DNA from: Bacteroidaceae bacterium
Lineage (GTDB): Bacteria; Bacteroidota; Bacteroidia; Bacteroidales; Bacteroidaceae
Assembly: GCA_017645655.1 (NCBI GenBank)
Contig: JAGCNZ010000009.1
Coordinates: 1 to 46,941, forward strand
Reading direction: 5' to 3'
Length of the DNA: 46,941 nt
In this document: piece after piece, positions 1-46,941 of the stretch
How positions within the stretch are numbered: position 1 is the first letter of the stretch
How the letters are laid out: each line of letters begins with the position of its first letter
Program-made: the position numbers and the translations under genes
The notes under the pieces: model-generated
What the model was told of the DNA's origin: nothing
Seen by the model: the letters and a program-made list of their open reading frames with translations, nothing else
Databases searched by the model: none

Positions 1-133
1 AATACTTGGCCCGTTCGTCATCGGTTGCCTCCTTTAATTTAGGATACCAAAGCAAAGACTGTTTATATTGATGCCCTTGTTCATCCTTGCCATATAAGTA
101 GTCGGCATCAAACCAAATTTCAATAATCTTCAT
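1..133 (-). CDS. DUF2442 domain protein, N-terminal part only
   Basis: The ORF starts at ATG 133 and runs off the left edge of the window, giving 44 visible residues that begin MKIIEIWFDADYLYG and contain QSLLWYPKLKEATDDERAKY. The WFD-x-D start and the SLLWYP-x-L-x-x-AT-x-x-x-R core are typical of DUF2442, a small family that is often encoded next to DUF4160 in presumed toxin-antitoxin-like pairs; the biochemical role is unsettled. It lies 12 bp downstream of a DUF4160-like C-terminal remnant on the same strand, which is the usual partner order. A consensus promoter stands at 266-297. The 3' part of the gene is outside the window, so it is unknown whether the gene is intact. Confidence 0.75.
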   Translation of the reverse strand, partial: MKIIEIWFDADYLYGKDEQGHQYKQSLLWYPKLKEATDDERAKY

Positions 134-145
134 GTCTTTCCTTCC

Positions 146-265
146 TTATTTGTTAAAGTATTCGTTCCAACGACTTATGATAATGTCAGCATTCTCGTCG
201 ATCACTTTCTTTATCTTCTTGTAGTCATTAGCTTTGATTCCTTCTTTATTCTGTTGTTTCTGTTG
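146..265 (-). pseudogene. DUF4160 C-terminal remnant
   Basis: The minus-strand reading frame ending at TAA 148-146 encodes NKEGIKANDYKKIKKV followed by IDENADIIISRWNEYFNK. This matches my memory of the C-terminus of Bacteroidales DUF4160 proteins (an acidic helix then I-x-x-RWN-x-YFN). The N-terminal half is missing. The only upstream in-frame start, TTG 268-266, lies inside the -10-like box TACTTTTG, so it would not be transcribed as a start. A GTG in the middle of the frame would give only about 19 residues. I read this as a 5' deletion that removed the first half of a DUF4160-DUF2442 pair and left a promoter directly in front of the remnant. It could also be a genuine very short peptide; no database check was possible. 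Confidence 0.55.
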
Positions 266-297
266 CAAAAGTAGGAATTATTTTCGATACCTCCAAG
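266..297 (-). promoter_or_regulatory. Bacteroidetes-type promoter for the DUF2442 gene
   Basis: On the minus strand CTTG (297-294) is followed after 20 bp by TACTTTTG (273-266), a full match to the TAnnTTTG box. Transcription would start near 259, inside the DUF4160 remnant, and continue into the DUF2442 gene. Confidence 0.6.
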
Positions 298-401
298 TGT
301 TTTCACAACTTTTTCCGCCCGGCAAGAGCAAACACACATTATTAAGCCAAGTTATTTGATTAGTTAAATCAGACAAGCAGACACTTTTTCTTGCTGTTTC
401 C

Positions 402-432
402 TTTGTTTGTATTAAATAAATCACTAACTTTG
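402..432 (+). promoter_or_regulatory. Bacteroidetes-type promoter for the nucleotidyltransferase unit
   Basis: TTTG at 402-405 and TAACTTTG at 425-432 are separated by 19 bp, matching both consensus elements. The predicted start near 439 lies about 25 bp before the small ORF at 464, which supports a real transcription unit of small ORF plus nucleotidyltransferase. Confidence 0.7.
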
Positions 433-463
433 CAAGCGAAAAGCTAAAATATGATTCTGAATA

Positions 464-622
464 ATGAGTCAAGCGGTTGAACATTGAAGCACGCTATCAG
501 GAATACAGAACAATGTAGCCCGTACACTCAATAGCGAGCGTACTGCCATGATATTAGAACAAACGAAACAGTTGCACGCATGGATACTGGAAAAGCTAAA
601 GGAAAAGTCATCGACCCGATGA
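464..622 (+). pseudogene. Small unknown ORF interrupted by a TGA, coupled to the nucleotidyltransferase
   Basis: From ATG 464 the frame reads MSQAVEH, then TGA (485-487), then stays open to TGA 620-622 with a hydrophilic helical C-terminus including EQTKQLHAWILEKLKEK. The final TGA overlaps the ATG of the nucleotidyltransferase (ATGA at 619-622), a typical translational-coupling arrangement in this genome. That suggests the frame was once, or still is, a translated gene. The intact part could start at ATG 548 (24 aa), or the TGA could be a recent nonsense mutation of a 52-aa protein. I do not recognise the family. Position before a minimal nucleotidyltransferase suggests a partner gene, but this is inference. 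Confidence 0.35.
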
Positions 623-954
623 ACTTTACGTCCGACACCATACAAGGCATCCTCCCAAAAGACTTTGCCCTGGAATTGGTACGTCGCTACAAAGCTGCCA
701 TCGCCCCGCACTTTGACCCAACCATGAAGGTGATGATGTTCGGCTCCTACGCCAAGGGCTGTCCTAACGAATGGAGCGACATCGACGTCGCCGTCATCGT
801 GCCAAAGGTCAATGCTGACGATTGGTGGAACACTGCCGTATCTCTTGGTCGCGCCACTCGCAACATCAGCAGCTACATCGAGCCTATCCTATTGGAGAGC
901 AACGAAGACACACCCATATACCGTGAAGTAATGCGTACGGGCATAGCAGTATAA
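619..954 (+). CDS. Minimal nucleotidyltransferase (MNT-like, NTP_transf_2)
   Basis: A 111-aa protein starting MNFTSDTIQGILPKDF. The core MMFGSYAKGCPNEWSDIDVA is the nucleotidyltransferase signature: GSYAKG, then D-x-D, with the two aspartates expected to bind metal. Proteins of this size usually act as the MNT half of HEPN-MNT systems and transfer nucleotides to a partner. No HEPN gene follows; the next gene is 335 bp away and unrelated, so the partner is absent or is the damaged ORF upstream. I chose ATG 619 over ATG 580 because 619 overlaps the upstream stop as ATGA and because residues encoded by 580-618 are a shadow of the upstream frame. Part of a decayed accessory patch. Confidence 0.75.
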   Translation: MNFTSDTIQGILPKDFALELVRRYKAAIAPHFDPTMKVMMFGSYAKGCPNEWSDIDVAVIVPKVNADDWWNTAVSLGRATRNISSYIEPILLESNEDTPIYREVMRTGIAV

Positions 955-1050
955 ACTATTAGCCATCATACATTATATATAATATAAGCATGCCTATGGC
1001 ATAAACAAATGAAATAAGACATATAGACAAAAAGCGTTAGCTTAGATTCT

Positions 1051-1172
1051 TGTTTACTGATAATTGGGGAATTAAAGTAAAGCTACAAGAGTAAAGGTTA
1101 ATGCTCACGTCGCAAGGCGTGGGCTTTTACTCGTTTAAGTAGCAATGGTTATCCCCAATACCTCAGTAAACA
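1051..1172. other. Nested inverted-repeat element (possible structured RNA or small mobile element)
   Basis: Five stems nest concentrically. TGTTTACTGA (1051-1060) pairs with TCAGTAAACA (1163-1172). TTGGGGA (1064-1070) pairs with TCCCCAA (1152-1158). GCTAC (1082-1086) pairs with GTAGC (1139-1143). GAGTAAA (1089-1095) pairs with TTTACTC (1126-1132). GCTCACGTC (1103-1111) pairs with GGCGTGGGC (1116-1124, two G-T pairs) around a GCAA tetraloop (1112-1115). There is no ORF in 955-1288. A T7 run follows at 1191-1197. I cannot assign a known RNA family. The GNRA loop and the G-T pairs favour an RNA read in the plus direction; the long outer arms also fit a MITE or an invertible segment, although no promoter consensus is visible between them. 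Confidence 0.6.
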
Positions 1173-1288
1173 TAGACGAAGGAAGTCCACGTTTTTTTAT
1201 ATATACATGAACTGACAAACGACCAGACAAACTCATAAACATATTAATTTATTAACTTCTTTTCTAACCAACTCAAAACAAAACAATC

Positions 1289-2284
1289 ATGAAAAAGAAA
1301 CTATTCTTAGTATGTGCGGCCTTAGTGTGGACAGTATCGCTTATGGCCCAGAACATTTCAGTTGTAAACTCCAGCGGCAGCACAAAGTTGTACCGCACGC
1401 TGCAGGCAGCCATCGAAGGCGCAGACCCCAACAGCACCATCTATCTCCCTGGCGGAGGCTTCACTATTGAGGACAGCGTGAAGATAACAAAGAAACTCAC
1501 CATCATCGGCATCGGGCATAAATCTAAGAATGACAATGTGGATGGTAATACAACGATCAGTGGTAACTTATATTTTTATTGTAGCAATAGTGCTGTGATT
1601 GGATGCTATATAACAGGAAACGTATACATAGGGCAACCCAATACTGTTGTTGGTGGAGCTGCAAATGATGTTTTGGTCAAATATTGTAATGTAAACAAGG
1701 TATCTATTTATAACAATGGAAGTCTTGGAACGGTGGTAAACCAATGTTATATCCGCAGTTCAGTTGGTGCTAATGGTTCTACTTATTCTGTCGTTGCAGA
1801 AATTACAAACAATGTCATACATCATACATATTATTTAACGAACTCTATTATCTCCAACAATATTATTACTGGTTCTTCCGACAGCTATCAACTTAGTCAC
1901 ACTTACAATTCGATTGTAAATAATAATATCTTCACTAATACGACAGGAGCTGCTATCATTTATGGCAGCAATAATTCATTTTCTGGTAATATGGGTTGGA
2001 AGGCTCTATCGTCTGATGAAGATTACACGAACATGTCTTCATATAATCTAGAAGATATTTTCGTCAACTACAATAATGGCGCTGTTTCTCCTGCCTCTAA
2101 TTACCACTTCAAAGATGAATACAAGCAATACGAGAACCAAGTTGGTATATATGCAGGTGATGGTTTCAACGACAAGCAGATGGCTCCTGTTCCCTATATC
2201 GTTGCAAAGCATATTGACGAGCAAACCGATGCATCGGGCAAGCTCAACATCAAAATTCGTGTAAAAGCAAGTGGAGAAGAATAA
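1289..2284 (+). CDS. Secreted right-handed parallel beta-helix protein
   Basis: A 331-aa protein with a clear signal peptide (residues 1-21, ending SLMAQ). From about residue 35 to 245 it shows the features of a pectate-lyase-like beta-helix: short strands ending in N/G turns, such as TIIGIGHKS, AVIGCYITGNVYIG and SIISNNIITG, with stacked asparagines (NNVIHH, NNNIFTN). The last about 60 residues are outside the helix. No catalytic motif is recognisable, so enzyme or adhesin function is open. It is first of three secreted-protein genes (12 bp, then 2 bp spacing). No TAnnTTTG promoter was seen in 955-1288, although the long AT-rich leader is typical for the phylum. The C-terminus carries no obvious type IX sorting domain. 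Confidence 0.8.
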   Translation: MKKKLFLVCAALVWTVSLMAQNISVVNSSGSTKLYRTLQAAIEGADPNSTIYLPGGGFTIEDSVKITKKLTIIGIGHKSKNDNVDGNTTISGNLYFYCSNSAVIGCYITGNVYIGQPNTVVGGAANDVLVKYCNVNKVSIYNNGSLGTVVNQCYIRSSVGANGSTYSVVAEITNNVIHHTYYLTNSIISNNIITGSSDSYQLSHTYNSIVNNNIFTNTTGAAIIYGSNNSFSGNMGWKALSSDEDYTNMSSYNLEDIFVNYNNGAVSPASNYHFKDEYKQYENQVGIYAGDGFNDKQMAPVPYIVAKHIDEQTDASGKLNIKIRVKASGEE

Positions 2285-2296
2285 AGACAAACAGCT

Positions 2297-5275
2297 ATGA
2301 GTAGGAAAACATTTATCAACATCATTGCCTGCCTGCTCTGTCTGCTTCCTGCCCTGTCTTTTGCACAATCGCTGACAACATATGAATACTGGTTCGACGA
2401 CAGCTTCAGCAGTCGGCAGTCGGGAAGCCTGAGCGGCACCAATACTGTCGTGAGGCTCAGCGTCGGCACCGACCAGTTAGACAACGGCGTGCATAAGTTC
2501 AGCTTCCGTGCCAGGCAGTCAGACGGCAAGTACTCTGCCGTCACAAGTTCGCTCTTCCTGAAGCGTTCGGCGGCACAAAGCAGCCAGATGGAATACTGGT
2601 TCGACGACAACTTCGACGGGCGCGACTTCCTCAGCATCAGCAACACGGAAGAAGAGCAGACCTTCGAACTCGACCTTCGCAACGGCACAAAGTATCCGAT
2701 GGGCTTCCACAAGCTCAACATGAGGATAACACTCGAAGGCGGCGGCGAGAGCGCCGTCTATTCAGCACCCGTGTTGAAGCTCGCAGCAGGCAGAGCAACC
2801 CAATTGGAGTATTGGGTTGACGACGACTATGCAAATGTCCGCACCATAGGCGGCACACCGACCGAGGACGGAAAGGACTACAAGTTCGTCACAGATCTCG
2901 ACCTCGGCAACATCACCCCCGGCCATCATCGCCTCTATTGCCGCCCCGTCAGCAACAGCAAGATAACCGCCGGCGCCGTTACCTCTATGCCCATCATCGT
3001 CAAGTCCCGCTACAACATCGACCTGGCGGATGCTGAGGCTCTGACCGTCACGGAACATTCGTACTGGTTCGACAACGAGGAACCGGACGTTGCGTCTGTC
3101 TCCAATCCAAGGAACATCATCACCCAGCCCTACACGCTCGACACGCGTAAGCTCTCGGACGGCCAGCACACCCTGCATGTGCAATACGGCAACTCGGCAG
3201 GCATCTGGAACGGCCCTGTTGACATCACCTTCACCAAGACGCATGTGAACGACCCTATGATTGCAGCTAACGTCACGGTGGAAGACGGTGTCGTCACCCT
3301 GAAGTACACTGCCATTCCTTTCGGTCAGCGCTATATCGTTGTCCGTCAATATCCAAGTGGCACAAAGAGGAAGGTTGATGACTTGAAGAGCACCGAATAC
3401 CCGGCTGCCTTGCAAGCCACCGACACGCCTGCACCAGGCACATATACTTATTATATAGAAGGTATATATACCGATGTCGACGGCCAAACGCAGAAGGTGC
3501 GCTCGGGCGATATGGCTGTGACCGTAGAACACGCCGCCAGAACGGTTGAGAAGAGCAACATCTATGGAATCGTTACGGTGGACGGAGAAAGGTTCGAAGA
3601 TAGATTCCCTATTTATGAATCCTATGATATAACCGTAAACGGACAACCTATAAACAAGTCACCGTACAATTATAGACGAAGGGACAAGGGTGTTTTCGTA
3701 ATTGAGGACGTGCCTCATGGCACAGAATTGACAATCGGCATAGAATATAAGACCTACAGTTTCAATGAAATCAAACTGATTGTTAATGAAAACACCGGCC
3801 AAAAAACTTACCGGTTCAATTGCGATTCTGGAGATGTGCATGAAGAGCAGTTAGACAATGATGCCTTCGACCTTGACCTGTGGAATCCAATAGCTCTCAC
3901 CCCCGACGCATGGGAAGTGGGTGTCCATAACAAGTATAAGTACACTGCTTGGTCGGGCGACATCATTGTGAAGGCCATTAGCAAGAGGGTCATGGACTTG
4001 TACGACCGCGAAGCGGAAGAAGGTGTGTCATTGTGGTACTATATGCTCCACTCGAATGCCGGACTTGACGGCGGCCCGAACTACAAGACGGTGGCCAGTA
4101 CACATGTCAATCTAAGCGGTGGTGAATATAGAAAGCTGCCTCTGGACATCATAGACGTTCCTAAAGGCTACGATGAGGATGACAGAGATTTTTATGTGTG
4201 CATCTTTTCCAAGAAAGACGATTCAGACGAGATGAAGCCATTGGCTGGCGGTCAGCGACAGACGCTGAGCTTCAATCCTCTCGACTATGCGCCAAGCGAT
4301 TATATAGATGATTATCTTATAAGTGAATATAAGGAGGTCTTGAGGCTCCTGAAGAGGATGAAAGACTGGGGCGACCCATTTGGCTTTGAGATAAATACCC
4401 TCGGAGGAAATAACCTCGAAAGAATCATTACGAACTTAGGGAATGGCACATACGATATAGAAGGATTGAAACAGGACATCATAGTCAATGCCTCAAATGG
4501 GGCTGGCTTGTTGCTGGATTGCTTCATCGACGATGTGAATAATAACATTGTCGAGGACGTAAGGCGAAATGGGAAAGAAATTTTAGGCAGGTTTAGAATA
4601 TCTGAGGGCATCCGTGAGGTCTGCAACACATTGGAGAGTTTCTACCACCTTAATGAGGTTGACGACAATCATAAGTTCCTCGAGACATTCAAGCTGGTGA
4701 TGCAGGTCAGCGACAGACTAAAGAACAGTGCCGGTATCAAGTATCCTGCCTTCGAAGTTTACAAATCCTACTTCGAGCTTGCCGATGCGATGATTGACGC
4801 CATTGAAAATTTCGAAGTTATCGTTCAAGGCGGCGACGCATACGAGAAGCTTATCAGTGGAAAGGGAATCTATAAGATAAACGTTCGCAGGTACACCTCC
4901 GATGGCAGTGTGCAGTATTTCAGTCCCCAGGAAGTTAATAAACAAATCAGGAAGATAACCTTCACAATGGAAACCGAGACAAGTTTCAAGTCGGAAAGCA
5001 CATCCTGCAATGTCGATCCGAGCTTTGACGGGCTAATCGTCACGAATGTTAACTTCTCTCCCAAGAATAATGACATCTACATATCTCCACAAGTATGGAT
5101 GAACATCTATTGGACGAACAATCGTGTCACCAGGATTCCCATGCTTGAGAAGCATTTTGCAAAGCAAAAGGACTTTAATACTCAGAGTCCTACCATGACA
5201 GTAGAACTTCAGTCTGAAACGTATATGATTCCTGAGCGTATGGCAAACAAGTTAACTATCATAAATCAGAAATAG
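2297..5275 (+). CDS. Large secreted protein with N-terminal YWFDD repeats
   Basis: A 992-aa protein; signal peptide residues 1-24 (ending LSFAQ). The N-terminal 330 residues hold four repeats of 70-80 residues, each opening with a tyrosine-tryptophan motif: EYWFDD at 30-35, EYWFDD at 99-104, EYWVDD at 171-176 and YWFDNE at 256-261. Each then runs to a G-x-H-x-x-x-x-R beta segment, which looks like an immunoglobulin-like or sugar-binding-like sandwich. Residues about 330-420 resemble a fibronectin-III-like module, and the last about 500 residues are unfamiliar. It lacks a recognisable type IX C-terminal domain, unlike the next gene. Its place between a beta-helix and an LRR protein in one operon suggests a cell-surface or exported assembly. 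Function unknown. Confidence 0.75.
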   Translation: MSRKTFINIIACLLCLLPALSFAQSLTTYEYWFDDSFSSRQSGSLSGTNTVVRLSVGTDQLDNGVHKFSFRARQSDGKYSAVTSSLFLKRSAAQSSQMEYWFDDNFDGRDFLSISNTEEEQTFELDLRNGTKYPMGFHKLNMRITLEGGGESAVYSAPVLKLAAGRATQLEYWVDDDYANVRTIGGTPTEDGKDYKFVTDLDLGNITPGHHRLYCRPVSNSKITAGAVTSMPIIVKSRYNIDLADAEALTVTEHSYWFDNEEPDVASVSNPRNIITQPYTLDTRKLSDGQHTLHVQYGNSAGIWNGPVDITFTKTHVNDPMIAANVTVEDGVVTLKYTAIPFGQRYIVVRQYPSGTKRKVDDLKSTEYPAALQATDTPAPGTYTYYIEGIYTDVDGQTQKVRSGDMAVTVEHAARTVEKSNIYGIVTVDGERFEDRFPIYESYDITVNGQPINKSPYNYRRRDKGVFVIEDVPHGTELTIGIEYKTYSFNEIKLIVNENTGQKTYRFNCDSGDVHEEQLDNDAFDLDLWNPIALTPDAWEVGVHNKYKYTAWSGDIIVKAISKRVMDLYDREAEEGVSLWYYMLHSNAGLDGGPNYKTVASTHVNLSGGEYRKLPLDIIDVPKGYDEDDRDFYVCIFSKKDDSDEMKPLAGGQRQTLSFNPLDYAPSDYIDDYLISEYKEVLRLLKRMKDWGDPFGFEINTLGGNNLERIITNLGNGTYDIEGLKQDIIVNASNGAGLLLDCFIDDVNNNIVEDVRRNGKEILGRFRISEGIREVCNTLESFYHLNEVDDNHKFLETFKLVMQVSDRLKNSAGIKYPAFEVYKSYFELADAMIDAIENFEVIVQGGDAYEKLISGKGIYKINVRRYTSDGSVQYFSPQEVNKQIRKITFTMETETSFKSESTSCNVDPSFDGLIVTNVNFSPKNNDIYISPQVWMNIYWTNNRVTRIPMLEKHFAKQKDFNTQSPTMTVELQSETYMIPERMANKLTIINQK

Positions 5276-5277
5276 CT

Positions 5278-6489
5278 ATGAAGGATTACATAAAGATTAT
5301 GTGTACATGCCTCCTGTTGGCGGTGACGATGAATGCTCAGGGACAGGAAGTTAACTTCAGGTCTCCTGTAGTTGAAGAGGGAGTCAGGCAGCATCTGGGC
5401 ATCAGTGAAGATGCAGCTATCAGTTTCTCGCAGTTGGACACTATTACCTACCTCGACCTTTCCCGCCGAGGCGTGACCGACACCCAAGACATGATACTTA
5501 TGCCCAATCTGCGAGTGCTCAATTTAAGCGACAACTCGGTGAATGACCTTCGTCCGCTTGCCGTGCTTGATTCTCTGGAATATGTAAATTTGAGCGGCAA
5601 CAACCTGTTAAGCATCAACGACCTGATTGGTTCCACGTCAAAGAACATGATGGTCAATGTGTCGTTCAACCGCATCAAGGATTTCTCCTTGTTCTGTTCA
5701 GTTTTACCCTGCGAATTCACTTTGAATGGAACAGGACTCCAATTGAGCGACGATGCTCCCTATTTCGATGTATATCAGCTGTATGCCGATATAGTCGATG
5801 GAGCGACGCCTAAGGCATATTATCGTGGATACACGAATATGGATGCGGCAGTTTCTTTGAGGTGCGGTTTGCTGAGTGCACCGGCACAGATGGACGGCTA
5901 CACAAACAGCGTCACGCTACTCAATGTCCTCGATGGAACGACGCAAGTCACTCTCTCCAATGGTGAGGTGGGCGACACGACCTACATCGTGCCGCCATCA
6001 ACACATATCGTGGGAGCCGGTGAGGCGGTCACTATTAACACCGAGTTGCCTGAGAGCTATCAGATTGGGTACCTGCGAGCTTTGCATGGAACTGTGGAAG
6101 CCGATGGTGCGACGCTGCACTACACGGCACCTTCGCCCATCGTGGCCGACACCCTCTATATGAGCTATTATGAGGGAAATCGCATCAAGGGCTTTGCACA
6201 GATGTACTTCATGTCGCAGGATTTCTACGACGGAGTCAAGACTGTCGAGCAGGACAATCCCCTGAAGATGTCGCTCCATAATGGTGTGCTTAGTATCGCT
6301 GCGCCGTCAACACAAAAGGATGGCTTGACTGCCGTGAAGGTGTACGATGCAATGGGTCGCACCTTGGCAGTAAAGACACAGGATACAGGAGGTGACGTCG
6401 TTATCGCGTTGCCAAAGAGTTCCTCTGTTGTCATTGTTGAGGCGACATACGCAGGACGACACATCGTAACGAAGGTTGCCGCAAGATAG
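5278..6489 (+). CDS. Secreted leucine-rich-repeat protein with type IX-like C-terminal domain
   Basis: A 403-aa protein; signal peptide about residues 1-22 (ending MNAQGQ). Residues about 25-150 contain leucine-rich repeats of the internalin-like spacing: TITYLDLSRRGVTD, LRVLNLSDNSVND and LEYVNLSGNNL. The last about 75 residues include VKVYDAMGRTLAVK and end with a strand-rich segment finishing VTKVAAR. This fits the type A Por secretion C-terminal sorting domain (VYD-x-x-GR motif), so the protein is probably exported through the type IX system and attached to the surface. It begins 2 bp after the preceding stop, which indicates tight co-transcription. A terminator follows at 6523-6550. Confidence 0.8.
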   Translation: MKDYIKIMCTCLLLAVTMNAQGQEVNFRSPVVEEGVRQHLGISEDAAISFSQLDTITYLDLSRRGVTDTQDMILMPNLRVLNLSDNSVNDLRPLAVLDSLEYVNLSGNNLLSINDLIGSTSKNMMVNVSFNRIKDFSLFCSVLPCEFTLNGTGLQLSDDAPYFDVYQLYADIVDGATPKAYYRGYTNMDAAVSLRCGLLSAPAQMDGYTNSVTLLNVLDGTTQVTLSNGEVGDTTYIVPPSTHIVGAGEAVTINTELPESYQIGYLRALHGTVEADGATLHYTAPSPIVADTLYMSYYEGNRIKGFAQMYFMSQDFYDGVKTVEQDNPLKMSLHNGVLSIAAPSTQKDGLTAVKVYDAMGRTLAVKTQDTGGDVVIALPKSSSVVIVEATYAGRHIVTKVAAR

Positions 6490-6522
6490 TCGGATTGATA
6501 CAGCAATAATATTATAAGGAGA

Positions 6523-6550
6523 GCTCGAAGAACACTTCGGGCTTTCTTTG
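6523..6550 (+). terminator. Rho-independent terminator of the secreted-protein operon
   Basis: GCTCGAAG (6523-6530) pairs with CTTCGGGC (6535-6542) around the loop AACA, giving 8 bp with one G-T pair, followed by TTTCTTTG. It lies 33 bp after the stop of the LRR gene. Confidence 0.75.
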
Positions 6551-6619
6551 TTTGGCAAGGTCTTTCGATGACGGGAAACGGGACGAAAACAGACGCTCCC
6601 AGTTAAGACTTAAAACTAT

Positions 6620-6713
6620 CCACGTGATAAATTGATTTTACCCACGTGATATTTTATTTTTAACACGTGATAATTTCAATTTACCCACGTTATAATTTCG
6701 TTTTACCCACGCG
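6620..6713 (+). repeat. Intergenic 22-bp CACGTG array, copy 1
   Basis: CACGTG or variants start at 6621, 6643, 6664, 6686 and 6708 (steps 22, 21, 22, 22). Units have the form CCCACGTGATAATTT followed by an ATTTTA tail. The array lies between two converging genes. The rest of the 317-bp gap (6490-6806) holds the terminator and about 90 bp with no recognisable feature. Confidence 0.9.
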
Positions 6714-6806
6714 AAGTTTTCTGGCGCCCCTCGCTATGTCTGCTGCTGACGTTTGTGTCGTGGGCGACGACCCCCTTTCTGCAAATGCTTTCGAGCCTGT
6801 TTGGGC

Positions 6807-8495
6807 TTAGCCCTTTTCAGTTTTGCGAATGAGGAAATTCCCGATGTTTGCTTTCTTCAAACTCTTCGAAAGGCTTCTCCTTTCTGATTTCGTCATCTTG
6901 CCTTCAATGGTAAGATGGTCGATGTGGAACTGAGAAAGCCATTCCGGCAGCAAGACTTTGTCCGCATAATTAAGGCCTAAACGCTTGATGTGTTGTTCAT
7001 TGTCCAGCGTTTCTGGCTGTGTCTCAGAGTCTTGCTTCTTGCTTGTGACGCATAGATAACTAATATCGGACTCTTGGTTGAAATAGATACTAAGGCCTTC
7101 TATATGGCTTATCTTGGCAAGCACTTTCAGCAAATCTTCGTTACTCGGCACCTTGCCATCGATATAGATGTAGTCGAAATTGATTTTGTCGAACCATTCG
7201 GGCAGCACGATGCCGTCGGTGAAGTGGAGTTTAAGGCTTTTGATGTGCGGAAGTTGGGCAAGCATCTCGGGCACCTCCTTGACCTTGAGGTCTATACTTT
7301 CCTCGCTTTTCTTCTGCAAGTCGGAGAGCAAGTCTTCGTCTTTATCTGCCTTGCGCAACAGCCAACCTATCTTTGGAGTAAGCATATTGGCAAGCGTGTC
7401 TTCCTCTGCTCCGATGAATCCCGCCATGAGTTCCATGGGTGTCTCGCTCATGAGGGTGCCCTTTTCAGGGTCTGTCATGCGGTATTTGAGGCCGACATAC
7501 ACGCGCTGGGAGGGCATTTCCTTTTGGTGGTGAACGCTGTCGGGCGTCTGTCCGTTCTCGTCTGGGAAGAGTCTCAGCAGCCAGCCGTTCAGGAAAGTAG
7601 GCTTCTCATTACTGCATCCGCCGCCTCTCAACCTGTCTGTCTGCCCTTTTTTGACAATGTCTTGCCAGAACTTCTGATTAGGCTGTCCTTTTGCTGCAAG
7701 GACAAACTGCTCAAGTATCGGTTCCAAACTTCTTGTCCATTCAGCAAGTCCGTATGCGGCAAGCTTGCGTGTCTTGTCGAGAACGCGTTGCCAGTCGGCT
7801 GGTGTTCCCTTGAGTGTGATGGTGGGAATGCCGCAAGCTAAATAATAGACCATGTATTCGAAGTACGACTTCACGCTCTCCATCAGCGTAATTTGCGAGG
7901 CGATGCGCTCGGCAGGCAAGGTCGTCGAGAAGTCCGCAGTTAAGGTTTGCGCGATGTCATCCTTCGTGTATTTCTCAATTTGGGTTGCAAAGTCGCCAAT
8001 AAGTTTGTCGTAATCGGCTTGTCCCGAAAGCAGGTCTTGCTTGGTTTCTATCGCCAAGTCCATCTTTCCAGCATGGCTCACCAACTTCGGACGCACTTCT
8101 TCGCTGTGCGCATCAACGTATCTGGCAAAGCCTTGACTGATGAGCAACCAGATCATATCCGGGGAGAGCGTAAGGGATTTGTGCGTCTTGTACGCTCTCA
8201 CAACACATTGAAAGAACGCATCCTTCTCGGCGCCCTTGAGGTTATTTGCGCCCGCGAAGCTTGATGCCACGATGTTGTAAGCACCATTAAGGATGTTCTT
8301 GTCTTCGTTAAGAATGGCTTTAGCCATCTTTTCGCCGTCAGAAAGGTGCCGATACTTCTCTTCAATAGGCTCTATACCCTCGTCAACAACGAAGGTAATG
8401 CTCCCATCGGATTGGCGGATGACCTGCTTATTGTCAGCATGTCCCGTTAGAGAAATGAAGACAAGGCAAAGGGCGATGATGGACTTTCCTGCCAT
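6807..8495 (-). CDS. DUF4419 secreted protein, likely independent start inside the rpiB frame
   Basis: ATG 8495 is preceded by AGGAAGCTTAAC, one of the few Shine-Dalgarno-like sequences in the window, and opens a typical signal peptide (MAGKSIIALCLVFISLTGHA). The resulting 562-aa protein would carry DUF4419 in about residues 35-330, then a helical region and a C-terminus with leucine-rich segments (IKSLKLHFTDGIVLPEWFDK; IKRLGLNYADKVLLPEWLSQ). DUF4419 has no settled function that I know. I list it separately because export requires an N-terminal signal, which the fused form would bury at residue 146. Whether translation starts here, at 8930, or at both cannot be decided from sequence alone. 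Confidence 0.45.
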   Translation of the reverse strand: MAGKSIIALCLVFISLTGHADNKQVIRQSDGSITFVVDEGIEPIEEKYRHLSDGEKMAKAILNEDKNILNGAYNIVASSFAGANNLKGAEKDAFFQCVVRAYKTHKSLTLSPDMIWLLISQGFARYVDAHSEEVRPKLVSHAGKMDLAIETKQDLLSGQADYDKLIGDFATQIEKYTKDDIAQTLTADFSTTLPAERIASQITLMESVKSYFEYMVYYLACGIPTITLKGTPADWQRVLDKTRKLAAYGLAEWTRSLEPILEQFVLAAKGQPNQKFWQDIVKKGQTDRLRGGGCSNEKPTFLNGWLLRLFPDENGQTPDSVHHQKEMPSQRVYVGLKYRMTDPEKGTLMSETPMELMAGFIGAEEDTLANMLTPKIGWLLRKADKDEDLLSDLQKKSEESIDLKVKEVPEMLAQLPHIKSLKLHFTDGIVLPEWFDKINFDYIYIDGKVPSNEDLLKVLAKISHIEGLSIYFNQESDISYLCVTSKKQDSETQPETLDNEQHIKRLGLNYADKVLLPEWLSQFHIDHLTIEGKMTKSERRSLSKSLKKANIGNFLIRKTEKG

Positions 8496-8930
8496 GTTAA
8501 GCTTCCTGAACGGAATCTTTGCGATGCGACGCTCGTGACGTCCGCCTTCGAAGGGTGTCTGCAGGTATTCGTTCATGATGGCATCGGCCTCCTCATTCGT
8601 GATAAAACGGCCAGGCATCACAAGCACGTTGGCATCATTATGCTGCCGGGCGAGATGAGCAATCTCGGGTTTCCAGCAAAGTGCGGCACGAATGCTTTGA
8701 TGCTTGTTGAGCGTCATGTTGATGCCTTCCCCGCTACCGCAGATGGCAATGCCTTTCTCGCATTCTCCCGCCTCCATGCCTTTTGCCAAAGCATGCCCGA
8801 AGTCCGGATAATCGCAACTCTCTTCGTTATAAGTTCCGTAGTCGTGAAACTCGATACCTTTCTCGTCAAGATACTCCTTTACATGCTGCTTGAGAGCATA
8901 ACCAGCATGATCGCTTGCCAATCCTATCAT
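6807..8930 (-). CDS. rpiB: RpiB-type sugar-phosphate isomerase read through into a DUF4419 protein
   Basis: The true start is ATG 8930, which overlaps the tkt stop (ATGA). Residues 1-145 are ribose-5-phosphate isomerase B: ASDHAGYALK carries the Asp-His pair, AICGSGEGINMT the catalytic Cys, and QHNDANVLVMPGRF the second His. RpiB interconverts ribose-5-P and ribulose-5-P, next to transketolase in the non-oxidative pentose phosphate pathway. Instead of stopping after RIAKIPFRKLN the frame continues from residue 146 with a signal-peptide-like segment, then DUF4419 (LSPDMIWLLISQGFARYVDA; RLRGGGCSNEKPTFLNGW), then a leucine-rich C-terminus. An out-of-frame TAA spans the junction (CTTAACATG). A cytoplasmic enzyme joined to an exported protein is odd; a lost stop, a sequencing error or dual starts are all possible. 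Confidence 0.85.
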   Translation of the reverse strand: MIGLASDHAGYALKQHVKEYLDEKGIEFHDYGTYNEESCDYPDFGHALAKGMEAGECEKGIAICGSGEGINMTLNKHQSIRAALCWKPEIAHLARQHNDANVLVMPGRFITNEEADAIMNEYLQTPFEGGRHERRIAKIPFRKLNMAGKSIIALCLVFISLTGHADNKQVIRQSDGSITFVVDEGIEPIEEKYRHLSDGEKMAKAILNEDKNILNGAYNIVASSFAGANNLKGAEKDAFFQCVVRAYKTHKSLTLSPDMIWLLISQGFARYVDAHSEEVRPKLVSHAGKMDLAIETKQDLLSGQADYDKLIGDFATQIEKYTKDDIAQTLTADFSTTLPAERIASQITLMESVKSYFEYMVYYLACGIPTITLKGTPADWQRVLDKTRKLAAYGLAEWTRSLEPILEQFVLAAKGQPNQKFWQDIVKKGQTDRLRGGGCSNEKPTFLNGWLLRLFPDENGQTPDSVHHQKEMPSQRVYVGLKYRMTDPEKGTLMSETPMELMAGFIGAEEDTLANMLTPKIGWLLRKADKDEDLLSDLQKKSEESIDLKVKEVPEMLAQLPHIKSLKLHFTDGIVLPEWFDKINFDYIYIDGKVPSNEDLLKVLAKISHIEGLSIYFNQESDISYLCVTSKKQDSETQPETLDNEQHIKRLGLNYADKVLLPEWLSQFHIDHLTIEGKMTKSERRSLSKSLKKANIGNFLIRKTEKG

Positions 8931-10957
8931 GATAACAATTTCTTTGCTTGCTTGTAAACATTCTCTGCTGTGAAGCCGAATTTCTCGTCGAGCACTTTGT
9001 AGGGAGCTGAGAAACCGAAGCTGCCGAGGCCCCATATCGTGCTGCTGGGATGTGCGCCTACAAGGAAACCTTGCAGGTTGACTGGCAAACCGGCTGTGAG
9101 ACCAAAGACTTTGCTGCCAATTGGGAAGAGTTCGCGTTGGTACTCAAGCGGTTGCTCGCGGAAGAGACCCTCGCTTGGAGCACTTACCACGCGCACTTTG
9201 TAGCCGTCTTTGCGCAGCAATCTTGCCCCGGCAATGAGGGTGCTGACTTCGGAACCATTGCCGACGAGGATGATGTCGAACTGCTCGTCGCTCTCGGCAG
9301 CAATGTAAGCACCTTTAGCTGTCCCTTCATAGTTGGTTCCTTCGGGAAGGTCTTCTATCGTCTGACGACTGAGAATGAGGGCAGAAGGCGTTTGTGTGTT
9401 CTCCATTGCCAACTTCCAACAACAGGTTGTAGCCTTTCCGTCGGCAGGTCGAAGCACGAGGATAGAGTTCCTGCCGCTGTGGTTCTTCATCTTTTCCATC
9501 AGGCGAATCTGAGCCTCTTGCTCGACAGGTTCGTGTGTTGGACCGTCTTCGCCAACGCGGAAAGCGTCGTGACTCCATACGAACTTAACAGGTACTTGCA
9601 TCAAGGCAGCCATTCGGATTGCGGGCTTCATGTAGTCGGAGAAGACGAAGAATGTGCCGCAAGCTGCAATGACACCTCCGTGGAGCATCATACCAATGCA
9701 GCAGCATGCCATCGTAAGCTCTGCAACGCCTGCCTGAAGGAAGCCTCCGCCGGGGTTGTTGCGAGAGATGACAGTCGCACCTCCCTTGATGAAGCCGTCT
9801 GTCTTGTCGGAATTGCAGAGGTCGGCACTGCTGACAATCATGTTGGGAACCTGCTTTGCGAGCAGAGAAAGGCAGGTGCTCGAGGCATTTCGAGTGGCAT
9901 CGTTTGGCTTTTGTTCGATGCTTTCCCAGTCAATCTTCGGCAGTTTGCCTGCAAACCAGTCTTTGAGCTGAGCGGCTTTCTCTGTGTTCTGAGCAGCCCA
10001 CGCCTCTTCCTCTTTATGACGTACGGCAGCAATTTCCTCCAGCTCTTTGAGTCGTGCTTCATAAAGATCCTGCACTTCGGGGAAGATGACGAATGGTTCG
10101 TCAGGATTGCCTCCGAGGTTGGTGACAGTATTACGATAGGCATCGCCTCCAAGGGGCGCGCCGTGTGTCTTCGTGCTGCGTTCATAGCTACTTCCGTCGG
10201 CCTGCAGAGCGCCTTTTCCCATGATGCAATGTCCGATGATGAGCGTCGGTTTGCCTTCGACTGCTTTTGCCTTCTCGATAGCTTCACGAATCTGTGGAAC
10301 ATCGTTTCCATCAATCTCAATTACCTCCCAACCACATGCACGATACCTCATGGCTGTGTCTTCGCAGGTCACAACTGATGTTTCGGTAGAAAGCTGGATG
10401 TCGTTAGCGTCGTAGAACATAATGAGGTTGTCGAGCCCCAGATTGCCTGCGATTCGTGCTGCACCTTGACTGATTTCTTCCTGAATGCCGCCATCGCTGA
10501 TATAAGTGTAGATGGTTTCCTTCTTGAAGGTTGGGTTGCCTGTCTTTGCATAGAGGAACTTGGCTGCGATTGCTGCTCCGACGGCATAGGTGTGACCTTG
10601 TCCAAGCGGTCCGCTTGAGTTCTCGATGCCTCGCTCATAACATACTTCCGGATGGCCTGGAGTAGGGGAGCCCCACTGACGAAGCTGCTGAAGTTCTTCG
10701 AGTGTGAATTTGCCGATGAGCGTCAGTTCTGCATAAAGCATCGGCGACATGTGCCCAGGGTCAAGAAAGAAGCGGTCTCTTCCTTCCCACTTCGGGTTTT
10801 TGGGGTCAAACTGAAGGTATTCGCTGTAGAGGACATTGATGAAGTCGGCGCCACCCATAGCACCGCCAGGGTGTCCGCTCTTTGCCTTCTCCACCATTGC
10901 AGCTGCCAGTATGCGGATGTTGTCGGCAGCGCGGTTCATGAGAGATGTCTTGTTCAT
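8927..10957 (-). CDS. tkt: Transketolase
   Basis: A 676-aa protein of normal length for the family. It transfers two-carbon ketol units between sugar phosphates with thiamine diphosphate in the cytoplasm. Seen in the sequence: KSGHPGGAMGGADF near the N-terminus, GIENSSGPLGQG, the ThDP/metal-binding region ISDGGIQEEISQ followed by YDANDIQLS (the Bacteroidales form of GDG...EG...N), and the pyrimidine-binding segment DGPTHEPVEQ. The stop overlaps the rpiB ATG, so the two pentose-phosphate genes are translationally coupled. A consensus promoter lies at 10988-11019, giving a leader of about 25 nt. Confidence 0.95.
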   Translation of the reverse strand: MNKTSLMNRAADNIRILAAAMVEKAKSGHPGGAMGGADFINVLYSEYLQFDPKNPKWEGRDRFFLDPGHMSPMLYAELTLIGKFTLEELQQLRQWGSPTPGHPEVCYERGIENSSGPLGQGHTYAVGAAIAAKFLYAKTGNPTFKKETIYTYISDGGIQEEISQGAARIAGNLGLDNLIMFYDANDIQLSTETSVVTCEDTAMRYRACGWEVIEIDGNDVPQIREAIEKAKAVEGKPTLIIGHCIMGKGALQADGSSYERSTKTHGAPLGGDAYRNTVTNLGGNPDEPFVIFPEVQDLYEARLKELEEIAAVRHKEEEAWAAQNTEKAAQLKDWFAGKLPKIDWESIEQKPNDATRNASSTCLSLLAKQVPNMIVSSADLCNSDKTDGFIKGGATVISRNNPGGGFLQAGVAELTMACCCIGMMLHGGVIAACGTFFVFSDYMKPAIRMAALMQVPVKFVWSHDAFRVGEDGPTHEPVEQEAQIRLMEKMKNHSGRNSILVLRPADGKATTCCWKLAMENTQTPSALILSRQTIEDLPEGTNYEGTAKGAYIAAESDEQFDIILVGNGSEVSTLIAGARLLRKDGYKVRVVSAPSEGLFREQPLEYQRELFPIGSKVFGLTAGLPVNLQGFLVGAHPSSTIWGLGSFGFSAPYKVLDEKFGFTAENVYKQAKKLLS

Positions 10958-10987
10958 AATATGTGGGGCTTGTTCTTTTGACTCGAC

Positions 10988-11019
10988 AAAGGTACAAAAT
11001 AAATCCCGACTCTACAAGA
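10988..11019 (-). promoter_or_regulatory. Promoter of tkt-rpiB
   Basis: On the minus strand CTTG (11019-11016), 20 bp, then TACCTTTG (10995-10988). AAGAAAATAA (11017-11026) and TTATTTTCTT (11031-11040) form a perfect 10-bp inverted repeat across the upstream element, a candidate operator. Confidence 0.75.
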
Positions 11020-11123
11020 AAATAAGAATTTATTTTCTTCCAACGTCGAAGATATTTTGAGGTTTCAAATGCTTCGATAAATTTAGCGAGAGGATACGAT
11101 GGCAGGTGTGATTCAACACACAC

Positions 11124-11217
11124 CACGCATAGTTGCTCAACTATACACGTGACGTTTGGCATCTTCACGTGTGACGTTTGCCATCGCGACACGTGATGTT
11201 TGATGGCGTCACTCGAG
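11124..11217. repeat. Intergenic 22-bp CACGTG array, variant copy
   Basis: CACGCA at 11124, then CACGTG at 11146, 11166 and 11190, then CTCGAG at 11212. The grid is 22 bp, with the third unit displaced by 2 bp (steps 22, 20, 24, 22). Spacers (GACGTTTGGCATC, GACGTTTGCCATC) differ from the AT-rich ones of copies 1, 4, 6 and 7. The array lies between the tkt promoter and the small ORF at 11275. No other feature was seen in 11041-11123 or 11218-11274. Confidence 0.75.
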
Positions 11218-11274
11218 ACCTTATTCAGAGGGACTTCGGAAGGAGGTTGCGATTTGATGCTGCGAAAGGGATTA

Positions 11275-11451
11275 TCAGGAATCTTGGGGGACGGAATAGG
11301 TACCGCCAATCCATTCCGTGAAGGGCTCTTCTTGCTGGAGAAAATGCCAGTTGAGAAAGTGACCACCTTCGTCTGTCTCTACTACGACAGGCCCTTGCTG
11401 GAGGGTTCCATCGGTGAGCAGGATGTTGTGATAAGCCTTTTTCGAATTCAA
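11275..11451 (-). CDS. Small conserved-looking protein (58 aa) after the DUF4296 gene
   Basis: A short minus-strand frame from TTG 11451 to tandem stops TGA-TAA encodes MNSKKAYHNILLTDG, then TLQQGPVVVETDEGGHF, then EEPFTEWIGGTYSV. Composition, codon use and alternation of hydrophobic residues look like a real small beta-rich protein. The L-x-DG-x-x-x-x-GP-V-V-V-E pattern resembles the N-terminal strand pair of amidohydrolases, but the catalytic barrel is absent. It begins 23 bp after the DUF4296 stop and would be the last gene of the ileS operon. There is no ATG; the start could also be ATT or another upstream codon. I believe similar short ORFs occur beside DUF4296 in other Bacteroidales, but could not check. 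Confidence 0.5.
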   Translation of the reverse strand: MNSKKAYHNILLTDGTLQQGPVVVETDEGGHFLNWHFLQQEEPFTEWIGGTYSVPQDS

Positions 11452-11474
11452 AATATAAGATATTAATTCTGAAT

Positions 11475-12443
11475 TTAGCGATTTCGGCGGCGGTTGGTGC
11501 GCTGAGGAATGCCCTTCTGCGGACGAATGGGATTTGGATTCTCCTTCGTGACGTGTATCTTGCGCTCTCTTGGCTGGCTTTCACGCACTTGTTGAGGTGT
11601 GAGACGCTCGCTCTTCTCCTTGGGCAACGTGTCGATAGAGATGGTGTCGACAAGCACTGGAGTCTCCTTGATGATGGGTTTCTCCTTGTGCATCCTGATG
11701 AGTTGTATCTCGCTGACAAGCAAAGGTTTGGGCTTGTCTGCATCGTTGACCATGGGCAGGTAGATGAAGCCGGAAATGGAACTGAGGTTTAGCGAATCAA
11801 GACCTCGGCCAGGATAGAAACGCAACTCATTCTTCGGACTGTTGCGAAGCAAGTCAGTCACACATGTGGAAGTGTCCGTCTCATAGTAAAAGCTGAGCAA
11901 AGCAATAGCTTCGTTGTTCATGGAACGGCTGACGAACTGTGTCTTGAAGCGCCAGATAAAGCTGTCTCCTGGTCTGAAAGTGGAATCGGCTTTCATCTGA
12001 AAAGAATAGACACATTGAACAGGATTGGCAACAACGCATGCAAAGTCTTTTCCGAGCCAGATGTTCGCTGTGTCGCCTTCGTTGGTGAGGCTTGCAAACT
12101 TGTCTTGATTGGCTGTTTCCTCGAGTCCCATGCGCTCTGCCTGTGCTTGCACGCGCGTAACTACATTTTCATATATATGTGTGAACTCCTCAGCTCGACC
12201 GCTCCAATACACCATCGAGGAGTCAAACTCTGCTTCTGTGATGCGATGCTTCTTGAAGACAGCCTGAATGTATTTGTAGCGAACGACGTCTATGTTCTCG
12301 CCTTGCGTCTCTGCCATCCCCTGCGCTAAGTGGTAGTCGACAAGGACATCCGTCATCTTCTTCTCGTTCAGTATGCCGCTTGGTCGTGACGGAGAGCAAG
12401 CATAAAGAAGAAACAAGGGGGCAAAGAGCAGGCGAAATCTCAT
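11475..12443 (-). CDS. DUF4296 domain lipoprotein
   Basis: A 322-aa protein starting at ATG 12443, which overlaps the lspA stop (ATGA). The N-terminus MRFRLLFAPLFLLYACSPS is a lipoprotein signal with a lipobox LYAC. That fits the gene directly before it, lspA, the enzyme that cleaves such signals. DUF4296 covers about residues 25-110 (MTDVLVDYHLAQGMA; FDSSMVYWSGRAEEFTHIYE). A middle beta domain and a basic, proline-rich tail (RPQKGIPQRTNRRRNR) follow. Function unknown; probably attached to the periplasmic face of a membrane. Upstream in-frame codons to 12581 lie within lspA and are a shadow. Confidence 0.85.
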   Translation of the reverse strand: MRFRLLFAPLFLLYACSPSRPSGILNEKKMTDVLVDYHLAQGMAETQGENIDVVRYKYIQAVFKKHRITEAEFDSSMVYWSGRAEEFTHIYENVVTRVQAQAERMGLEETANQDKFASLTNEGDTANIWLGKDFACVVANPVQCVYSFQMKADSTFRPGDSFIWRFKTQFVSRSMNNEAIALLSFYYETDTSTCVTDLLRNSPKNELRFYPGRGLDSLNLSSISGFIYLPMVNDADKPKPLLVSEIQLIRMHKEKPIIKETPVLVDTISIDTLPKEKSERLTPQQVRESQPRERKIHVTKENPNPIRPQKGIPQRTNRRRNR

Positions 12444-13045
12444 CGGAACATTTTCTGATTGAAGAAGAGGATGAGGGCAATGACTCCGCATGAAATGCTG
12501 GCATCGGCAAAGTTGAAGATGGGGCTGAAGAAGATGAAATGCTCGCCACCAATGTAGGGCAGACTTGCAGGCCAATCCCATTCAACAAGAGGGAAATAGA
12601 ACATGTCGACCACACGTCCGAGCATCATTTGCCCGTAGCCTGTGCCCCAAGGAACGAACTCTGCTTTCATGGGGACGGGCGGGTTGTTGAATATCATACC
12701 GTAGAACATGCAGTCGAAGATGTTGCCTGCAGCTCCGGCAGTTATCATCGTCATGCAAACAAGATAGCCCCAGCCGATGCCTCGCTTTATGCATCGACAG
12801 ATGTACCAAATGAGGAAAGCAACTGCTGTGATGCGGAATGAAGTGAGGAACCATTTGGGAATCACTTCCAAGCCAAACGCCATTCCGTCGTTTTCCGTGA
12901 AGAGAATCTGGAACCACTCTGTCACCTTGATGCTCTGGTGAAGGTACATGCCTGTCTTGACCGCCACCTTGATGATTTGGTCAACAGCGACGATACCTAT
13001 TCCGAGAGCAACGGAGGTTAACGCTTGTGCTTGCTTGCGGGTCAT
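12440..13045 (-). CDS. lspA: Lipoprotein signal peptidase
   Basis: A 201-aa inner-membrane aspartyl protease that removes the signal peptide from prolipoproteins. Four hydrophobic segments are visible (about 10-28, 65-85, 93-110, 178-196). The catalytic aspartates fit D111 in GNIFD and D181 in FNFADASI. ENDGMAFG matches the conserved N-x-G-x-x-F loop. Compared with proteobacterial LspA it carries an extra periplasmic insertion of about 30 residues (about 118-165), usual in Bacteroidales. It begins directly after the traR/dksA stop with no gap and overlaps the next gene, a lipoprotein that is one of its likely substrates. Confidence 0.95.
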   Translation of the reverse strand: MTRKQAQALTSVALGIGIVAVDQIIKVAVKTGMYLHQSIKVTEWFQILFTENDGMAFGLEVIPKWFLTSFRITAVAFLIWYICRCIKRGIGWGYLVCMTMITAGAAGNIFDCMFYGMIFNNPPVPMKAEFVPWGTGYGQMMLGRVVDMFYFPLVEWDWPASLPYIGGEHFIFFSPIFNFADASISCGVIALILFFNQKMFR

Positions 13046-13432
13046 TTATTTCTTCTTGTCGCGAGCTTGCTTGGCTTCGATGGAGAGCGTGGCGTGAGGC
13101 ACGGCACGAAGGCGTTCCTTAGGAATCAGCTTACCTGTCTCGCGGCAAATGCCGTAGGTCTTGTTTTGGATGCGAACGAGTGCTGCTTGCAGTCCTGTGA
13201 TGAACTTCTGAGCACGCATTACTTCGTTCATGAGGCTTTCTTTGGAAAGTGTCTCACTGCCTTCTTCGAGCGTGTGATATGTGGAGTGCGTCTCTGCTTC
13301 GTCCACACCATCGCCGTTAATCTTTTGCATGAGCACTTCATAGTCGCTCTTGGCAACTGCGAGTTTCTCGTTGATGAGCTGGCGGAACTCCTCGAGCTCC
13401 TCGTCGGAGTACCTAACTTTGTTGTCTTCCAT
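13046..13432 (-). CDS. TraR/DksA-family regulator without zinc finger
   Basis: A 128-aa protein. The first about 80 residues form a charged helical hairpin (SDEELEEFRQLINEKLAVAK ...), followed by the globular segment TYGICRETGKLIPKERLRAV. DksA proteins bind the RNA polymerase secondary channel and modulate transcription, often with ppGpp. Only one of the four zinc cysteines (C of GICRE) is present, as is common in Bacteroidetes members. The acidic tip residues expected at the hairpin loop may be DGVDEAE. It lies between ileS (14 bp) and lspA (0 bp) in one operon. Confidence 0.9.
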   Translation of the reverse strand: MEDNKVRYSDEELEEFRQLINEKLAVAKSDYEVLMQKINGDGVDEAETHSTYHTLEEGSETLSKESLMNEVMRAQKFITGLQAALVRIQNKTYGICRETGKLIPKERLRAVPHATLSIEAKQARDKKK

Positions 13433-13446
13433 ATCTTTTTCCTTTA

Positions 13447-16400
13447 TTATATTTTGCTTACTTTCAGTTTTGTGCCGAGTGTAATGTTGTTGGCAAGAAC
13501 TTGTGATGCTATGTAATCGCTAAACTTGCTGAGGCATGTGCGGTTGTCTTCGCCATCGGGAATCGTGACGTTGATGCGGTCGGTAATGTCGAAGCCGCTA
13601 TCCTTGCGAAGCGTCTGTATGCTGCGAATCAGTTCGCGAGCCACGCCTTCGAGTCGCAAGTCTTCTGTGATTGTGAGGTCGAGGGCAACGGTCAAAGTGC
13701 CTTCGTTTGCGACGCTCCAGCCAGGAATGTCTTGGCTGAAGATTTCGATGTCCTCGAGGTCAACGGTAACCTGTTCGCCCGTGTCGAGCGTGAGGGGCAG
13801 ATGTTCCTTTGCTTCGAGCTCTGCAATCTGTTCCTGACTCATCGCCAAGACTGCTGCATTGACGCTCTTCATCAGCTTGCCGAACTTCTTGCCCATCGTA
13901 CGGAAGTTGCACCTCACTTGCTTGACGAGCATTCCTTCTGCCTCAACGAACTCGAGTTCCTTGACGTTTACTTCGTCGAGGATGAGCTGCTGCATGGCCT
14001 GGATGCGTAGTTGCTGCTCAGCACTTGTGGCAGGAATGGCGATGCGCTGAAGTGGTTGCTTCACGACAATCTGCTCTTTCTTGCGGAGCGAGAGAATCAT
14101 GCTCGTAACCTGCTGAGCGAGAGCCATTCGTTGTTCCTGCTCTTGGTCTATCTTTGCATCGTCTGCAACGGGGAACTTCGCCAAGTGAACGCTCTTTGTC
14201 TCGCCCTTACCAGTTGCGTCGTTCAGGTCTCTCCAAAGACGGTCAGCATAGTAGGGAGCGATGGGAGCCATCAGTCGTGCAACGGTTTCAAGGCAGGTGT
14301 AGAGCGTCTGATAAGCGCTCAACTTGTCGAGGCTCATGGCAGAGCCCCAGAAACGCTTCTTTGAGAGACGCACAAACCAGTTGCTGACGTTATCGACCAC
14401 AAAGGTCTGAATGAGGCGACCTGCTCTTGTAGGCTCATACTCCTCGTAGCATTGCGAAACCTCACGAATGAGGCTGTTCAGGCAAGAGAGAATCCAGCGG
14501 TCCATCTCTGGGCGTTCGTTCATGGGCACATCTGGCTCCTCGTAACTCCAGCCATCAACGTTGGCATACATCGTGAGGAAGGAGTACGTCTGGAAGAGCT
14601 TGCCGAAGAATGTGCGGCTCACTTCCTGCACGCCTTCCTCGTCGAACTTCAGGTTGTCCCAAGGCGCGCTGTTCGTTATCATATACCAGCGAACAGCATC
14701 GCTGCCATACTTCTCTATCGCACCAAACGGGTCGACGGCATTGCCCAGACGCTTCGACATCTTCATGCCGTTCTTGTCAAGCACGAGGCCATTGCTGATG
14801 ACAGCCTTATAGCTCACGCTATCAAAGACCATCGTGGCAATAGCGTGCAATGTGTAGAACCAGCCACGCGTTTGGTCCACGCCCTCTGCAATGAAGTCTG
14901 CAGGGAAAGCAATTCCCTTGTCGAGCAACTCCTTGTTCTCAAAAGGATAATGTATCTGAGCATAAGGCATAGCGCCTGAGTCGAACCAAACATCGATGAG
15001 GTCGAGCTCGCGCTTCAACACTGCACCACTCTTTCCGACGAGCCAAATCTGGTCGACATATGGGCGATGAAGGTCGATGCGGTCGTAGTTCTCCTGACTC
15101 ATATCGCCAGGCACAAAGCCTTTCTCCTTGAGCGGATTGCTGGGCATCACGCCAGCAGCAACGGCTTTCTCAATCTCGTTATAGAGTTCCTCTACAGAGC
15201 CGATGCAAATCTCTTCGCGAGTATCCTTATTGCGCCAGATGGGAAGCGGCGTGCCCCAATAGCGGGAGCGCGAGAGGTTCCAGTCGTTGAGGTTCTCGAG
15301 CCACTTGCCGAAGCGACCTGTACCTGTGCTTTCAGGCTTCCAAAGAATAGTGTTGTTGAGTTCCATCATGCGCTCCTTGGCAGCCGACGAACGGATAAAC
15401 CAAGAGTCGAGCGGGTAGTAGAGGACAGGCTTATCCGTGCGCCAGCAATGCGGATAGTTGTGGACGTGCTTCTCAATCTTGAAGGCCGTTCCTTCGTCCT
15501 TCATCTCGATGCACATCTTCACGTTGAGGTCCATCTCCTTTGACGCAGCCTTCTCGTCGTACTTACCGCCTTCGTTGAACTTCGGGTCGTAGGCATTCTT
15601 GACGAAGTCGCCGCTATGATGCCAATAACTATCGTTCACGCAAGTCTTCACGAAGTCTTCGTCCATATCGTCCTTCACGAAGTATTTGCCCGTGAAGTCC
15701 ACCATAGGACGTGTGTCGCCCGCCTTATCGATGACGAAGAGGCTGGGGATGCCTGCATCCTTAGCCACCTTAGCATCGTCGGCACCAAAAGTAGGAGCGA
15801 TGTGCACAATGCCCGTACCGTCTTCCGTCGTGACATAATCGCCAGGAATGACGCGGAAAGCCTCTGCACTCTTATCGACCACCTTGCCGTTCTCGAGCGC
15901 ACAAGGCTTCACCCAAGGGAAGAGCTGCTCGTACTTCAAGCCAACGAGGTCAGTTCCCTTGCCTCGCCAAACGATTTCGAGCTCTTTGCCTTCCTCGGCT
16001 TGGAAATAAGCAGAGAGTCGAGCCTCTGCAAGGATGTAGATAGCCTGCTCGTCAGTATAGGGATTGCTGCCTTTAACAGCAACATAATCAATCTTAGGAC
16101 CTACGCAAAGAGCCGTGTTCGAAGGCAAAGTCCAAGGAGTGGTCGTCCAAGCCAAGATGTAAACAGACCCCCCATCCCCCTTTAGGGGGAGTCCTTCGCC
16201 TGTGTTCCCCCTAAAGGGGGTTAGGGGGTCAACCTTGAACTGTGCCGTCACCGTGGTGTCTTTCACGTCGCGATAGCAGCCGGGCTGATTCAGCTCGTGG
16301 CTCGACAGACCCGTACCTGCAGCTGGAGAGTAAGGCTGGATGGTGTAGCCCTTATAGAGCAAATCCTTCTCGTAAAGCTGTTTCAAAAGCCACCAAAGCG

Positions 16401-16878
16401 TCTCGATGTACTTATTGTCGTAAGTGACGTAGGGATGTTCCATATCGACCCAGTAGCCCATCCGGTGGCTGAGGTCCGCCCACTCGCTCGTGTACATCAT
16501 CACGTTTTCGCGGCACTTCTGGTTGTACGCCTCGATGCTGATTGTCTTGCCGATATCTTCCTTCGTGATGCCGAGTTCTTTCTCCACGCCAAGCTCGACT
16601 GGAAGTCCGTGCGTATCCCAGCCAGCTTTGCGCTTTACCTGGAAGCCCTTCATCGTCTTGAAGCGACAGAAAGTGTCCTTGATGCTGCGAGCCAGGACAT
16701 GATGAATGCCTGGATGTCCGTTAGCAGATGGAGGTCCCTCGTAGAAGACAAACGAGGGACAGCCCTCACGTTCGGACATGCTCAAGCGGAACACATCTTC
16801 CTCGTCCCACAGCCGGAGCACCTCCTTGTTCACGTCACTCAAGTTGAGTTTATTTCGTTCTGTGAATTTCTTACTCAT
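13447..16878 (-). CDS. ileS: Isoleucyl-tRNA synthetase with a repeat-derived insertion
   Basis: A 1143-aa class I synthetase that charges tRNA-Ile. HIGH-type motif GHPGIHHVLARSIKD near residue 55, KMSKRLGN for KMSKS in the catalytic domain, editing-domain threonine motif LAWTTTPWTLPSN, then an anticodon-binding region; the size fits the eukaryotic-like IleRS common in Bacteroidetes. Residues 217-238 (DPLTPFRGNTGEG then LPLKGDGGS) are encoded exactly by a 65-bp palindromic repeat (16166-16230), placed in the loop just before the editing motif. The frame stays open through it. A consensus promoter lies at 16915-16945 and the gene leads the operon traR/dksA-lspA-DUF4296. Confidence 0.97.
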   Translation of the reverse strand: MSKKFTERNKLNLSDVNKEVLRLWDEEDVFRLSMSEREGCPSFVFYEGPPSANGHPGIHHVLARSIKDTFCRFKTMKGFQVKRKAGWDTHGLPVELGVEKELGITKEDIGKTISIEAYNQKCRENVMMYTSEWADLSHRMGYWVDMEHPYVTYDNKYIETLWWLLKQLYEKDLLYKGYTIQPYSPAAGTGLSSHELNQPGCYRDVKDTTVTAQFKVDPLTPFRGNTGEGLPLKGDGGSVYILAWTTTPWTLPSNTALCVGPKIDYVAVKGSNPYTDEQAIYILAEARLSAYFQAEEGKELEIVWRGKGTDLVGLKYEQLFPWVKPCALENGKVVDKSAEAFRVIPGDYVTTEDGTGIVHIAPTFGADDAKVAKDAGIPSLFVIDKAGDTRPMVDFTGKYFVKDDMDEDFVKTCVNDSYWHHSGDFVKNAYDPKFNEGGKYDEKAASKEMDLNVKMCIEMKDEGTAFKIEKHVHNYPHCWRTDKPVLYYPLDSWFIRSSAAKERMMELNNTILWKPESTGTGRFGKWLENLNDWNLSRSRYWGTPLPIWRNKDTREEICIGSVEELYNEIEKAVAAGVMPSNPLKEKGFVPGDMSQENYDRIDLHRPYVDQIWLVGKSGAVLKRELDLIDVWFDSGAMPYAQIHYPFENKELLDKGIAFPADFIAEGVDQTRGWFYTLHAIATMVFDSVSYKAVISNGLVLDKNGMKMSKRLGNAVDPFGAIEKYGSDAVRWYMITNSAPWDNLKFDEEGVQEVSRTFFGKLFQTYSFLTMYANVDGWSYEEPDVPMNERPEMDRWILSCLNSLIREVSQCYEEYEPTRAGRLIQTFVVDNVSNWFVRLSKKRFWGSAMSLDKLSAYQTLYTCLETVARLMAPIAPYYADRLWRDLNDATGKGETKSVHLAKFPVADDAKIDQEQEQRMALAQQVTSMILSLRKKEQIVVKQPLQRIAIPATSAEQQLRIQAMQQLILDEVNVKELEFVEAEGMLVKQVRCNFRTMGKKFGKLMKSVNAAVLAMSQEQIAELEAKEHLPLTLDTGEQVTVDLEDIEIFSQDIPGWSVANEGTLTVALDLTITEDLRLEGVARELIRSIQTLRKDSGFDITDRINVTIPDGEDNRTCLSKFSDYIASQVLANNITLGTKLKVSKI
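16166..16230 (-). repeat. Palindromic coding repeat, ileS copy (65 bp)
   Basis: On the minus strand the element starts GACCCCCTAACCCCC (16230-), ends GGGGGATGGGGGGTC (-16166), and each 26-bp arm contains its own palindrome (CCCCCTTTAGGGGG and CCCCCTAAAGGGGG). The arms are nearly inverted copies of each other and flank 13 bp of unique sequence. It is translated in the same frame as the copy at 19847-19942. Confidence 0.9.
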
Positions 16879-16914
16879 ATTGTGCGTTTTGTACTATACT
16901 TTTCTTTTGGGGTG

Positions 16915-16945
16915 CAAAGGTACGAAAAAGTGAGAATACTACAAA
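16915..16945 (-). promoter_or_regulatory. Promoter of the ileS operon
   Basis: On the minus strand TTTG (16945-16942), 19 bp, TACCTTTG (16922-16915): a perfect match to both consensus elements, about 30 nt upstream of the ileS transcript's start codon. Confidence 0.8.
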
Positions 16946-16955
16946 ATAAATTGAC

Positions 16956-16990
16956 AAAAAAACGTCGTCCAAGATTTTTCTCGAACGACG
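16956..16990 (-). terminator. Rho-independent terminator downstream of the FadL-type porin gene
   Basis: Reading the minus strand, CGTCGT (16990-16985) pairs with ACGACG (16968-16963) across a 16-nt loop, followed by T7 (16962-16956). It lies after the CACGTG-type array and immediately before the ileS promoter, so it separates the two units. Confidence 0.65.
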
Positions 16991-17020
16991 CACTTGTTTT
17001 TGTTGTTTTAGCTACTCCAG

Positions 17021-17110
17021 TTATGTTGGTAAACTTAACACGTTATGTTGGCAATCATAACACGTTAAATTTGGCAACTTAACACGTTATGTTTGCCAAC
17101 TAGGCGTGCT
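17021..17110 (-). repeat. Intergenic 22-bp array, ACACGTT variant
   Basis: CACGTT starts at 17039, 17061 and 17083 (steps 22, 22). Spacers are of the ATGTTGGCAATCATA and ATGTTTGCCAACTA type, with degenerate half-units on both sides. It lies 3' of the porin gene, 4 bp after its stop. Confidence 0.8.
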
Positions 17111-17113
17111 TAG

Positions 17114-18460
17114 TTACAGGTCAACGTTGACGCCGATGCCGAAGGTGTGGTTCTTACGCTCGAAAGCGTCTGTCTTAGGACCTGCAGCAGTCTGTGTGGT
17201 GACTTCACGCTTCTCGTAGAAAGTGCACATGTAGCCGAGGTCGAAGCTGAGTTTTTTGGTTGCGTTGATACGAACGCCAGCGCCAATCATGTTGTTCGAG
17301 AGGTTGAACGAGAGGTCGTTCATGAACTCATCATTCATGCCGTAACGAGTGGTCTCCCAAGAACCTGAAATGGTGAGCCACTTGCAGATGTCGTATTCTG
17401 CACCAAGAAGGAACTCGTGAGTGTTGTGGTCGATGAGTTCTTCCTTGTTGAGGAACTTTGTGGAGACTTTGTCGAAGAACTGGTGGTAGCCTGCGCTCAG
17501 ACGTACTTTTTCGATGGGTGAGTATTGTACGCCAAGCGCCAGGAGTGCCGGTACGTCTTCGCGAACCTTCTTGCCGTCTTCGAACTGGCTGAGAATGCTG
17601 GCTGCCTTTTCTTTTACCAGGTCTTCTGCAACGATTATCTCGCTCTTGTTCTTGAGGTTCAATCTGGTCGGGCTTTCATATTTGGCAGACACATTCCACT
17701 TGTCGTTAATCTTCCAGTCAACGCCGAGAATAATGGCTGCACCAAGAGCTGTCTGGTCGCAGTTCAGCTCGATGCCGTAGTTGTAGAGGGGCACGTTGCC
17801 AACATTTGTGGTGGCAGCGGGATTGACTGCTCCATTGTAGTTGGAAGTTGCATAGAGTCCGCGAACGCCAACAAAACCTGCAATGTTATCGGTAAACTTG
17901 TATGTACCGCCAATTTGCAAGCCGAAGTGGTAGGACTTGCCTTTCATGAAGCTGTTGAGCGTATAGCCTTGGAAGGTTACGCCTGGCGGCAAAAGGGCAG
18001 GAGCCATTTGATACAGCACTCCAGAGTAAGCGGCTTCGAAAGAACCAAGGCCTTTGTCGAACTCGCACTTGCCGCCACCACCACTAATGGCAAAGTGTGC
18101 AGAGACGCTCCACTTGTCCTTATTATAAGATAAGGTAAAGGATGGAACTACCGGAGCCGTTGCCTTACCCTCGAAACGATGTGTTGGGCTGGGATTTTCG
18201 GTATTATACTGGAATAGCGGGAAAGTCGTCTCGATGCTACGTTGCTGGAAAGCCGTCTGGTTATTCAGGCTTAGGTGCCATCCGTTCTCGAGGAAAGCGC
18301 CTCCAGCAGGGTTGGCGTAGATACTTGTGATGTCAATCTTACCTTCTTGAGCAAAGTTACGTACGAAGGCTGCATTCTGGTTGGTGTTGGTCAAAAGACC
18401 ACCTGCAAATGCGCTGCTAACAGCTGCAAATGCCATTAAACTAAGGATTGTTTTCTTCAT
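17114..18460 (-). CDS. OmpP1/FadL/TodX-family outer-membrane transporter
   Basis: A 448-aa protein with a signal peptide (residues 1-19, ending SSAFA) and a mature N-terminus GGLLTNTNQNAAFVRNFAQE. The sequence ITSIYANPAGGAFLENG (N-P-A-G-x-A) is the FadL-family hallmark for the plug or hatch region. Fourteen-strand barrel pattern with alternating strands, ending in the aromatic/hydrophobic last strand HTFGIGVNVDL. FadL proteins import long-chain fatty acids or other hydrophobic compounds across the outer membrane; the substrate here is unknown. Single-gene unit with its own promoter (18491-18522) and terminator (16956-16990). Confidence 0.92.
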   Translation of the reverse strand: MKKTILSLMAFAAVSSAFAGGLLTNTNQNAAFVRNFAQEGKIDITSIYANPAGGAFLENGWHLSLNNQTAFQQRSIETTFPLFQYNTENPSPTHRFEGKATAPVVPSFTLSYNKDKWSVSAHFAISGGGGKCEFDKGLGSFEAAYSGVLYQMAPALLPPGVTFQGYTLNSFMKGKSYHFGLQIGGTYKFTDNIAGFVGVRGLYATSNYNGAVNPAATTNVGNVPLYNYGIELNCDQTALGAAIILGVDWKINDKWNVSAKYESPTRLNLKNKSEIIVAEDLVKEKAASILSQFEDGKKVREDVPALLALGVQYSPIEKVRLSAGYHQFFDKVSTKFLNKEELIDHNTHEFLLGAEYDICKWLTISGSWETTRYGMNDEFMNDLSFNLSNNMIGAGVRINATKKLSFDLGYMCTFYEKREVTTQTAAGPKTDAFERKNHTFGIGVNVDL

Positions 18461-18490
18461 TTTTTACCTTTGATTGGTTAAAATCGGCCG

Positions 18491-18522
18491 CAAAGGTAAC
18501 ACAATTCTCTCGTTTGTGCAAG
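18491..18522 (-). promoter_or_regulatory. Promoter of the FadL-type porin gene
   Basis: On the minus strand CTTG (18522-18519), 20 bp, TACCTTTG (18498-18491). TTGTGCA-type repeats nearby belong partly to the terminator of the upstream gene. Confidence 0.75.
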
Positions 18523-18532
18523 TTTTTTGAAG

Positions 18533-18563
18533 AAAAATGCACAATAAATATACGTTTTGTGCA
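18533..18563 (-). terminator. Rho-independent terminator of the DEAD-box helicase gene
   Basis: Reading the minus strand, TGCACAA (18563-18557) pairs with TTGTGCA (18544-18538) around a 12-nt loop, followed by T5 (18537-18533). It starts 5 bp after the helicase stop codon. Confidence 0.75.
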
Positions 18564-18567
18564 ATTC

Positions 18568-19896
18568 TTAATGGCCTGCGAGGGCATAAATCGTCTTCTG
18601 TCCCTTAATCTTGAGACCTTTGATGCGAGTGAGGAGTTCGCGGGAGATGGCGCGTTCCACAGCTACATAAGACCAATGTGGCAGCACGTCTATTCTGCCG
18701 ATTTGGCTGCTTTCGAGGCCGCCTTGCTTAGTGAGAAAGCCCACGATGTCGCCGCGACTTATCTTGTCTTTCTTGCCTTTACCTATATAAAATGTTACCC
18801 AAAGCGGCTTTGCTGGCTTGGGTACTTTTGTGGGCAAAGCAACGGTTTCGACCTCTTCGACGATATAAGAAGGCAAACTCTCCTCAGGTCCGAGGATGAA
18901 ATAGGCGCTTCCGTTCATGTCCCACCTTGCCGTTCTGCCGTTTCTGTGCGTGCAAGCCTCCTCATTCAAGGGCAGATGATAGTGGATGATATTGTCCACA
19001 TCCGAGATGTCAAGCCCGCGAGAAGCGAGGTCTGTGCTGACGAAGACGTTGCAAGAGCCATTCATGAAGCGATAGAGAGCCCGTTCGCGGTCACGTTGTT
19101 CCATGCCTCCGTGGAAGATGTCGGCCATCACTCCTTGCTCTTCAAGGAAGCCTCCAACGCGTTCCACACTCTCTCTGTAGCCCACAAAGACGAGGCTTTT
19201 CTGCGTTCCAAGCGTGCAAAGCAAGCGATACAAAGTCTGCAACTTGTCCTTTTCGGGCGACTTGACGACCAAGAGACTGATGCGGTCGTCGCTCTCTTCA
19301 TCAAGGAAGTTGAGTCGGACATAACGGTCTGTTCCCACAAACGACGGGATGTCTTCGCTATCTGTGGCTGAGAGGAGGATGCGTTGCTTTATTGAGGGGA
19401 GCATTTCCAAAATGTCCTGCATCTGCTCACGAAAGCCTAACTCGAGCGATTTGTCGAACTCATCGATGACAAGCGTCTGGACATAATCGGTCAAGAGATT
19501 GCCTTTCTGCAGATGGTCGAGCAGCCTACCTGGAGTGGCTGCTACGAGATGAGGACGAAGACCACGCATTTGCTGATGCTCCTCCATTGCAGGCCTGCCC
19601 CCATAACAAGCGGCAACTCGCAGTTCGGAACAAAGTCTGCGAGCCACATCGGCAGTTTGCGTGGCCAGTTCTCTTGAGGGAACTATGACGAGAGCTTGTA
19701 GGTTGTCGCTTTTCGCATCGAGTTTCTCGAGTAATGGCAACAGGTAAGCAAGTGTCTTGCCTGAGCCTGTAGGACTGAGAAGCACGACCGACGAACCCTT
19801 TCGAGCCGTTTGCAACATGTCTTGTTGCATAGCGTTGAGGGCAAAAGACCCCCCATCCCCCTTTAGGGGGAGCATTTTACTTAAGTCTATTACCAT
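18568..19896 (-). CDS. DEAD-box RNA helicase, DbpA-like
   Basis: A 442-aa ATP-dependent RNA helicase. SPTGSGKT (41-48, Walker A), VPSRELATQ (Ia), ATPGRLLDHL (Ib), VIDEFDKS (motif II as DEFD), SATDS (III), FHGGMEQRDR, STDLASRGLDI (V) and HRNGRTARW (VI). The C-terminal about 75 residues (LWVTFYIGKGKKDKISRGD ... GRIDVLPHWSYVAVE) match the DbpA RNA-binding domain, which targets 23S rRNA hairpin 92 in known DbpA, so a role in large-subunit assembly is likely. Residues 1-17 come from a palindromic repeat (LPLKGDGGS at 9-17); the start may be ATG 19896 or 19875, both inside the repeat. Co-transcribed with the antiporter gene 46 bp upstream. Confidence 0.92.
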   Translation of the reverse strand: MVIDLSKMLPLKGDGGSFALNAMQQDMLQTARKGSSVVLLSPTGSGKTLAYLLPLLEKLDAKSDNLQALVIVPSRELATQTADVARRLCSELRVAACYGGRPAMEEHQQMRGLRPHLVAATPGRLLDHLQKGNLLTDYVQTLVIDEFDKSLELGFREQMQDILEMLPSIKQRILLSATDSEDIPSFVGTDRYVRLNFLDEESDDRISLLVVKSPEKDKLQTLYRLLCTLGTQKSLVFVGYRESVERVGGFLEEQGVMADIFHGGMEQRDRERALYRFMNGSCNVFVSTDLASRGLDISDVDNIIHYHLPLNEEACTHRNGRTARWDMNGSAYFILGPEESLPSYIVEEVETVALPTKVPKPAKPLWVTFYIGKGKKDKISRGDIVGFLTKQGGLESSQIGRIDVLPHWSYVAVERAISRELLTRIKGLKIKGQKTIYALAGH

Positions 19897-19942
19897 CGTG
19901 CTGTTATCATAATAATTCCCCCTTAAAGGGGGTTAGGGGGTC
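19847..19942 (-). repeat. Palindromic coding repeat, helicase copy (96 bp)
   Basis: Same polarity and ends as the ileS copy: GACCCCCTAACCCCC at 19942, GGGGGATGGGGGGTC ending at 19847, with internal palindromes of C5/G5 around TTTAA and TAAA. The arms flank 43 bp of unique sequence that contains both candidate start codons of the helicase. The outer end abuts the stop codon of the antiporter gene (19943-19945) with no spare base. Confidence 0.9.
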
Positions 19943-21346
19943 TTATCTCAGGAAATAATCCACGAGGAAGTAAACGCCAAGAGCAAAGAACCAGCCCAGA
20001 AGCACCTTCCAAGTGATGTGTTTTATGTACCACCAAATGGTGACGTCCTCTGACTTCATGAGTGCGTAGCCTGCTGTATTTCCTATGGGCAACAGGCAGC
20101 CGCCGACGCAGCCGCTCAGTGTGATGAGGTGCCAATACTGCCCGTTCTGCACGAAGCTCTGCATGTATTCGGTCATTCCGCTTGCGTGGGCGTCGAGGAC
20201 GGGGTAAATCGATATGCCACTTATCACGAGAGCGATGTTGTCCATTACGGCACTTACGGCTCCCAGAACGAGCGACATTATATATATATTATGTATATAC
20301 CCGTCGCACCAACTTCTGACGGTGTTCATCGCGCCGACCTCTATGAGGATGTCTACGCAGAGACCTATGCCGAGGAAAAACATAATCATCTGCATCACTT
20401 CGTATTGAAGGCTGCGATTTGTGCGGGCCTGAAGGGGCTGGTCGCTGAGGATACGTCTGCGGTTGATGACTTCATTCACTACCCAAAGCACGCCAAGTAC
20501 GCAAAGGGCGCCAAGGAAAGGAGGTAGGTTCGTCAGCCTGTAGAAGGTGGGGACAAACCATAAACCGACGATTCCGAGGAAGAGCATCAGGATTTGTTGC
20601 CAGGGTTTTACGTCGCCATCATCGCCCCTGAACATCATCACGCTGCTTCGTTTCAGGTCGAGATGCGCGGGAAGTTTTCTGCCGATGAGGTAGGTGGGGA
20701 CGATTGTGGCGAAGAGAGCGGGCAGGACAAGTGCGGCTGTGTAGTTCGTTGGAGTCACGGCTCCGCGCGTCCAAACGAGCAGAGATGTCACATCACCAAT
20801 GACGGTGAAGCATCCGCCGCAGTTCGTGGCAATCACGATGATGGCTCCCAAGAGCATTCGTTGCCTGTGATTGACGACGAGTTGGTTCATCACCATCAGC
20901 ATCACGACTGCCGAGGTCAGGTTGTCCAGGTTGGCGCTCAGCCCGAAACTGCACAGGGCGAGCATCGTGACGACGACCCATGTGCTGCGGGAACGGCAGA
21001 GTTTCACTACGAGGTCGAAGCATCCGTTGTTCGCCAGCACGTCCACAATCGCCATCGTCGTCAGCAAGTACATCACGACGCTGGTAAGCTGGGCGATGTG
21101 ACTCTCGAAGACTTTCTCGTGGATAAACTCGTTGACTGCCTTGATGCTATAGTCCTCGCCGCCAAGGAATTCTTGGAAACCTGCGTCGTGAAGCGTTTCT
21201 ATGTAGTAGGGGCCTACGCAGACGTAGAGCACCCATCCCCAGACTCCGCAGAAGAGCGCCACGGTGGCTTTGTTGATGCGGGTGATGTGCTCCGTGCAGA
21301 TGAGCAGGTAGCCCAGCAACATTAAGGTAACAATAGCAATAGTCAT
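19943..21346 (-). CDS. NhaD-type Na+/H+ antiporter
   Basis: A 467-aa membrane protein with about 12 hydrophobic segments. LSANLDNLTSAVVMLMVMNQ and NCGGCFTVIGDVTSLLVW are the paired half-helix motifs of the NhaD/ArsB ion transporter superfamily (LDN-L-T and GG-x-x-x-x-IGD). NhaD proteins exchange cytoplasmic Na+ or Li+ for H+. A second repeat is visible near the C-terminus (AVMDNIALVISGISIYPVL; LSGCVGGCLLPIGNTAGYAL), consistent with the inverted two-repeat fold. It has its own promoter (21506-21537) and a leader of about 150 nt with hairpins. The gene end lies directly against the palindromic repeat that carries the helicase start. Confidence 0.9.
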   Translation of the reverse strand: MTIAIVTLMLLGYLLICTEHITRINKATVALFCGVWGWVLYVCVGPYYIETLHDAGFQEFLGGEDYSIKAVNEFIHEKVFESHIAQLTSVVMYLLTTMAIVDVLANNGCFDLVVKLCRSRSTWVVVTMLALCSFGLSANLDNLTSAVVMLMVMNQLVVNHRQRMLLGAIIVIATNCGGCFTVIGDVTSLLVWTRGAVTPTNYTAALVLPALFATIVPTYLIGRKLPAHLDLKRSSVMMFRGDDGDVKPWQQILMLFLGIVGLWFVPTFYRLTNLPPFLGALCVLGVLWVVNEVINRRRILSDQPLQARTNRSLQYEVMQMIMFFLGIGLCVDILIEVGAMNTVRSWCDGYIHNIYIMSLVLGAVSAVMDNIALVISGISIYPVLDAHASGMTEYMQSFVQNGQYWHLITLSGCVGGCLLPIGNTAGYALMKSEDVTIWWYIKHITWKVLLGWFFALGVYFLVDYFLR

Positions 21347-21370
21347 GGTCGTTAATGAAATAAGTTTAGT

Positions 21371-21453
21371 AGTTAGAGGTAGTCAGAAGTAGATATGTCG
21401 CTTTCAGCGACGAAGTTAGAGGACAATACTTTTGGTTGTCGAAAACGATTGTC
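21371..21453 (-). promoter_or_regulatory. Structured leader of the antiporter gene
   Basis: GTCGCT (21397-21402) and AGCGAC (21406-21411) form a tight hairpin with a TTC loop, flanked by two copies of AGTTAGAGG (21371-21379 and 21414-21422). GACAAT (21422-21427) and ATTGTC (21448-21453) form a second inverted repeat. A purine-rich, low-complexity tract (minus strand) lies between these and the promoter. Role unknown; may be a dispersed repeat rather than a regulator. Confidence 0.35.
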
Positions 21454-21505
21454 TTCTATCTCCTTCTGTCTTCTTTTATCTTCATCTGTCTCCTTGTTTG
21501 ATGCG

Positions 21506-21537
21506 CAAAGTTAGTTAAAAATCCTCAAAACGACAAG
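21506..21537 (-). promoter_or_regulatory. Promoter of the antiporter-helicase unit
   Basis: On the minus strand CTTG (21537-21534), 20 bp, TAACTTTG (21513-21506). Confidence 0.75.
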
Positions 21538-21543
21538 CAATTC

Positions 21544-21574
21544 ATTGTTATTTCTCACAAAACATGTAATTTTG
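21544..21574 (+). promoter_or_regulatory. Promoter of the secreted protein gene at 21736
   Basis: ATTG (21544-21547), 19 bp, TAATTTTG (21567-21574). It overlaps nothing else and would give a leader of about 155 nt that includes the whole 29-bp inverted repeat at 21620-21702. Confidence 0.6.
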
Positions 21575-21619
21575 TGGTGAAAAGAGAACCGAAGATTATT
21601 AAACGAAGCATTATATTAA

Positions 21620-21702
21620 GACCACGAATTACACGAATTACACGAATTTTAATGGTTTTTCAAGGACGTAGTCAATTCGTGTAATTCGTGTAATTCGTGG
21701 TC
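21620..21702. repeat. Perfect 29-bp inverted repeat with internal tandem repeats
   Basis: GACCACGAATTACACGAATT starts the left arm (21620-21648) and its exact reverse complement is the right arm (21674-21702), with a 25-bp spacer. Each arm is itself three 9-bp units of the CACGAATTA type. In RNA it would form a 29-bp hairpin ending 33 nt before the start codon at 21736. Similar CACGAATTA repeats are, as far as I recall, widespread in intergenic DNA of several phyla. Confidence 0.9.
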
Positions 21703-21735
21703 AATAAAAAGAGTGTTTATCTGTTTCATAAAGGT

Positions 21736-22245
21736 ATGAAGTACATTTTCAGTTTTATGGTGTTTCTCTGTGCAATGGTTGTCCAGGCACAGAAAGTCGA
21801 GCTGGCTATCGGCGAAGGATGGGTGGAGATACCTGTTCAGCAGACGCAAAGCGAGTTGAAGCCGGGCTGGAAGATTGTGGACTATCAGATGAAAGGCAAG
21901 CTGACGCACTATCTTTCCGGCGGGCACGCCAGTCAGATAACTGAGGGAAACCGACCCGTTTTTCGTGTCACTCCAGCCGAAAAGGAAGTCCTCTTCGACT
22001 ACGTCATCATTCGTCTGAAAGCCTCGAAATACTACAGGAAAATGTTTAAGCCGTTGATGATAGAGTGTAATTATACGCGATTGGAACCCAGCTACTTCGA
22101 TATAAAAGCCGAAAGCGACAGTTTCGTTTGCCAGCCTCGCCAGCCTCTTCAGCCAGGAGAGTACATTCTGGCATGTATCTCGCAACGTCCCATCGGCGAA
22201 CTTCAAGACCTGCTCGTCTATCCATTCTGTGTCGGAAAGGAGTAG
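21736..22245 (+). CDS. Secreted protein of unknown function (169 aa)
   Basis: The start at ATG 21736 gives a proper signal peptide MKYIFSFMVFLCAMVVQAQ; an ATG 39 bp earlier lies in the inverted repeat and would add 13 non-signal residues. The mature part is about 150 residues, with beta-rich segments (VELAIGEGWVEIPVQQ; LLVYPFCVGKE at the end), one pair of cysteines and no motif I recognise. It stands alone on the plus strand between two minus-strand units. A CACGTG array follows 50 bp downstream. Likely periplasmic or surface exposed. Confidence 0.7.
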   Translation: MKYIFSFMVFLCAMVVQAQKVELAIGEGWVEIPVQQTQSELKPGWKIVDYQMKGKLTHYLSGGHASQITEGNRPVFRVTPAEKEVLFDYVIIRLKASKYYRKMFKPLMIECNYTRLEPSYFDIKAESDSFVCQPRQPLQPGEYILACISQRPIGELQDLLVYPFCVGKE

Positions 22246-22290
22246 TTTCGCAGTCGTTTTTGCTCACTTGACCTGATGCGTTTCCCAACG

Positions 22291-22430
22291 CCCCACGTTA
22301 TGTTTTCATTTTACCCACGTGATAATTTGATTTTACCCACGTGATATTTTATTTTTAACACGTGATAATTTGATTTTACCCACGTGATAATTTCAATTTA
22401 CCCACGTTAAGTTTTTCGCCTCCCCACATT
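22291..22430 (+). repeat. Intergenic 22-bp CACGTG array, longest copy
   Basis: Seven motif positions: 22294 (CACGTT), 22316, 22338, 22359, 22381 (CACGTG), 22403 (CACGTT) and 22425 (CACATT); steps 22, 22, 21, 22, 22, 22. The unit after the 21-bp step begins ACACGTG rather than CCCACGTG. It lies between converging genes. In the remaining 22431-22589 I see only the palindrome TTCCGCGCGGAA (22539-22550). Confidence 0.92.
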
Positions 22431-22589
22431 AAGTGTTCCAATGCTACATGTTGTGCATGGCATTCAATCATTGTAAAATGGTAGTGTGGACTGCTGCCTA
22501 TTCTACATTTATTGCGCCATATGCGAAAAATGAAGGTTTTCCGCGCGGAAGCGAGAAAGCCGTAAAATGGCAAAGACCTTGGAGTGCCT

Positions 22590-23282
22590 CTATCCGTACA
22601 CTCTTTCTCCGAAGATGAGGCTGCCGATGCGAACCATGTTCGAACCATGCCGGATGGCGATTGGGTAGTCGTCCGACATGCCCCAGGAACGTGTCTCCCA
22701 TTGGGCTATTGCTTTGTCTGTGCCTGAGGTTTCTGTCAAAACATTCTGAATTGCCTCAAACAATTCCCTTGCCTGCTCGAACTCTCGGGCAATCTGAGCC
22801 TCGTCGTCGGTATTCGTTGCCATGCACATGAGGCCATTGATGCTGACGTTTTCGTACTGCCTCCAGGCGCCGCTCTGCATGTACGCCAATAGTTCGTCGG
22901 GCAGGAAGCCGAACTTCGTCTCCTCCTTGGCTACGTGCACCTGCATGAGAACGGGGATGACGCGTCCGCACTTCTTTGCCTGCTTATCTATCTCCTTGAG
23001 CAAATGCTCTGAATCGACGGCATGAATGAGGTCGATGAAAGGGGCGATGTACTTGACTTTGTTCGTCTGCAAGTGTCCGATGAAGTGCCACTCGATGTCC
23101 TTTGGCAGTGCTTCGTACTTCTGCACCAGTTCCTGCACATGGCTCTCACCGAAGATGCGCTGCCCGCCATCGTAGGCGTCCTGAATCATCTCGATGGGAT
23201 GGTACTTGCTGACGGCTACGAGTCGCACACCTTCGGGCAAGGTCTGCAGGATGCTATTTAGTCTTTCTCTTGGACTTGTCAT
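22590..23282 (-). CDS. YggS-family PLP homeostasis protein
   Basis: A 230-aa single-domain alanine-racemase-like fold. VRLVAVSKYHP holds the Lys that binds pyridoxal 5'-phosphate; WHFIGHLQTNKVKYI, LHAVDS-type strand and MGMS-like WGMSDDYPIAIRHGSNMVRIG are the family signatures (S-x-D, R-x-G, phosphate-binding GS). These proteins maintain free PLP balance rather than catalyse racemisation. It overlaps the DUF4494 gene by 29 bp and is the last gene of the 29750-22590 operon. Confidence 0.93.
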   Translation of the reverse strand: MTSPRERLNSILQTLPEGVRLVAVSKYHPIEMIQDAYDGGQRIFGESHVQELVQKYEALPKDIEWHFIGHLQTNKVKYIAPFIDLIHAVDSEHLLKEIDKQAKKCGRVIPVLMQVHVAKEETKFGFLPDELLAYMQSGAWRQYENVSINGLMCMATNTDDEAQIAREFEQARELFEAIQNVLTETSGTDKAIAQWETRSWGMSDDYPIAIRHGSNMVRIGSLIFGERVYG

Positions 23283-23754
23283 TTGTTTCCTTTGCTTTCG
23301 GTTGCGCCTCTTCAGTCGTTGCTTTGAACTTGAATACGTCGATGATGGGTGTTTCCGTGATGGAGACGATGACCCATTCGCCGAGCGTGCCCTTCATGCA
23401 TTCGTCAAGTCTCTTGAGTGCACGGTGAAAGTCGTTTGCCTGAACGATTGCCGTCTGCACGGTACGCTTCTCTACGGCAGTCTTCTCGTCCATCGTGATG
23501 TAGGCGATGCGTGCCTTGAACCAATGGTCGTCGTTCAGGTCTTCGCTGTCGAAGAGGTCCGTGATGCGAGCACGCTTGATGTCTGTCACGATGAACTCGC
23601 CCGACATGAATGGCTCTATCTCCTCGATGAAACGTTTCTCCGCCTCCGTGAAACTGAGGGCATCAACTAAATAAGTCTCTGTGGTCTTTTTGATGAGACC
23701 GCTCTCCAAGGTCTTGTCGTAACGGACCTTGCATTCAAACCATTCGCTTTGCAT
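23254..23754 (-). CDS. DUF4494 domain protein
   Basis: A 166-aa soluble protein beginning MQSEWFECKVRYDKTLESG, followed by KKTTETYLVDALSFTEAE; the WFE-x-KVRYDK start and YLVDA-x-SFTEAE are the features I associate with DUF4494, a family restricted to Bacteroidetes with no known function. The C-terminal about 25 residues are lysine-rich and probably disordered (KAKETNDKSKRKTK), and lie over the start of yggS (29-bp overlap). No membrane segment or signal peptide. Confidence 0.85.
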   Translation of the reverse strand: MQSEWFECKVRYDKTLESGLIKKTTETYLVDALSFTEAEKRFIEEIEPFMSGEFIVTDIKRARITDLFDSEDLNDDHWFKARIAYITMDEKTAVEKRTVQTAIVQANDFHRALKRLDECMKGTLGEWVIVSITETPIIDVFKFKATTEEAQPKAKETNDKSKRKTK

Positions 23755-23788
23755 TATCGTTTAATTCTTAATATTTAATATATCATTT

Positions 23789-25612
23789 TTAATTCTTTTT
23801 GTACCAGAAGAAGAAACTGTTCTGCTTCTTTTTCTCCTGTGGTGTCTTGGCGCTGAAGATGGGTTCAAGTGTGTATGGATGATAGCCTGTTGCCCAGCAT
23901 GTTGTGCTGACGGTAAGCGGCGTCGGTGTGAAGTCCTGCACCTGCTCGAGCTTGAAGTCGAGTTGCTTCGTGATGGCTGCCAGCTCCTGCATGTCGCGAA
24001 CTGTGCAGCCCGGATGTGAGCTGATGAAGTAGGGTATGATTTGCTGCCTCAGTCCTGCCTCTCTGCATGTCCTGTCGAAGATGCTCTTGAACTGGCGGAA
24101 GAGGCTGAACGAAGGCTTTCGCATTATGTTGAGTACAGTGTCGCTCGTGTGCTCGGGGGCCACTTTCAGGCGACCGCTGACATGCTTCGTGATGAGTTCC
24201 TTGGTGTATTCTTTTGCGGCTTTGTTCAGTGCTTCGTCCTTCCAGTCGTGCAAGAGCATGTCGTAGCGAACACCGCTTCCGATGAAACTTTTCTTGATGC
24301 CAGGCAAGGCATCGACACTCCGATAGATGTCGAGCAAGGGACGATGGTCGCCATTGAGGTTCGGACAGATGGCAGGGTGGATGCACGAAGGCCGCTTGCA
24401 CTTCTCGCAAACCTCTTGCCGCTTGCCCCTCATCATATACATATTGGCGCTCGGCCCGCCAAGGTCGCTCAGGTAGCCTTTGAAGTCAGGCATCTTGGTG
24501 ATGGCTTTCACCTCACGGAGAATACTTTCCTTCGAGCGGCTCACGATGAACTTGCCCTGGTGCGCACTAATGGTGCAGAAAGCGCATCCCCCGAAGCATC
24601 CGCGATGGAGCGTGACGCTGAACTTAATCATCTCGTAGGCAGGAATGCGTTTGCCTTTGTATTTTGGGTGCGGCAAGCGCGTGTAAGGCAGGTCGAAGCT
24701 TTGGTCCAGTTCCTCGGATGTAAGGGGAGGGAAGGGAGGATTGACGACAACCCACTTGCCACCAGTTTCCTGCAGGAGTCTCTGCGCATGTATCTTGTTG
24801 CTTTCTTCCTCGATGTGACGGAAATTCTCGGCATGAAGCTTGGGCTCACGAAGGCAATCCTCGAAGCTGTGCAGCACGATGTCGTCCTCCTTGATGCCGC
24901 CTGGTATTTCTTCTTTCTTGCAGAGCCAAGTTGTTTGCGGCAGTTCTTTTGCCACCTCTTGAAGCAGTAGCCGAGTTATGCACGGCTCACCCATCTCGTC
25001 GTAATGAAGAAGAGGATGGAAGTCACCGATTGCTTCGTGGAGCCGTCGCACGAGTTCGAGCGTCGGCTTCTCGCCCATGCCATACGTGATGAGGTCGGCA
25101 TCGCAATCGCAAAGAATGCTGGGACGGAAACGTTCCTGCCAATAATCATAATGCATCACGCGTCGCAGGCTTGCCTCTATGCCGCCGAGCACGATGGGAA
25201 CATCGGGAAAGAGCTTCCTTAATATATTGGTATAGACGATGGTTGGGTACTCAGGCCGCAGGTCGTGACGCCCGTCGGGACTGTAGGCGTCTTCACTCCT
25301 TAAACGACGTGCTGCAGTGTATTTGTTGACCATCGAGTCCATGCAACCTGGTGAGATGCCGAAGAAGAGACGCGGTCGCCCAAGCTTCTTGAAGTCACGA
25401 TAGTCTCCATGCCAGTCAGGTTGCGGCACGATGGCAACTCGCAGGTCTTCTGATTCCAGCAAACGCCCTATGACGGCAGCACCGAAGGCAGGATGGTCCA
25501 CGTAGGCATCTGCACTGAACAAAATGACATCAGCCTGCTCCCAGCCCCGCAACTCCATTTCTTTCTTTGTTGTCGGCAGCCAGTCTGTCAATTGATGAGG
25601 AGTCGTGTTCAA
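23789..25612 (-). CDS. YgiQ-family radical SAM protein
   Basis: A 607-aa protein. The 4Fe-4S/SAM motif is HRGCFGGCAFCTI (C-x3-C-x2-C) near residue 336. The N-terminal part carries the YgiQ domain (LGGIEASLRRVMHYDYW, DLITYGMGEKPTLEL) and the C-terminal half has extra cysteines (VCEKCKRPSCIHPAICPNLN) and HVSGRLKVAPEHTSD. The enzymatic reaction of YgiQ has not been established to my knowledge. Start ATG 25612 overlaps the stop of the upstream 111-aa gene (ATGA). Confidence 0.93.
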   Translation of the reverse strand: MNTTPHQLTDWLPTTKKEMELRGWEQADVILFSADAYVDHPAFGAAVIGRLLESEDLRVAIVPQPDWHGDYRDFKKLGRPRLFFGISPGCMDSMVNKYTAARRLRSEDAYSPDGRHDLRPEYPTIVYTNILRKLFPDVPIVLGGIEASLRRVMHYDYWQERFRPSILCDCDADLITYGMGEKPTLELVRRLHEAIGDFHPLLHYDEMGEPCITRLLLQEVAKELPQTTWLCKKEEIPGGIKEDDIVLHSFEDCLREPKLHAENFRHIEEESNKIHAQRLLQETGGKWVVVNPPFPPLTSEELDQSFDLPYTRLPHPKYKGKRIPAYEMIKFSVTLHRGCFGGCAFCTISAHQGKFIVSRSKESILREVKAITKMPDFKGYLSDLGGPSANMYMMRGKRQEVCEKCKRPSCIHPAICPNLNGDHRPLLDIYRSVDALPGIKKSFIGSGVRYDMLLHDWKDEALNKAAKEYTKELITKHVSGRLKVAPEHTSDTVLNIMRKPSFSLFRQFKSIFDRTCREAGLRQQIIPYFISSHPGCTVRDMQELAAITKQLDFKLEQVQDFTPTPLTVSTTCWATGYHPYTLEPIFSAKTPQEKKKQNSFFFWYKKN

Positions 25613-25944
25613 GCCTCAGTATCAGTTTTGAGTGATGCCTTTAGAGCATCGAGTTTCTCTTTCTTCCAATCAATGTAGAGCAGGATAAGTTGGTGGAGAC
25701 CGAAAGCCTTCATGTCACTATGAAAGAGGACATGCTCGCAGAGATTGAGCAACTTAGGATCTGGCTCGCCTGCAGAGAGCAAGGAGCGGACATTCAGTCG
25801 CAACTTCTCAAGAACACTCTCTTCTACGATGCCGTTACTGTCGAGCAGGTCGGAGAAGAGGGCATAATGGTCGATGGTATTCAAGTGGGCTTCCTCGACA
25901 GATAGCTTTCGTGAGCCCTTCATGTTGCAAAGTATTGTGTACAT
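25609..25944 (-). CDS. Unknown protein (111 aa) upstream of ygiQ
   Basis: The sequence is helical and acidic: NTIDHYALFSDLLDSNGIVE, LNLCEHVLFHSDMKAFGLHQ and a final helix ending LKASLKTDTEA. There is no signal peptide or membrane segment. The start may be ATG 25944 (MYTILCNMKGSRK) or ATG 25923 (MKGSRK). It overlaps ygiQ by 4 bp (ATGA) and follows the amidase gene by 35 bp, so it is part of the operon. I do not recognise the family. Confidence 0.7.
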   Translation of the reverse strand: MYTILCNMKGSRKLSVEEAHLNTIDHYALFSDLLDSNGIVEESVLEKLRLNVRSLLSAGEPDPKLLNLCEHVLFHSDMKAFGLHQLILLYIDWKKEKLDALKASLKTDTEA

Positions 25945-25979
25945 GTTGAGATGTGAGAATAAGATGTAAGAAGTAAGAG

Positions 25980-28901
25980 TTATTTGCCTAGGAGGAAGTC
26001 AACGGCAATACCGAAGATGTTTTGTCTGCTATCATCTTCTTTGATACATTCGAGTGGGAAACCGAAAGCAAGCACTCTATAGCCAGGACCGGGGAAGGCA
26101 ACAGCAGCAGAGTGGTTGCCATTCGTGTAAAGCATCGTGCTGAATGCTCCGCCCACAGGCTCGATGATATCAGTCTTCGCAAGCCAATAGTTCAGTTCAT
26201 TGGGGCGACTATAGATTGTAGCAGCGTTGTTCAAACCTTGAACAGCACAGATGCTGTCGGTCGGCACGTCAGAGGCGAAGCGATATTTCAACTTATCTGC
26301 CACGAAAGCATCCTGTCCGGCATTATGCATATCGCTGCCGATAAAGGCTCCGCTCACCAGAATAGAGGTGTTCTGAAGCGTTAGTTGAGAGATGGCAGTA
26401 AGCATTTCGGGAGTGAATGCATTGCGGCGAGTCATTGAATATCCGTCGTTCTTTTGGGCACCAAGGATGAAGTCGGCAATACGATAGTTGCGTAAGTCGA
26501 GGTTCGGCAACTGGACTGGTGTGCAGCTGCTGATGTTGCAATCCTGGTGTTTGGCAAGGATGTCTGAAGCATGCAGAACGCTATAATTGTGCGTGTTGCC
26601 TGCCAGGAACATTCCTTCCCATTCGTCGCTGCTCACGCCCATGCCGTCTTCAACCTCTTTTCCGTAGCCACTCTTGTCGAAACTCAACTGTCGTCCGCAA
26701 TATCCCACAGTCTTTACATCAATCACACCCGGGTCGCTGTCGAAGTCGAAGCCGCTTGTTGTTTCTGTATCGAAAGGCAGAGGACCTGCAAGCCTCTGGA
26801 ATGCATCGACGAGCAGGATGGAAGGAGCTTCTGCGCTAATACCAATCGCAGCACAAACTTCATCGCTTGGCAAGCTCGCGCCGCCTTCGTTGACTGCTTC
26901 TACACGGAAGCTATAGAGGACGCCTGGCTCTGCTTGCATCTGGAAGACGCAATCGTTTCCATTTACATAATGCCCGTTGTCGAAGTCGCCACCTGCTTTC
27001 TTCGTGTAAACGACATAGCCATCGGGCTTTGCCGTAGGCTCGGAAACATCCTGGGTCGGTGTCCAACGAACAGTTATCTCGCCTTTTTCTTGACTTGGCT
27101 CGGCACTAAGTCCGGCAACAGGTAGCGGTTGAACTACGACATCTTTGCCGCCATGAATAGTTGCCACGAAACGAAGTATTCCCTTATATATCGAGCGAGA
27201 CATGAGGAACTTGAAGTATGGATCGTGACCGAAGCACATGTCTGCCCAGTTCTGATGGCTGAGCATCTCGAGCAAGACGGCAGGGACTTGCGGGTCGCGA
27301 CTCTCGCCATAGTTGCGGTCATAGATGTCTCGACGATTCCAGAAACCAATCTCTCTCGACAGATCTGCATTTATTTGCGTCATAACGAGGTCGATAAGGT
27401 CACGGCTCACAAGTCGTGAGAGCCCCGTTGCTGTCTTTCCATCATAGAATTCTGTCGTGTAGATTCCAAGGGTTCCTATAAGTGTATTGTCTGTCCTGAA
27501 ACCCGCATCGCTATGTACGGCCATGTAAAGTTCGATGGGAACATTCAGTCCGCTGTCGCCTTTCAAGTAGTTCGTGCCTTTTGTCAGGTAGTTTACTGCG
27601 AAAGGTCGGGTGTTGACGTCGTCCTTGCCATCGTCATTGCCTCGACGAGAATAGACGCTGTCCGGCATGCCATACCATTGTGCGGAGTAGCGCGCAGCCT
27701 CGAGGCATCGGGGCAGGTCGCTGCTGATGGGCAAGACCATCGTGGAGTCGCCACGAACTATGTTGCCCATGCCGCCTCCAAGTCGAACAGCATCGGCGGT
27801 CACGACACCTTTGTAGTTGCTTTGGTTGGTGAGGATGATGCAGTTGTCTTCCTCGTTTCCTTTTGTGAAATGGAATGTCCCGAGATAAACCCAGGTGCCG
27901 CCTCCCATTTGCTGATTAACGCGAAACTGGGTCGAGATGCCGCCGTGCTTGACTGTGTAGTTCGCGTCTGAGATGCTTCCTGGCACAGTCTGATAGGAGA
28001 CATAAACTGCATAATCGTCCTCTACAGGTATTTCCGGAATCCAAACAGCATCGCTTGATACTCTCTTGTTGCTGGTTGCTTCGATCATCCTGTAAGTTCC
28101 TATCTTGAAAGGATTCTCGCCATTCTCATAACCTTCTCTGTTGTGTCCGAATCCCACGCCACCATATTGCCAGTGATATTGCGTGACGCGTTCCTCGTAG
28201 CGGCTGCCATCCATGATAAAGTCATTGTCGACTATGACCTCCTGCTTCTGCCAATCTCGTTCTCTTGGAGTGAAGACAACCGCTCCTGCATTCTGCAACA
28301 TTGGGATGAGATAGGGCACGACGAAGGTTTGCGTGAACATGTCCTCCGTCGTACAGAACAGCCTGGGACGTTGCCATATCCATTCCTGCTTATCGAAGTT
28401 GAAGTATTTGCCATGACTGTGGCAAACGCTGAGGTGACGTCCCTGCAAGCCTTTCTTGATGTTGTAAGGCCGGCTCATCGGCGTCACCCACGGGTTACCT
28501 TTGTAGAGTTCCTTTTTATATACTCGAGCCGTATCTGCCCTGTCCATCATACTTGTCGGGATGAGTTGCTCGATGGGAGTGTCGTTTGCCAGGATGCAGA
28601 CGTCGTAGGTGTTGTAGGGCATCGGCAAGAGTCGCTTCACATCCTTGTAGAGGTCTCCCACCACCAGAGGCGTGAGCGGTTGAGCGATGAAGTTGTCGCT
28701 CACCACGATGGTCACGACTTTGTCTCTCGTATTGGTAATGATGTCCTCGACAGTTATCTTCTTCAGGTTCGGGAAGCTGGGGTTAGTGAATCCTTCGAAA
28801 TATTCGCGAAGGTTTGCATACTGGTTGTCATTGTTCTGCGCCGACAGACTTATGGTGCAAAAGGCGAATGTAAAAGAGATAATTATCTGTTTCGTATTCA
28901 T
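25980..28901 (-). CDS. Secreted amidase-like protein with golvesin/xanthan-lyase-type domain and FN3
   Basis: A 973-aa protein; signal peptide residues 1-22 (ending SLSAQ). Segments resemble an Amidase_3 zinc peptidase: CHSHGKYFN near residue 160 (first zinc His), VVFTPRERD, YMAVHSDAG (second His) and VPAVLLEMLSHQN (catalytic Glu). An insertion of about 130 residues (PVEDDYAVYVSYQ ... GVVTADAVRLGGGMGN) matches the golvesin-C/xanthan-lyase-like beta domain. A fibronectin-III module (about 600-690) and a C-terminal alpha/beta domain ending with FGIAVDFLLGK follow. Likely cleaves peptidoglycan cross-bridges or a related amide, but the first motif deviates from DPGHGG, so activity is not certain. 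Start overlaps the acyltransferase stop (ATGA). Confidence 0.8.
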   Translation of the reverse strand: MNTKQIIISFTFAFCTISLSAQNNDNQYANLREYFEGFTNPSFPNLKKITVEDIITNTRDKVVTIVVSDNFIAQPLTPLVVGDLYKDVKRLLPMPYNTYDVCILANDTPIEQLIPTSMMDRADTARVYKKELYKGNPWVTPMSRPYNIKKGLQGRHLSVCHSHGKYFNFDKQEWIWQRPRLFCTTEDMFTQTFVVPYLIPMLQNAGAVVFTPRERDWQKQEVIVDNDFIMDGSRYEERVTQYHWQYGGVGFGHNREGYENGENPFKIGTYRMIEATSNKRVSSDAVWIPEIPVEDDYAVYVSYQTVPGSISDANYTVKHGGISTQFRVNQQMGGGTWVYLGTFHFTKGNEEDNCIILTNQSNYKGVVTADAVRLGGGMGNIVRGDSTMVLPISSDLPRCLEAARYSAQWYGMPDSVYSRRGNDDGKDDVNTRPFAVNYLTKGTNYLKGDSGLNVPIELYMAVHSDAGFRTDNTLIGTLGIYTTEFYDGKTATGLSRLVSRDLIDLVMTQINADLSREIGFWNRRDIYDRNYGESRDPQVPAVLLEMLSHQNWADMCFGHDPYFKFLMSRSIYKGILRFVATIHGGKDVVVQPLPVAGLSAEPSQEKGEITVRWTPTQDVSEPTAKPDGYVVYTKKAGGDFDNGHYVNGNDCVFQMQAEPGVLYSFRVEAVNEGGASLPSDEVCAAIGISAEAPSILLVDAFQRLAGPLPFDTETTSGFDFDSDPGVIDVKTVGYCGRQLSFDKSGYGKEVEDGMGVSSDEWEGMFLAGNTHNYSVLHASDILAKHQDCNISSCTPVQLPNLDLRNYRIADFILGAQKNDGYSMTRRNAFTPEMLTAISQLTLQNTSILVSGAFIGSDMHNAGQDAFVADKLKYRFASDVPTDSICAVQGLNNAATIYSRPNELNYWLAKTDIIEPVGGAFSTMLYTNGNHSAAVAFPGPGYRVLAFGFPLECIKEDDSRQNIFGIAVDFLLGK

Positions 28902-29443
28902 ATCTTGAACTGTTCCGGGTGTAATCCTTTGAAGTTAGAGTAGTAATCTTTTATTTCTTGCATTTGTGCATCGATGTCACCGTTTGGGACGATTGTCTTG
29001 GTGCAGACGATTCTTCTTTCTGCGTAGTCGAGTCCGTAGAGAAGGATGGGGATTTCTGCCTTCATGGCAATGTAGTAGAAACCCCTCTTCCAATCCGGTT
29101 GGGCTTTACGTGTGCCTTCCGGAGTGATGCAGAGTCGGAACCTCTCGGCCTGTCTTGCCTGCTCTGCGATGATGTCGGTGGAGTGCATCTGCTTGCTGCG
29201 ATAGACGGGAATGCCGCCAAGCCTCCGCATCAGGATGCCCATAGGCCAGAAGAACCATTCCTTTTTCATCAGGAAATCGCAATGAAAACGTTTGGCCCGA
29301 CTGTAGAGGTTACTGATGATGAAGTCCCAGTTGCTTGTGTGCGGGGCAAGAGCAATGATGCATTTCTCGGGCATCTGTTCCGTGATGGTCTCCGTGAAAT
29401 GGCACCAGTCGAACAGTATCTTGTGACTGAGTTTGTTGAACAT
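28898..29443 (-). CDS. 1-acylglycerol-3-phosphate acyltransferase-like (PlsC family)
   Basis: A 181-aa protein starting MFNKLSHKILFDWCHF. Acyltransferase motifs in order: APHTSNWD (H-x4-D catalytic), GGIPVYRSK (glycerophosphate binding) and TPEGTRK (E-G-T-R). These enzymes add a fatty acid to lysophosphatidic acid or a related hydroxyl at the inner membrane. I chose ATG 29443 because ATG 29512 would overlap the preceding gene, and the extra 23 residues lie partly in a palindromic G/C-rich repeat. The next gene begins within the stop (ATGA). Confidence 0.88.
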   Translation of the reverse strand: MFNKLSHKILFDWCHFTETITEQMPEKCIIALAPHTSNWDFIISNLYSRAKRFHCDFLMKKEWFFWPMGILMRRLGGIPVYRSKQMHSTDIIAEQARQAERFRLCITPEGTRKAQPDWKRGFYYIAMKAEIPILLYGLDYAERRIVCTKTIVPNGDIDAQMQEIKDYYSNFKGLHPEQFKI

Positions 29444-29486
29444 AGAGGTTTTGGCACTCCCTCGAAGGAGGAGCGAGTAGGGGGCT

Positions 29487-29750
29487 TTACAAGTTCTGAA
29501 TCTGTTCCACAATCTCGTCCGTCCTATTCTGCATGTCCTCCTTCAGCTTTTTGAAGAAGAGCTTCCTGCTGCCCGGCTCCACATGCGAAAGGCGGCAAAT
29601 CCAGTCGTTCTGCATCTTAATGATGCTGAGCATCACGTTTTCGACGTCCTGCTTGTTGTCCTTCTTCGTGAAGTCTGCCGCAGCCATACACTCTGCCAGC
29701 AGTTCGCCGCACAAATAGTTGATGTGTTTTTTCAGGTCTTTACGTTTCAT
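29487..29750 (-). CDS. Small helical protein (87 aa), first gene of the operon
   Basis: Charged, helical protein: KRKDLKKHINYLCGELLAEC, then VENVMLSIIKMQNDWICRLS and a basic/acidic C-terminal helix ending VEQIQNL. No domain recognised; similar short proteins occur in other Bacteroidales in my memory. It is preceded by a perfect promoter (29784-29814) and leads the seven-gene operon that ends with yggS. The downstream gap to the acyltransferase start (29444-29486) holds a repeat-like GCCCCCTACTCG...CGAGGGAG sequence. Confidence 0.7.
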   Translation of the reverse strand: MKRKDLKKHINYLCGELLAECMAAADFTKKDNKQDVENVMLSIIKMQNDWICRLSHVEPGSRKLFFKKLKEDMQNRTDEIVEQIQNL

Positions 29751-29783
29751 AAGCGCATAATATTAATAAGGTGTATTTTATGA

Positions 29784-29814
29784 CAAAGATAAAGTATTTT
29801 TCCGACCTGACAAA
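29784..29814 (-). promoter_or_regulatory. Promoter of the 29750-22590 operon
   Basis: On the minus strand TTTG (29814-29811), 19 bp, TATCTTTG (29791-29784): both elements perfect. The nearest downstream start codon is 34 bp away. Confidence 0.8.
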
Positions 29815-30453
29815 GAAAAGCCGTAAAACTTTCAGCTTTTTTTGCATTTTCTCGTGTTGAAACCCTACTTTTTAAGGTAACCATCTTGTTCCAGATTCGT
29901 TTTGACAAAATGTATGAATTATGTTGAAATTTCTAACAATCTGTATTTTTCAAAGTCGCTGAGAATCGCATGAAAACGCTCAACTTGTGTCGAGGCTCAA
30001 AAGAACGCCAGTTTTTTGAGTTTTCGTAAAGTGTTGATACTGTTTGGTTTACAAAATAAGGCCTTCAAATAGGGCAGAAAACAGGTTCGATTTAGGACAA
30101 TAAAGTAGCCGATTAGACCAGTTTTTATGCGGATTTTAACGTGCCGAAATGCCAAACTTAACGTGTTAAGTTGCCAAAGTTGACGTGTTAAGTTTGAAAA
30201 CTTCACGTGAGAAGTTGAGAAACTTCACGTGATGAGTCTGTTTTCTTGCCACGTTTTCACCAAAACGCTCCCGTTTTGCATCAAAATCCGAGCTGTCAAA
30301 AAGAAAGCAAAATGACTCGACATGTTGACAATCTGTTTGTTTTGACTTTGGTCATTTTGTGCTTTAACAGAAATAATCAGATGAGTCGTTAGGGCTGTTT
30401 TTCTGTCTTGCGTTCTTTTTTTTATTATTTTCTTCATTCTTCATTCCTCATTC
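29815..30453. other. Long AT-rich intergenic region, divergent promoters at both ends
   Basis: No convincing ORF on either strand. It contains CTCAAAA...TTTTTTGAG (about 29995-30020, a terminator-like hairpin followed by TTTT on the plus strand), a 22-bp array (30138-30231), an inverted repeat CAAAATGAC (30308-30316) / GTCATTTTG (30351-30359), and a T/C-rich TTCATTC-type low-complexity tract just before the pfk promoter. Whether a small RNA is encoded in 29830-30020 cannot be decided here. Confidence 0.5.
30138..30231 (-). repeat. Intergenic 22-bp array, variant with AAGTTGCCAAA spacers
   Basis: AACGTG at 30138 and 30160, GACGTG at 30182, CACGTG at 30204 and 30226: four steps of exactly 22 bp. 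Spacers such as TTAAGTTGCCAAAG resemble those at 17021-17110 in reverse orientation. It lies between two divergent transcription units. Confidence 0.88.
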
Positions 30454-30484
30454 TTTATTCTTTCATTTTTTCTTTGTACCTTTG
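30454..30484 (+). promoter_or_regulatory. Promoter of the phosphofructokinase gene
   Basis: TACCTTTG at 30477-30484 is a perfect downstream element; the upstream element is a weaker TTTA at 30454-30457, 19 bp away. Leader of about 55 nt. Confidence 0.65.
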
Positions 30485-30544
30485 CAGTCGAAATGTAATA
30501 ACATATATAAATAAAGGTATAGAAAAAAAGAAAGGTAAAGAATC

Positions 30545-32194
30545 ATGAAGAAAAGTGCACTTCAGGTGGCTCGTGCTGCCTACCAGCCCAAACTTCCAAA
30601 GGCTTTGCAAGGTCCCGTTGTAGCAGTAGAAGGTGCTGCAACTCAAAGCGTTGGCAACCAAGGAGAAATCAAGGCAATGTTCCCCAACACGTATGGAATG
30701 CCCGTCATTACCTTTGAGGCAGGAGAGCAGAAACCTCTCGAACCAATCAACGTCGGCATCATCCTCAGCGGTGGTCAAGCGCCTGGTGGACACAATGTCA
30801 TCAGCGGATTGTACGACGGCGTTAAGTCTCTCAACAAGAACAGCAAGCTGTATGGCTTCCTGATGGGTCCTGGCGGACTTGTTGACCACAAGTATGTTGA
30901 GTTTACCGACGAGTTTATCGACGAGTATCGCAACACCGGCGGCTTCGACATCATTGGCTCCGGCCGCACGAAACTCGAGAAGGAAAGTCAGTTCGAAAGC
31001 GGTATCGAGATTCTCCGCAAACTCGGCATCAAGGCTCTCGTCATTATTGGTGGCGACGACAGCAACACCAACGCTTGCGTCCTCGCTGAATACTATGCAG
31101 CAAAGAACTATGGTGTTCAGGTGATTGGCTGTCCCAAGACAATCGACGGCGACTTGAAGAACGAGCAGATTGAAACGAGTTTCGGCTTCGACACGGCTTG
31201 TAAGACCTATAGCGAACTGATTGGCAACATTCAGCGCGACTGCAATAGTGCCCGCAAGTACTGGCACTTCATTAAGCTGATGGGACGTAGCGCAAGCCAC
31301 ATTGCCCTGGAATGTGCTCTCGAGACACAGCCCAACGCTTGCCTCATCAGCGAGGAAGTTGAGCAGAAAGCCATGAGCCTGGACGACGTTGTAACTTATA
31401 TTGCAAAGATTGTGGCTGACCGCGCTGCCGAAGGTAACAACTTTGGTACCGTCCTCATTCCTGAAGGTCTCATCGAGTTCATTCCCGCCATCAAGAAGCT
31501 TATCGCTGAGCTGAACGAAGTTTTGACTGATCCTGCAACTGGAGAGAGCCGTGAGTTCGAGAGCAAAGACGCGCAGGTTGCATTCGTGAAGGGTCATATC
31601 GCACCCGAAAACCTTGCTGTTCTCGAGTCTCTTCCCAAGGATGTTGAACGTCAGCTCTGCCTCGATCGCGACCCGCACGGTAATGTTCAGGTCAGCCTTA
31701 TCGAGACGGAAAAGCTCCTTTCTGCAATGGTAGCCATGAAGCTCGAAGCCTGGAAGAAGGAAGGCAAGTACAATGGAAAGTTCTCGGCACAGCACCACTT
31801 CTTCGGTTACGAAGGCCGTTGCGCTGCCCCCAGCAACTACGATGCAGACTATTGCTACAGTCTGGGCTACAACGCAAGTCGCCTTATCGCTAATGGCAAG
31901 ACGGGATACATGAGTGTCATCAAGAACACAACGGCTCCCGCAGCAGAATGGATTGCAGGCGGTGTGCCCATCACGATGATGATGAACATGGAGCGCAGAA
32001 ACGGTGCCATGAAGCCCGTCATCCGCAAAGCCCTCGTGGAACTCGACGGCGCACCCTTCAAGTTCTTCGCCAGCAAGCGTGAGGAATGGGCAAAGAACAC
32101 TTGCTACATCTATCCCGGCCCAATCCAGTACTGGGGCCCAAGCGAAGTCTGCGACCAATGCACCAAGACTCTTGCCCTTGAACAAGCAAAGTAA
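30545..32194 (+). CDS. PPi-dependent 6-phosphofructokinase
   Basis: A 549-aa protein of the long PPi-PFK group. ILSGGQAPGGHNVISG is the N-terminal phosphate-binding loop; GGDDSNTNA carries the second Asp that blocks ATP use, and PKTIDGDLKN carries the Lys (instead of Gly in ATP enzymes) that marks pyrophosphate specificity plus the catalytic TIDGD. MGRSASHIALECAL and NMERRNGAMKPVIRKA also fit. It converts fructose-6-P and PPi to fructose-1,6-bisphosphate reversibly in the cytoplasm, consistent with anaerobic glycolysis in this group. Preceded by its own promoter; the muramidase gene begins inside its last codons. Confidence 0.95.
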   Translation: MKKSALQVARAAYQPKLPKALQGPVVAVEGAATQSVGNQGEIKAMFPNTYGMPVITFEAGEQKPLEPINVGIILSGGQAPGGHNVISGLYDGVKSLNKNSKLYGFLMGPGGLVDHKYVEFTDEFIDEYRNTGGFDIIGSGRTKLEKESQFESGIEILRKLGIKALVIIGGDDSNTNACVLAEYYAAKNYGVQVIGCPKTIDGDLKNEQIETSFGFDTACKTYSELIGNIQRDCNSARKYWHFIKLMGRSASHIALECALETQPNACLISEEVEQKAMSLDDVVTYIAKIVADRAAEGNNFGTVLIPEGLIEFIPAIKKLIAELNEVLTDPATGESREFESKDAQVAFVKGHIAPENLAVLESLPKDVERQLCLDRDPHGNVQVSLIETEKLLSAMVAMKLEAWKKEGKYNGKFSAQHHFFGYEGRCAAPSNYDADYCYSLGYNASRLIANGKTGYMSVIKNTTAPAAEWIAGGVPITMMMNMERRNGAMKPVIRKALVELDGAPFKFFASKREEWAKNTCYIYPGPIQYWGPSEVCDQCTKTLALEQAK

Positions 32195-33065
32195 ACAACC
32201 TGCTTCGCATCGTCCTCAAGAGAGGAAAGCGAACAGTCAAAGGAAACAAACCCGCGGGAAGCGCAAACAAACTTCCCGTGGGTTCGGTTTCTTACGCTTT
32301 CTCCGTAGCTTCCCTGCCTGGCTCATATGGCTGGGCGGACTGCTGATAACGGCAGCCTACGTCTGCCTCTTTTATTATCTTTTCGTCGACCCCTTCAGTT
32401 TTCGGTGGCGTGCGATTTATGGCGAACCTGCTTTCCCCGAGGGATATGAAGTGCGAGGTATCGACATCAGCCACTATCAGGAACGCGTCAATTGGGAGAA
32501 ACTTCGCAATGCTTCCATGGGAGAAGCGCCTGTCAGCTTCGTCTTTATTAAAGCTACAGAAGGCGAGAAGTTGTTTGACGACAACTTCAATCGAAACTTT
32601 GCCAACGCTAAGCGAAACGACTTGATCAGGGGCGCTTACCATTTCTTTGTGCCTGGCATCAACCCGCGAAAGCAAGCGGACTTCTTCCTTCGTATAGCTC
32701 AACTTGAACCTGGCGACTTGCCCCCGGTCTTGGACATCGAGAAGAAGGGTGACTTGACACCCGAGCAATTGCGTCGAGACGTTAAAATCTGGCTCGATAT
32801 CGTCGAGAAAGAATATGGCGTTAAACCAATTCTATATACTGGTTACAAGTTCAAAGTTGATTATCTCAACACGCCGGAGTTCGATGCCTATCCCTATTGG
32901 ATAGCACATTACTACGTAGAAAAGCTTGCTTATAAGGGCAAGTGGACCTTCTGGCAACACACCGATTGCGGCAAAGTCGCGGGTATCAAGGGCTTTGTCG
33001 ATTGCAACATCTTCAACGGCTCGTTCGAAGAACTTGTGGAATTAACTTTGCCCGAGCCACAATAA
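32178..33065 (+). CDS. Membrane-anchored GH25 muramidase
   Basis: A glycoside hydrolase 25 domain occupies about residues 95-295: RGIDISHYQ (first catalytic-site Asp), VFIKATEGE, GAYHFF, PVLDIEKKG (D-x-E catalytic pair), WFWQ-like WTFWQHT near the end. The N-terminus is rich in Lys, Arg and Gln and is followed by one transmembrane helix (PAWLIWLGGLLITAAYVCLF), so the enzyme is anchored in the inner membrane facing the periplasm. There is no ATG before the domain; TTG 32178 overlaps the preceding gene by 17 bp, whereas the GTG at 32079 would overlap by 116 bp, so I chose TTG. Probably acts on peptidoglycan during growth. Confidence 0.85.
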   Translation: MNKQSKQPASHRPQERKANSQRKQTRGKRKQTSRGFGFLRFLRSFPAWLIWLGGLLITAAYVCLFYYLFVDPFSFRWRAIYGEPAFPEGYEVRGIDISHYQERVNWEKLRNASMGEAPVSFVFIKATEGEKLFDDNFNRNFANAKRNDLIRGAYHFFVPGINPRKQADFFLRIAQLEPGDLPPVLDIEKKGDLTPEQLRRDVKIWLDIVEKEYGVKPILYTGYKFKVDYLNTPEFDAYPYWIAHYYVEKLAYKGKWTFWQHTDCGKVAGIKGFVDCNIFNGSFEELVELTLPEPQ

Positions 33066-33066
33066 C

Positions 33067-34773
33067 TCAGGAGTGCATCTTTGTTCCCGTGCGGGCTTCA
33101 ACGACGTTCACCACGTAGTCCCCCAACTTCTCGCACGAATTGACCAAATCCATATAGATGGTTCCGATGCCGTAGGTGTACTTGTGATTGTTGATGTCGA
33201 TGATGTTTTGCGACTTTAACTGGTCGCGATAGTTGTTTATCTCAGTTTCGGTATTGTAGCAACGATAGACATCGAACGAATCTTTCCTGCCGCTCATCAG
33301 TTGATTCATTTGCGTGAGAGCCTGATTCGTGAGTCCCATCATCGCATGCAGGCTCTCGTATTGCTCTTCGGTGAAGTGTTCTTTCTTGCCTTGCACCTTG
33401 GAGTTGATGGTTTGGGCCATGTGGTAGCACGAGTCGCCGATGCTTTCGACTTCAGATATCTCGCGAAGCATAGCACGAATCTTTGCCTTTGTCTCGTCGC
33501 TGAGATGTGCGTCGCTCACCTGATCGAGGTATTCGGCGATGCTTATTTCCATGTTGTCTGCGATGTTCTCATACTTCTCGATGCGGCTGAACAGCTTGTT
33601 GAATTTGTTCTGGTCTTTCTCGGTAAGTAGGTCGCACACCATGCCGAACATGCGCTGAATGCGTTCGCTGAACGATGATATCTCCTTGTGTGCTTCCAAT
33701 ACAGACAGCTCGGGCGTCTTCATGATGCCAGCGGTAATGAAACGCAAGCGGAAGTCCTCCTCTTCTTTCGAGCTCTTTGGCTTGATGGCCCAGCACACGA
33801 ACCTCTCTATCTGCGGAATGAACCAGATGAGCAGGAGCGTGTTGCTAATGTTGAACGCTGAGTGGAAGGTGGCGAGGGCGACGCTTGCCTTGATGGCAAA
33901 CCCGGTTTCGTTCGGGTCCATTGATGGATCGAAACCGGAGAAGTGGCAAACCATCGCAAAGAAAGGTTTAAGCAGGAGCAATACCCAGAAGACGCCGACG
34001 GCATTGAAGCTCAGGTGAGCAAAGGCTGCACGCCTGGCTTGTGTGTTGGCACTGAGTGCAACGATGTTTGACGTGATGGTGGTGCCGACGTTCTCGCCTA
34101 AAACCAGCATCACGCCTTGTTCTATTTGCAGGACACCTGTCGAGCAGAGCATCATCGTGATGGCCATGATGGCAGCTGACGACTGTACGCAAAGGGTGAG
34201 TATCGTGCCAATCAGCAGGAAGAGCAGGTTCACGAGGAAGCCTCCGCTGCTGTATTCTGCAAAGAAAGCGGTGATGGCTTCCTTCGAGGCTGGGTTGTCG
34301 ACGAGCGAGAAACCCGTCTCCTTCAGCGTGGCGAGGCCCAAGAACAGAAATGCGACGCCAAATAGGAAGTCACCTACGATGCGACGCTTTTTCATGTATA
34401 TCAGGATGATGCCGAGGAAGAAGGCCGGATAGACGAAGTCCGAGATGTTGAAGCCCATGCCGAGTGACATAATCCAGGCGGTAAGGGTCGTACCTATGTT
34501 CGCTCCCATGATGACTGAGATGGCTTGCACGAGTGTGAGCAGACCGGCGTTCACGAACGATACCGTCATCAGTGTGGTGGCAGTAGAACTTTGCACGGCT
34601 GCCGTCACGAACATGCCGGTCAGGGCGCCTGTGAAGCGGTTTGTGGTCATGGCGCCAAGCACGTGACGTAACTGAGGGCCTGCCATTTTCTGCAGAGCCT
34701 CGCTCATCGATTTCATACCGAACATGAGCAACGCCAGGGAGCCCAAAAGCTTAAAGACAATCATCAAGGACAT
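33067..34773 (-). CDS. Na/Pi cotransporter family protein with PhoU-like domain
   Basis: A 568-aa protein. Two copies of the Na/Pi-cotransporter II repeat are visible: VQSSTATTLMTVSFVNAG with IMGANIGTTLTAW, and VQSSAAIMAITMMLCS with LGENVGTTITSN (QSS and G-x-N-x-GTT motifs). About eight membrane segments in residues 1-330. The C-terminal about 200 residues are helical and PhoU-like (IEKYENIADNMEISIAEYL; EVESIGDSCYHMAQ). Such proteins mediate or control phosphate uptake. It follows the K+ channel gene by 20 bp on the same strand and converges on the muramidase gene with a 1-bp gap; no terminator was seen between them. Confidence 0.93.
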   Translation of the reverse strand: MSLMIVFKLLGSLALLMFGMKSMSEALQKMAGPQLRHVLGAMTTNRFTGALTGMFVTAAVQSSTATTLMTVSFVNAGLLTLVQAISVIMGANIGTTLTAWIMSLGMGFNISDFVYPAFFLGIILIYMKKRRIVGDFLFGVAFLFLGLATLKETGFSLVDNPASKEAITAFFAEYSSGGFLVNLLFLLIGTILTLCVQSSAAIMAITMMLCSTGVLQIEQGVMLVLGENVGTTITSNIVALSANTQARRAAFAHLSFNAVGVFWVLLLLKPFFAMVCHFSGFDPSMDPNETGFAIKASVALATFHSAFNISNTLLLIWFIPQIERFVCWAIKPKSSKEEEDFRLRFITAGIMKTPELSVLEAHKEISSFSERIQRMFGMVCDLLTEKDQNKFNKLFSRIEKYENIADNMEISIAEYLDQVSDAHLSDETKAKIRAMLREISEVESIGDSCYHMAQTINSKVQGKKEHFTEEQYESLHAMMGLTNQALTQMNQLMSGRKDSFDVYRCYNTETEINNYRDQLKSQNIIDINNHKYTYGIGTIYMDLVNSCEKLGDYVVNVVEARTGTKMHS

Positions 34774-34793
34774 AATGGTTACGGGGTTATGGT

Positions 34794-35573
34794 TTATTGG
34801 TTGTTGTTGTGTGCTGTTTTCTTGCTTTTATCCTTCTCTTTCATCCGCTCTATCTTGTGGAGTTCGTCGAGATAGCTTGCGGTGATGATGCCCGAGGGCA
34901 GGGCGATGACGCCGATGCCGAAGAGCGAGGAGAACATGCTAATCACTCGTCCCAGGTCGGTTGCCGGTGTGAGGTCGCCGTAGCCTACAGTCGTCAGCGT
35001 CACTGTCGACCAGTAGAGTGCGTCGAGGAACGAGCGGAATGTCTCTTCGCCGGTGAATGGATTGACGCGAGGCTCGAAGTTGAACATCACCAGTGCCGTT
35101 ACGAAGATGTAGGTCATGGCAAAGAAAAGTACCGACGAGAGCACCTTTCTCTCTTTCTTCAGCACGTCGAAGAAGATGAATATCTGGTCGCTGTAGCGCA
35201 ACGCCTTCAGCAGTCGGAGCGTCTTCAGCATTCTGAGTGTACGCAGTATCTTGAAGCTTTCGCCCAAGATGTGGAAGCTTGGCAGGATGGAGAGCAGGTC
35301 GATGATTGCCCAGAAACTGTAGGGGTAGCTCACGAACGAGTGCTTGCCTTCTCCCAAACGAAAGTCTGCCGTAATCCATCGCAGTATGTAGTCGATGATG
35401 AAGACTGTTGTCGTGAACACCTCTATGTAGAAGAAATATCGATGATGCTCCCAGAACATCAGCGGCACGACGCTCAGGATGATGATGATGAACATGCATA
35501 CGTCGTAGATGTGACTCCACACGTTGGTCCCTTCGTCGATTTCGATGACTTCGTATATCTGCTTGCGTGTCAC
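34794..35573 (-). CDS. Voltage-gated potassium channel (6TM)
   Basis: A 259-aa protein with six transmembrane segments. The voltage sensor S4 is LRTLRMLKTLRLLKALRYSD, with Arg/Lys at every third position. The pore has ALYWSTVTLTTVGYGDLTP with the selectivity filter TVGYGD, followed by S6 (SLFGIGVIALPSGIITASYL). It is a Kv-like tetrameric channel, expected in the inner membrane. The start is ATG 35573. A single minus-strand TATCTTTG box lies about 50 bp upstream. The Na/Pi transporter gene follows 20 bp downstream, so the two ion/anion transporters form one unit. Confidence 0.93.
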   Translation of the reverse strand: MTRKQIYEVIEIDEGTNVWSHIYDVCMFIIIILSVVPLMFWEHHRYFFYIEVFTTTVFIIDYILRWITADFRLGEGKHSFVSYPYSFWAIIDLLSILPSFHILGESFKILRTLRMLKTLRLLKALRYSDQIFIFFDVLKKERKVLSSVLFFAMTYIFVTALVMFNFEPRVNPFTGEETFRSFLDALYWSTVTLTTVGYGDLTPATDLGRVISMFSSLFGIGVIALPSGIITASYLDELHKIERMKEKDKSKKTAHNNNQ

Positions 35574-35621
35574 GACTAACCTTGAAAACTATTCAAACAC
35601 TCAGTTATGCAAATTCCTTTG

Positions 35622-35629
35622 CAAAGATA
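35622..35629 (-). promoter_or_regulatory. Downstream promoter element of the channel-transporter unit
   Basis: Minus-strand TATCTTTG (35629-35622), a perfect TAnnTTTG box; no clear TTTG/TTG element was seen 19-20 bp upstream. Confidence 0.5.
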
Positions 35630-35732
35630 AGAAAAAACTATGAACTATGGAGTAAAATCCATGAAAAAAGTTTCGTAAATGGCAGAACTGCGAATCGAGA
35701 TGCCCGACTCTGCGGGGTGTGTTTCGAAACAT

Positions 35733-35869
35733 CACGTAGGTAAAATGAAATTGTCACGTGGGTAAAATGAAATTATCACGTGTAATATTTCAAATATTAC
35801 GTGGGTAAAATGAATTTCTCCCGTGGGTAAATTCCAAACTTAACGTGGAGTGTTTGCGGGCATGCCGTG
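35733..35869 (-). repeat. Intergenic 22-bp CACGTG array (reverse orientation)
   Basis: Motif starts at 35733 (CACGTA), 35755, 35777 (CACGTG), 35798 (TACGTG), 35820 (CCCGTG), 35842 (AACGTG) and 35864 (GCCGTG); steps 22, 22, 21, 22, 22, 22. Spacers GGTAAAATGAAATT are the reverse complement of those at 6620 and 22291. The 21-bp step spans GTAATATTTCAAATATTAC, which is a near-perfect palindrome. Rest of 35574-35927 has only the promoter box. Confidence 0.92.
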
Positions 35870-35927
35870 GAGTGTCGCCGGATTAGGCGAGCGTGAAAAA
35901 ATGCAGCGATGCGTAATGCTCGGTGAA

Positions 35928-36389
35928 TCAGCGTGTTTTCTGCTCTATCTTAATGAAGTTCCTTAGGTCTTCTATCTTGTAGAATCCTCCGACGTGGATG
36001 ATGATGTATCTGCATCCGTCGAATTCAATCACCGCATCTTTGTAGCCGTCTTCGTACTCCCAAAGTCGGATGGCGATGGCTTTATTCAGTGCCATCTTCA
36101 TGAAGAAATTGCTGGAAATGTCGAGTACCTTGCTCGGCCTGAGTTTCTTGTAACCCTTTATCTGCTGGTATTCCTCGATGAAATGCCTGACGAGATAGAC
36201 CGAATCGTCGAAGTCGAAATTCTCCGAAACCTTTATAGTCGGGCTTTTCTGGTAGGAGCCCAACAGGTTCTCATACACTATCGCCGGATTGTTCCTGTAT
36301 CTTTTCAGCAGATTTTCCAGGTCTTGATTCTGTGCCCAACCCGATACGACTGCGAAGAGTGCTAATATAGATAATGTATGGCGGCTCAT
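35928..36389 (-). CDS. Secreted protein of unknown function (153 aa)
   Basis: Signal peptide [20 protein letters not shown], then a mature part of about 133 residues with a helical start (DLENLLKRYRNNPAIVYEN) and a beta segment (DGCRYIIIHVGGFYKIEDL). The ATG overlaps the uvrA stop (ATGA), so it is co-translated with uvrA, although its export predicts a function unrelated to DNA repair. I do not recognise the domain. It is the last gene of the uvrA unit and is followed by the CACGTG array. Confidence 0.7.
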   Translation of the reverse strand: MSRHTLSILALFAVVSGWAQNQDLENLLKRYRNNPAIVYENLLGSYQKSPTIKVSENFDFDDSVYLVRHFIEEYQQIKGYKKLRPSKVLDISSNFFMKMALNKAIAIRLWEYEDGYKDAVIEFDGCRYIIIHVGGFYKIEDLRNFIKIEQKTR

Positions 36390-39190
36390 TTCGTGTGCTC
36401 TTCTTTAGGAGTTCCGCAGTAGAGAATCTCGCCGCCATTGCGTCCGCCGCCAGGTCCCATCTCGATAATCCAGTCGGCAGAGCGGATGATGTCGGGATTG
36501 TGCTCAATCACGATAATCGTGTTGCCCTTGTCCACCAGCCTGCCAAGCACGTCGAGCAGGACGCGGATGTCTTCGAAATGCAGTCCCGTGGTTGGTTCGT
36601 CGAGGATGTAGAGCGTGCGTCCCGTATCTCTTCGAGCCAGTTCGGCAGCCAGTTTGACGCGCTGACTCTCCCCTCCGGAAAGGGTGTTGCTGGGCTGGCC
36701 GAGTTTGATGTAGCCCAATCCGACTTCCTGCAAGACTTTAATCTTACTGAGTATCGTGGGCTGATTCTGAAAGAACTCGACTGCCTGATTGATAGTCATG
36801 TCCAGCACATCCGCGATGCTCTTGCCTCGGAAACGCACCTCGAGCGTCTCTCTGTTGTATCGCTTTCCACGACATTCCTCGCAAGGCACAAAGACATCGG
36901 GCAGGAAGTTCATTTCGATGGTGCGGTAGCCGTTGCCGCCACACGTTTCGCATCGGCCGCCTTTCACGTTGAAGGAGAACCTGCCGGGCTTATATCCTCG
37001 GATGCGAGCCTCGGGAAGTTCGACGAACAGTTTGCGGATGTCGGTGAAGACGTCTGTGTAAGTGGCTGGATTAGACCGGGGTGTGCGTCCGAGAGGGCTC
37101 TGGTCAACGTCGATTATCTTGTCGATATTCTCCAGTCCCTCAATGGCTTTGTAGGGCAGAGGCTCAGCCAGCGAGCGATAGAAATGCTTGCTCAGGATGG
37201 GATATAGCGTTTCGCTGATGAGCGAACTCTTGCCGCTTCCGCTCACGCCGGTGATGCAAATCAGTTTGCCAAGCGGGATGCTGACATCGATATTCTTCAG
37301 GTTGTGTCCACTCGCACCCTTGATGGTCAGCGAGAGGCCATTGCCTTTTCGGTACTCAACTGGTGGGTCGATGGTCAATTCGTTCTTCAGATATTTGCTC
37401 GTCAGCGTGTCCTTCTTCAGCATTTCCTTGTATGTTCCCTGAAAGACGACCTCGCCTCCGCGACGACCTGCCAAGGGGCCAATGTCAACGATGTAGTCGG
37501 CGTTTTCCATCATCTCGCGGTCATGCTCCACGACAAGCACGGTGTTGCCAGCGTCTCGTAGTGCCTGGAGGGAATGGATGAGCTTGATGTTGTCGCGCTG
37601 ATGCAGGCCGATGCTGGGTTCGTCGAGTATGTAGAGGACGCCCACAAGCTGGCTGCCAATCTGTGTTGCCAGGCGAATGCGCTGACTCTCGCCGCCTGAA
37701 AGACTCAATGAGGGCCGGGATAGGGACAGGTAGTCGAGGCCTACATCGAGCAGGAACCTCAGCCTGGTCTTGATTTCCTTAATGATTTCCTGCGCTATAG
37801 CCAGCTGTCTCTTGCTGATTCTTCTGTCCAAGCCATCCAGCCATTCGTAGAGCTGCCCCAGTTCCAGGGCAGATACTTCGGCGATATTCTTGCCGTCGAG
37901 CAGGAAATGAAGCGACTCTTTCCTCAGTCTTTGCCCTTTACATTCAGGACACTCACACGTGCCGCTGAACTGCTCGGCCCATCTCTGAGCCGCCACACCA
38001 ACGTCGGCATCCTTCATCTGCTCAATGTACTTGACCAATCCGTCGAACTCCGTATAGACATCATTCGTGGTCCTCGTCTTGCTGGCGGCAATGCGAAGCC
38101 GTTCCGGACTGCCCTCCAATATCTCGTCTATCGCTTCTTCCGGCACTTCGCCAAGTGGCGTGTCGGCCGTGCATCCATAGGATTCGAGCACAGTTTCCAC
38201 TTGCCAGAATATCATGGCCTGCTTTGCTTTGCCAAGCGGAGCGAAGCCTCCGTCACGAAGAGAAAGGGTAGGGTCAGGAATTACCTTGTTTCGGTCGATG
38301 ATATGTACGAAGCCCAATCCCTTGCAACGCGGGCAAGCACCCTGAGGACTGTTGAAGGAGAAGTCATGCGGAGCAGGGTCGTGATAGGAGATACCACTGG
38401 TTGGACACATCAGGTGCTTGCTGTAGTGGCGCACTTCGTTAGTGTCCATGTTGCAGACAAGCATTTCGCCTTCGCCTTGCTTCATGGCGATGGCAACACT
38501 TTGCACCAGTCGCTTGTCGTCTCTTTCCTGCACTTGAAGGCGGTCAATCACAACCTCGATGCTGTGGTTGCGATAGCGGTCGAGCTTCATATCTGGCACG
38601 AGTTCCTGCATTTCGCCGTCCACGCGAGCATAGAGATAACCCTTGCGGCGGATGTTCTCAAAGAGTTCTTTGTAATGTCCTTTGCGGTTCTTGACAAGCG
38701 GAGCCAGCAGGATGATGCGTTTTCCAAGGTATTCATTCAAGAGCAGGTCAATGATCTGCTCCTCCGTATAGCGCACCATCTTCTCGCCAGTAACGTAGGA
38801 ATAGGCTTCGGCAGTCCTTGCGTAAAGCAATCTGAGGAAGTCATAAATCTCGGTAGTCGTGCCGACGGTGCTTCTGGGGTTCTTGTTGGTGGTCTTCTGC
38901 TCGATGCTTATGACGGGACTCAGCCCGGTTATCTTATCAACATCGGGTCGTTCCATTCCTCCCAAGAAGTTGCGTGCATAGGCGCTGAACGTTTCTATAT
39001 ATCGGCGCTGGCCTTCTGCGTAGATAGTATCGAAAGCAAGCGACGACTTTCCGCTACCGCTGAGACCGGTGAAGACAGTAAGGCTGCCTCGCGGAATCTC
39101 TACGTCCACATTCTTCAGGTTATGGACGCGAGCACCCTCCACGCATATCTTCTGCTCACTCTTCTGTGGTAGTGCCTTCGTTCTCGCCAT
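36386..39190 (-). CDS. uvrA: Excinuclease ABC subunit A
   Basis: A 934-aa DNA-damage sensor of nucleotide excision repair. Two ABC ATPase modules: Walker [17 protein letters not shown] near the N-terminus and [16 protein letters not shown] in the second half, signature [16 protein letters not shown] and [16 protein letters not shown]. Zinc fingers: [20 protein letters not shown] and [11 protein letters not shown] ... [10 protein letters not shown]. Overlaps the upstream type-IX protein gene by 35 bp and the next gene by 4 bp. Length and motif order are normal. Confidence 0.97.
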
Positions 39191-39905
39191 TGTTATAGCC
39201 TGAAATGACGTTGATGGCTTTCTTTATGTTATAGTTGATGCCGTCTGCTCCTTTAGCCGATACATTGAGGAAGTAAACGCCATCAGGCACGACTTTGCCA
39301 TTTACCTTGCCGTCCCAGCCACCGTGAATGTCGTCCCACGAATAGAGTTTTTTGCCCCAACGGTTGAAGACGACAGCATGGAACTTGACTATGCCTTTGT
39401 ATCCATCCTTGGGTTTGAGCACATCGTTGCGGTCGTCGTCGTTCGGCGAGATGCCGTTCGGAAACTCCAGACTGCTTTCGGTCAAGGTGAAAGTAATGTA
39501 TTTGGCGTCCTCTCCTTCTTGCGGGAACTCATAATCCTCCACGCTTCCATCCTCACCGTAGAAGATGGCTTTGAGCTGTACGGTGTAGCTGCCGCTTTCG
39601 TTCACCTCCCATTCGAAGGTCTCGTCGTTGCGGCGCACAAGGATGTTCCCAGGGTCGTTTTGGTTCCACAGCGTCCATTCGTACCAAACCTGGCTCTTGA
39701 AACCATCCGGAATAGTAGGGTTGGCAGTAAAGACAACGCGGAAGGGCATGCTGAGTGTCTGTCCGTTCACGTCGCCCGTCACTTCCTGTCCATTTTCGTC
39801 CGTTGTATAGTAAGTGCCGACAGGGTCAACTGTTGGGTTCTGTGCCCATGCCCAAAGAGGCAAAAGAGCAAGGAAAAAGAATAAAATGCGCTTCATCTCG
39901 TTCAT
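39156..39905 (-). CDS. Secreted protein with type IX type-B (gliding-motility) C-terminal domain
   Basis: A 249-aa protein. ATG 39905 ([10 protein letters not shown]) or ATG 39896 (MKRILFF) starts a signal peptide ending LWAWAQN. The C-terminal about 90 residues ([52 protein letters not shown]) match the type B sorting domain of type IX secretion, described in gliding-motility-associated proteins. The N-terminal part contains beta-sandwich sequence ([15 protein letters not shown]) without enzyme motifs. It is probably exported through the type IX machinery. The C-terminus overlaps the uvrA start by 35 bp. Confidence 0.85.
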
Positions 39906-39913
39906 TATTTCTG

Positions 39914-39975
39914 CAAAAGTAAAAAAAAACTGTGAACTATGAACCATGTATTATGAACTTTTTTGTACTTTTGCA
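39914..39975. promoter_or_regulatory. Divergent promoter pair with 10-bp inverted repeat
   Basis: TGCAAAAGTA (39912-39921) and TACTTTTGCA (39966-39975) are exact inverse copies; each contains a perfect TAnnTTTG box (minus at 39921-39914, plus at 39966-39973). The start codons lie only about 6-9 bp beyond the boxes (39905/39896 and 39979), so transcripts would have almost no leader. Upstream elements are not evident. Confidence 0.55.
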
Positions 39976-39978
39976 TAG

Positions 39979-41349
39979 ATGAAACGTATTTTAATACTTC
40001 TTTATTGCCTTTTGCCGACGATTTTGTTCGCTCAAGGCATACTTTCGACTCTCGGCGATATGCATTCCGTCGTGAAGGGGGAAACGTGGGAAAGCGTTGC
40101 TGCCAGTCATGGTATTTCCGTTGTTGCCCTGAAAGCGGCTAATCCCGATGTGAAGAAAGCAAAGCTTAAGAAAGGCACGTTGCTGATTATTCCCCAGGGC
40201 TCCCTGAATCCTTCGAATGCAAATTCGAATGTTGAGACAGCGGCAGGTAATATAGGCTCTCCTTACGTGAGGGTAGGGATGGCTCAGAATGCTCCAGCAC
40301 TAATCCGCACTTCTATCTCCGACCTGAAGGTTGGTGTGTTGCTTCCTCTTGCTGACAAGCGAATGGTTGAGTTCTATAGAGGTTTGCTGATGGCGGCGGA
40401 CAGCGTTCGCAAGAGCGGCGTCAATCTCGACATCCATGCTTGGGATTGTGGTGTGACGACGGCTCAAGTCGAATCTCTGCTACCAAACTTGCAAGGGCTC
40501 GATGTTCTCTTTGGACCAGCTTCTGCCACACAGATTCCGCAGGTTGCCGAAGCTTGCAAGGAGCAGGGTATTCGCATGGTGCTGCCGTTCTATAGCGGTC
40601 AGACGTTGCTGGACTATCCGCTTGTCTATAACGTGACAGCCCCGAGTACATATCTCTACGAGGCAGCGTTGGCGAAGATGATGAGCTTCTATCCGGACAT
40701 GAACTACGTGATTGTTCGCTGTGGCAATGCCGACACCAAAGGAAAGAACTTTACCGATGCCGTCGTCCATGCTTTGGCGCAGAAGTCCGCCACTCCGAGG
40801 ACGCTCGATTTGAACGGCGACGATTTTGCCTATGAGTCTGCTTTCAACCAGTTCCGAGGCAACGTGATTGTCCTGGACAACAGCGATGCCGCTTCCCTGA
40901 ACAGCCTTCTGTCCCGCCTGAAGGCCTTCCGGGCCAAGCATTCCCAGTACCGCTTCTCTTTGCTTGGCTTTGCTGATTGGCAGGACGAGACGGACAGGCT
41001 TCTGGATGATTTCTTTGCCTTCGACACCTATATCGTAAGCCCATATTATTATAACGTGTTGGACGACAGGATTAGAAACTTTGAGAGTGCATATTGGAGC
41101 AACTTCCGAACGTCGGTCATTCAGAGCAATCCTCGCTTTGCCGCCCTTGGCTTCGACCTTGGCTGCTACTTCCTGACGGGCTTGGGCAGCCTGGGCGACA
41201 CGTTCGACCAGATGCAGGGCAGCATCCGGCAGCAGCCCTATCAGAGTTGGTTCCGGTTCGAGCGCGGAGCATCCGGCTTGAGCTTTTTCAACAACTTCGT
41301 GCAGTTCATACACTACACGCCAGAGAACAGGGTAGAGCTTATTCGATGA
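39979..41349 (+). CDS. LysM and periplasmic-binding-like protein
   Basis: A 456-aa protein; signal peptide about residues 1-19 (ending LFAQ). A LysM domain follows at about 28-75 (MHSVVKGETWESVAASHGIS; ANPDVKKAKLKKGTLLIIP), which binds peptidoglycan. From about residue 110 the sequence is LivJ/type 1 periplasmic-binding-like (LKVGVLLPLADKRMVEFYRG; LDVLFGPASATQIPQVAEAC). No ABC transporter genes are adjacent, so it may be a structural or sensory protein rather than a transport receptor. Its stop overlaps the start of the next gene. Confidence 0.82.
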   Translation: MKRILILLYCLLPTILFAQGILSTLGDMHSVVKGETWESVAASHGISVVALKAANPDVKKAKLKKGTLLIIPQGSLNPSNANSNVETAAGNIGSPYVRVGMAQNAPALIRTSISDLKVGVLLPLADKRMVEFYRGLLMAADSVRKSGVNLDIHAWDCGVTTAQVESLLPNLQGLDVLFGPASATQIPQVAEACKEQGIRMVLPFYSGQTLLDYPLVYNVTAPSTYLYEAALAKMMSFYPDMNYVIVRCGNADTKGKNFTDAVVHALAQKSATPRTLDLNGDDFAYESAFNQFRGNVIVLDNSDAASLNSLLSRLKAFRAKHSQYRFSLLGFADWQDETDRLLDDFFAFDTYIVSPYYYNVLDDRIRNFESAYWSNFRTSVIQSNPRFAALGFDLGCYFLTGLGSLGDTFDQMQGSIRQQPYQSWFRFERGASGLSFFNNFVQFIHYTPENRVELIR

Positions 41350-42053
41350 AACGACATTATATATCATATATCGTATGCCTGCTCCTGTCCACCCACGTGA
41401 CGAACGCTCAGGTGGGTGAGGCGCGTACCGACCTCGCCCTGGGTGCCAGCGCAGGCTGTGTGCTCAACCAAGTATCCTTCAAGCCATCCATCAGGCAGAC
41501 CATGAAGCTTGGTCCCACCATCGGCTTTACGGCACGATACACCTGCGAGAAGTACTTCAGCCTGGTATGTGCTTTTCAGGGAGAACTCAACTATACTCAG
41601 GCTGGTTGGAAGGAGAAGACGGAGACTGGCGACAATGGTTATCAGCGAACGGTACATTACGTCCAACTGCCTTTGCTTGCCAATCTCGGTTACGGACGGG
41701 AGCGAGGCGGCGTGAAAGGCTTCCTTGTGGTAGGTCCCCAACTGGGCTTCTGCATCGGCGAGACCATGAAAACGACTGGCGACGGCTCGGGCTACGTCCC
41801 TTATCAGCTTGATGGACTTCCCAATCAGCACGACCTGAAAGTGCAGAGGAAGTTCGAGTACGGCATAACGGGAGGTCTTGGAATGGACGTCAGCACCAAG
41901 AAAGGTCACCATTTCATCATCGAGGGCCGCTACTTCTATGGCTTGAGCGACATGTTCAAGAATTCGAAGAAAGACCCGTTTGCCCGTAGTGCAAACAGCA
42001 CCATCACAGCCAAAGTGTCCTACCTCTTCGACGTCAAGAAGACGAAGTTCTAG
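41346..42053 (+). CDS. Outer-membrane beta-barrel protein (PorT-like)
   Basis: A 235-aa protein from ATG 41346, which overlaps the upstream TGA (ATGA). Signal peptide MKRHYISYIVCLLLSTHVTN-AQ. The mature part has alternating strands (LALGASAGCVLNQVSF; TIGFTARYTCEKYFSLVC; YVQLPLLANLGYG), the pattern of the eight-strand OMP_b-brl_2 / PorT family. In type IX-bearing bacteria PorT assists secretion, but similar barrels have other roles, so the name is family-level only. Co-transcription with the LysM protein suggests a shared envelope function. Confidence 0.78.
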   Translation: MKRHYISYIVCLLLSTHVTNAQVGEARTDLALGASAGCVLNQVSFKPSIRQTMKLGPTIGFTARYTCEKYFSLVCAFQGELNYTQAGWKEKTETGDNGYQRTVHYVQLPLLANLGYGRERGGVKGFLVVGPQLGFCIGETMKTTGDGSGYVPYQLDGLPNQHDLKVQRKFEYGITGGLGMDVSTKKGHHFIIEGRYFYGLSDMFKNSKKDPFARSANSTITAKVSYLFDVKKTKF

Positions 42054-42069
42054 TCTACTTTTCAAACTG

Positions 42070-42184
42070 CGCGTGGAGTGTTTGCAAACTTAACGTGGGT
42101 AAAATGAAATTATAACGTGGAATATTTGAAATATCACGTGGGTAAAATGGATTTATCCCGTGGGTAAATTTCAAACTTAACGTG
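42070..42184 (-). repeat. Intergenic 22-bp CACGTG array (reverse orientation, converging genes)
   Basis: Motif starts at 42070 (CGCGTG), 42092 and 42114 (AACGTG), 42135 (CACGTG), 42157 (CCCGTG) and 42179 (AACGTG); steps 22, 22, 21, 22, 22. The 21-bp step again spans a palindrome-like AATATTTGAAATAT. It fills the whole gap between the barrel gene and dnaG. Confidence 0.92.
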
Positions 42185-42199
42185 GCGTGTTTGAAGACT

Positions 42200-44191
42200 T
42201 CACTTGAGTACTACGCGGGCACCGCAGATTTTGGCGAGTTCCTTCACGAGTTTGGACTTCTCGTTGAACTCGCTCATTAGCTGGTGATACCGTTCCCTGT
42301 CTTCCTTCACTTCCGGCCGCTTCATCTGCTCGATGATGTCCTGAAGTGCCTTTTGCACAATGCCGAGCTTGTAGCTGGCGATAAGGCTGGGCACAATCTC
42401 ATCGAGTCGCTCGTCGGAATCGGCTTCTTTCTCATCTTTCTGATCGGGAAGCGTCGTTGTTGCAGGGGTGTTGAACATTTTGCTAAGCGCTACGATGTCA
42501 GGGCCTAATTCGAGTGCAAGATTACGAATCTCTTCTTTGGGATGACTGATGAAATACTGCTCGGCACGGAAGTTGGGCGTGTGAGAACGCTCAATAGCCT
42601 CGTCGAGTATCTGCCTGTAAATGGGCGACTGAAGTTGGATGTCGTCGTCCTTGAGGCTCAGCGAAATGTACTCGGCCACAGTCAGGGGCACCTCCTTGCC
42701 GTTCTCGTCGTCAATATAGCACATCACTTTCTCGCCATGGCGGATAATCATTTGAGCGATAGATGCTTCAATGCCTTTTATTCCACCTTGAGCTATAGGT
42801 GAGACTGTTGTATTTTCTTTTCTTTCTTGTGCGTTGGCTTGATTTTTATCCCGTTGTGCATTCACAGCTCTTTCAATGAGGCGCTCTGGCATATTCAGTT
42901 GCAGAGATGCATAACGGATATAGAGTGTGCGCTTTATCTCGTCGGGAATGATAGCGATACTCTCTGCCACATTGTGGATGAGTCGCTCTTCGGCATCGGG
43001 TTCGTCCTTCTTGCCATCCAAGGCATGCGAAGCCTTGAACGTGATGAAATCGACCTGATTGTCTTGCAAGTACTGCTGATATTCGGTTGCGGAGTGGTTC
43101 CGGGCAAAGCTGTCGGGGTCTTCTCCGTCAGGCAGGAGTAGGAGCTTGACGTTCATGCCTTGGGAAAGGAGCATGTCTATGCCACGCTCGCTTGCATGTA
43201 TGCCTGCGTCATCGCCGTCGAAAATGACTGTAATGTTGTCCGTGATACGGTGAATGAGGTGAATCTGTTCGGCTGTTAGGGCTGTGCCAGACGACGAAAC
43301 GACGTTCTCGATTCCTTGTTGATGCATAGCCATTACGTCAGTGTAGCCCTCCACAAGGTAGCAGAGATCTGCCTTTCGAATGGCTTGTCGCGCTTGGAAG
43401 AGGCCGAAAAGCTCTTTCCTCTTGCTGTAGATGATGCTTTCAGGCGAGTTCTGATACTTGATGGCAACCCCCTTCGTAGCTGCATCAAGCACGCGACCTC
43501 CAAAGCCAGCAACACGACCGCTTGCCGTGAAGATGGGCCACATCACACGTCCGAAGAAGCGGTCTCGCAGGCTTCCGTCGTCGCGTTTGAGGCTCAATCC
43601 TGTTCCCACGCTCAGTCGCGGTTCCATCTCGTTCTGGTTGTTCACGAGATAACGCTCTTGATAGCCTTCCTTCAGGGCGTCTTCCGAGAGCGAAACCTTC
43701 TTGCTGTTCGGGCAATAACCCACTTGGAACTTCTCCAAGATGTCGTCCCTGAAGCCTCGGTTTCGGAAGTATGCCAGGCCGATTGCCTTGCCGTCGGGGG
43801 TGTCCCAAAGCTGCTTCTTGAACCAATCTCGCGCCCATTCGTTGAGAATGAACATGCTCTCGCGGTCACCTCTCGACTGAATCTCTTCCTGCGTCAACTC
43901 TTTTTCCTCAATCTTGATGCCGTATTTCTTTGCCAAATAGCGTAGCGCATCGGGGTAGGAGAGTTGCTCGTGCTTCATGATAAACCCAACAGGACTGCCG
44001 CCTTCGCCACATGCAAAGCACTTGCAATAGTTGCGAGCAGGCGATACCATGAACGAAGGTGTGCGGTCGTCGTGGAAGGGACAAAGCCCTTTCAGGTTGG
44101 CACCAGCACGCTTCAGGGTCACGAAATCGGAAACGACGTCCACGATGTTCGCGGCATCAAGTATCTTGTCAACGGTTATGCGGTCTATCAT
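42200..44191 (-). CDS. dnaG: DNA primase
   Basis: A 663-aa replication primase that synthesises RNA primers. The N-terminal zinc ribbon is CPFHDDRTPSF ... CKCFACGEGG (C-x2-H-x-C-x2-C). The Toprim core has LVEGYTDVMAMHQQG (acidic Glu) and VIFDGDDAGIHASERG (D-x-D). The C-terminus (about residues 450-660) is helical and would interact with the helicase DnaB. The gene order rplY-pth-pepT-S4-dnaG on one strand is seen; the spacing to the S4 gene is 32 bp. Confidence 0.97.
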   Translation of the reverse strand: MIDRITVDKILDAANIVDVVSDFVTLKRAGANLKGLCPFHDDRTPSFMVSPARNYCKCFACGEGGSPVGFIMKHEQLSYPDALRYLAKKYGIKIEEKELTQEEIQSRGDRESMFILNEWARDWFKKQLWDTPDGKAIGLAYFRNRGFRDDILEKFQVGYCPNSKKVSLSEDALKEGYQERYLVNNQNEMEPRLSVGTGLSLKRDDGSLRDRFFGRVMWPIFTASGRVAGFGGRVLDAATKGVAIKYQNSPESIIYSKRKELFGLFQARQAIRKADLCYLVEGYTDVMAMHQQGIENVVSSSGTALTAEQIHLIHRITDNITVIFDGDDAGIHASERGIDMLLSQGMNVKLLLLPDGEDPDSFARNHSATEYQQYLQDNQVDFITFKASHALDGKKDEPDAEERLIHNVAESIAIIPDEIKRTLYIRYASLQLNMPERLIERAVNAQRDKNQANAQERKENTTVSPIAQGGIKGIEASIAQMIIRHGEKVMCYIDDENGKEVPLTVAEYISLSLKDDDIQLQSPIYRQILDEAIERSHTPNFRAEQYFISHPKEEIRNLALELGPDIVALSKMFNTPATTTLPDQKDEKEADSDERLDEIVPSLIASYKLGIVQKALQDIIEQMKRPEVKEDRERYHQLMSEFNEKSKLVKELAKICGARVVLK

Positions 44192-44223
44192 ACTTTCTAG
44201 TTTTACTAGCTTTACTAGAGATT

Positions 44224-44649
44224 CTAGTTCTCATCATCCATGTCGAACTCAAAGTCGCCAAAGAACTCGGGCACTTCGCTCTGGAAGTCATCAAGGCTGC
44301 GGCGGTCTTTCTTGGTGGGGCGACCTGTTCCTTTGGCTCTGCCAACGAAGCCGCTTATCTTGCTCATCTCGAGGATTTCGTACTGGTCGGGCGTCGTGAT
44401 GTTCTCCAGTATCTCTGGAATGAGCTTGGCTCCGACGCGTCTCTCGATGGGTTGAAGCACTCGGAAGCTGTAGGTGATAGGGGCTTTGCGAACGCTTACC
44501 ACATCGCCAGCCTTAATCATTCGGCTTGCCTTGAGCTGCACGCCGCCCATGCTCACTTGCCCTTTCTTGCAAGCTGCAGCAGCGATGGTGCGCGTCTTGA
44601 AGATGCGAGCTGCCCACAGCCATTTGTCTATCCGAGCCTCGTTGTTCAT
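44224..44649 (-). CDS. S4-domain RNA-binding protein (Hsp15-like)
   Basis: A 141-aa protein. The first about 65 residues are an S4 domain: RIDKWLWAARIFKTRTIAAA, then CKKGQVSMGGVQLKASRMIK and AGDVVSVRK. Hsp15/HslR-type proteins bind ribosomal RNA of stalled 50S particles. The rest includes a basic segment (GRAKGTGRPTKKDRRSL) and a very acidic tail ending FGDFEFDMDDEN. No other domain was seen. The downstream gap to dnaG (44192-44223) holds short CTAG-rich repeats. Confidence 0.85.
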   Translation of the reverse strand: MNNEARIDKWLWAARIFKTRTIAAAACKKGQVSMGGVQLKASRMIKAGDVVSVRKAPITYSFRVLQPIERRVGAKLIPEILENITTPDQYEILEMSKISGFVGRAKGTGRPTKKDRRSLDDFQSEVPEFFGDFEFDMDDEN

Positions 44650-44650
44650 T

Positions 44651-44746
44651 TTAATTCATAATTCTCAATGCATAATTCATAATTATTTCTTCACAAAACT
44701 TCGGGCGTAGCCTTATTGTGAATTGTGAATTATGAATTATGAATTA
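44651..44746. repeat. AATTCATAATTC inverted repeat around the pepT 3' end
   Basis: TTAATTCATAATTC (from 44651) and its inverse GAATTATGAATTAA (to 44746) are arms of about 30 bp with some mismatches, separated by about 30 bp containing CTTCGGGCGTAG. The right arm encodes the last residues and the stop of pepT. Direct copies of the left arm recur at 45947-45980. Confidence 0.75.
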
Positions 44747-45962
44747 ATTTACAGATGTTCACGACGGTCATCATCGCCTTTTCCATGCTCTGGATGGGTA
44801 CGAACTCATGGCGACCGTGGAAGTTAAGTCCACCAGCGAATATGTTGGGGCAGGGGAGACCTTTGAAGCTGAGTTGAGCGCCATCGGTGCCTCCTCTGAT
44901 GGGTACGACGTTGCAGAAGCCACAAGCCTCTTCGATAGCTTTCTTGGCGATGTCTGTCACCTGAGGTTTGTCCTGCAATTGGCTCAACATATTATAATAC
45001 TGGTCCTTCACCTCAGCCTTCACCGTACCCTCTCCATACTTAGCATTAAGCTTCTCTGCAAGGTCGAGAACAACCTGTTTGCGACGCTTGAAGATATCTG
45101 TGTCGTGGTCGCGAATAATGAAGGAGAGTTGCGCCTCTTCTACGGTGCCGCTCATGCCTGTCAAATGGAAGAAACCTTCGTACCCTTCAGTCATCTCAGG
45201 TCGCTCGTCATCAGGCATATGGAATAAAAACTCTGAAGCAATGATGCAAGCGTTCTTCATCTTGCCTTTTGCGTAACCAGGATGCACGTTGCAGCCCTTG
45301 ACGAGTATCTTTGCGCTGGCAGCATTAAAGTTCTCATACTCCAGTTCGCCCACCTCGCTGCCGTCCATCGTGTAAGCCCATTCGCAACCAAACTTCTCGA
45401 CGTCGAAGAGATGAGCTCCAGCGCCAATCTCCTCATCGGGATTGAAGGCGACGCGAATCTTGCCGTGCTTGATTTCGGGATGAGCCATCAGATAGGTCAT
45501 CGCGGTCACAATCTCAGCAATACCTGCCTTGTCGTCAGCTCCGAGAAGTGTGTGGCCATCAGTAACGATGAGGTCTTCGCCGATGTGTTCCTTGAGTTCA
45601 GGGAACTGGCTGACAGTCGTCACGATGTTCTCTTCTTGGCAAAGCACGATATCCGAGCCGTCATAGTTTTCGATGATGCGAGGCTTGATGTCCTTACCGC
45701 TGCAATCGGGGCTGGTGTCCATGTGTGCGATGAAGCCGATTGTTGGCACCTGCTTGTCGGTGTTGGCAGGCAGAGTGGCATAAACGTAGCCGTGCTCATC
45801 CATTTCCACTTCTGTGAGGCCGAGCGCTTTCAACTCATCGCGCAAGTATTCGGCCAAAGCAAACTGCTTCTCTGTGCTAGGACATTGCGACTCGTTCTCT
45901 TCGCTACTTTGCGTGTCAAAGCTGACATATTTCAGAAATCGTTCTGTTAATTCATAATTCAT
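44730..45962 (-). CDS. pepT: Peptidase T (tripeptide aminopeptidase)
   Basis: A 410-aa cytoplasmic M20 metallopeptidase that removes the N-terminal residue of tripeptides. Zinc ligands: [10 protein letters not shown] (His, Asp), [15 protein letters not shown] (bridging Asp), [10 protein letters not shown] (Glu-Glu) and [13 protein letters not shown] (dimer-domain region). Normal length. The start ATG (MNYELTERF) and the end (KLIHNS-stop) lie in AATTATGAATTATG-type repeats on both sides, so both ends of the coding sequence have been written by repeat DNA. Homologues usually lack this N-terminal NYEL. Confidence 0.95.
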
Positions 45963-45980
45963 AATTCACAATTCATAATT
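45947..45980. repeat. AATTCATAATTC direct repeat at the pepT start
   Basis: Four tandem copies of the 8-10-bp ATTCATAATTC-type unit, ending in AATTCATAATTGCC. Related copies at 44651-44746. It is followed by a T/C-rich CACTCTTC tract (about 46003-46033), also low complexity. Confidence 0.75.
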
Positions 45981-46038
45981 GCCGAGTTGAAAAGTTGTGA
46001 CTTTTATTCTTCACTCTTCACTCTTCGTTCTTCATTTA

Positions 46039-46602
46039 TTATTTATTATTGTAATTGCACATTGCAAATTGCATGCCGCTTAGGGCGAAGGCTTTGATGG
46101 CGTCGCATGCCACGAGTGCCTTTTCGTTGACGATTTGCTCCTCTTCCGGCGTGAACTTGCTGAGCACGAAATCCACCTGATAGCCTTGCGGGAAGTCGCT
46201 CCCTATGCCGAAACGTAGGCGGTTGTAGCCTTGTCCTCCAAGCGTCTGAGCAATATGTTTCAGGCCGTTGTGACCTCCGTCGCTTCCGTTTTGCCTGAGA
46301 CGAATTGTGCCGAGAGGCAGGCTGAGGTCGTCAACGACGACAAGCATGTTCTCGACGGGTATGTTTTCCTGCAGCAACCAGTAGCGAACGGCATTGCCAG
46401 AAAGGTTCATATAGGTGGACGGCTTGAGCAGCACCAACTCTGCGTTCTTCACTCGCATGTGGGCTACGAAGCCGTACCGACGGTCTTCAAAAGCAGTATT
46501 GGACGCCTTAGATAGGGCGTCCAATACTCTAAATCCGATATTGTGGCGGGTTCCGTCGTACTCGGGGCCGATGTTACCCAACCCTACAATGAGGTATTTC
46601 AT
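46039..46602 (-). CDS. pth: Peptidyl-tRNA hydrolase
   Basis: A 187-aa enzyme that releases tRNA from peptidyl-tRNA dropped by ribosomes. [20 protein letters not shown] holds the conserved N-terminal Asn and the catalytic His; [12 protein letters not shown] and [16 protein letters not shown] (catalytic-site Asp) follow, and [12 protein letters not shown] is the tRNA-binding loop. The gene begins 5 bp after rplY (46603-46607), a very common pairing. Confidence 0.95.
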
Positions 46603-46607
46603 TTAGG

Positions 46608-46941
46608 TTATTCTGCTGCAGGTGCCTCACCGCTGTCCTCGGTCTTGGACGCAGCACTCATGGCGCTTCTGGTCATCTTAACCTGGCAGACAACAACGCT
46701 GGGGCTGGTCACCATTTCGAGACCTTCGAAGCTGAGGTCGGCCACCTTGATGGTCTTGCCGAGGCCAAGGCTTGTAACATCGATGTTGAGGTGCTCGGGT
46801 ATGGCTGTGTAGGGAGCGCGAACCTTGAGCTTGCGCACGTTTGCAGAGAGCTTACCACCGGCGCGAACACCTTCTGCCAGGCCGTTCAACTTGATGGGAA
46901 CTTCCATCACGATGGGCTTCTTCTCGGTAATTTCATAGAAG
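46608..46941 (-). CDS. rplY: Ribosomal protein L25 (CTC family), C-terminal part
   Basis: The frame is open to the right edge of the window, with 110 residues visible starting FYEITEKKPIVMEVPI. KLNGLAEGVRAGGKLSANVR and APYTAIPEHLNIDVTSLGLG match the C-terminal beta domain of the long, two-domain CTC form of L25, which binds 5S rRNA through its missing N-terminal domain. The tail (SKTEDSGEAPAAE) is acidic and flexible. It lies directly upstream of pth, its usual partner. Confidence 0.9.
   Translation of the reverse strand, partial: FYEITEKKPIVMEVPIKLNGLAEGVRAGGKLSANVRKLKVRAPYTAIPEHLNIDVTSLGLGKTIKVADLSFEGLEMVTSPSVVVCQVKMTRSAMSAASKTEDSGEAPAAE

Follow-up and report, generated by a model that had tools for sequence, protein, structure and literature searches.

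What do strings of short, evenly spaced repeats do between the genes of a gut-type Bacteroidaceae bacterium? Seven such strings lie in the 46,941 nucleotides analysed here (the window, meaning the whole stretch), and an earlier note had described them as CACGTG arrays locked to a 22-bp grid. The grid is present in all seven, with a single 21-bp step in four of them (CACGTG listed with at most one mismatch). The total of CACGTG in the window is ordinary, 18 against 11.67 expected, a number reached by 5 of 100 shuffles; adjacent pairs 20-24 bp apart number nine, whereas 500 shuffles give 0.01 on average and never more than 1, which bears out the locked spacing. The seven arrays are the following.

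Array 1, 6621 to 6713, plus strand: class-1 units of the CACGTGATAAWTTSATTTTACC type; steps of 22, 21, 22 and 22 bp; convergent gap 6490-6806.
Array 2, 11146 to 11195, no strand assigned: three units of the CACGTG-ACGTTTGGCAT type; CACGTG steps of 20 and 24 bp.
Array 3, 17039 to 17088, no strand assigned: class-2 units, TTAACACGTTATGTTGGCAA; steps of 22 and 22 bp, all CACGTT; upstream of ileS, with minus-strand genes on both sides.
Array 4, 22294 to 22408, plus strand: six class-1 units; steps of 22, 22, 21, 22 and 22 bp; convergent gap 22246-22589.
Array 5, 30138 to 30255, no strand assigned: class-2 units; steps of 22, 22, 22, 22 and 24 bp; divergent gap 29751-30544.
Array 6, 35733 to 35847, minus strand: class 1; steps of 22, 22, 21, 22 and 22 bp; minus-strand genes on both sides.
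Array 7, 42070 to 42206, minus strand: seven class-1 units; steps of 22, 22, 21, 22, 22 and 22 bp; convergent gap 42054-42199.

The 21-bp unit starts at 6643 in the centre of array 1 and at 22338 in the centre of array 4, and the same step runs from 35777 to 35798 in array 6 and from 42114 to 42135 in array 7, which takes up almost the whole of its gap. In array 2 the CACGTG slips by two bases while the ACGTTTG/ATGTTTG part (11152, 11174, 11196) holds exact 22-bp steps, so that the steps of 20 and 24 bp conceal an unbroken grid. Two claims about placement call for correction. The arrays had been said to occupy seven of the nine largest gaps; the gene caller used here gives six of nine, because the 42.1-kb gap measures just 146 bp. 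The division into three convergent gaps, three tandem and one divergent holds if the 70-aa ORF at 11257-11466 is not real, the 11.1-kb gap then being tandem, and fails if the ORF is real and that gap is divergent. Rfam covariance models at gathering scores gave no match over the whole window.

The arrays are a feature of the genome and not of this contig only. In the draft assembly (G000, 84% complete) CACGTG-N16-CACGTG occurs at 390 places, compared with one in the reversed control, so the remainder of the genome is far from lacking arrays; under a strict lag-22 definition 47 of the 115 sampled gaps of at least 100 bp hold one, and each of nine control periods gives 0-2. The genome-wide intergenic repeat family that the earlier note had proposed is thereby confirmed. 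CRISPR, which the note had dismissed, was rejected here as well, since the entire 21-22-bp unit is repeated and unique spacers of similar length are absent.

An array typically consists of three to seven 22-bp units placed head-to-tail. The steps form the two-helical-turn grid that had been thought to suit a DNA-binding protein, itself putative. The units are quasi-palindromic, but the two main classes (class 1 in G000, the G+C-rich unit in two relatives) have a direction: none of 25 G+C-rich arrays mixes forward and reverse units, 9 of the 25 containing a unit that could not be assigned. The CACGTG palindrome stressed earlier is therefore not what defines the family, all the more as relatives retain the 22-bp grid while their units are different. 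When CACGTG and the 16-bp spacer are taken as centres, dyad symmetry is weak (2.61 versus 2.13 of 8 in 92 arrays), in our opinion because the true dyad lies one base off; by the best axis it reaches p<0.05 in 28 of 77 arrays and p<0.01 in 11. Array direction has no link with GC skew (p 1.0), and neighbouring arrays agree in 11 cases and differ in 6 (p 0.33), so that a replication-strand or gene-direction rule for orientation was rejected. In tandem gaps, class-1 arrays run along the gene direction in 12 cases and against it in 6.

Could the arrays act in RNA? In the G000 sample they occupy 15 of 22 convergent gaps and 32 of 93 others (Fisher p 0.007), an enrichment that agrees with the termination or insulation role suggested earlier, with which their presence in 9 of 30 divergent gaps disagrees. 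The same two counts speak for and against a reading of the arrays as bidirectional transcription terminators, or as strings of 3'-end hairpins that would end transcription or protect mRNA ends. Both strands fold strongly, the mean single-strand z being -3.7 in 34 G000 arrays and -3.1 in 62 others (arrays of at least 60 bases), compared with -0.84 in 68 non-array gaps. Symmetric positions in 91 distinct CACGTG-type interiors pair at 3.23 of 7, versus 2.54 when partners are shuffled (maximum of 1000 shuffles, 2.89; G000, with just four units, tallied separately), an excess that a hairpin and a protein site with dyad symmetry would explain equally. In the relatives G194 and G810, 20 of 45 gene 3' ends in array gaps have a terminator-like hairpin, versus 5 of 50 in other gaps, 15 of the 20 being positioned at the array; in G000 the counts are 19 of 67 versus 10 of 75 (25 of 71 versus 10 of 49 in an earlier count). 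A convergent gap in another family of the order (L296) is full of GTGCCA-loop-TGGCAC units whose variation lies chiefly in the loop.

Two tests of covariation lend the hairpin no support. Inner-arm complementarity in the G+C-rich units is 1.95 of 4, below the 2.54 of random pairing (66 units), so that mismatched inner arms are retained, and double changes show no clear compensatory excess in 67 symmetric-consensus arrays (Watson-Crick in 17 of 40, 13.3 expected, p 0.24). From the dyad, interior-pairing and compensation tests 19 of 111 loci were left out: 12 titled as outside Bacteroidota and one titled 'bacterium', among the matches listed, and L133, L134, L139, L144, L145 and L147 by sequence; the latter two tests were also made without L001-L020 and L212-L241, and the compensation test without L257-L269. 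Moreover, 48 of 67 gene 3' ends in G000 array gaps have no terminator-like hairpin, in a further relative, G798, such a hairpin is found at 6 of 9 gene ends in gaps with arrays versus 7 of 13 in gaps without, and a hairpin role alone does not account for a fixed 22-bp unit. The RNA hairpin was rejected as main explanation and retained as a rival, favoured by folding and pooled pairing but not by the inner-arm and compensation tests, and we consider it unlikely.

A 22-bp period, sometimes of 21 or 23 bp, recurs with other units among relatives, both within the genus and, in part of the genomes, in other genera and families (stretches of at least 9000 bases in one scan and at least 5000 in another). 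The G+C-rich unit pattern is found 309 times in G810, 334 times in G194 and twice in G000, and CACGTG-N16-CACGTG pairs number 44, 36 and 390, respectively. Among 53 orthologous gap pairs of four congeners in which both gaps measure at least 100 bp, both hold arrays in 18, neither in 34, and one pair is discordant; without the length limit the 97 pairs divide into 20, 70 and 7. A looser array definition gives 25 with both, 41 with neither and 31 discordant (p 0.0008), and the strict definition was adopted after this weaker sharing had been obtained; the pairs were drawn from two regions, and those among the four genomes are not independent. Longer matched DNA between the compared genomes is roughly 75-88% identical.

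At these shared positions the unit is often of a different class. Out of 25 array-array pairs, 6 were left unclassed as low-complexity repeats, and in 12 of the 19 remaining (all genome pairs) the classes are unlike; at five C11 loci, class 1 in G000 faces the G+C-rich family in G194, G810 or both (8 gap pairs). The arrays of the window compare as follows. At the gene end beside array 1 the class is the same in G810, and G194 has 22-bp units of the G+C-rich kind. The orthologous gap of array 2 in G798 holds four 22-bp units; that of array 3 holds class 2 in G798 and a G+C-rich array in G810; those of arrays 5 and 6 hold class-2 arrays in G194 and G810, respectively. Array 7 corresponds to class 2 in G194 and to the G+C-rich family in G810, beside the homologous dnaG gene end, the other G810 neighbour being unmatched. 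For array 4 the search found no orthologous gap in the compared congeners. Arrays are also gained or lost, as at C11:13615, where 219 bp with an array stand against 5 and 90 bp without, and in some array-free relatives the orthologous gap is very short. Shared positions combined with differing spelling suggest that the arrays of these near relatives are DNA docking sites for a putative protein.

Which protein might dock there? CACGTG is the centre of the parS consensus, TGTTTCACGTGAAACA, and this common core is what recommends ParB, or a Noc-like relative of it. The flanks do not match: of the 210 CACGTG that the G000 sample contains, one has the parS core TTTCACGTGAAA, in the gap adjoining gidA, and the most frequent flanks are ACC/ATA and TAT/GGT. 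Since other species, furthermore, hold the grid with other cores, we regard sites for ParB as very improbable.

A different question is how the arrays came to be so many. A core of about 110 bp is common to 35 anchor matches in 34 G000 arrays, a finding in favour of copying. Conservation in the anchored alignment drops on both sides and is close to nil farther than some 110-130 bp from the centre, the flanks being unshared and the edges showing weak AAAC and GTTT only; the central block served as search anchor, and its conservation score is therefore partly by construction. A mobile element borne by phages or plasmids was rejected: BLAST of the 22.3-kb array gave short, weak matches only (one plasmid record and five phage records, best E 2 or worse), and in viral contigs the class-1 pattern has no match and the generic three-copy pattern has 13, none with the class-1 unit. 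There is also the reading that the arrays are dispersed repeats of a MITE- or REP-like kind, either selfish or neutral, confined to intergenic DNA, spread in bursts, homogenised by gene conversion and without cellular function. The dispersal of a single core in many copies, pattern counts that vary greatly among congeners, and gain and loss agree with it, as does the intergenic placement, because 22 is not divisible by 3 and coding DNA would exclude such repeats. It has to contend with a position shared in 18 of the 19 array-bearing gap pairs of at least 100 bp at the identity given above, with the lack of a common flank, and with the absence of Y1_Tnp (PF01797, the RAYT family) from G000, where controls matched in 5 of 14 cases and the 84% completeness of the draft keeps the absence from being final. 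We hold it to be somewhat unlikely.

Besides parS, three known systems invite comparison. Plasmid iterons, such as the 22-bp ones of R6K, are head-to-tail directional repeats that adjoin a rep gene at an origin of replication; they resemble the arrays as direct repeats of about 22 bp in few copies, two helical turns apart. The arrays, however, are dispersed over the chromosome among unrelated genes, and no plasmid initiator is found among the 11 of 14 window neighbours scanned with NCBIfam or Pfam, three of which match no family. REP/BIME elements likewise number hundreds and are species-specific, partly palindromic and intergenic, but they go with RAYT transposases, of which the draft shows no match, and the arrays are set apart by their fixed head-to-tail 22-bp grid and by shared positions at which unit class often differs. 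In the open PMC literature the sole relevant relative found is BrickBuilt of Porphyromonas gingivalis, described as a minisatellite-MITE of dispersed intergenic 23-nt tandem repeats, with 19 copies in ATCC 33277, a leader, a tail and IS5-like terminal inverted repeats; the paper also mentions earlier unlocated tandem repeats of 22, 23 and 41 nt in strain W83 (PMC4596501). Dispersed intergenic tandem repeats in a Bacteroidales host are common to both. The differences lie in copy number (19 there, arrays in 47 of 115 sampled gaps here), in the leader and tail, the arrays having no shared flank, in the IS5-like terminal inverted repeats, beside which the array edges show just the weak AAAC and GTTT, and in the change of unit class between species at shared loci.

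The reading that we prefer, tentatively and at a little under even chances, is that the arrays are chromosomal, iteron-like putative binding arrays that act as boundary or organising sites and were spread by copying. One putative protein, or protein family, would bind every unit from the same side of the DNA helix and co-operate along the array, and the bound array would act at the DNA level between transcription units. Rewriting may proceed by copying of the core from one array into others, through gene conversion or an array-targeted element, and sites and protein specificity would then change together. That this amounts to a chromosome-wide system of the genus, and probably of other genera of the order, in which several hundred 22-bp arrays change in step with a putative DNA-binding protein, positions being kept and the recognition unit replaced genome-wide, is possible but doubtful.

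Of the longer gaps sampled in this genome, roughly two in five hold arrays of a kind for which no description was found in the open PMC literature; arrays like them are present in some of its relatives. Should a protein bind them, the several hundred sites in each genome would add a previously undescribed level of chromosome organisation or of insulation between transcription units; should they be selfish, they form a class of repeats with the odd habit of keeping their positions while their sequence changes. In either case, because units differ between congeners at hundreds of places, the co-evolution of a bacterial protein with its sites can be put to a direct test.

The earlier note had claimed seven intergenic CACGTG arrays on a 22-bp grid, and all of them (about 6.6, 11.1, 17.0, 22.3, 30.1, 35.7 and 42.1 kb) are present at these positions, with a single 21-bp step inside four of the seven. 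Adjacent CACGTG pairs 20-24 bp apart number nine in the window, whereas 500 shuffles gave at most one. In the draft genome that includes the window (G000; 2.74 Mb, 130 contigs), CACGTG-N16-CACGTG occurs at 390 places and its reversed control at one. A 387-kb sample contains 75 CACGTG pairs spaced by 22 bp, 23 by 21, four by 24 and three by 20; the next palindromic hexamer forms just five pairs at 22 bp.

Clusters of two or more exact CACGTG number 42 in the sample, two of these clusters being parts of one array. The class labels used here are assigned by our own pattern rules. In class 1, a central 21-bp unit, CACGTGATATTTNAAATATT(A/C), is common to 35 anchor hits in 34 arrays; it is flanked on both sides by 22-bp units of the CACGTGATAAWTTSATTTTACC type, all in one direction, and the outer units are weaker and carry GTTTG...AAAC in the middle. 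The mean information content is highest in the central block (1.65 bits, a value partly due to construction because this block is the search anchor) and declines outwards through 1.28/1.55, 0.75/0.93 and 0.36/0.50 to about 0.15, with nothing beyond. The class 2 unit, GTTTGGCAA/ACACGTT, forms the arrays at 17.0 and 30.1 kb and is matched at many places in the congeners G194 and G798. A further unit, mainly of the congeners G810 and G194, is G+C-rich, roughly GCGGCG(T/A)TGGCAAT(CC/TT)CCGC plus two bases. None of 25 such arrays mixes forward and reverse units (nine include a unit left unassigned); the linker of two bases (GT or AC) tracks direction except at some array ends. A different intergenic repeat with a period of 7 or 14 bp (ATTTACCATTTAATC, AATTCATAATTC) lies at window positions 44650-44729 and at 14366-14433 of the sampled stretch L028, and its type is also visible at lag 14 in genomes of the family; since a loose lag test at 21 bp also picks it up, it was filtered out.

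The position of arrays relative to genes was assessed with gene calls from a home-made codon-model script. Under a strict test (lag 22, low-complexity repeats dropped, gaps of at least 100 bp), arrays occur in 15 of 22 gaps between convergent genes, 23 of 63 between tandem genes and 9 of 30 between divergent genes, an enrichment in convergent gaps (Fisher p = 0.007); nine control lags scored in 0-2 of these 115 gaps each. An earlier test with looser settings, covering gaps from 80 bp upwards at lags 21 and 22, gave 15/22, 31/76 and 14/32, respectively, with 0 to 4 gaps per class for pairs of control lags. Among the arrays examined in G000, direction showed no link with GC skew and no clear link with gene direction. 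Near the 6.6-kb array, a single reverse-strand ORF (6807-8930) encodes both ribose-5-phosphate isomerase B (residues 2-139) and a DUF4419 domain (237-525) in one chain; in the congeners G810 and G194 the two parts match separate, slightly overlapping tandem places. Window segments 21357-21500 and 21601-21713 have matches at numerous other sites in related genomes, and the latter contains an inverted repeat around CACGAATTACACGAATT.

Draft genomes of G810, G194 and G798, with partly conserved gene order, were compared with G000 in two regions (G798 in one). When both orthologous gaps are at least 100 bp, the strict test finds arrays in both for 18 pairs, in neither for 34 and discordance in one; without the length limit the figures are 20, 70 and 7 of 97 pairs. 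A looser definition of an array, applied first to these pairs, gave 25, 41 and 31 (p = 0.0008). Neither set of counts rests on independent pairs, and the strict criterion was set second. Of the 25 pairs with arrays in both gaps under the looser definition, six are low-complexity and unclassed; the class differs in 12 of the other 19 and agrees in seven. At five loci of contig C11, class 1 in G000 stands against the G+C-rich unit in G194 and/or G810. The 42.1-kb array is class 1 in G000 and class 2 in G194, and in G810 the G+C-rich family adjoins the homologous dnaG gene end, its other neighbour being unmatched. At 6.6 kb, G000 and G810 both have class 1, and a G+C-rich array of G194 adjoins the same gene end. 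Agreement is seen in four G194-G810 pairs (G+C-rich) and, with class 2, between G000 and G194 at 30.1 kb, between G000 and G798 at 17.0 kb and in one G194-G798 pair. Genome-wide counts of the G+C-rich pattern are 309 for G810, 334 for G194, two each for G000 and G798, and zero or one for each of eleven other congeners; those of CACGTG pairs are 44 (G810), 36 (G194), 390 (G000) and 29 (G798). A core of about 110 bp is common to many places in G000, for which independent point mutations would hardly account; it was probably copied from place to place within this genome. Selfish spread of the arrays is one rival explanation.

The CACGTG hexamer as array core is local. Any CACGTG pair at 22 bp is found in 63 of 399 family genomes, G000 being far the highest and the next having 36, and the three-copy form is found in two genomes of an order sample and in one of a phylum sample (198 genomes each), G000 accounting for one in each. 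The three-copy pattern occurs in at least 111 stretches, with Bacteroidota names on 67 of the 80 matches listed; the same scan returned parS-like sites of the TTTCACGTGAAA type at 22-bp steps in L106 (Pseudorhodoplanes), L133 and L145. The reversed hexamer GTGCAC occurs at the same spacing at 32, 40 and 49 places in three further genomes (G045, G084 and G123). Intergenic lags from 10 to 60 were scanned in stretches not chosen for arrays. Pooled over 27 family genomes, lag 22 ranks first (540 windows; the median lag has 17), but the pool is uneven in that ten genomes were picked partly for their numbers of pattern matches; when only the 17 usable stretches taken one per genus are counted, lag 22 gives 63 windows and lag 21 gives 165, 104 of them due to one genome. 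Lag 22 again ranks first over 28 genomes from the order's other families (260; lag 23, 129; lag 21, 111; median 14), and weakly so over 21 from the rest of the phylum (72; median 15). At least eight lag-22 windows are present in 12/27, 5/28 and 3/21 genomes, respectively, and 17 of 171 gaps of the family set have any. These counts indicate a high density of arrays in G000 and close relatives and a scattered occurrence in other genomes. Units vary among genomes, sometimes among loci within one genome, and the period is 21 or 23 bp in some.

Plasmid iterons resemble the arrays in geometry and differ in setting. REP/BIME elements are likewise intergenic and species-specific, but the draft G000 genome has no Y1_Tnp matches. 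With respect to ParB sites, the arrays have the hexamer alone in common with parS, whose core is present in one of 210 CACGTG of the sample; this one, TGTTTCACGTGAAAC, lies at L028:14421 (contig C11 of G000) in the gap beside gidA/mnmG. The nearest described element is BrickBuilt of P. gingivalis, with 23-nt repeats within a MITE, 19 copies in ATCC 33277, and a leader, tail and terminal inverted repeats of its own (PMC4596501). No description of such 22-bp arrays was found in the open-access literature, to which the search was confined.

Do the arrays act as DNA or as RNA? Unit dyad symmetry exceeds that of shuffled units (6.66 vs 5.24 of 11 pairs; p < 0.05 in 28 of 77 arrays), and unit interiors pair more than partner-shuffled ones. 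RNA-level action would be a rival reading, and single-strand folding of arrays is good on both strands. Among 67 symmetric-consensus arrays, however, 40 double changes were counted where 33.7 were expected, 17 of them Watson-Crick where 13.3 were expected (p = 0.24), and inner arm positions of the G+C-rich unit are less complementary than random partners (1.95 vs 2.54 of 4; across the linker, 1.68). T-run terminator-like hairpins are found at 20/45 gene 3′ ends in array gaps against 5/50 in other gaps of G194 and G810 together, and at 19/67 against 10/75 in G000; G798 shows no clear excess (6/9 vs 7/13). Some arrays may therefore contain or border terminators. The most hairpin-like array examined fills a convergent gap in another family of the order (L296:17840-17928) with 22-bp GTGCCA-loop-TGGCAC units, whose stem is largely conserved and whose loop is variable. 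On balance, the reading preferred here is that of DNA-level arrays of directional, quasi-palindromic sites for a putative protein, with RNA-level action and selfish spread as rivals.
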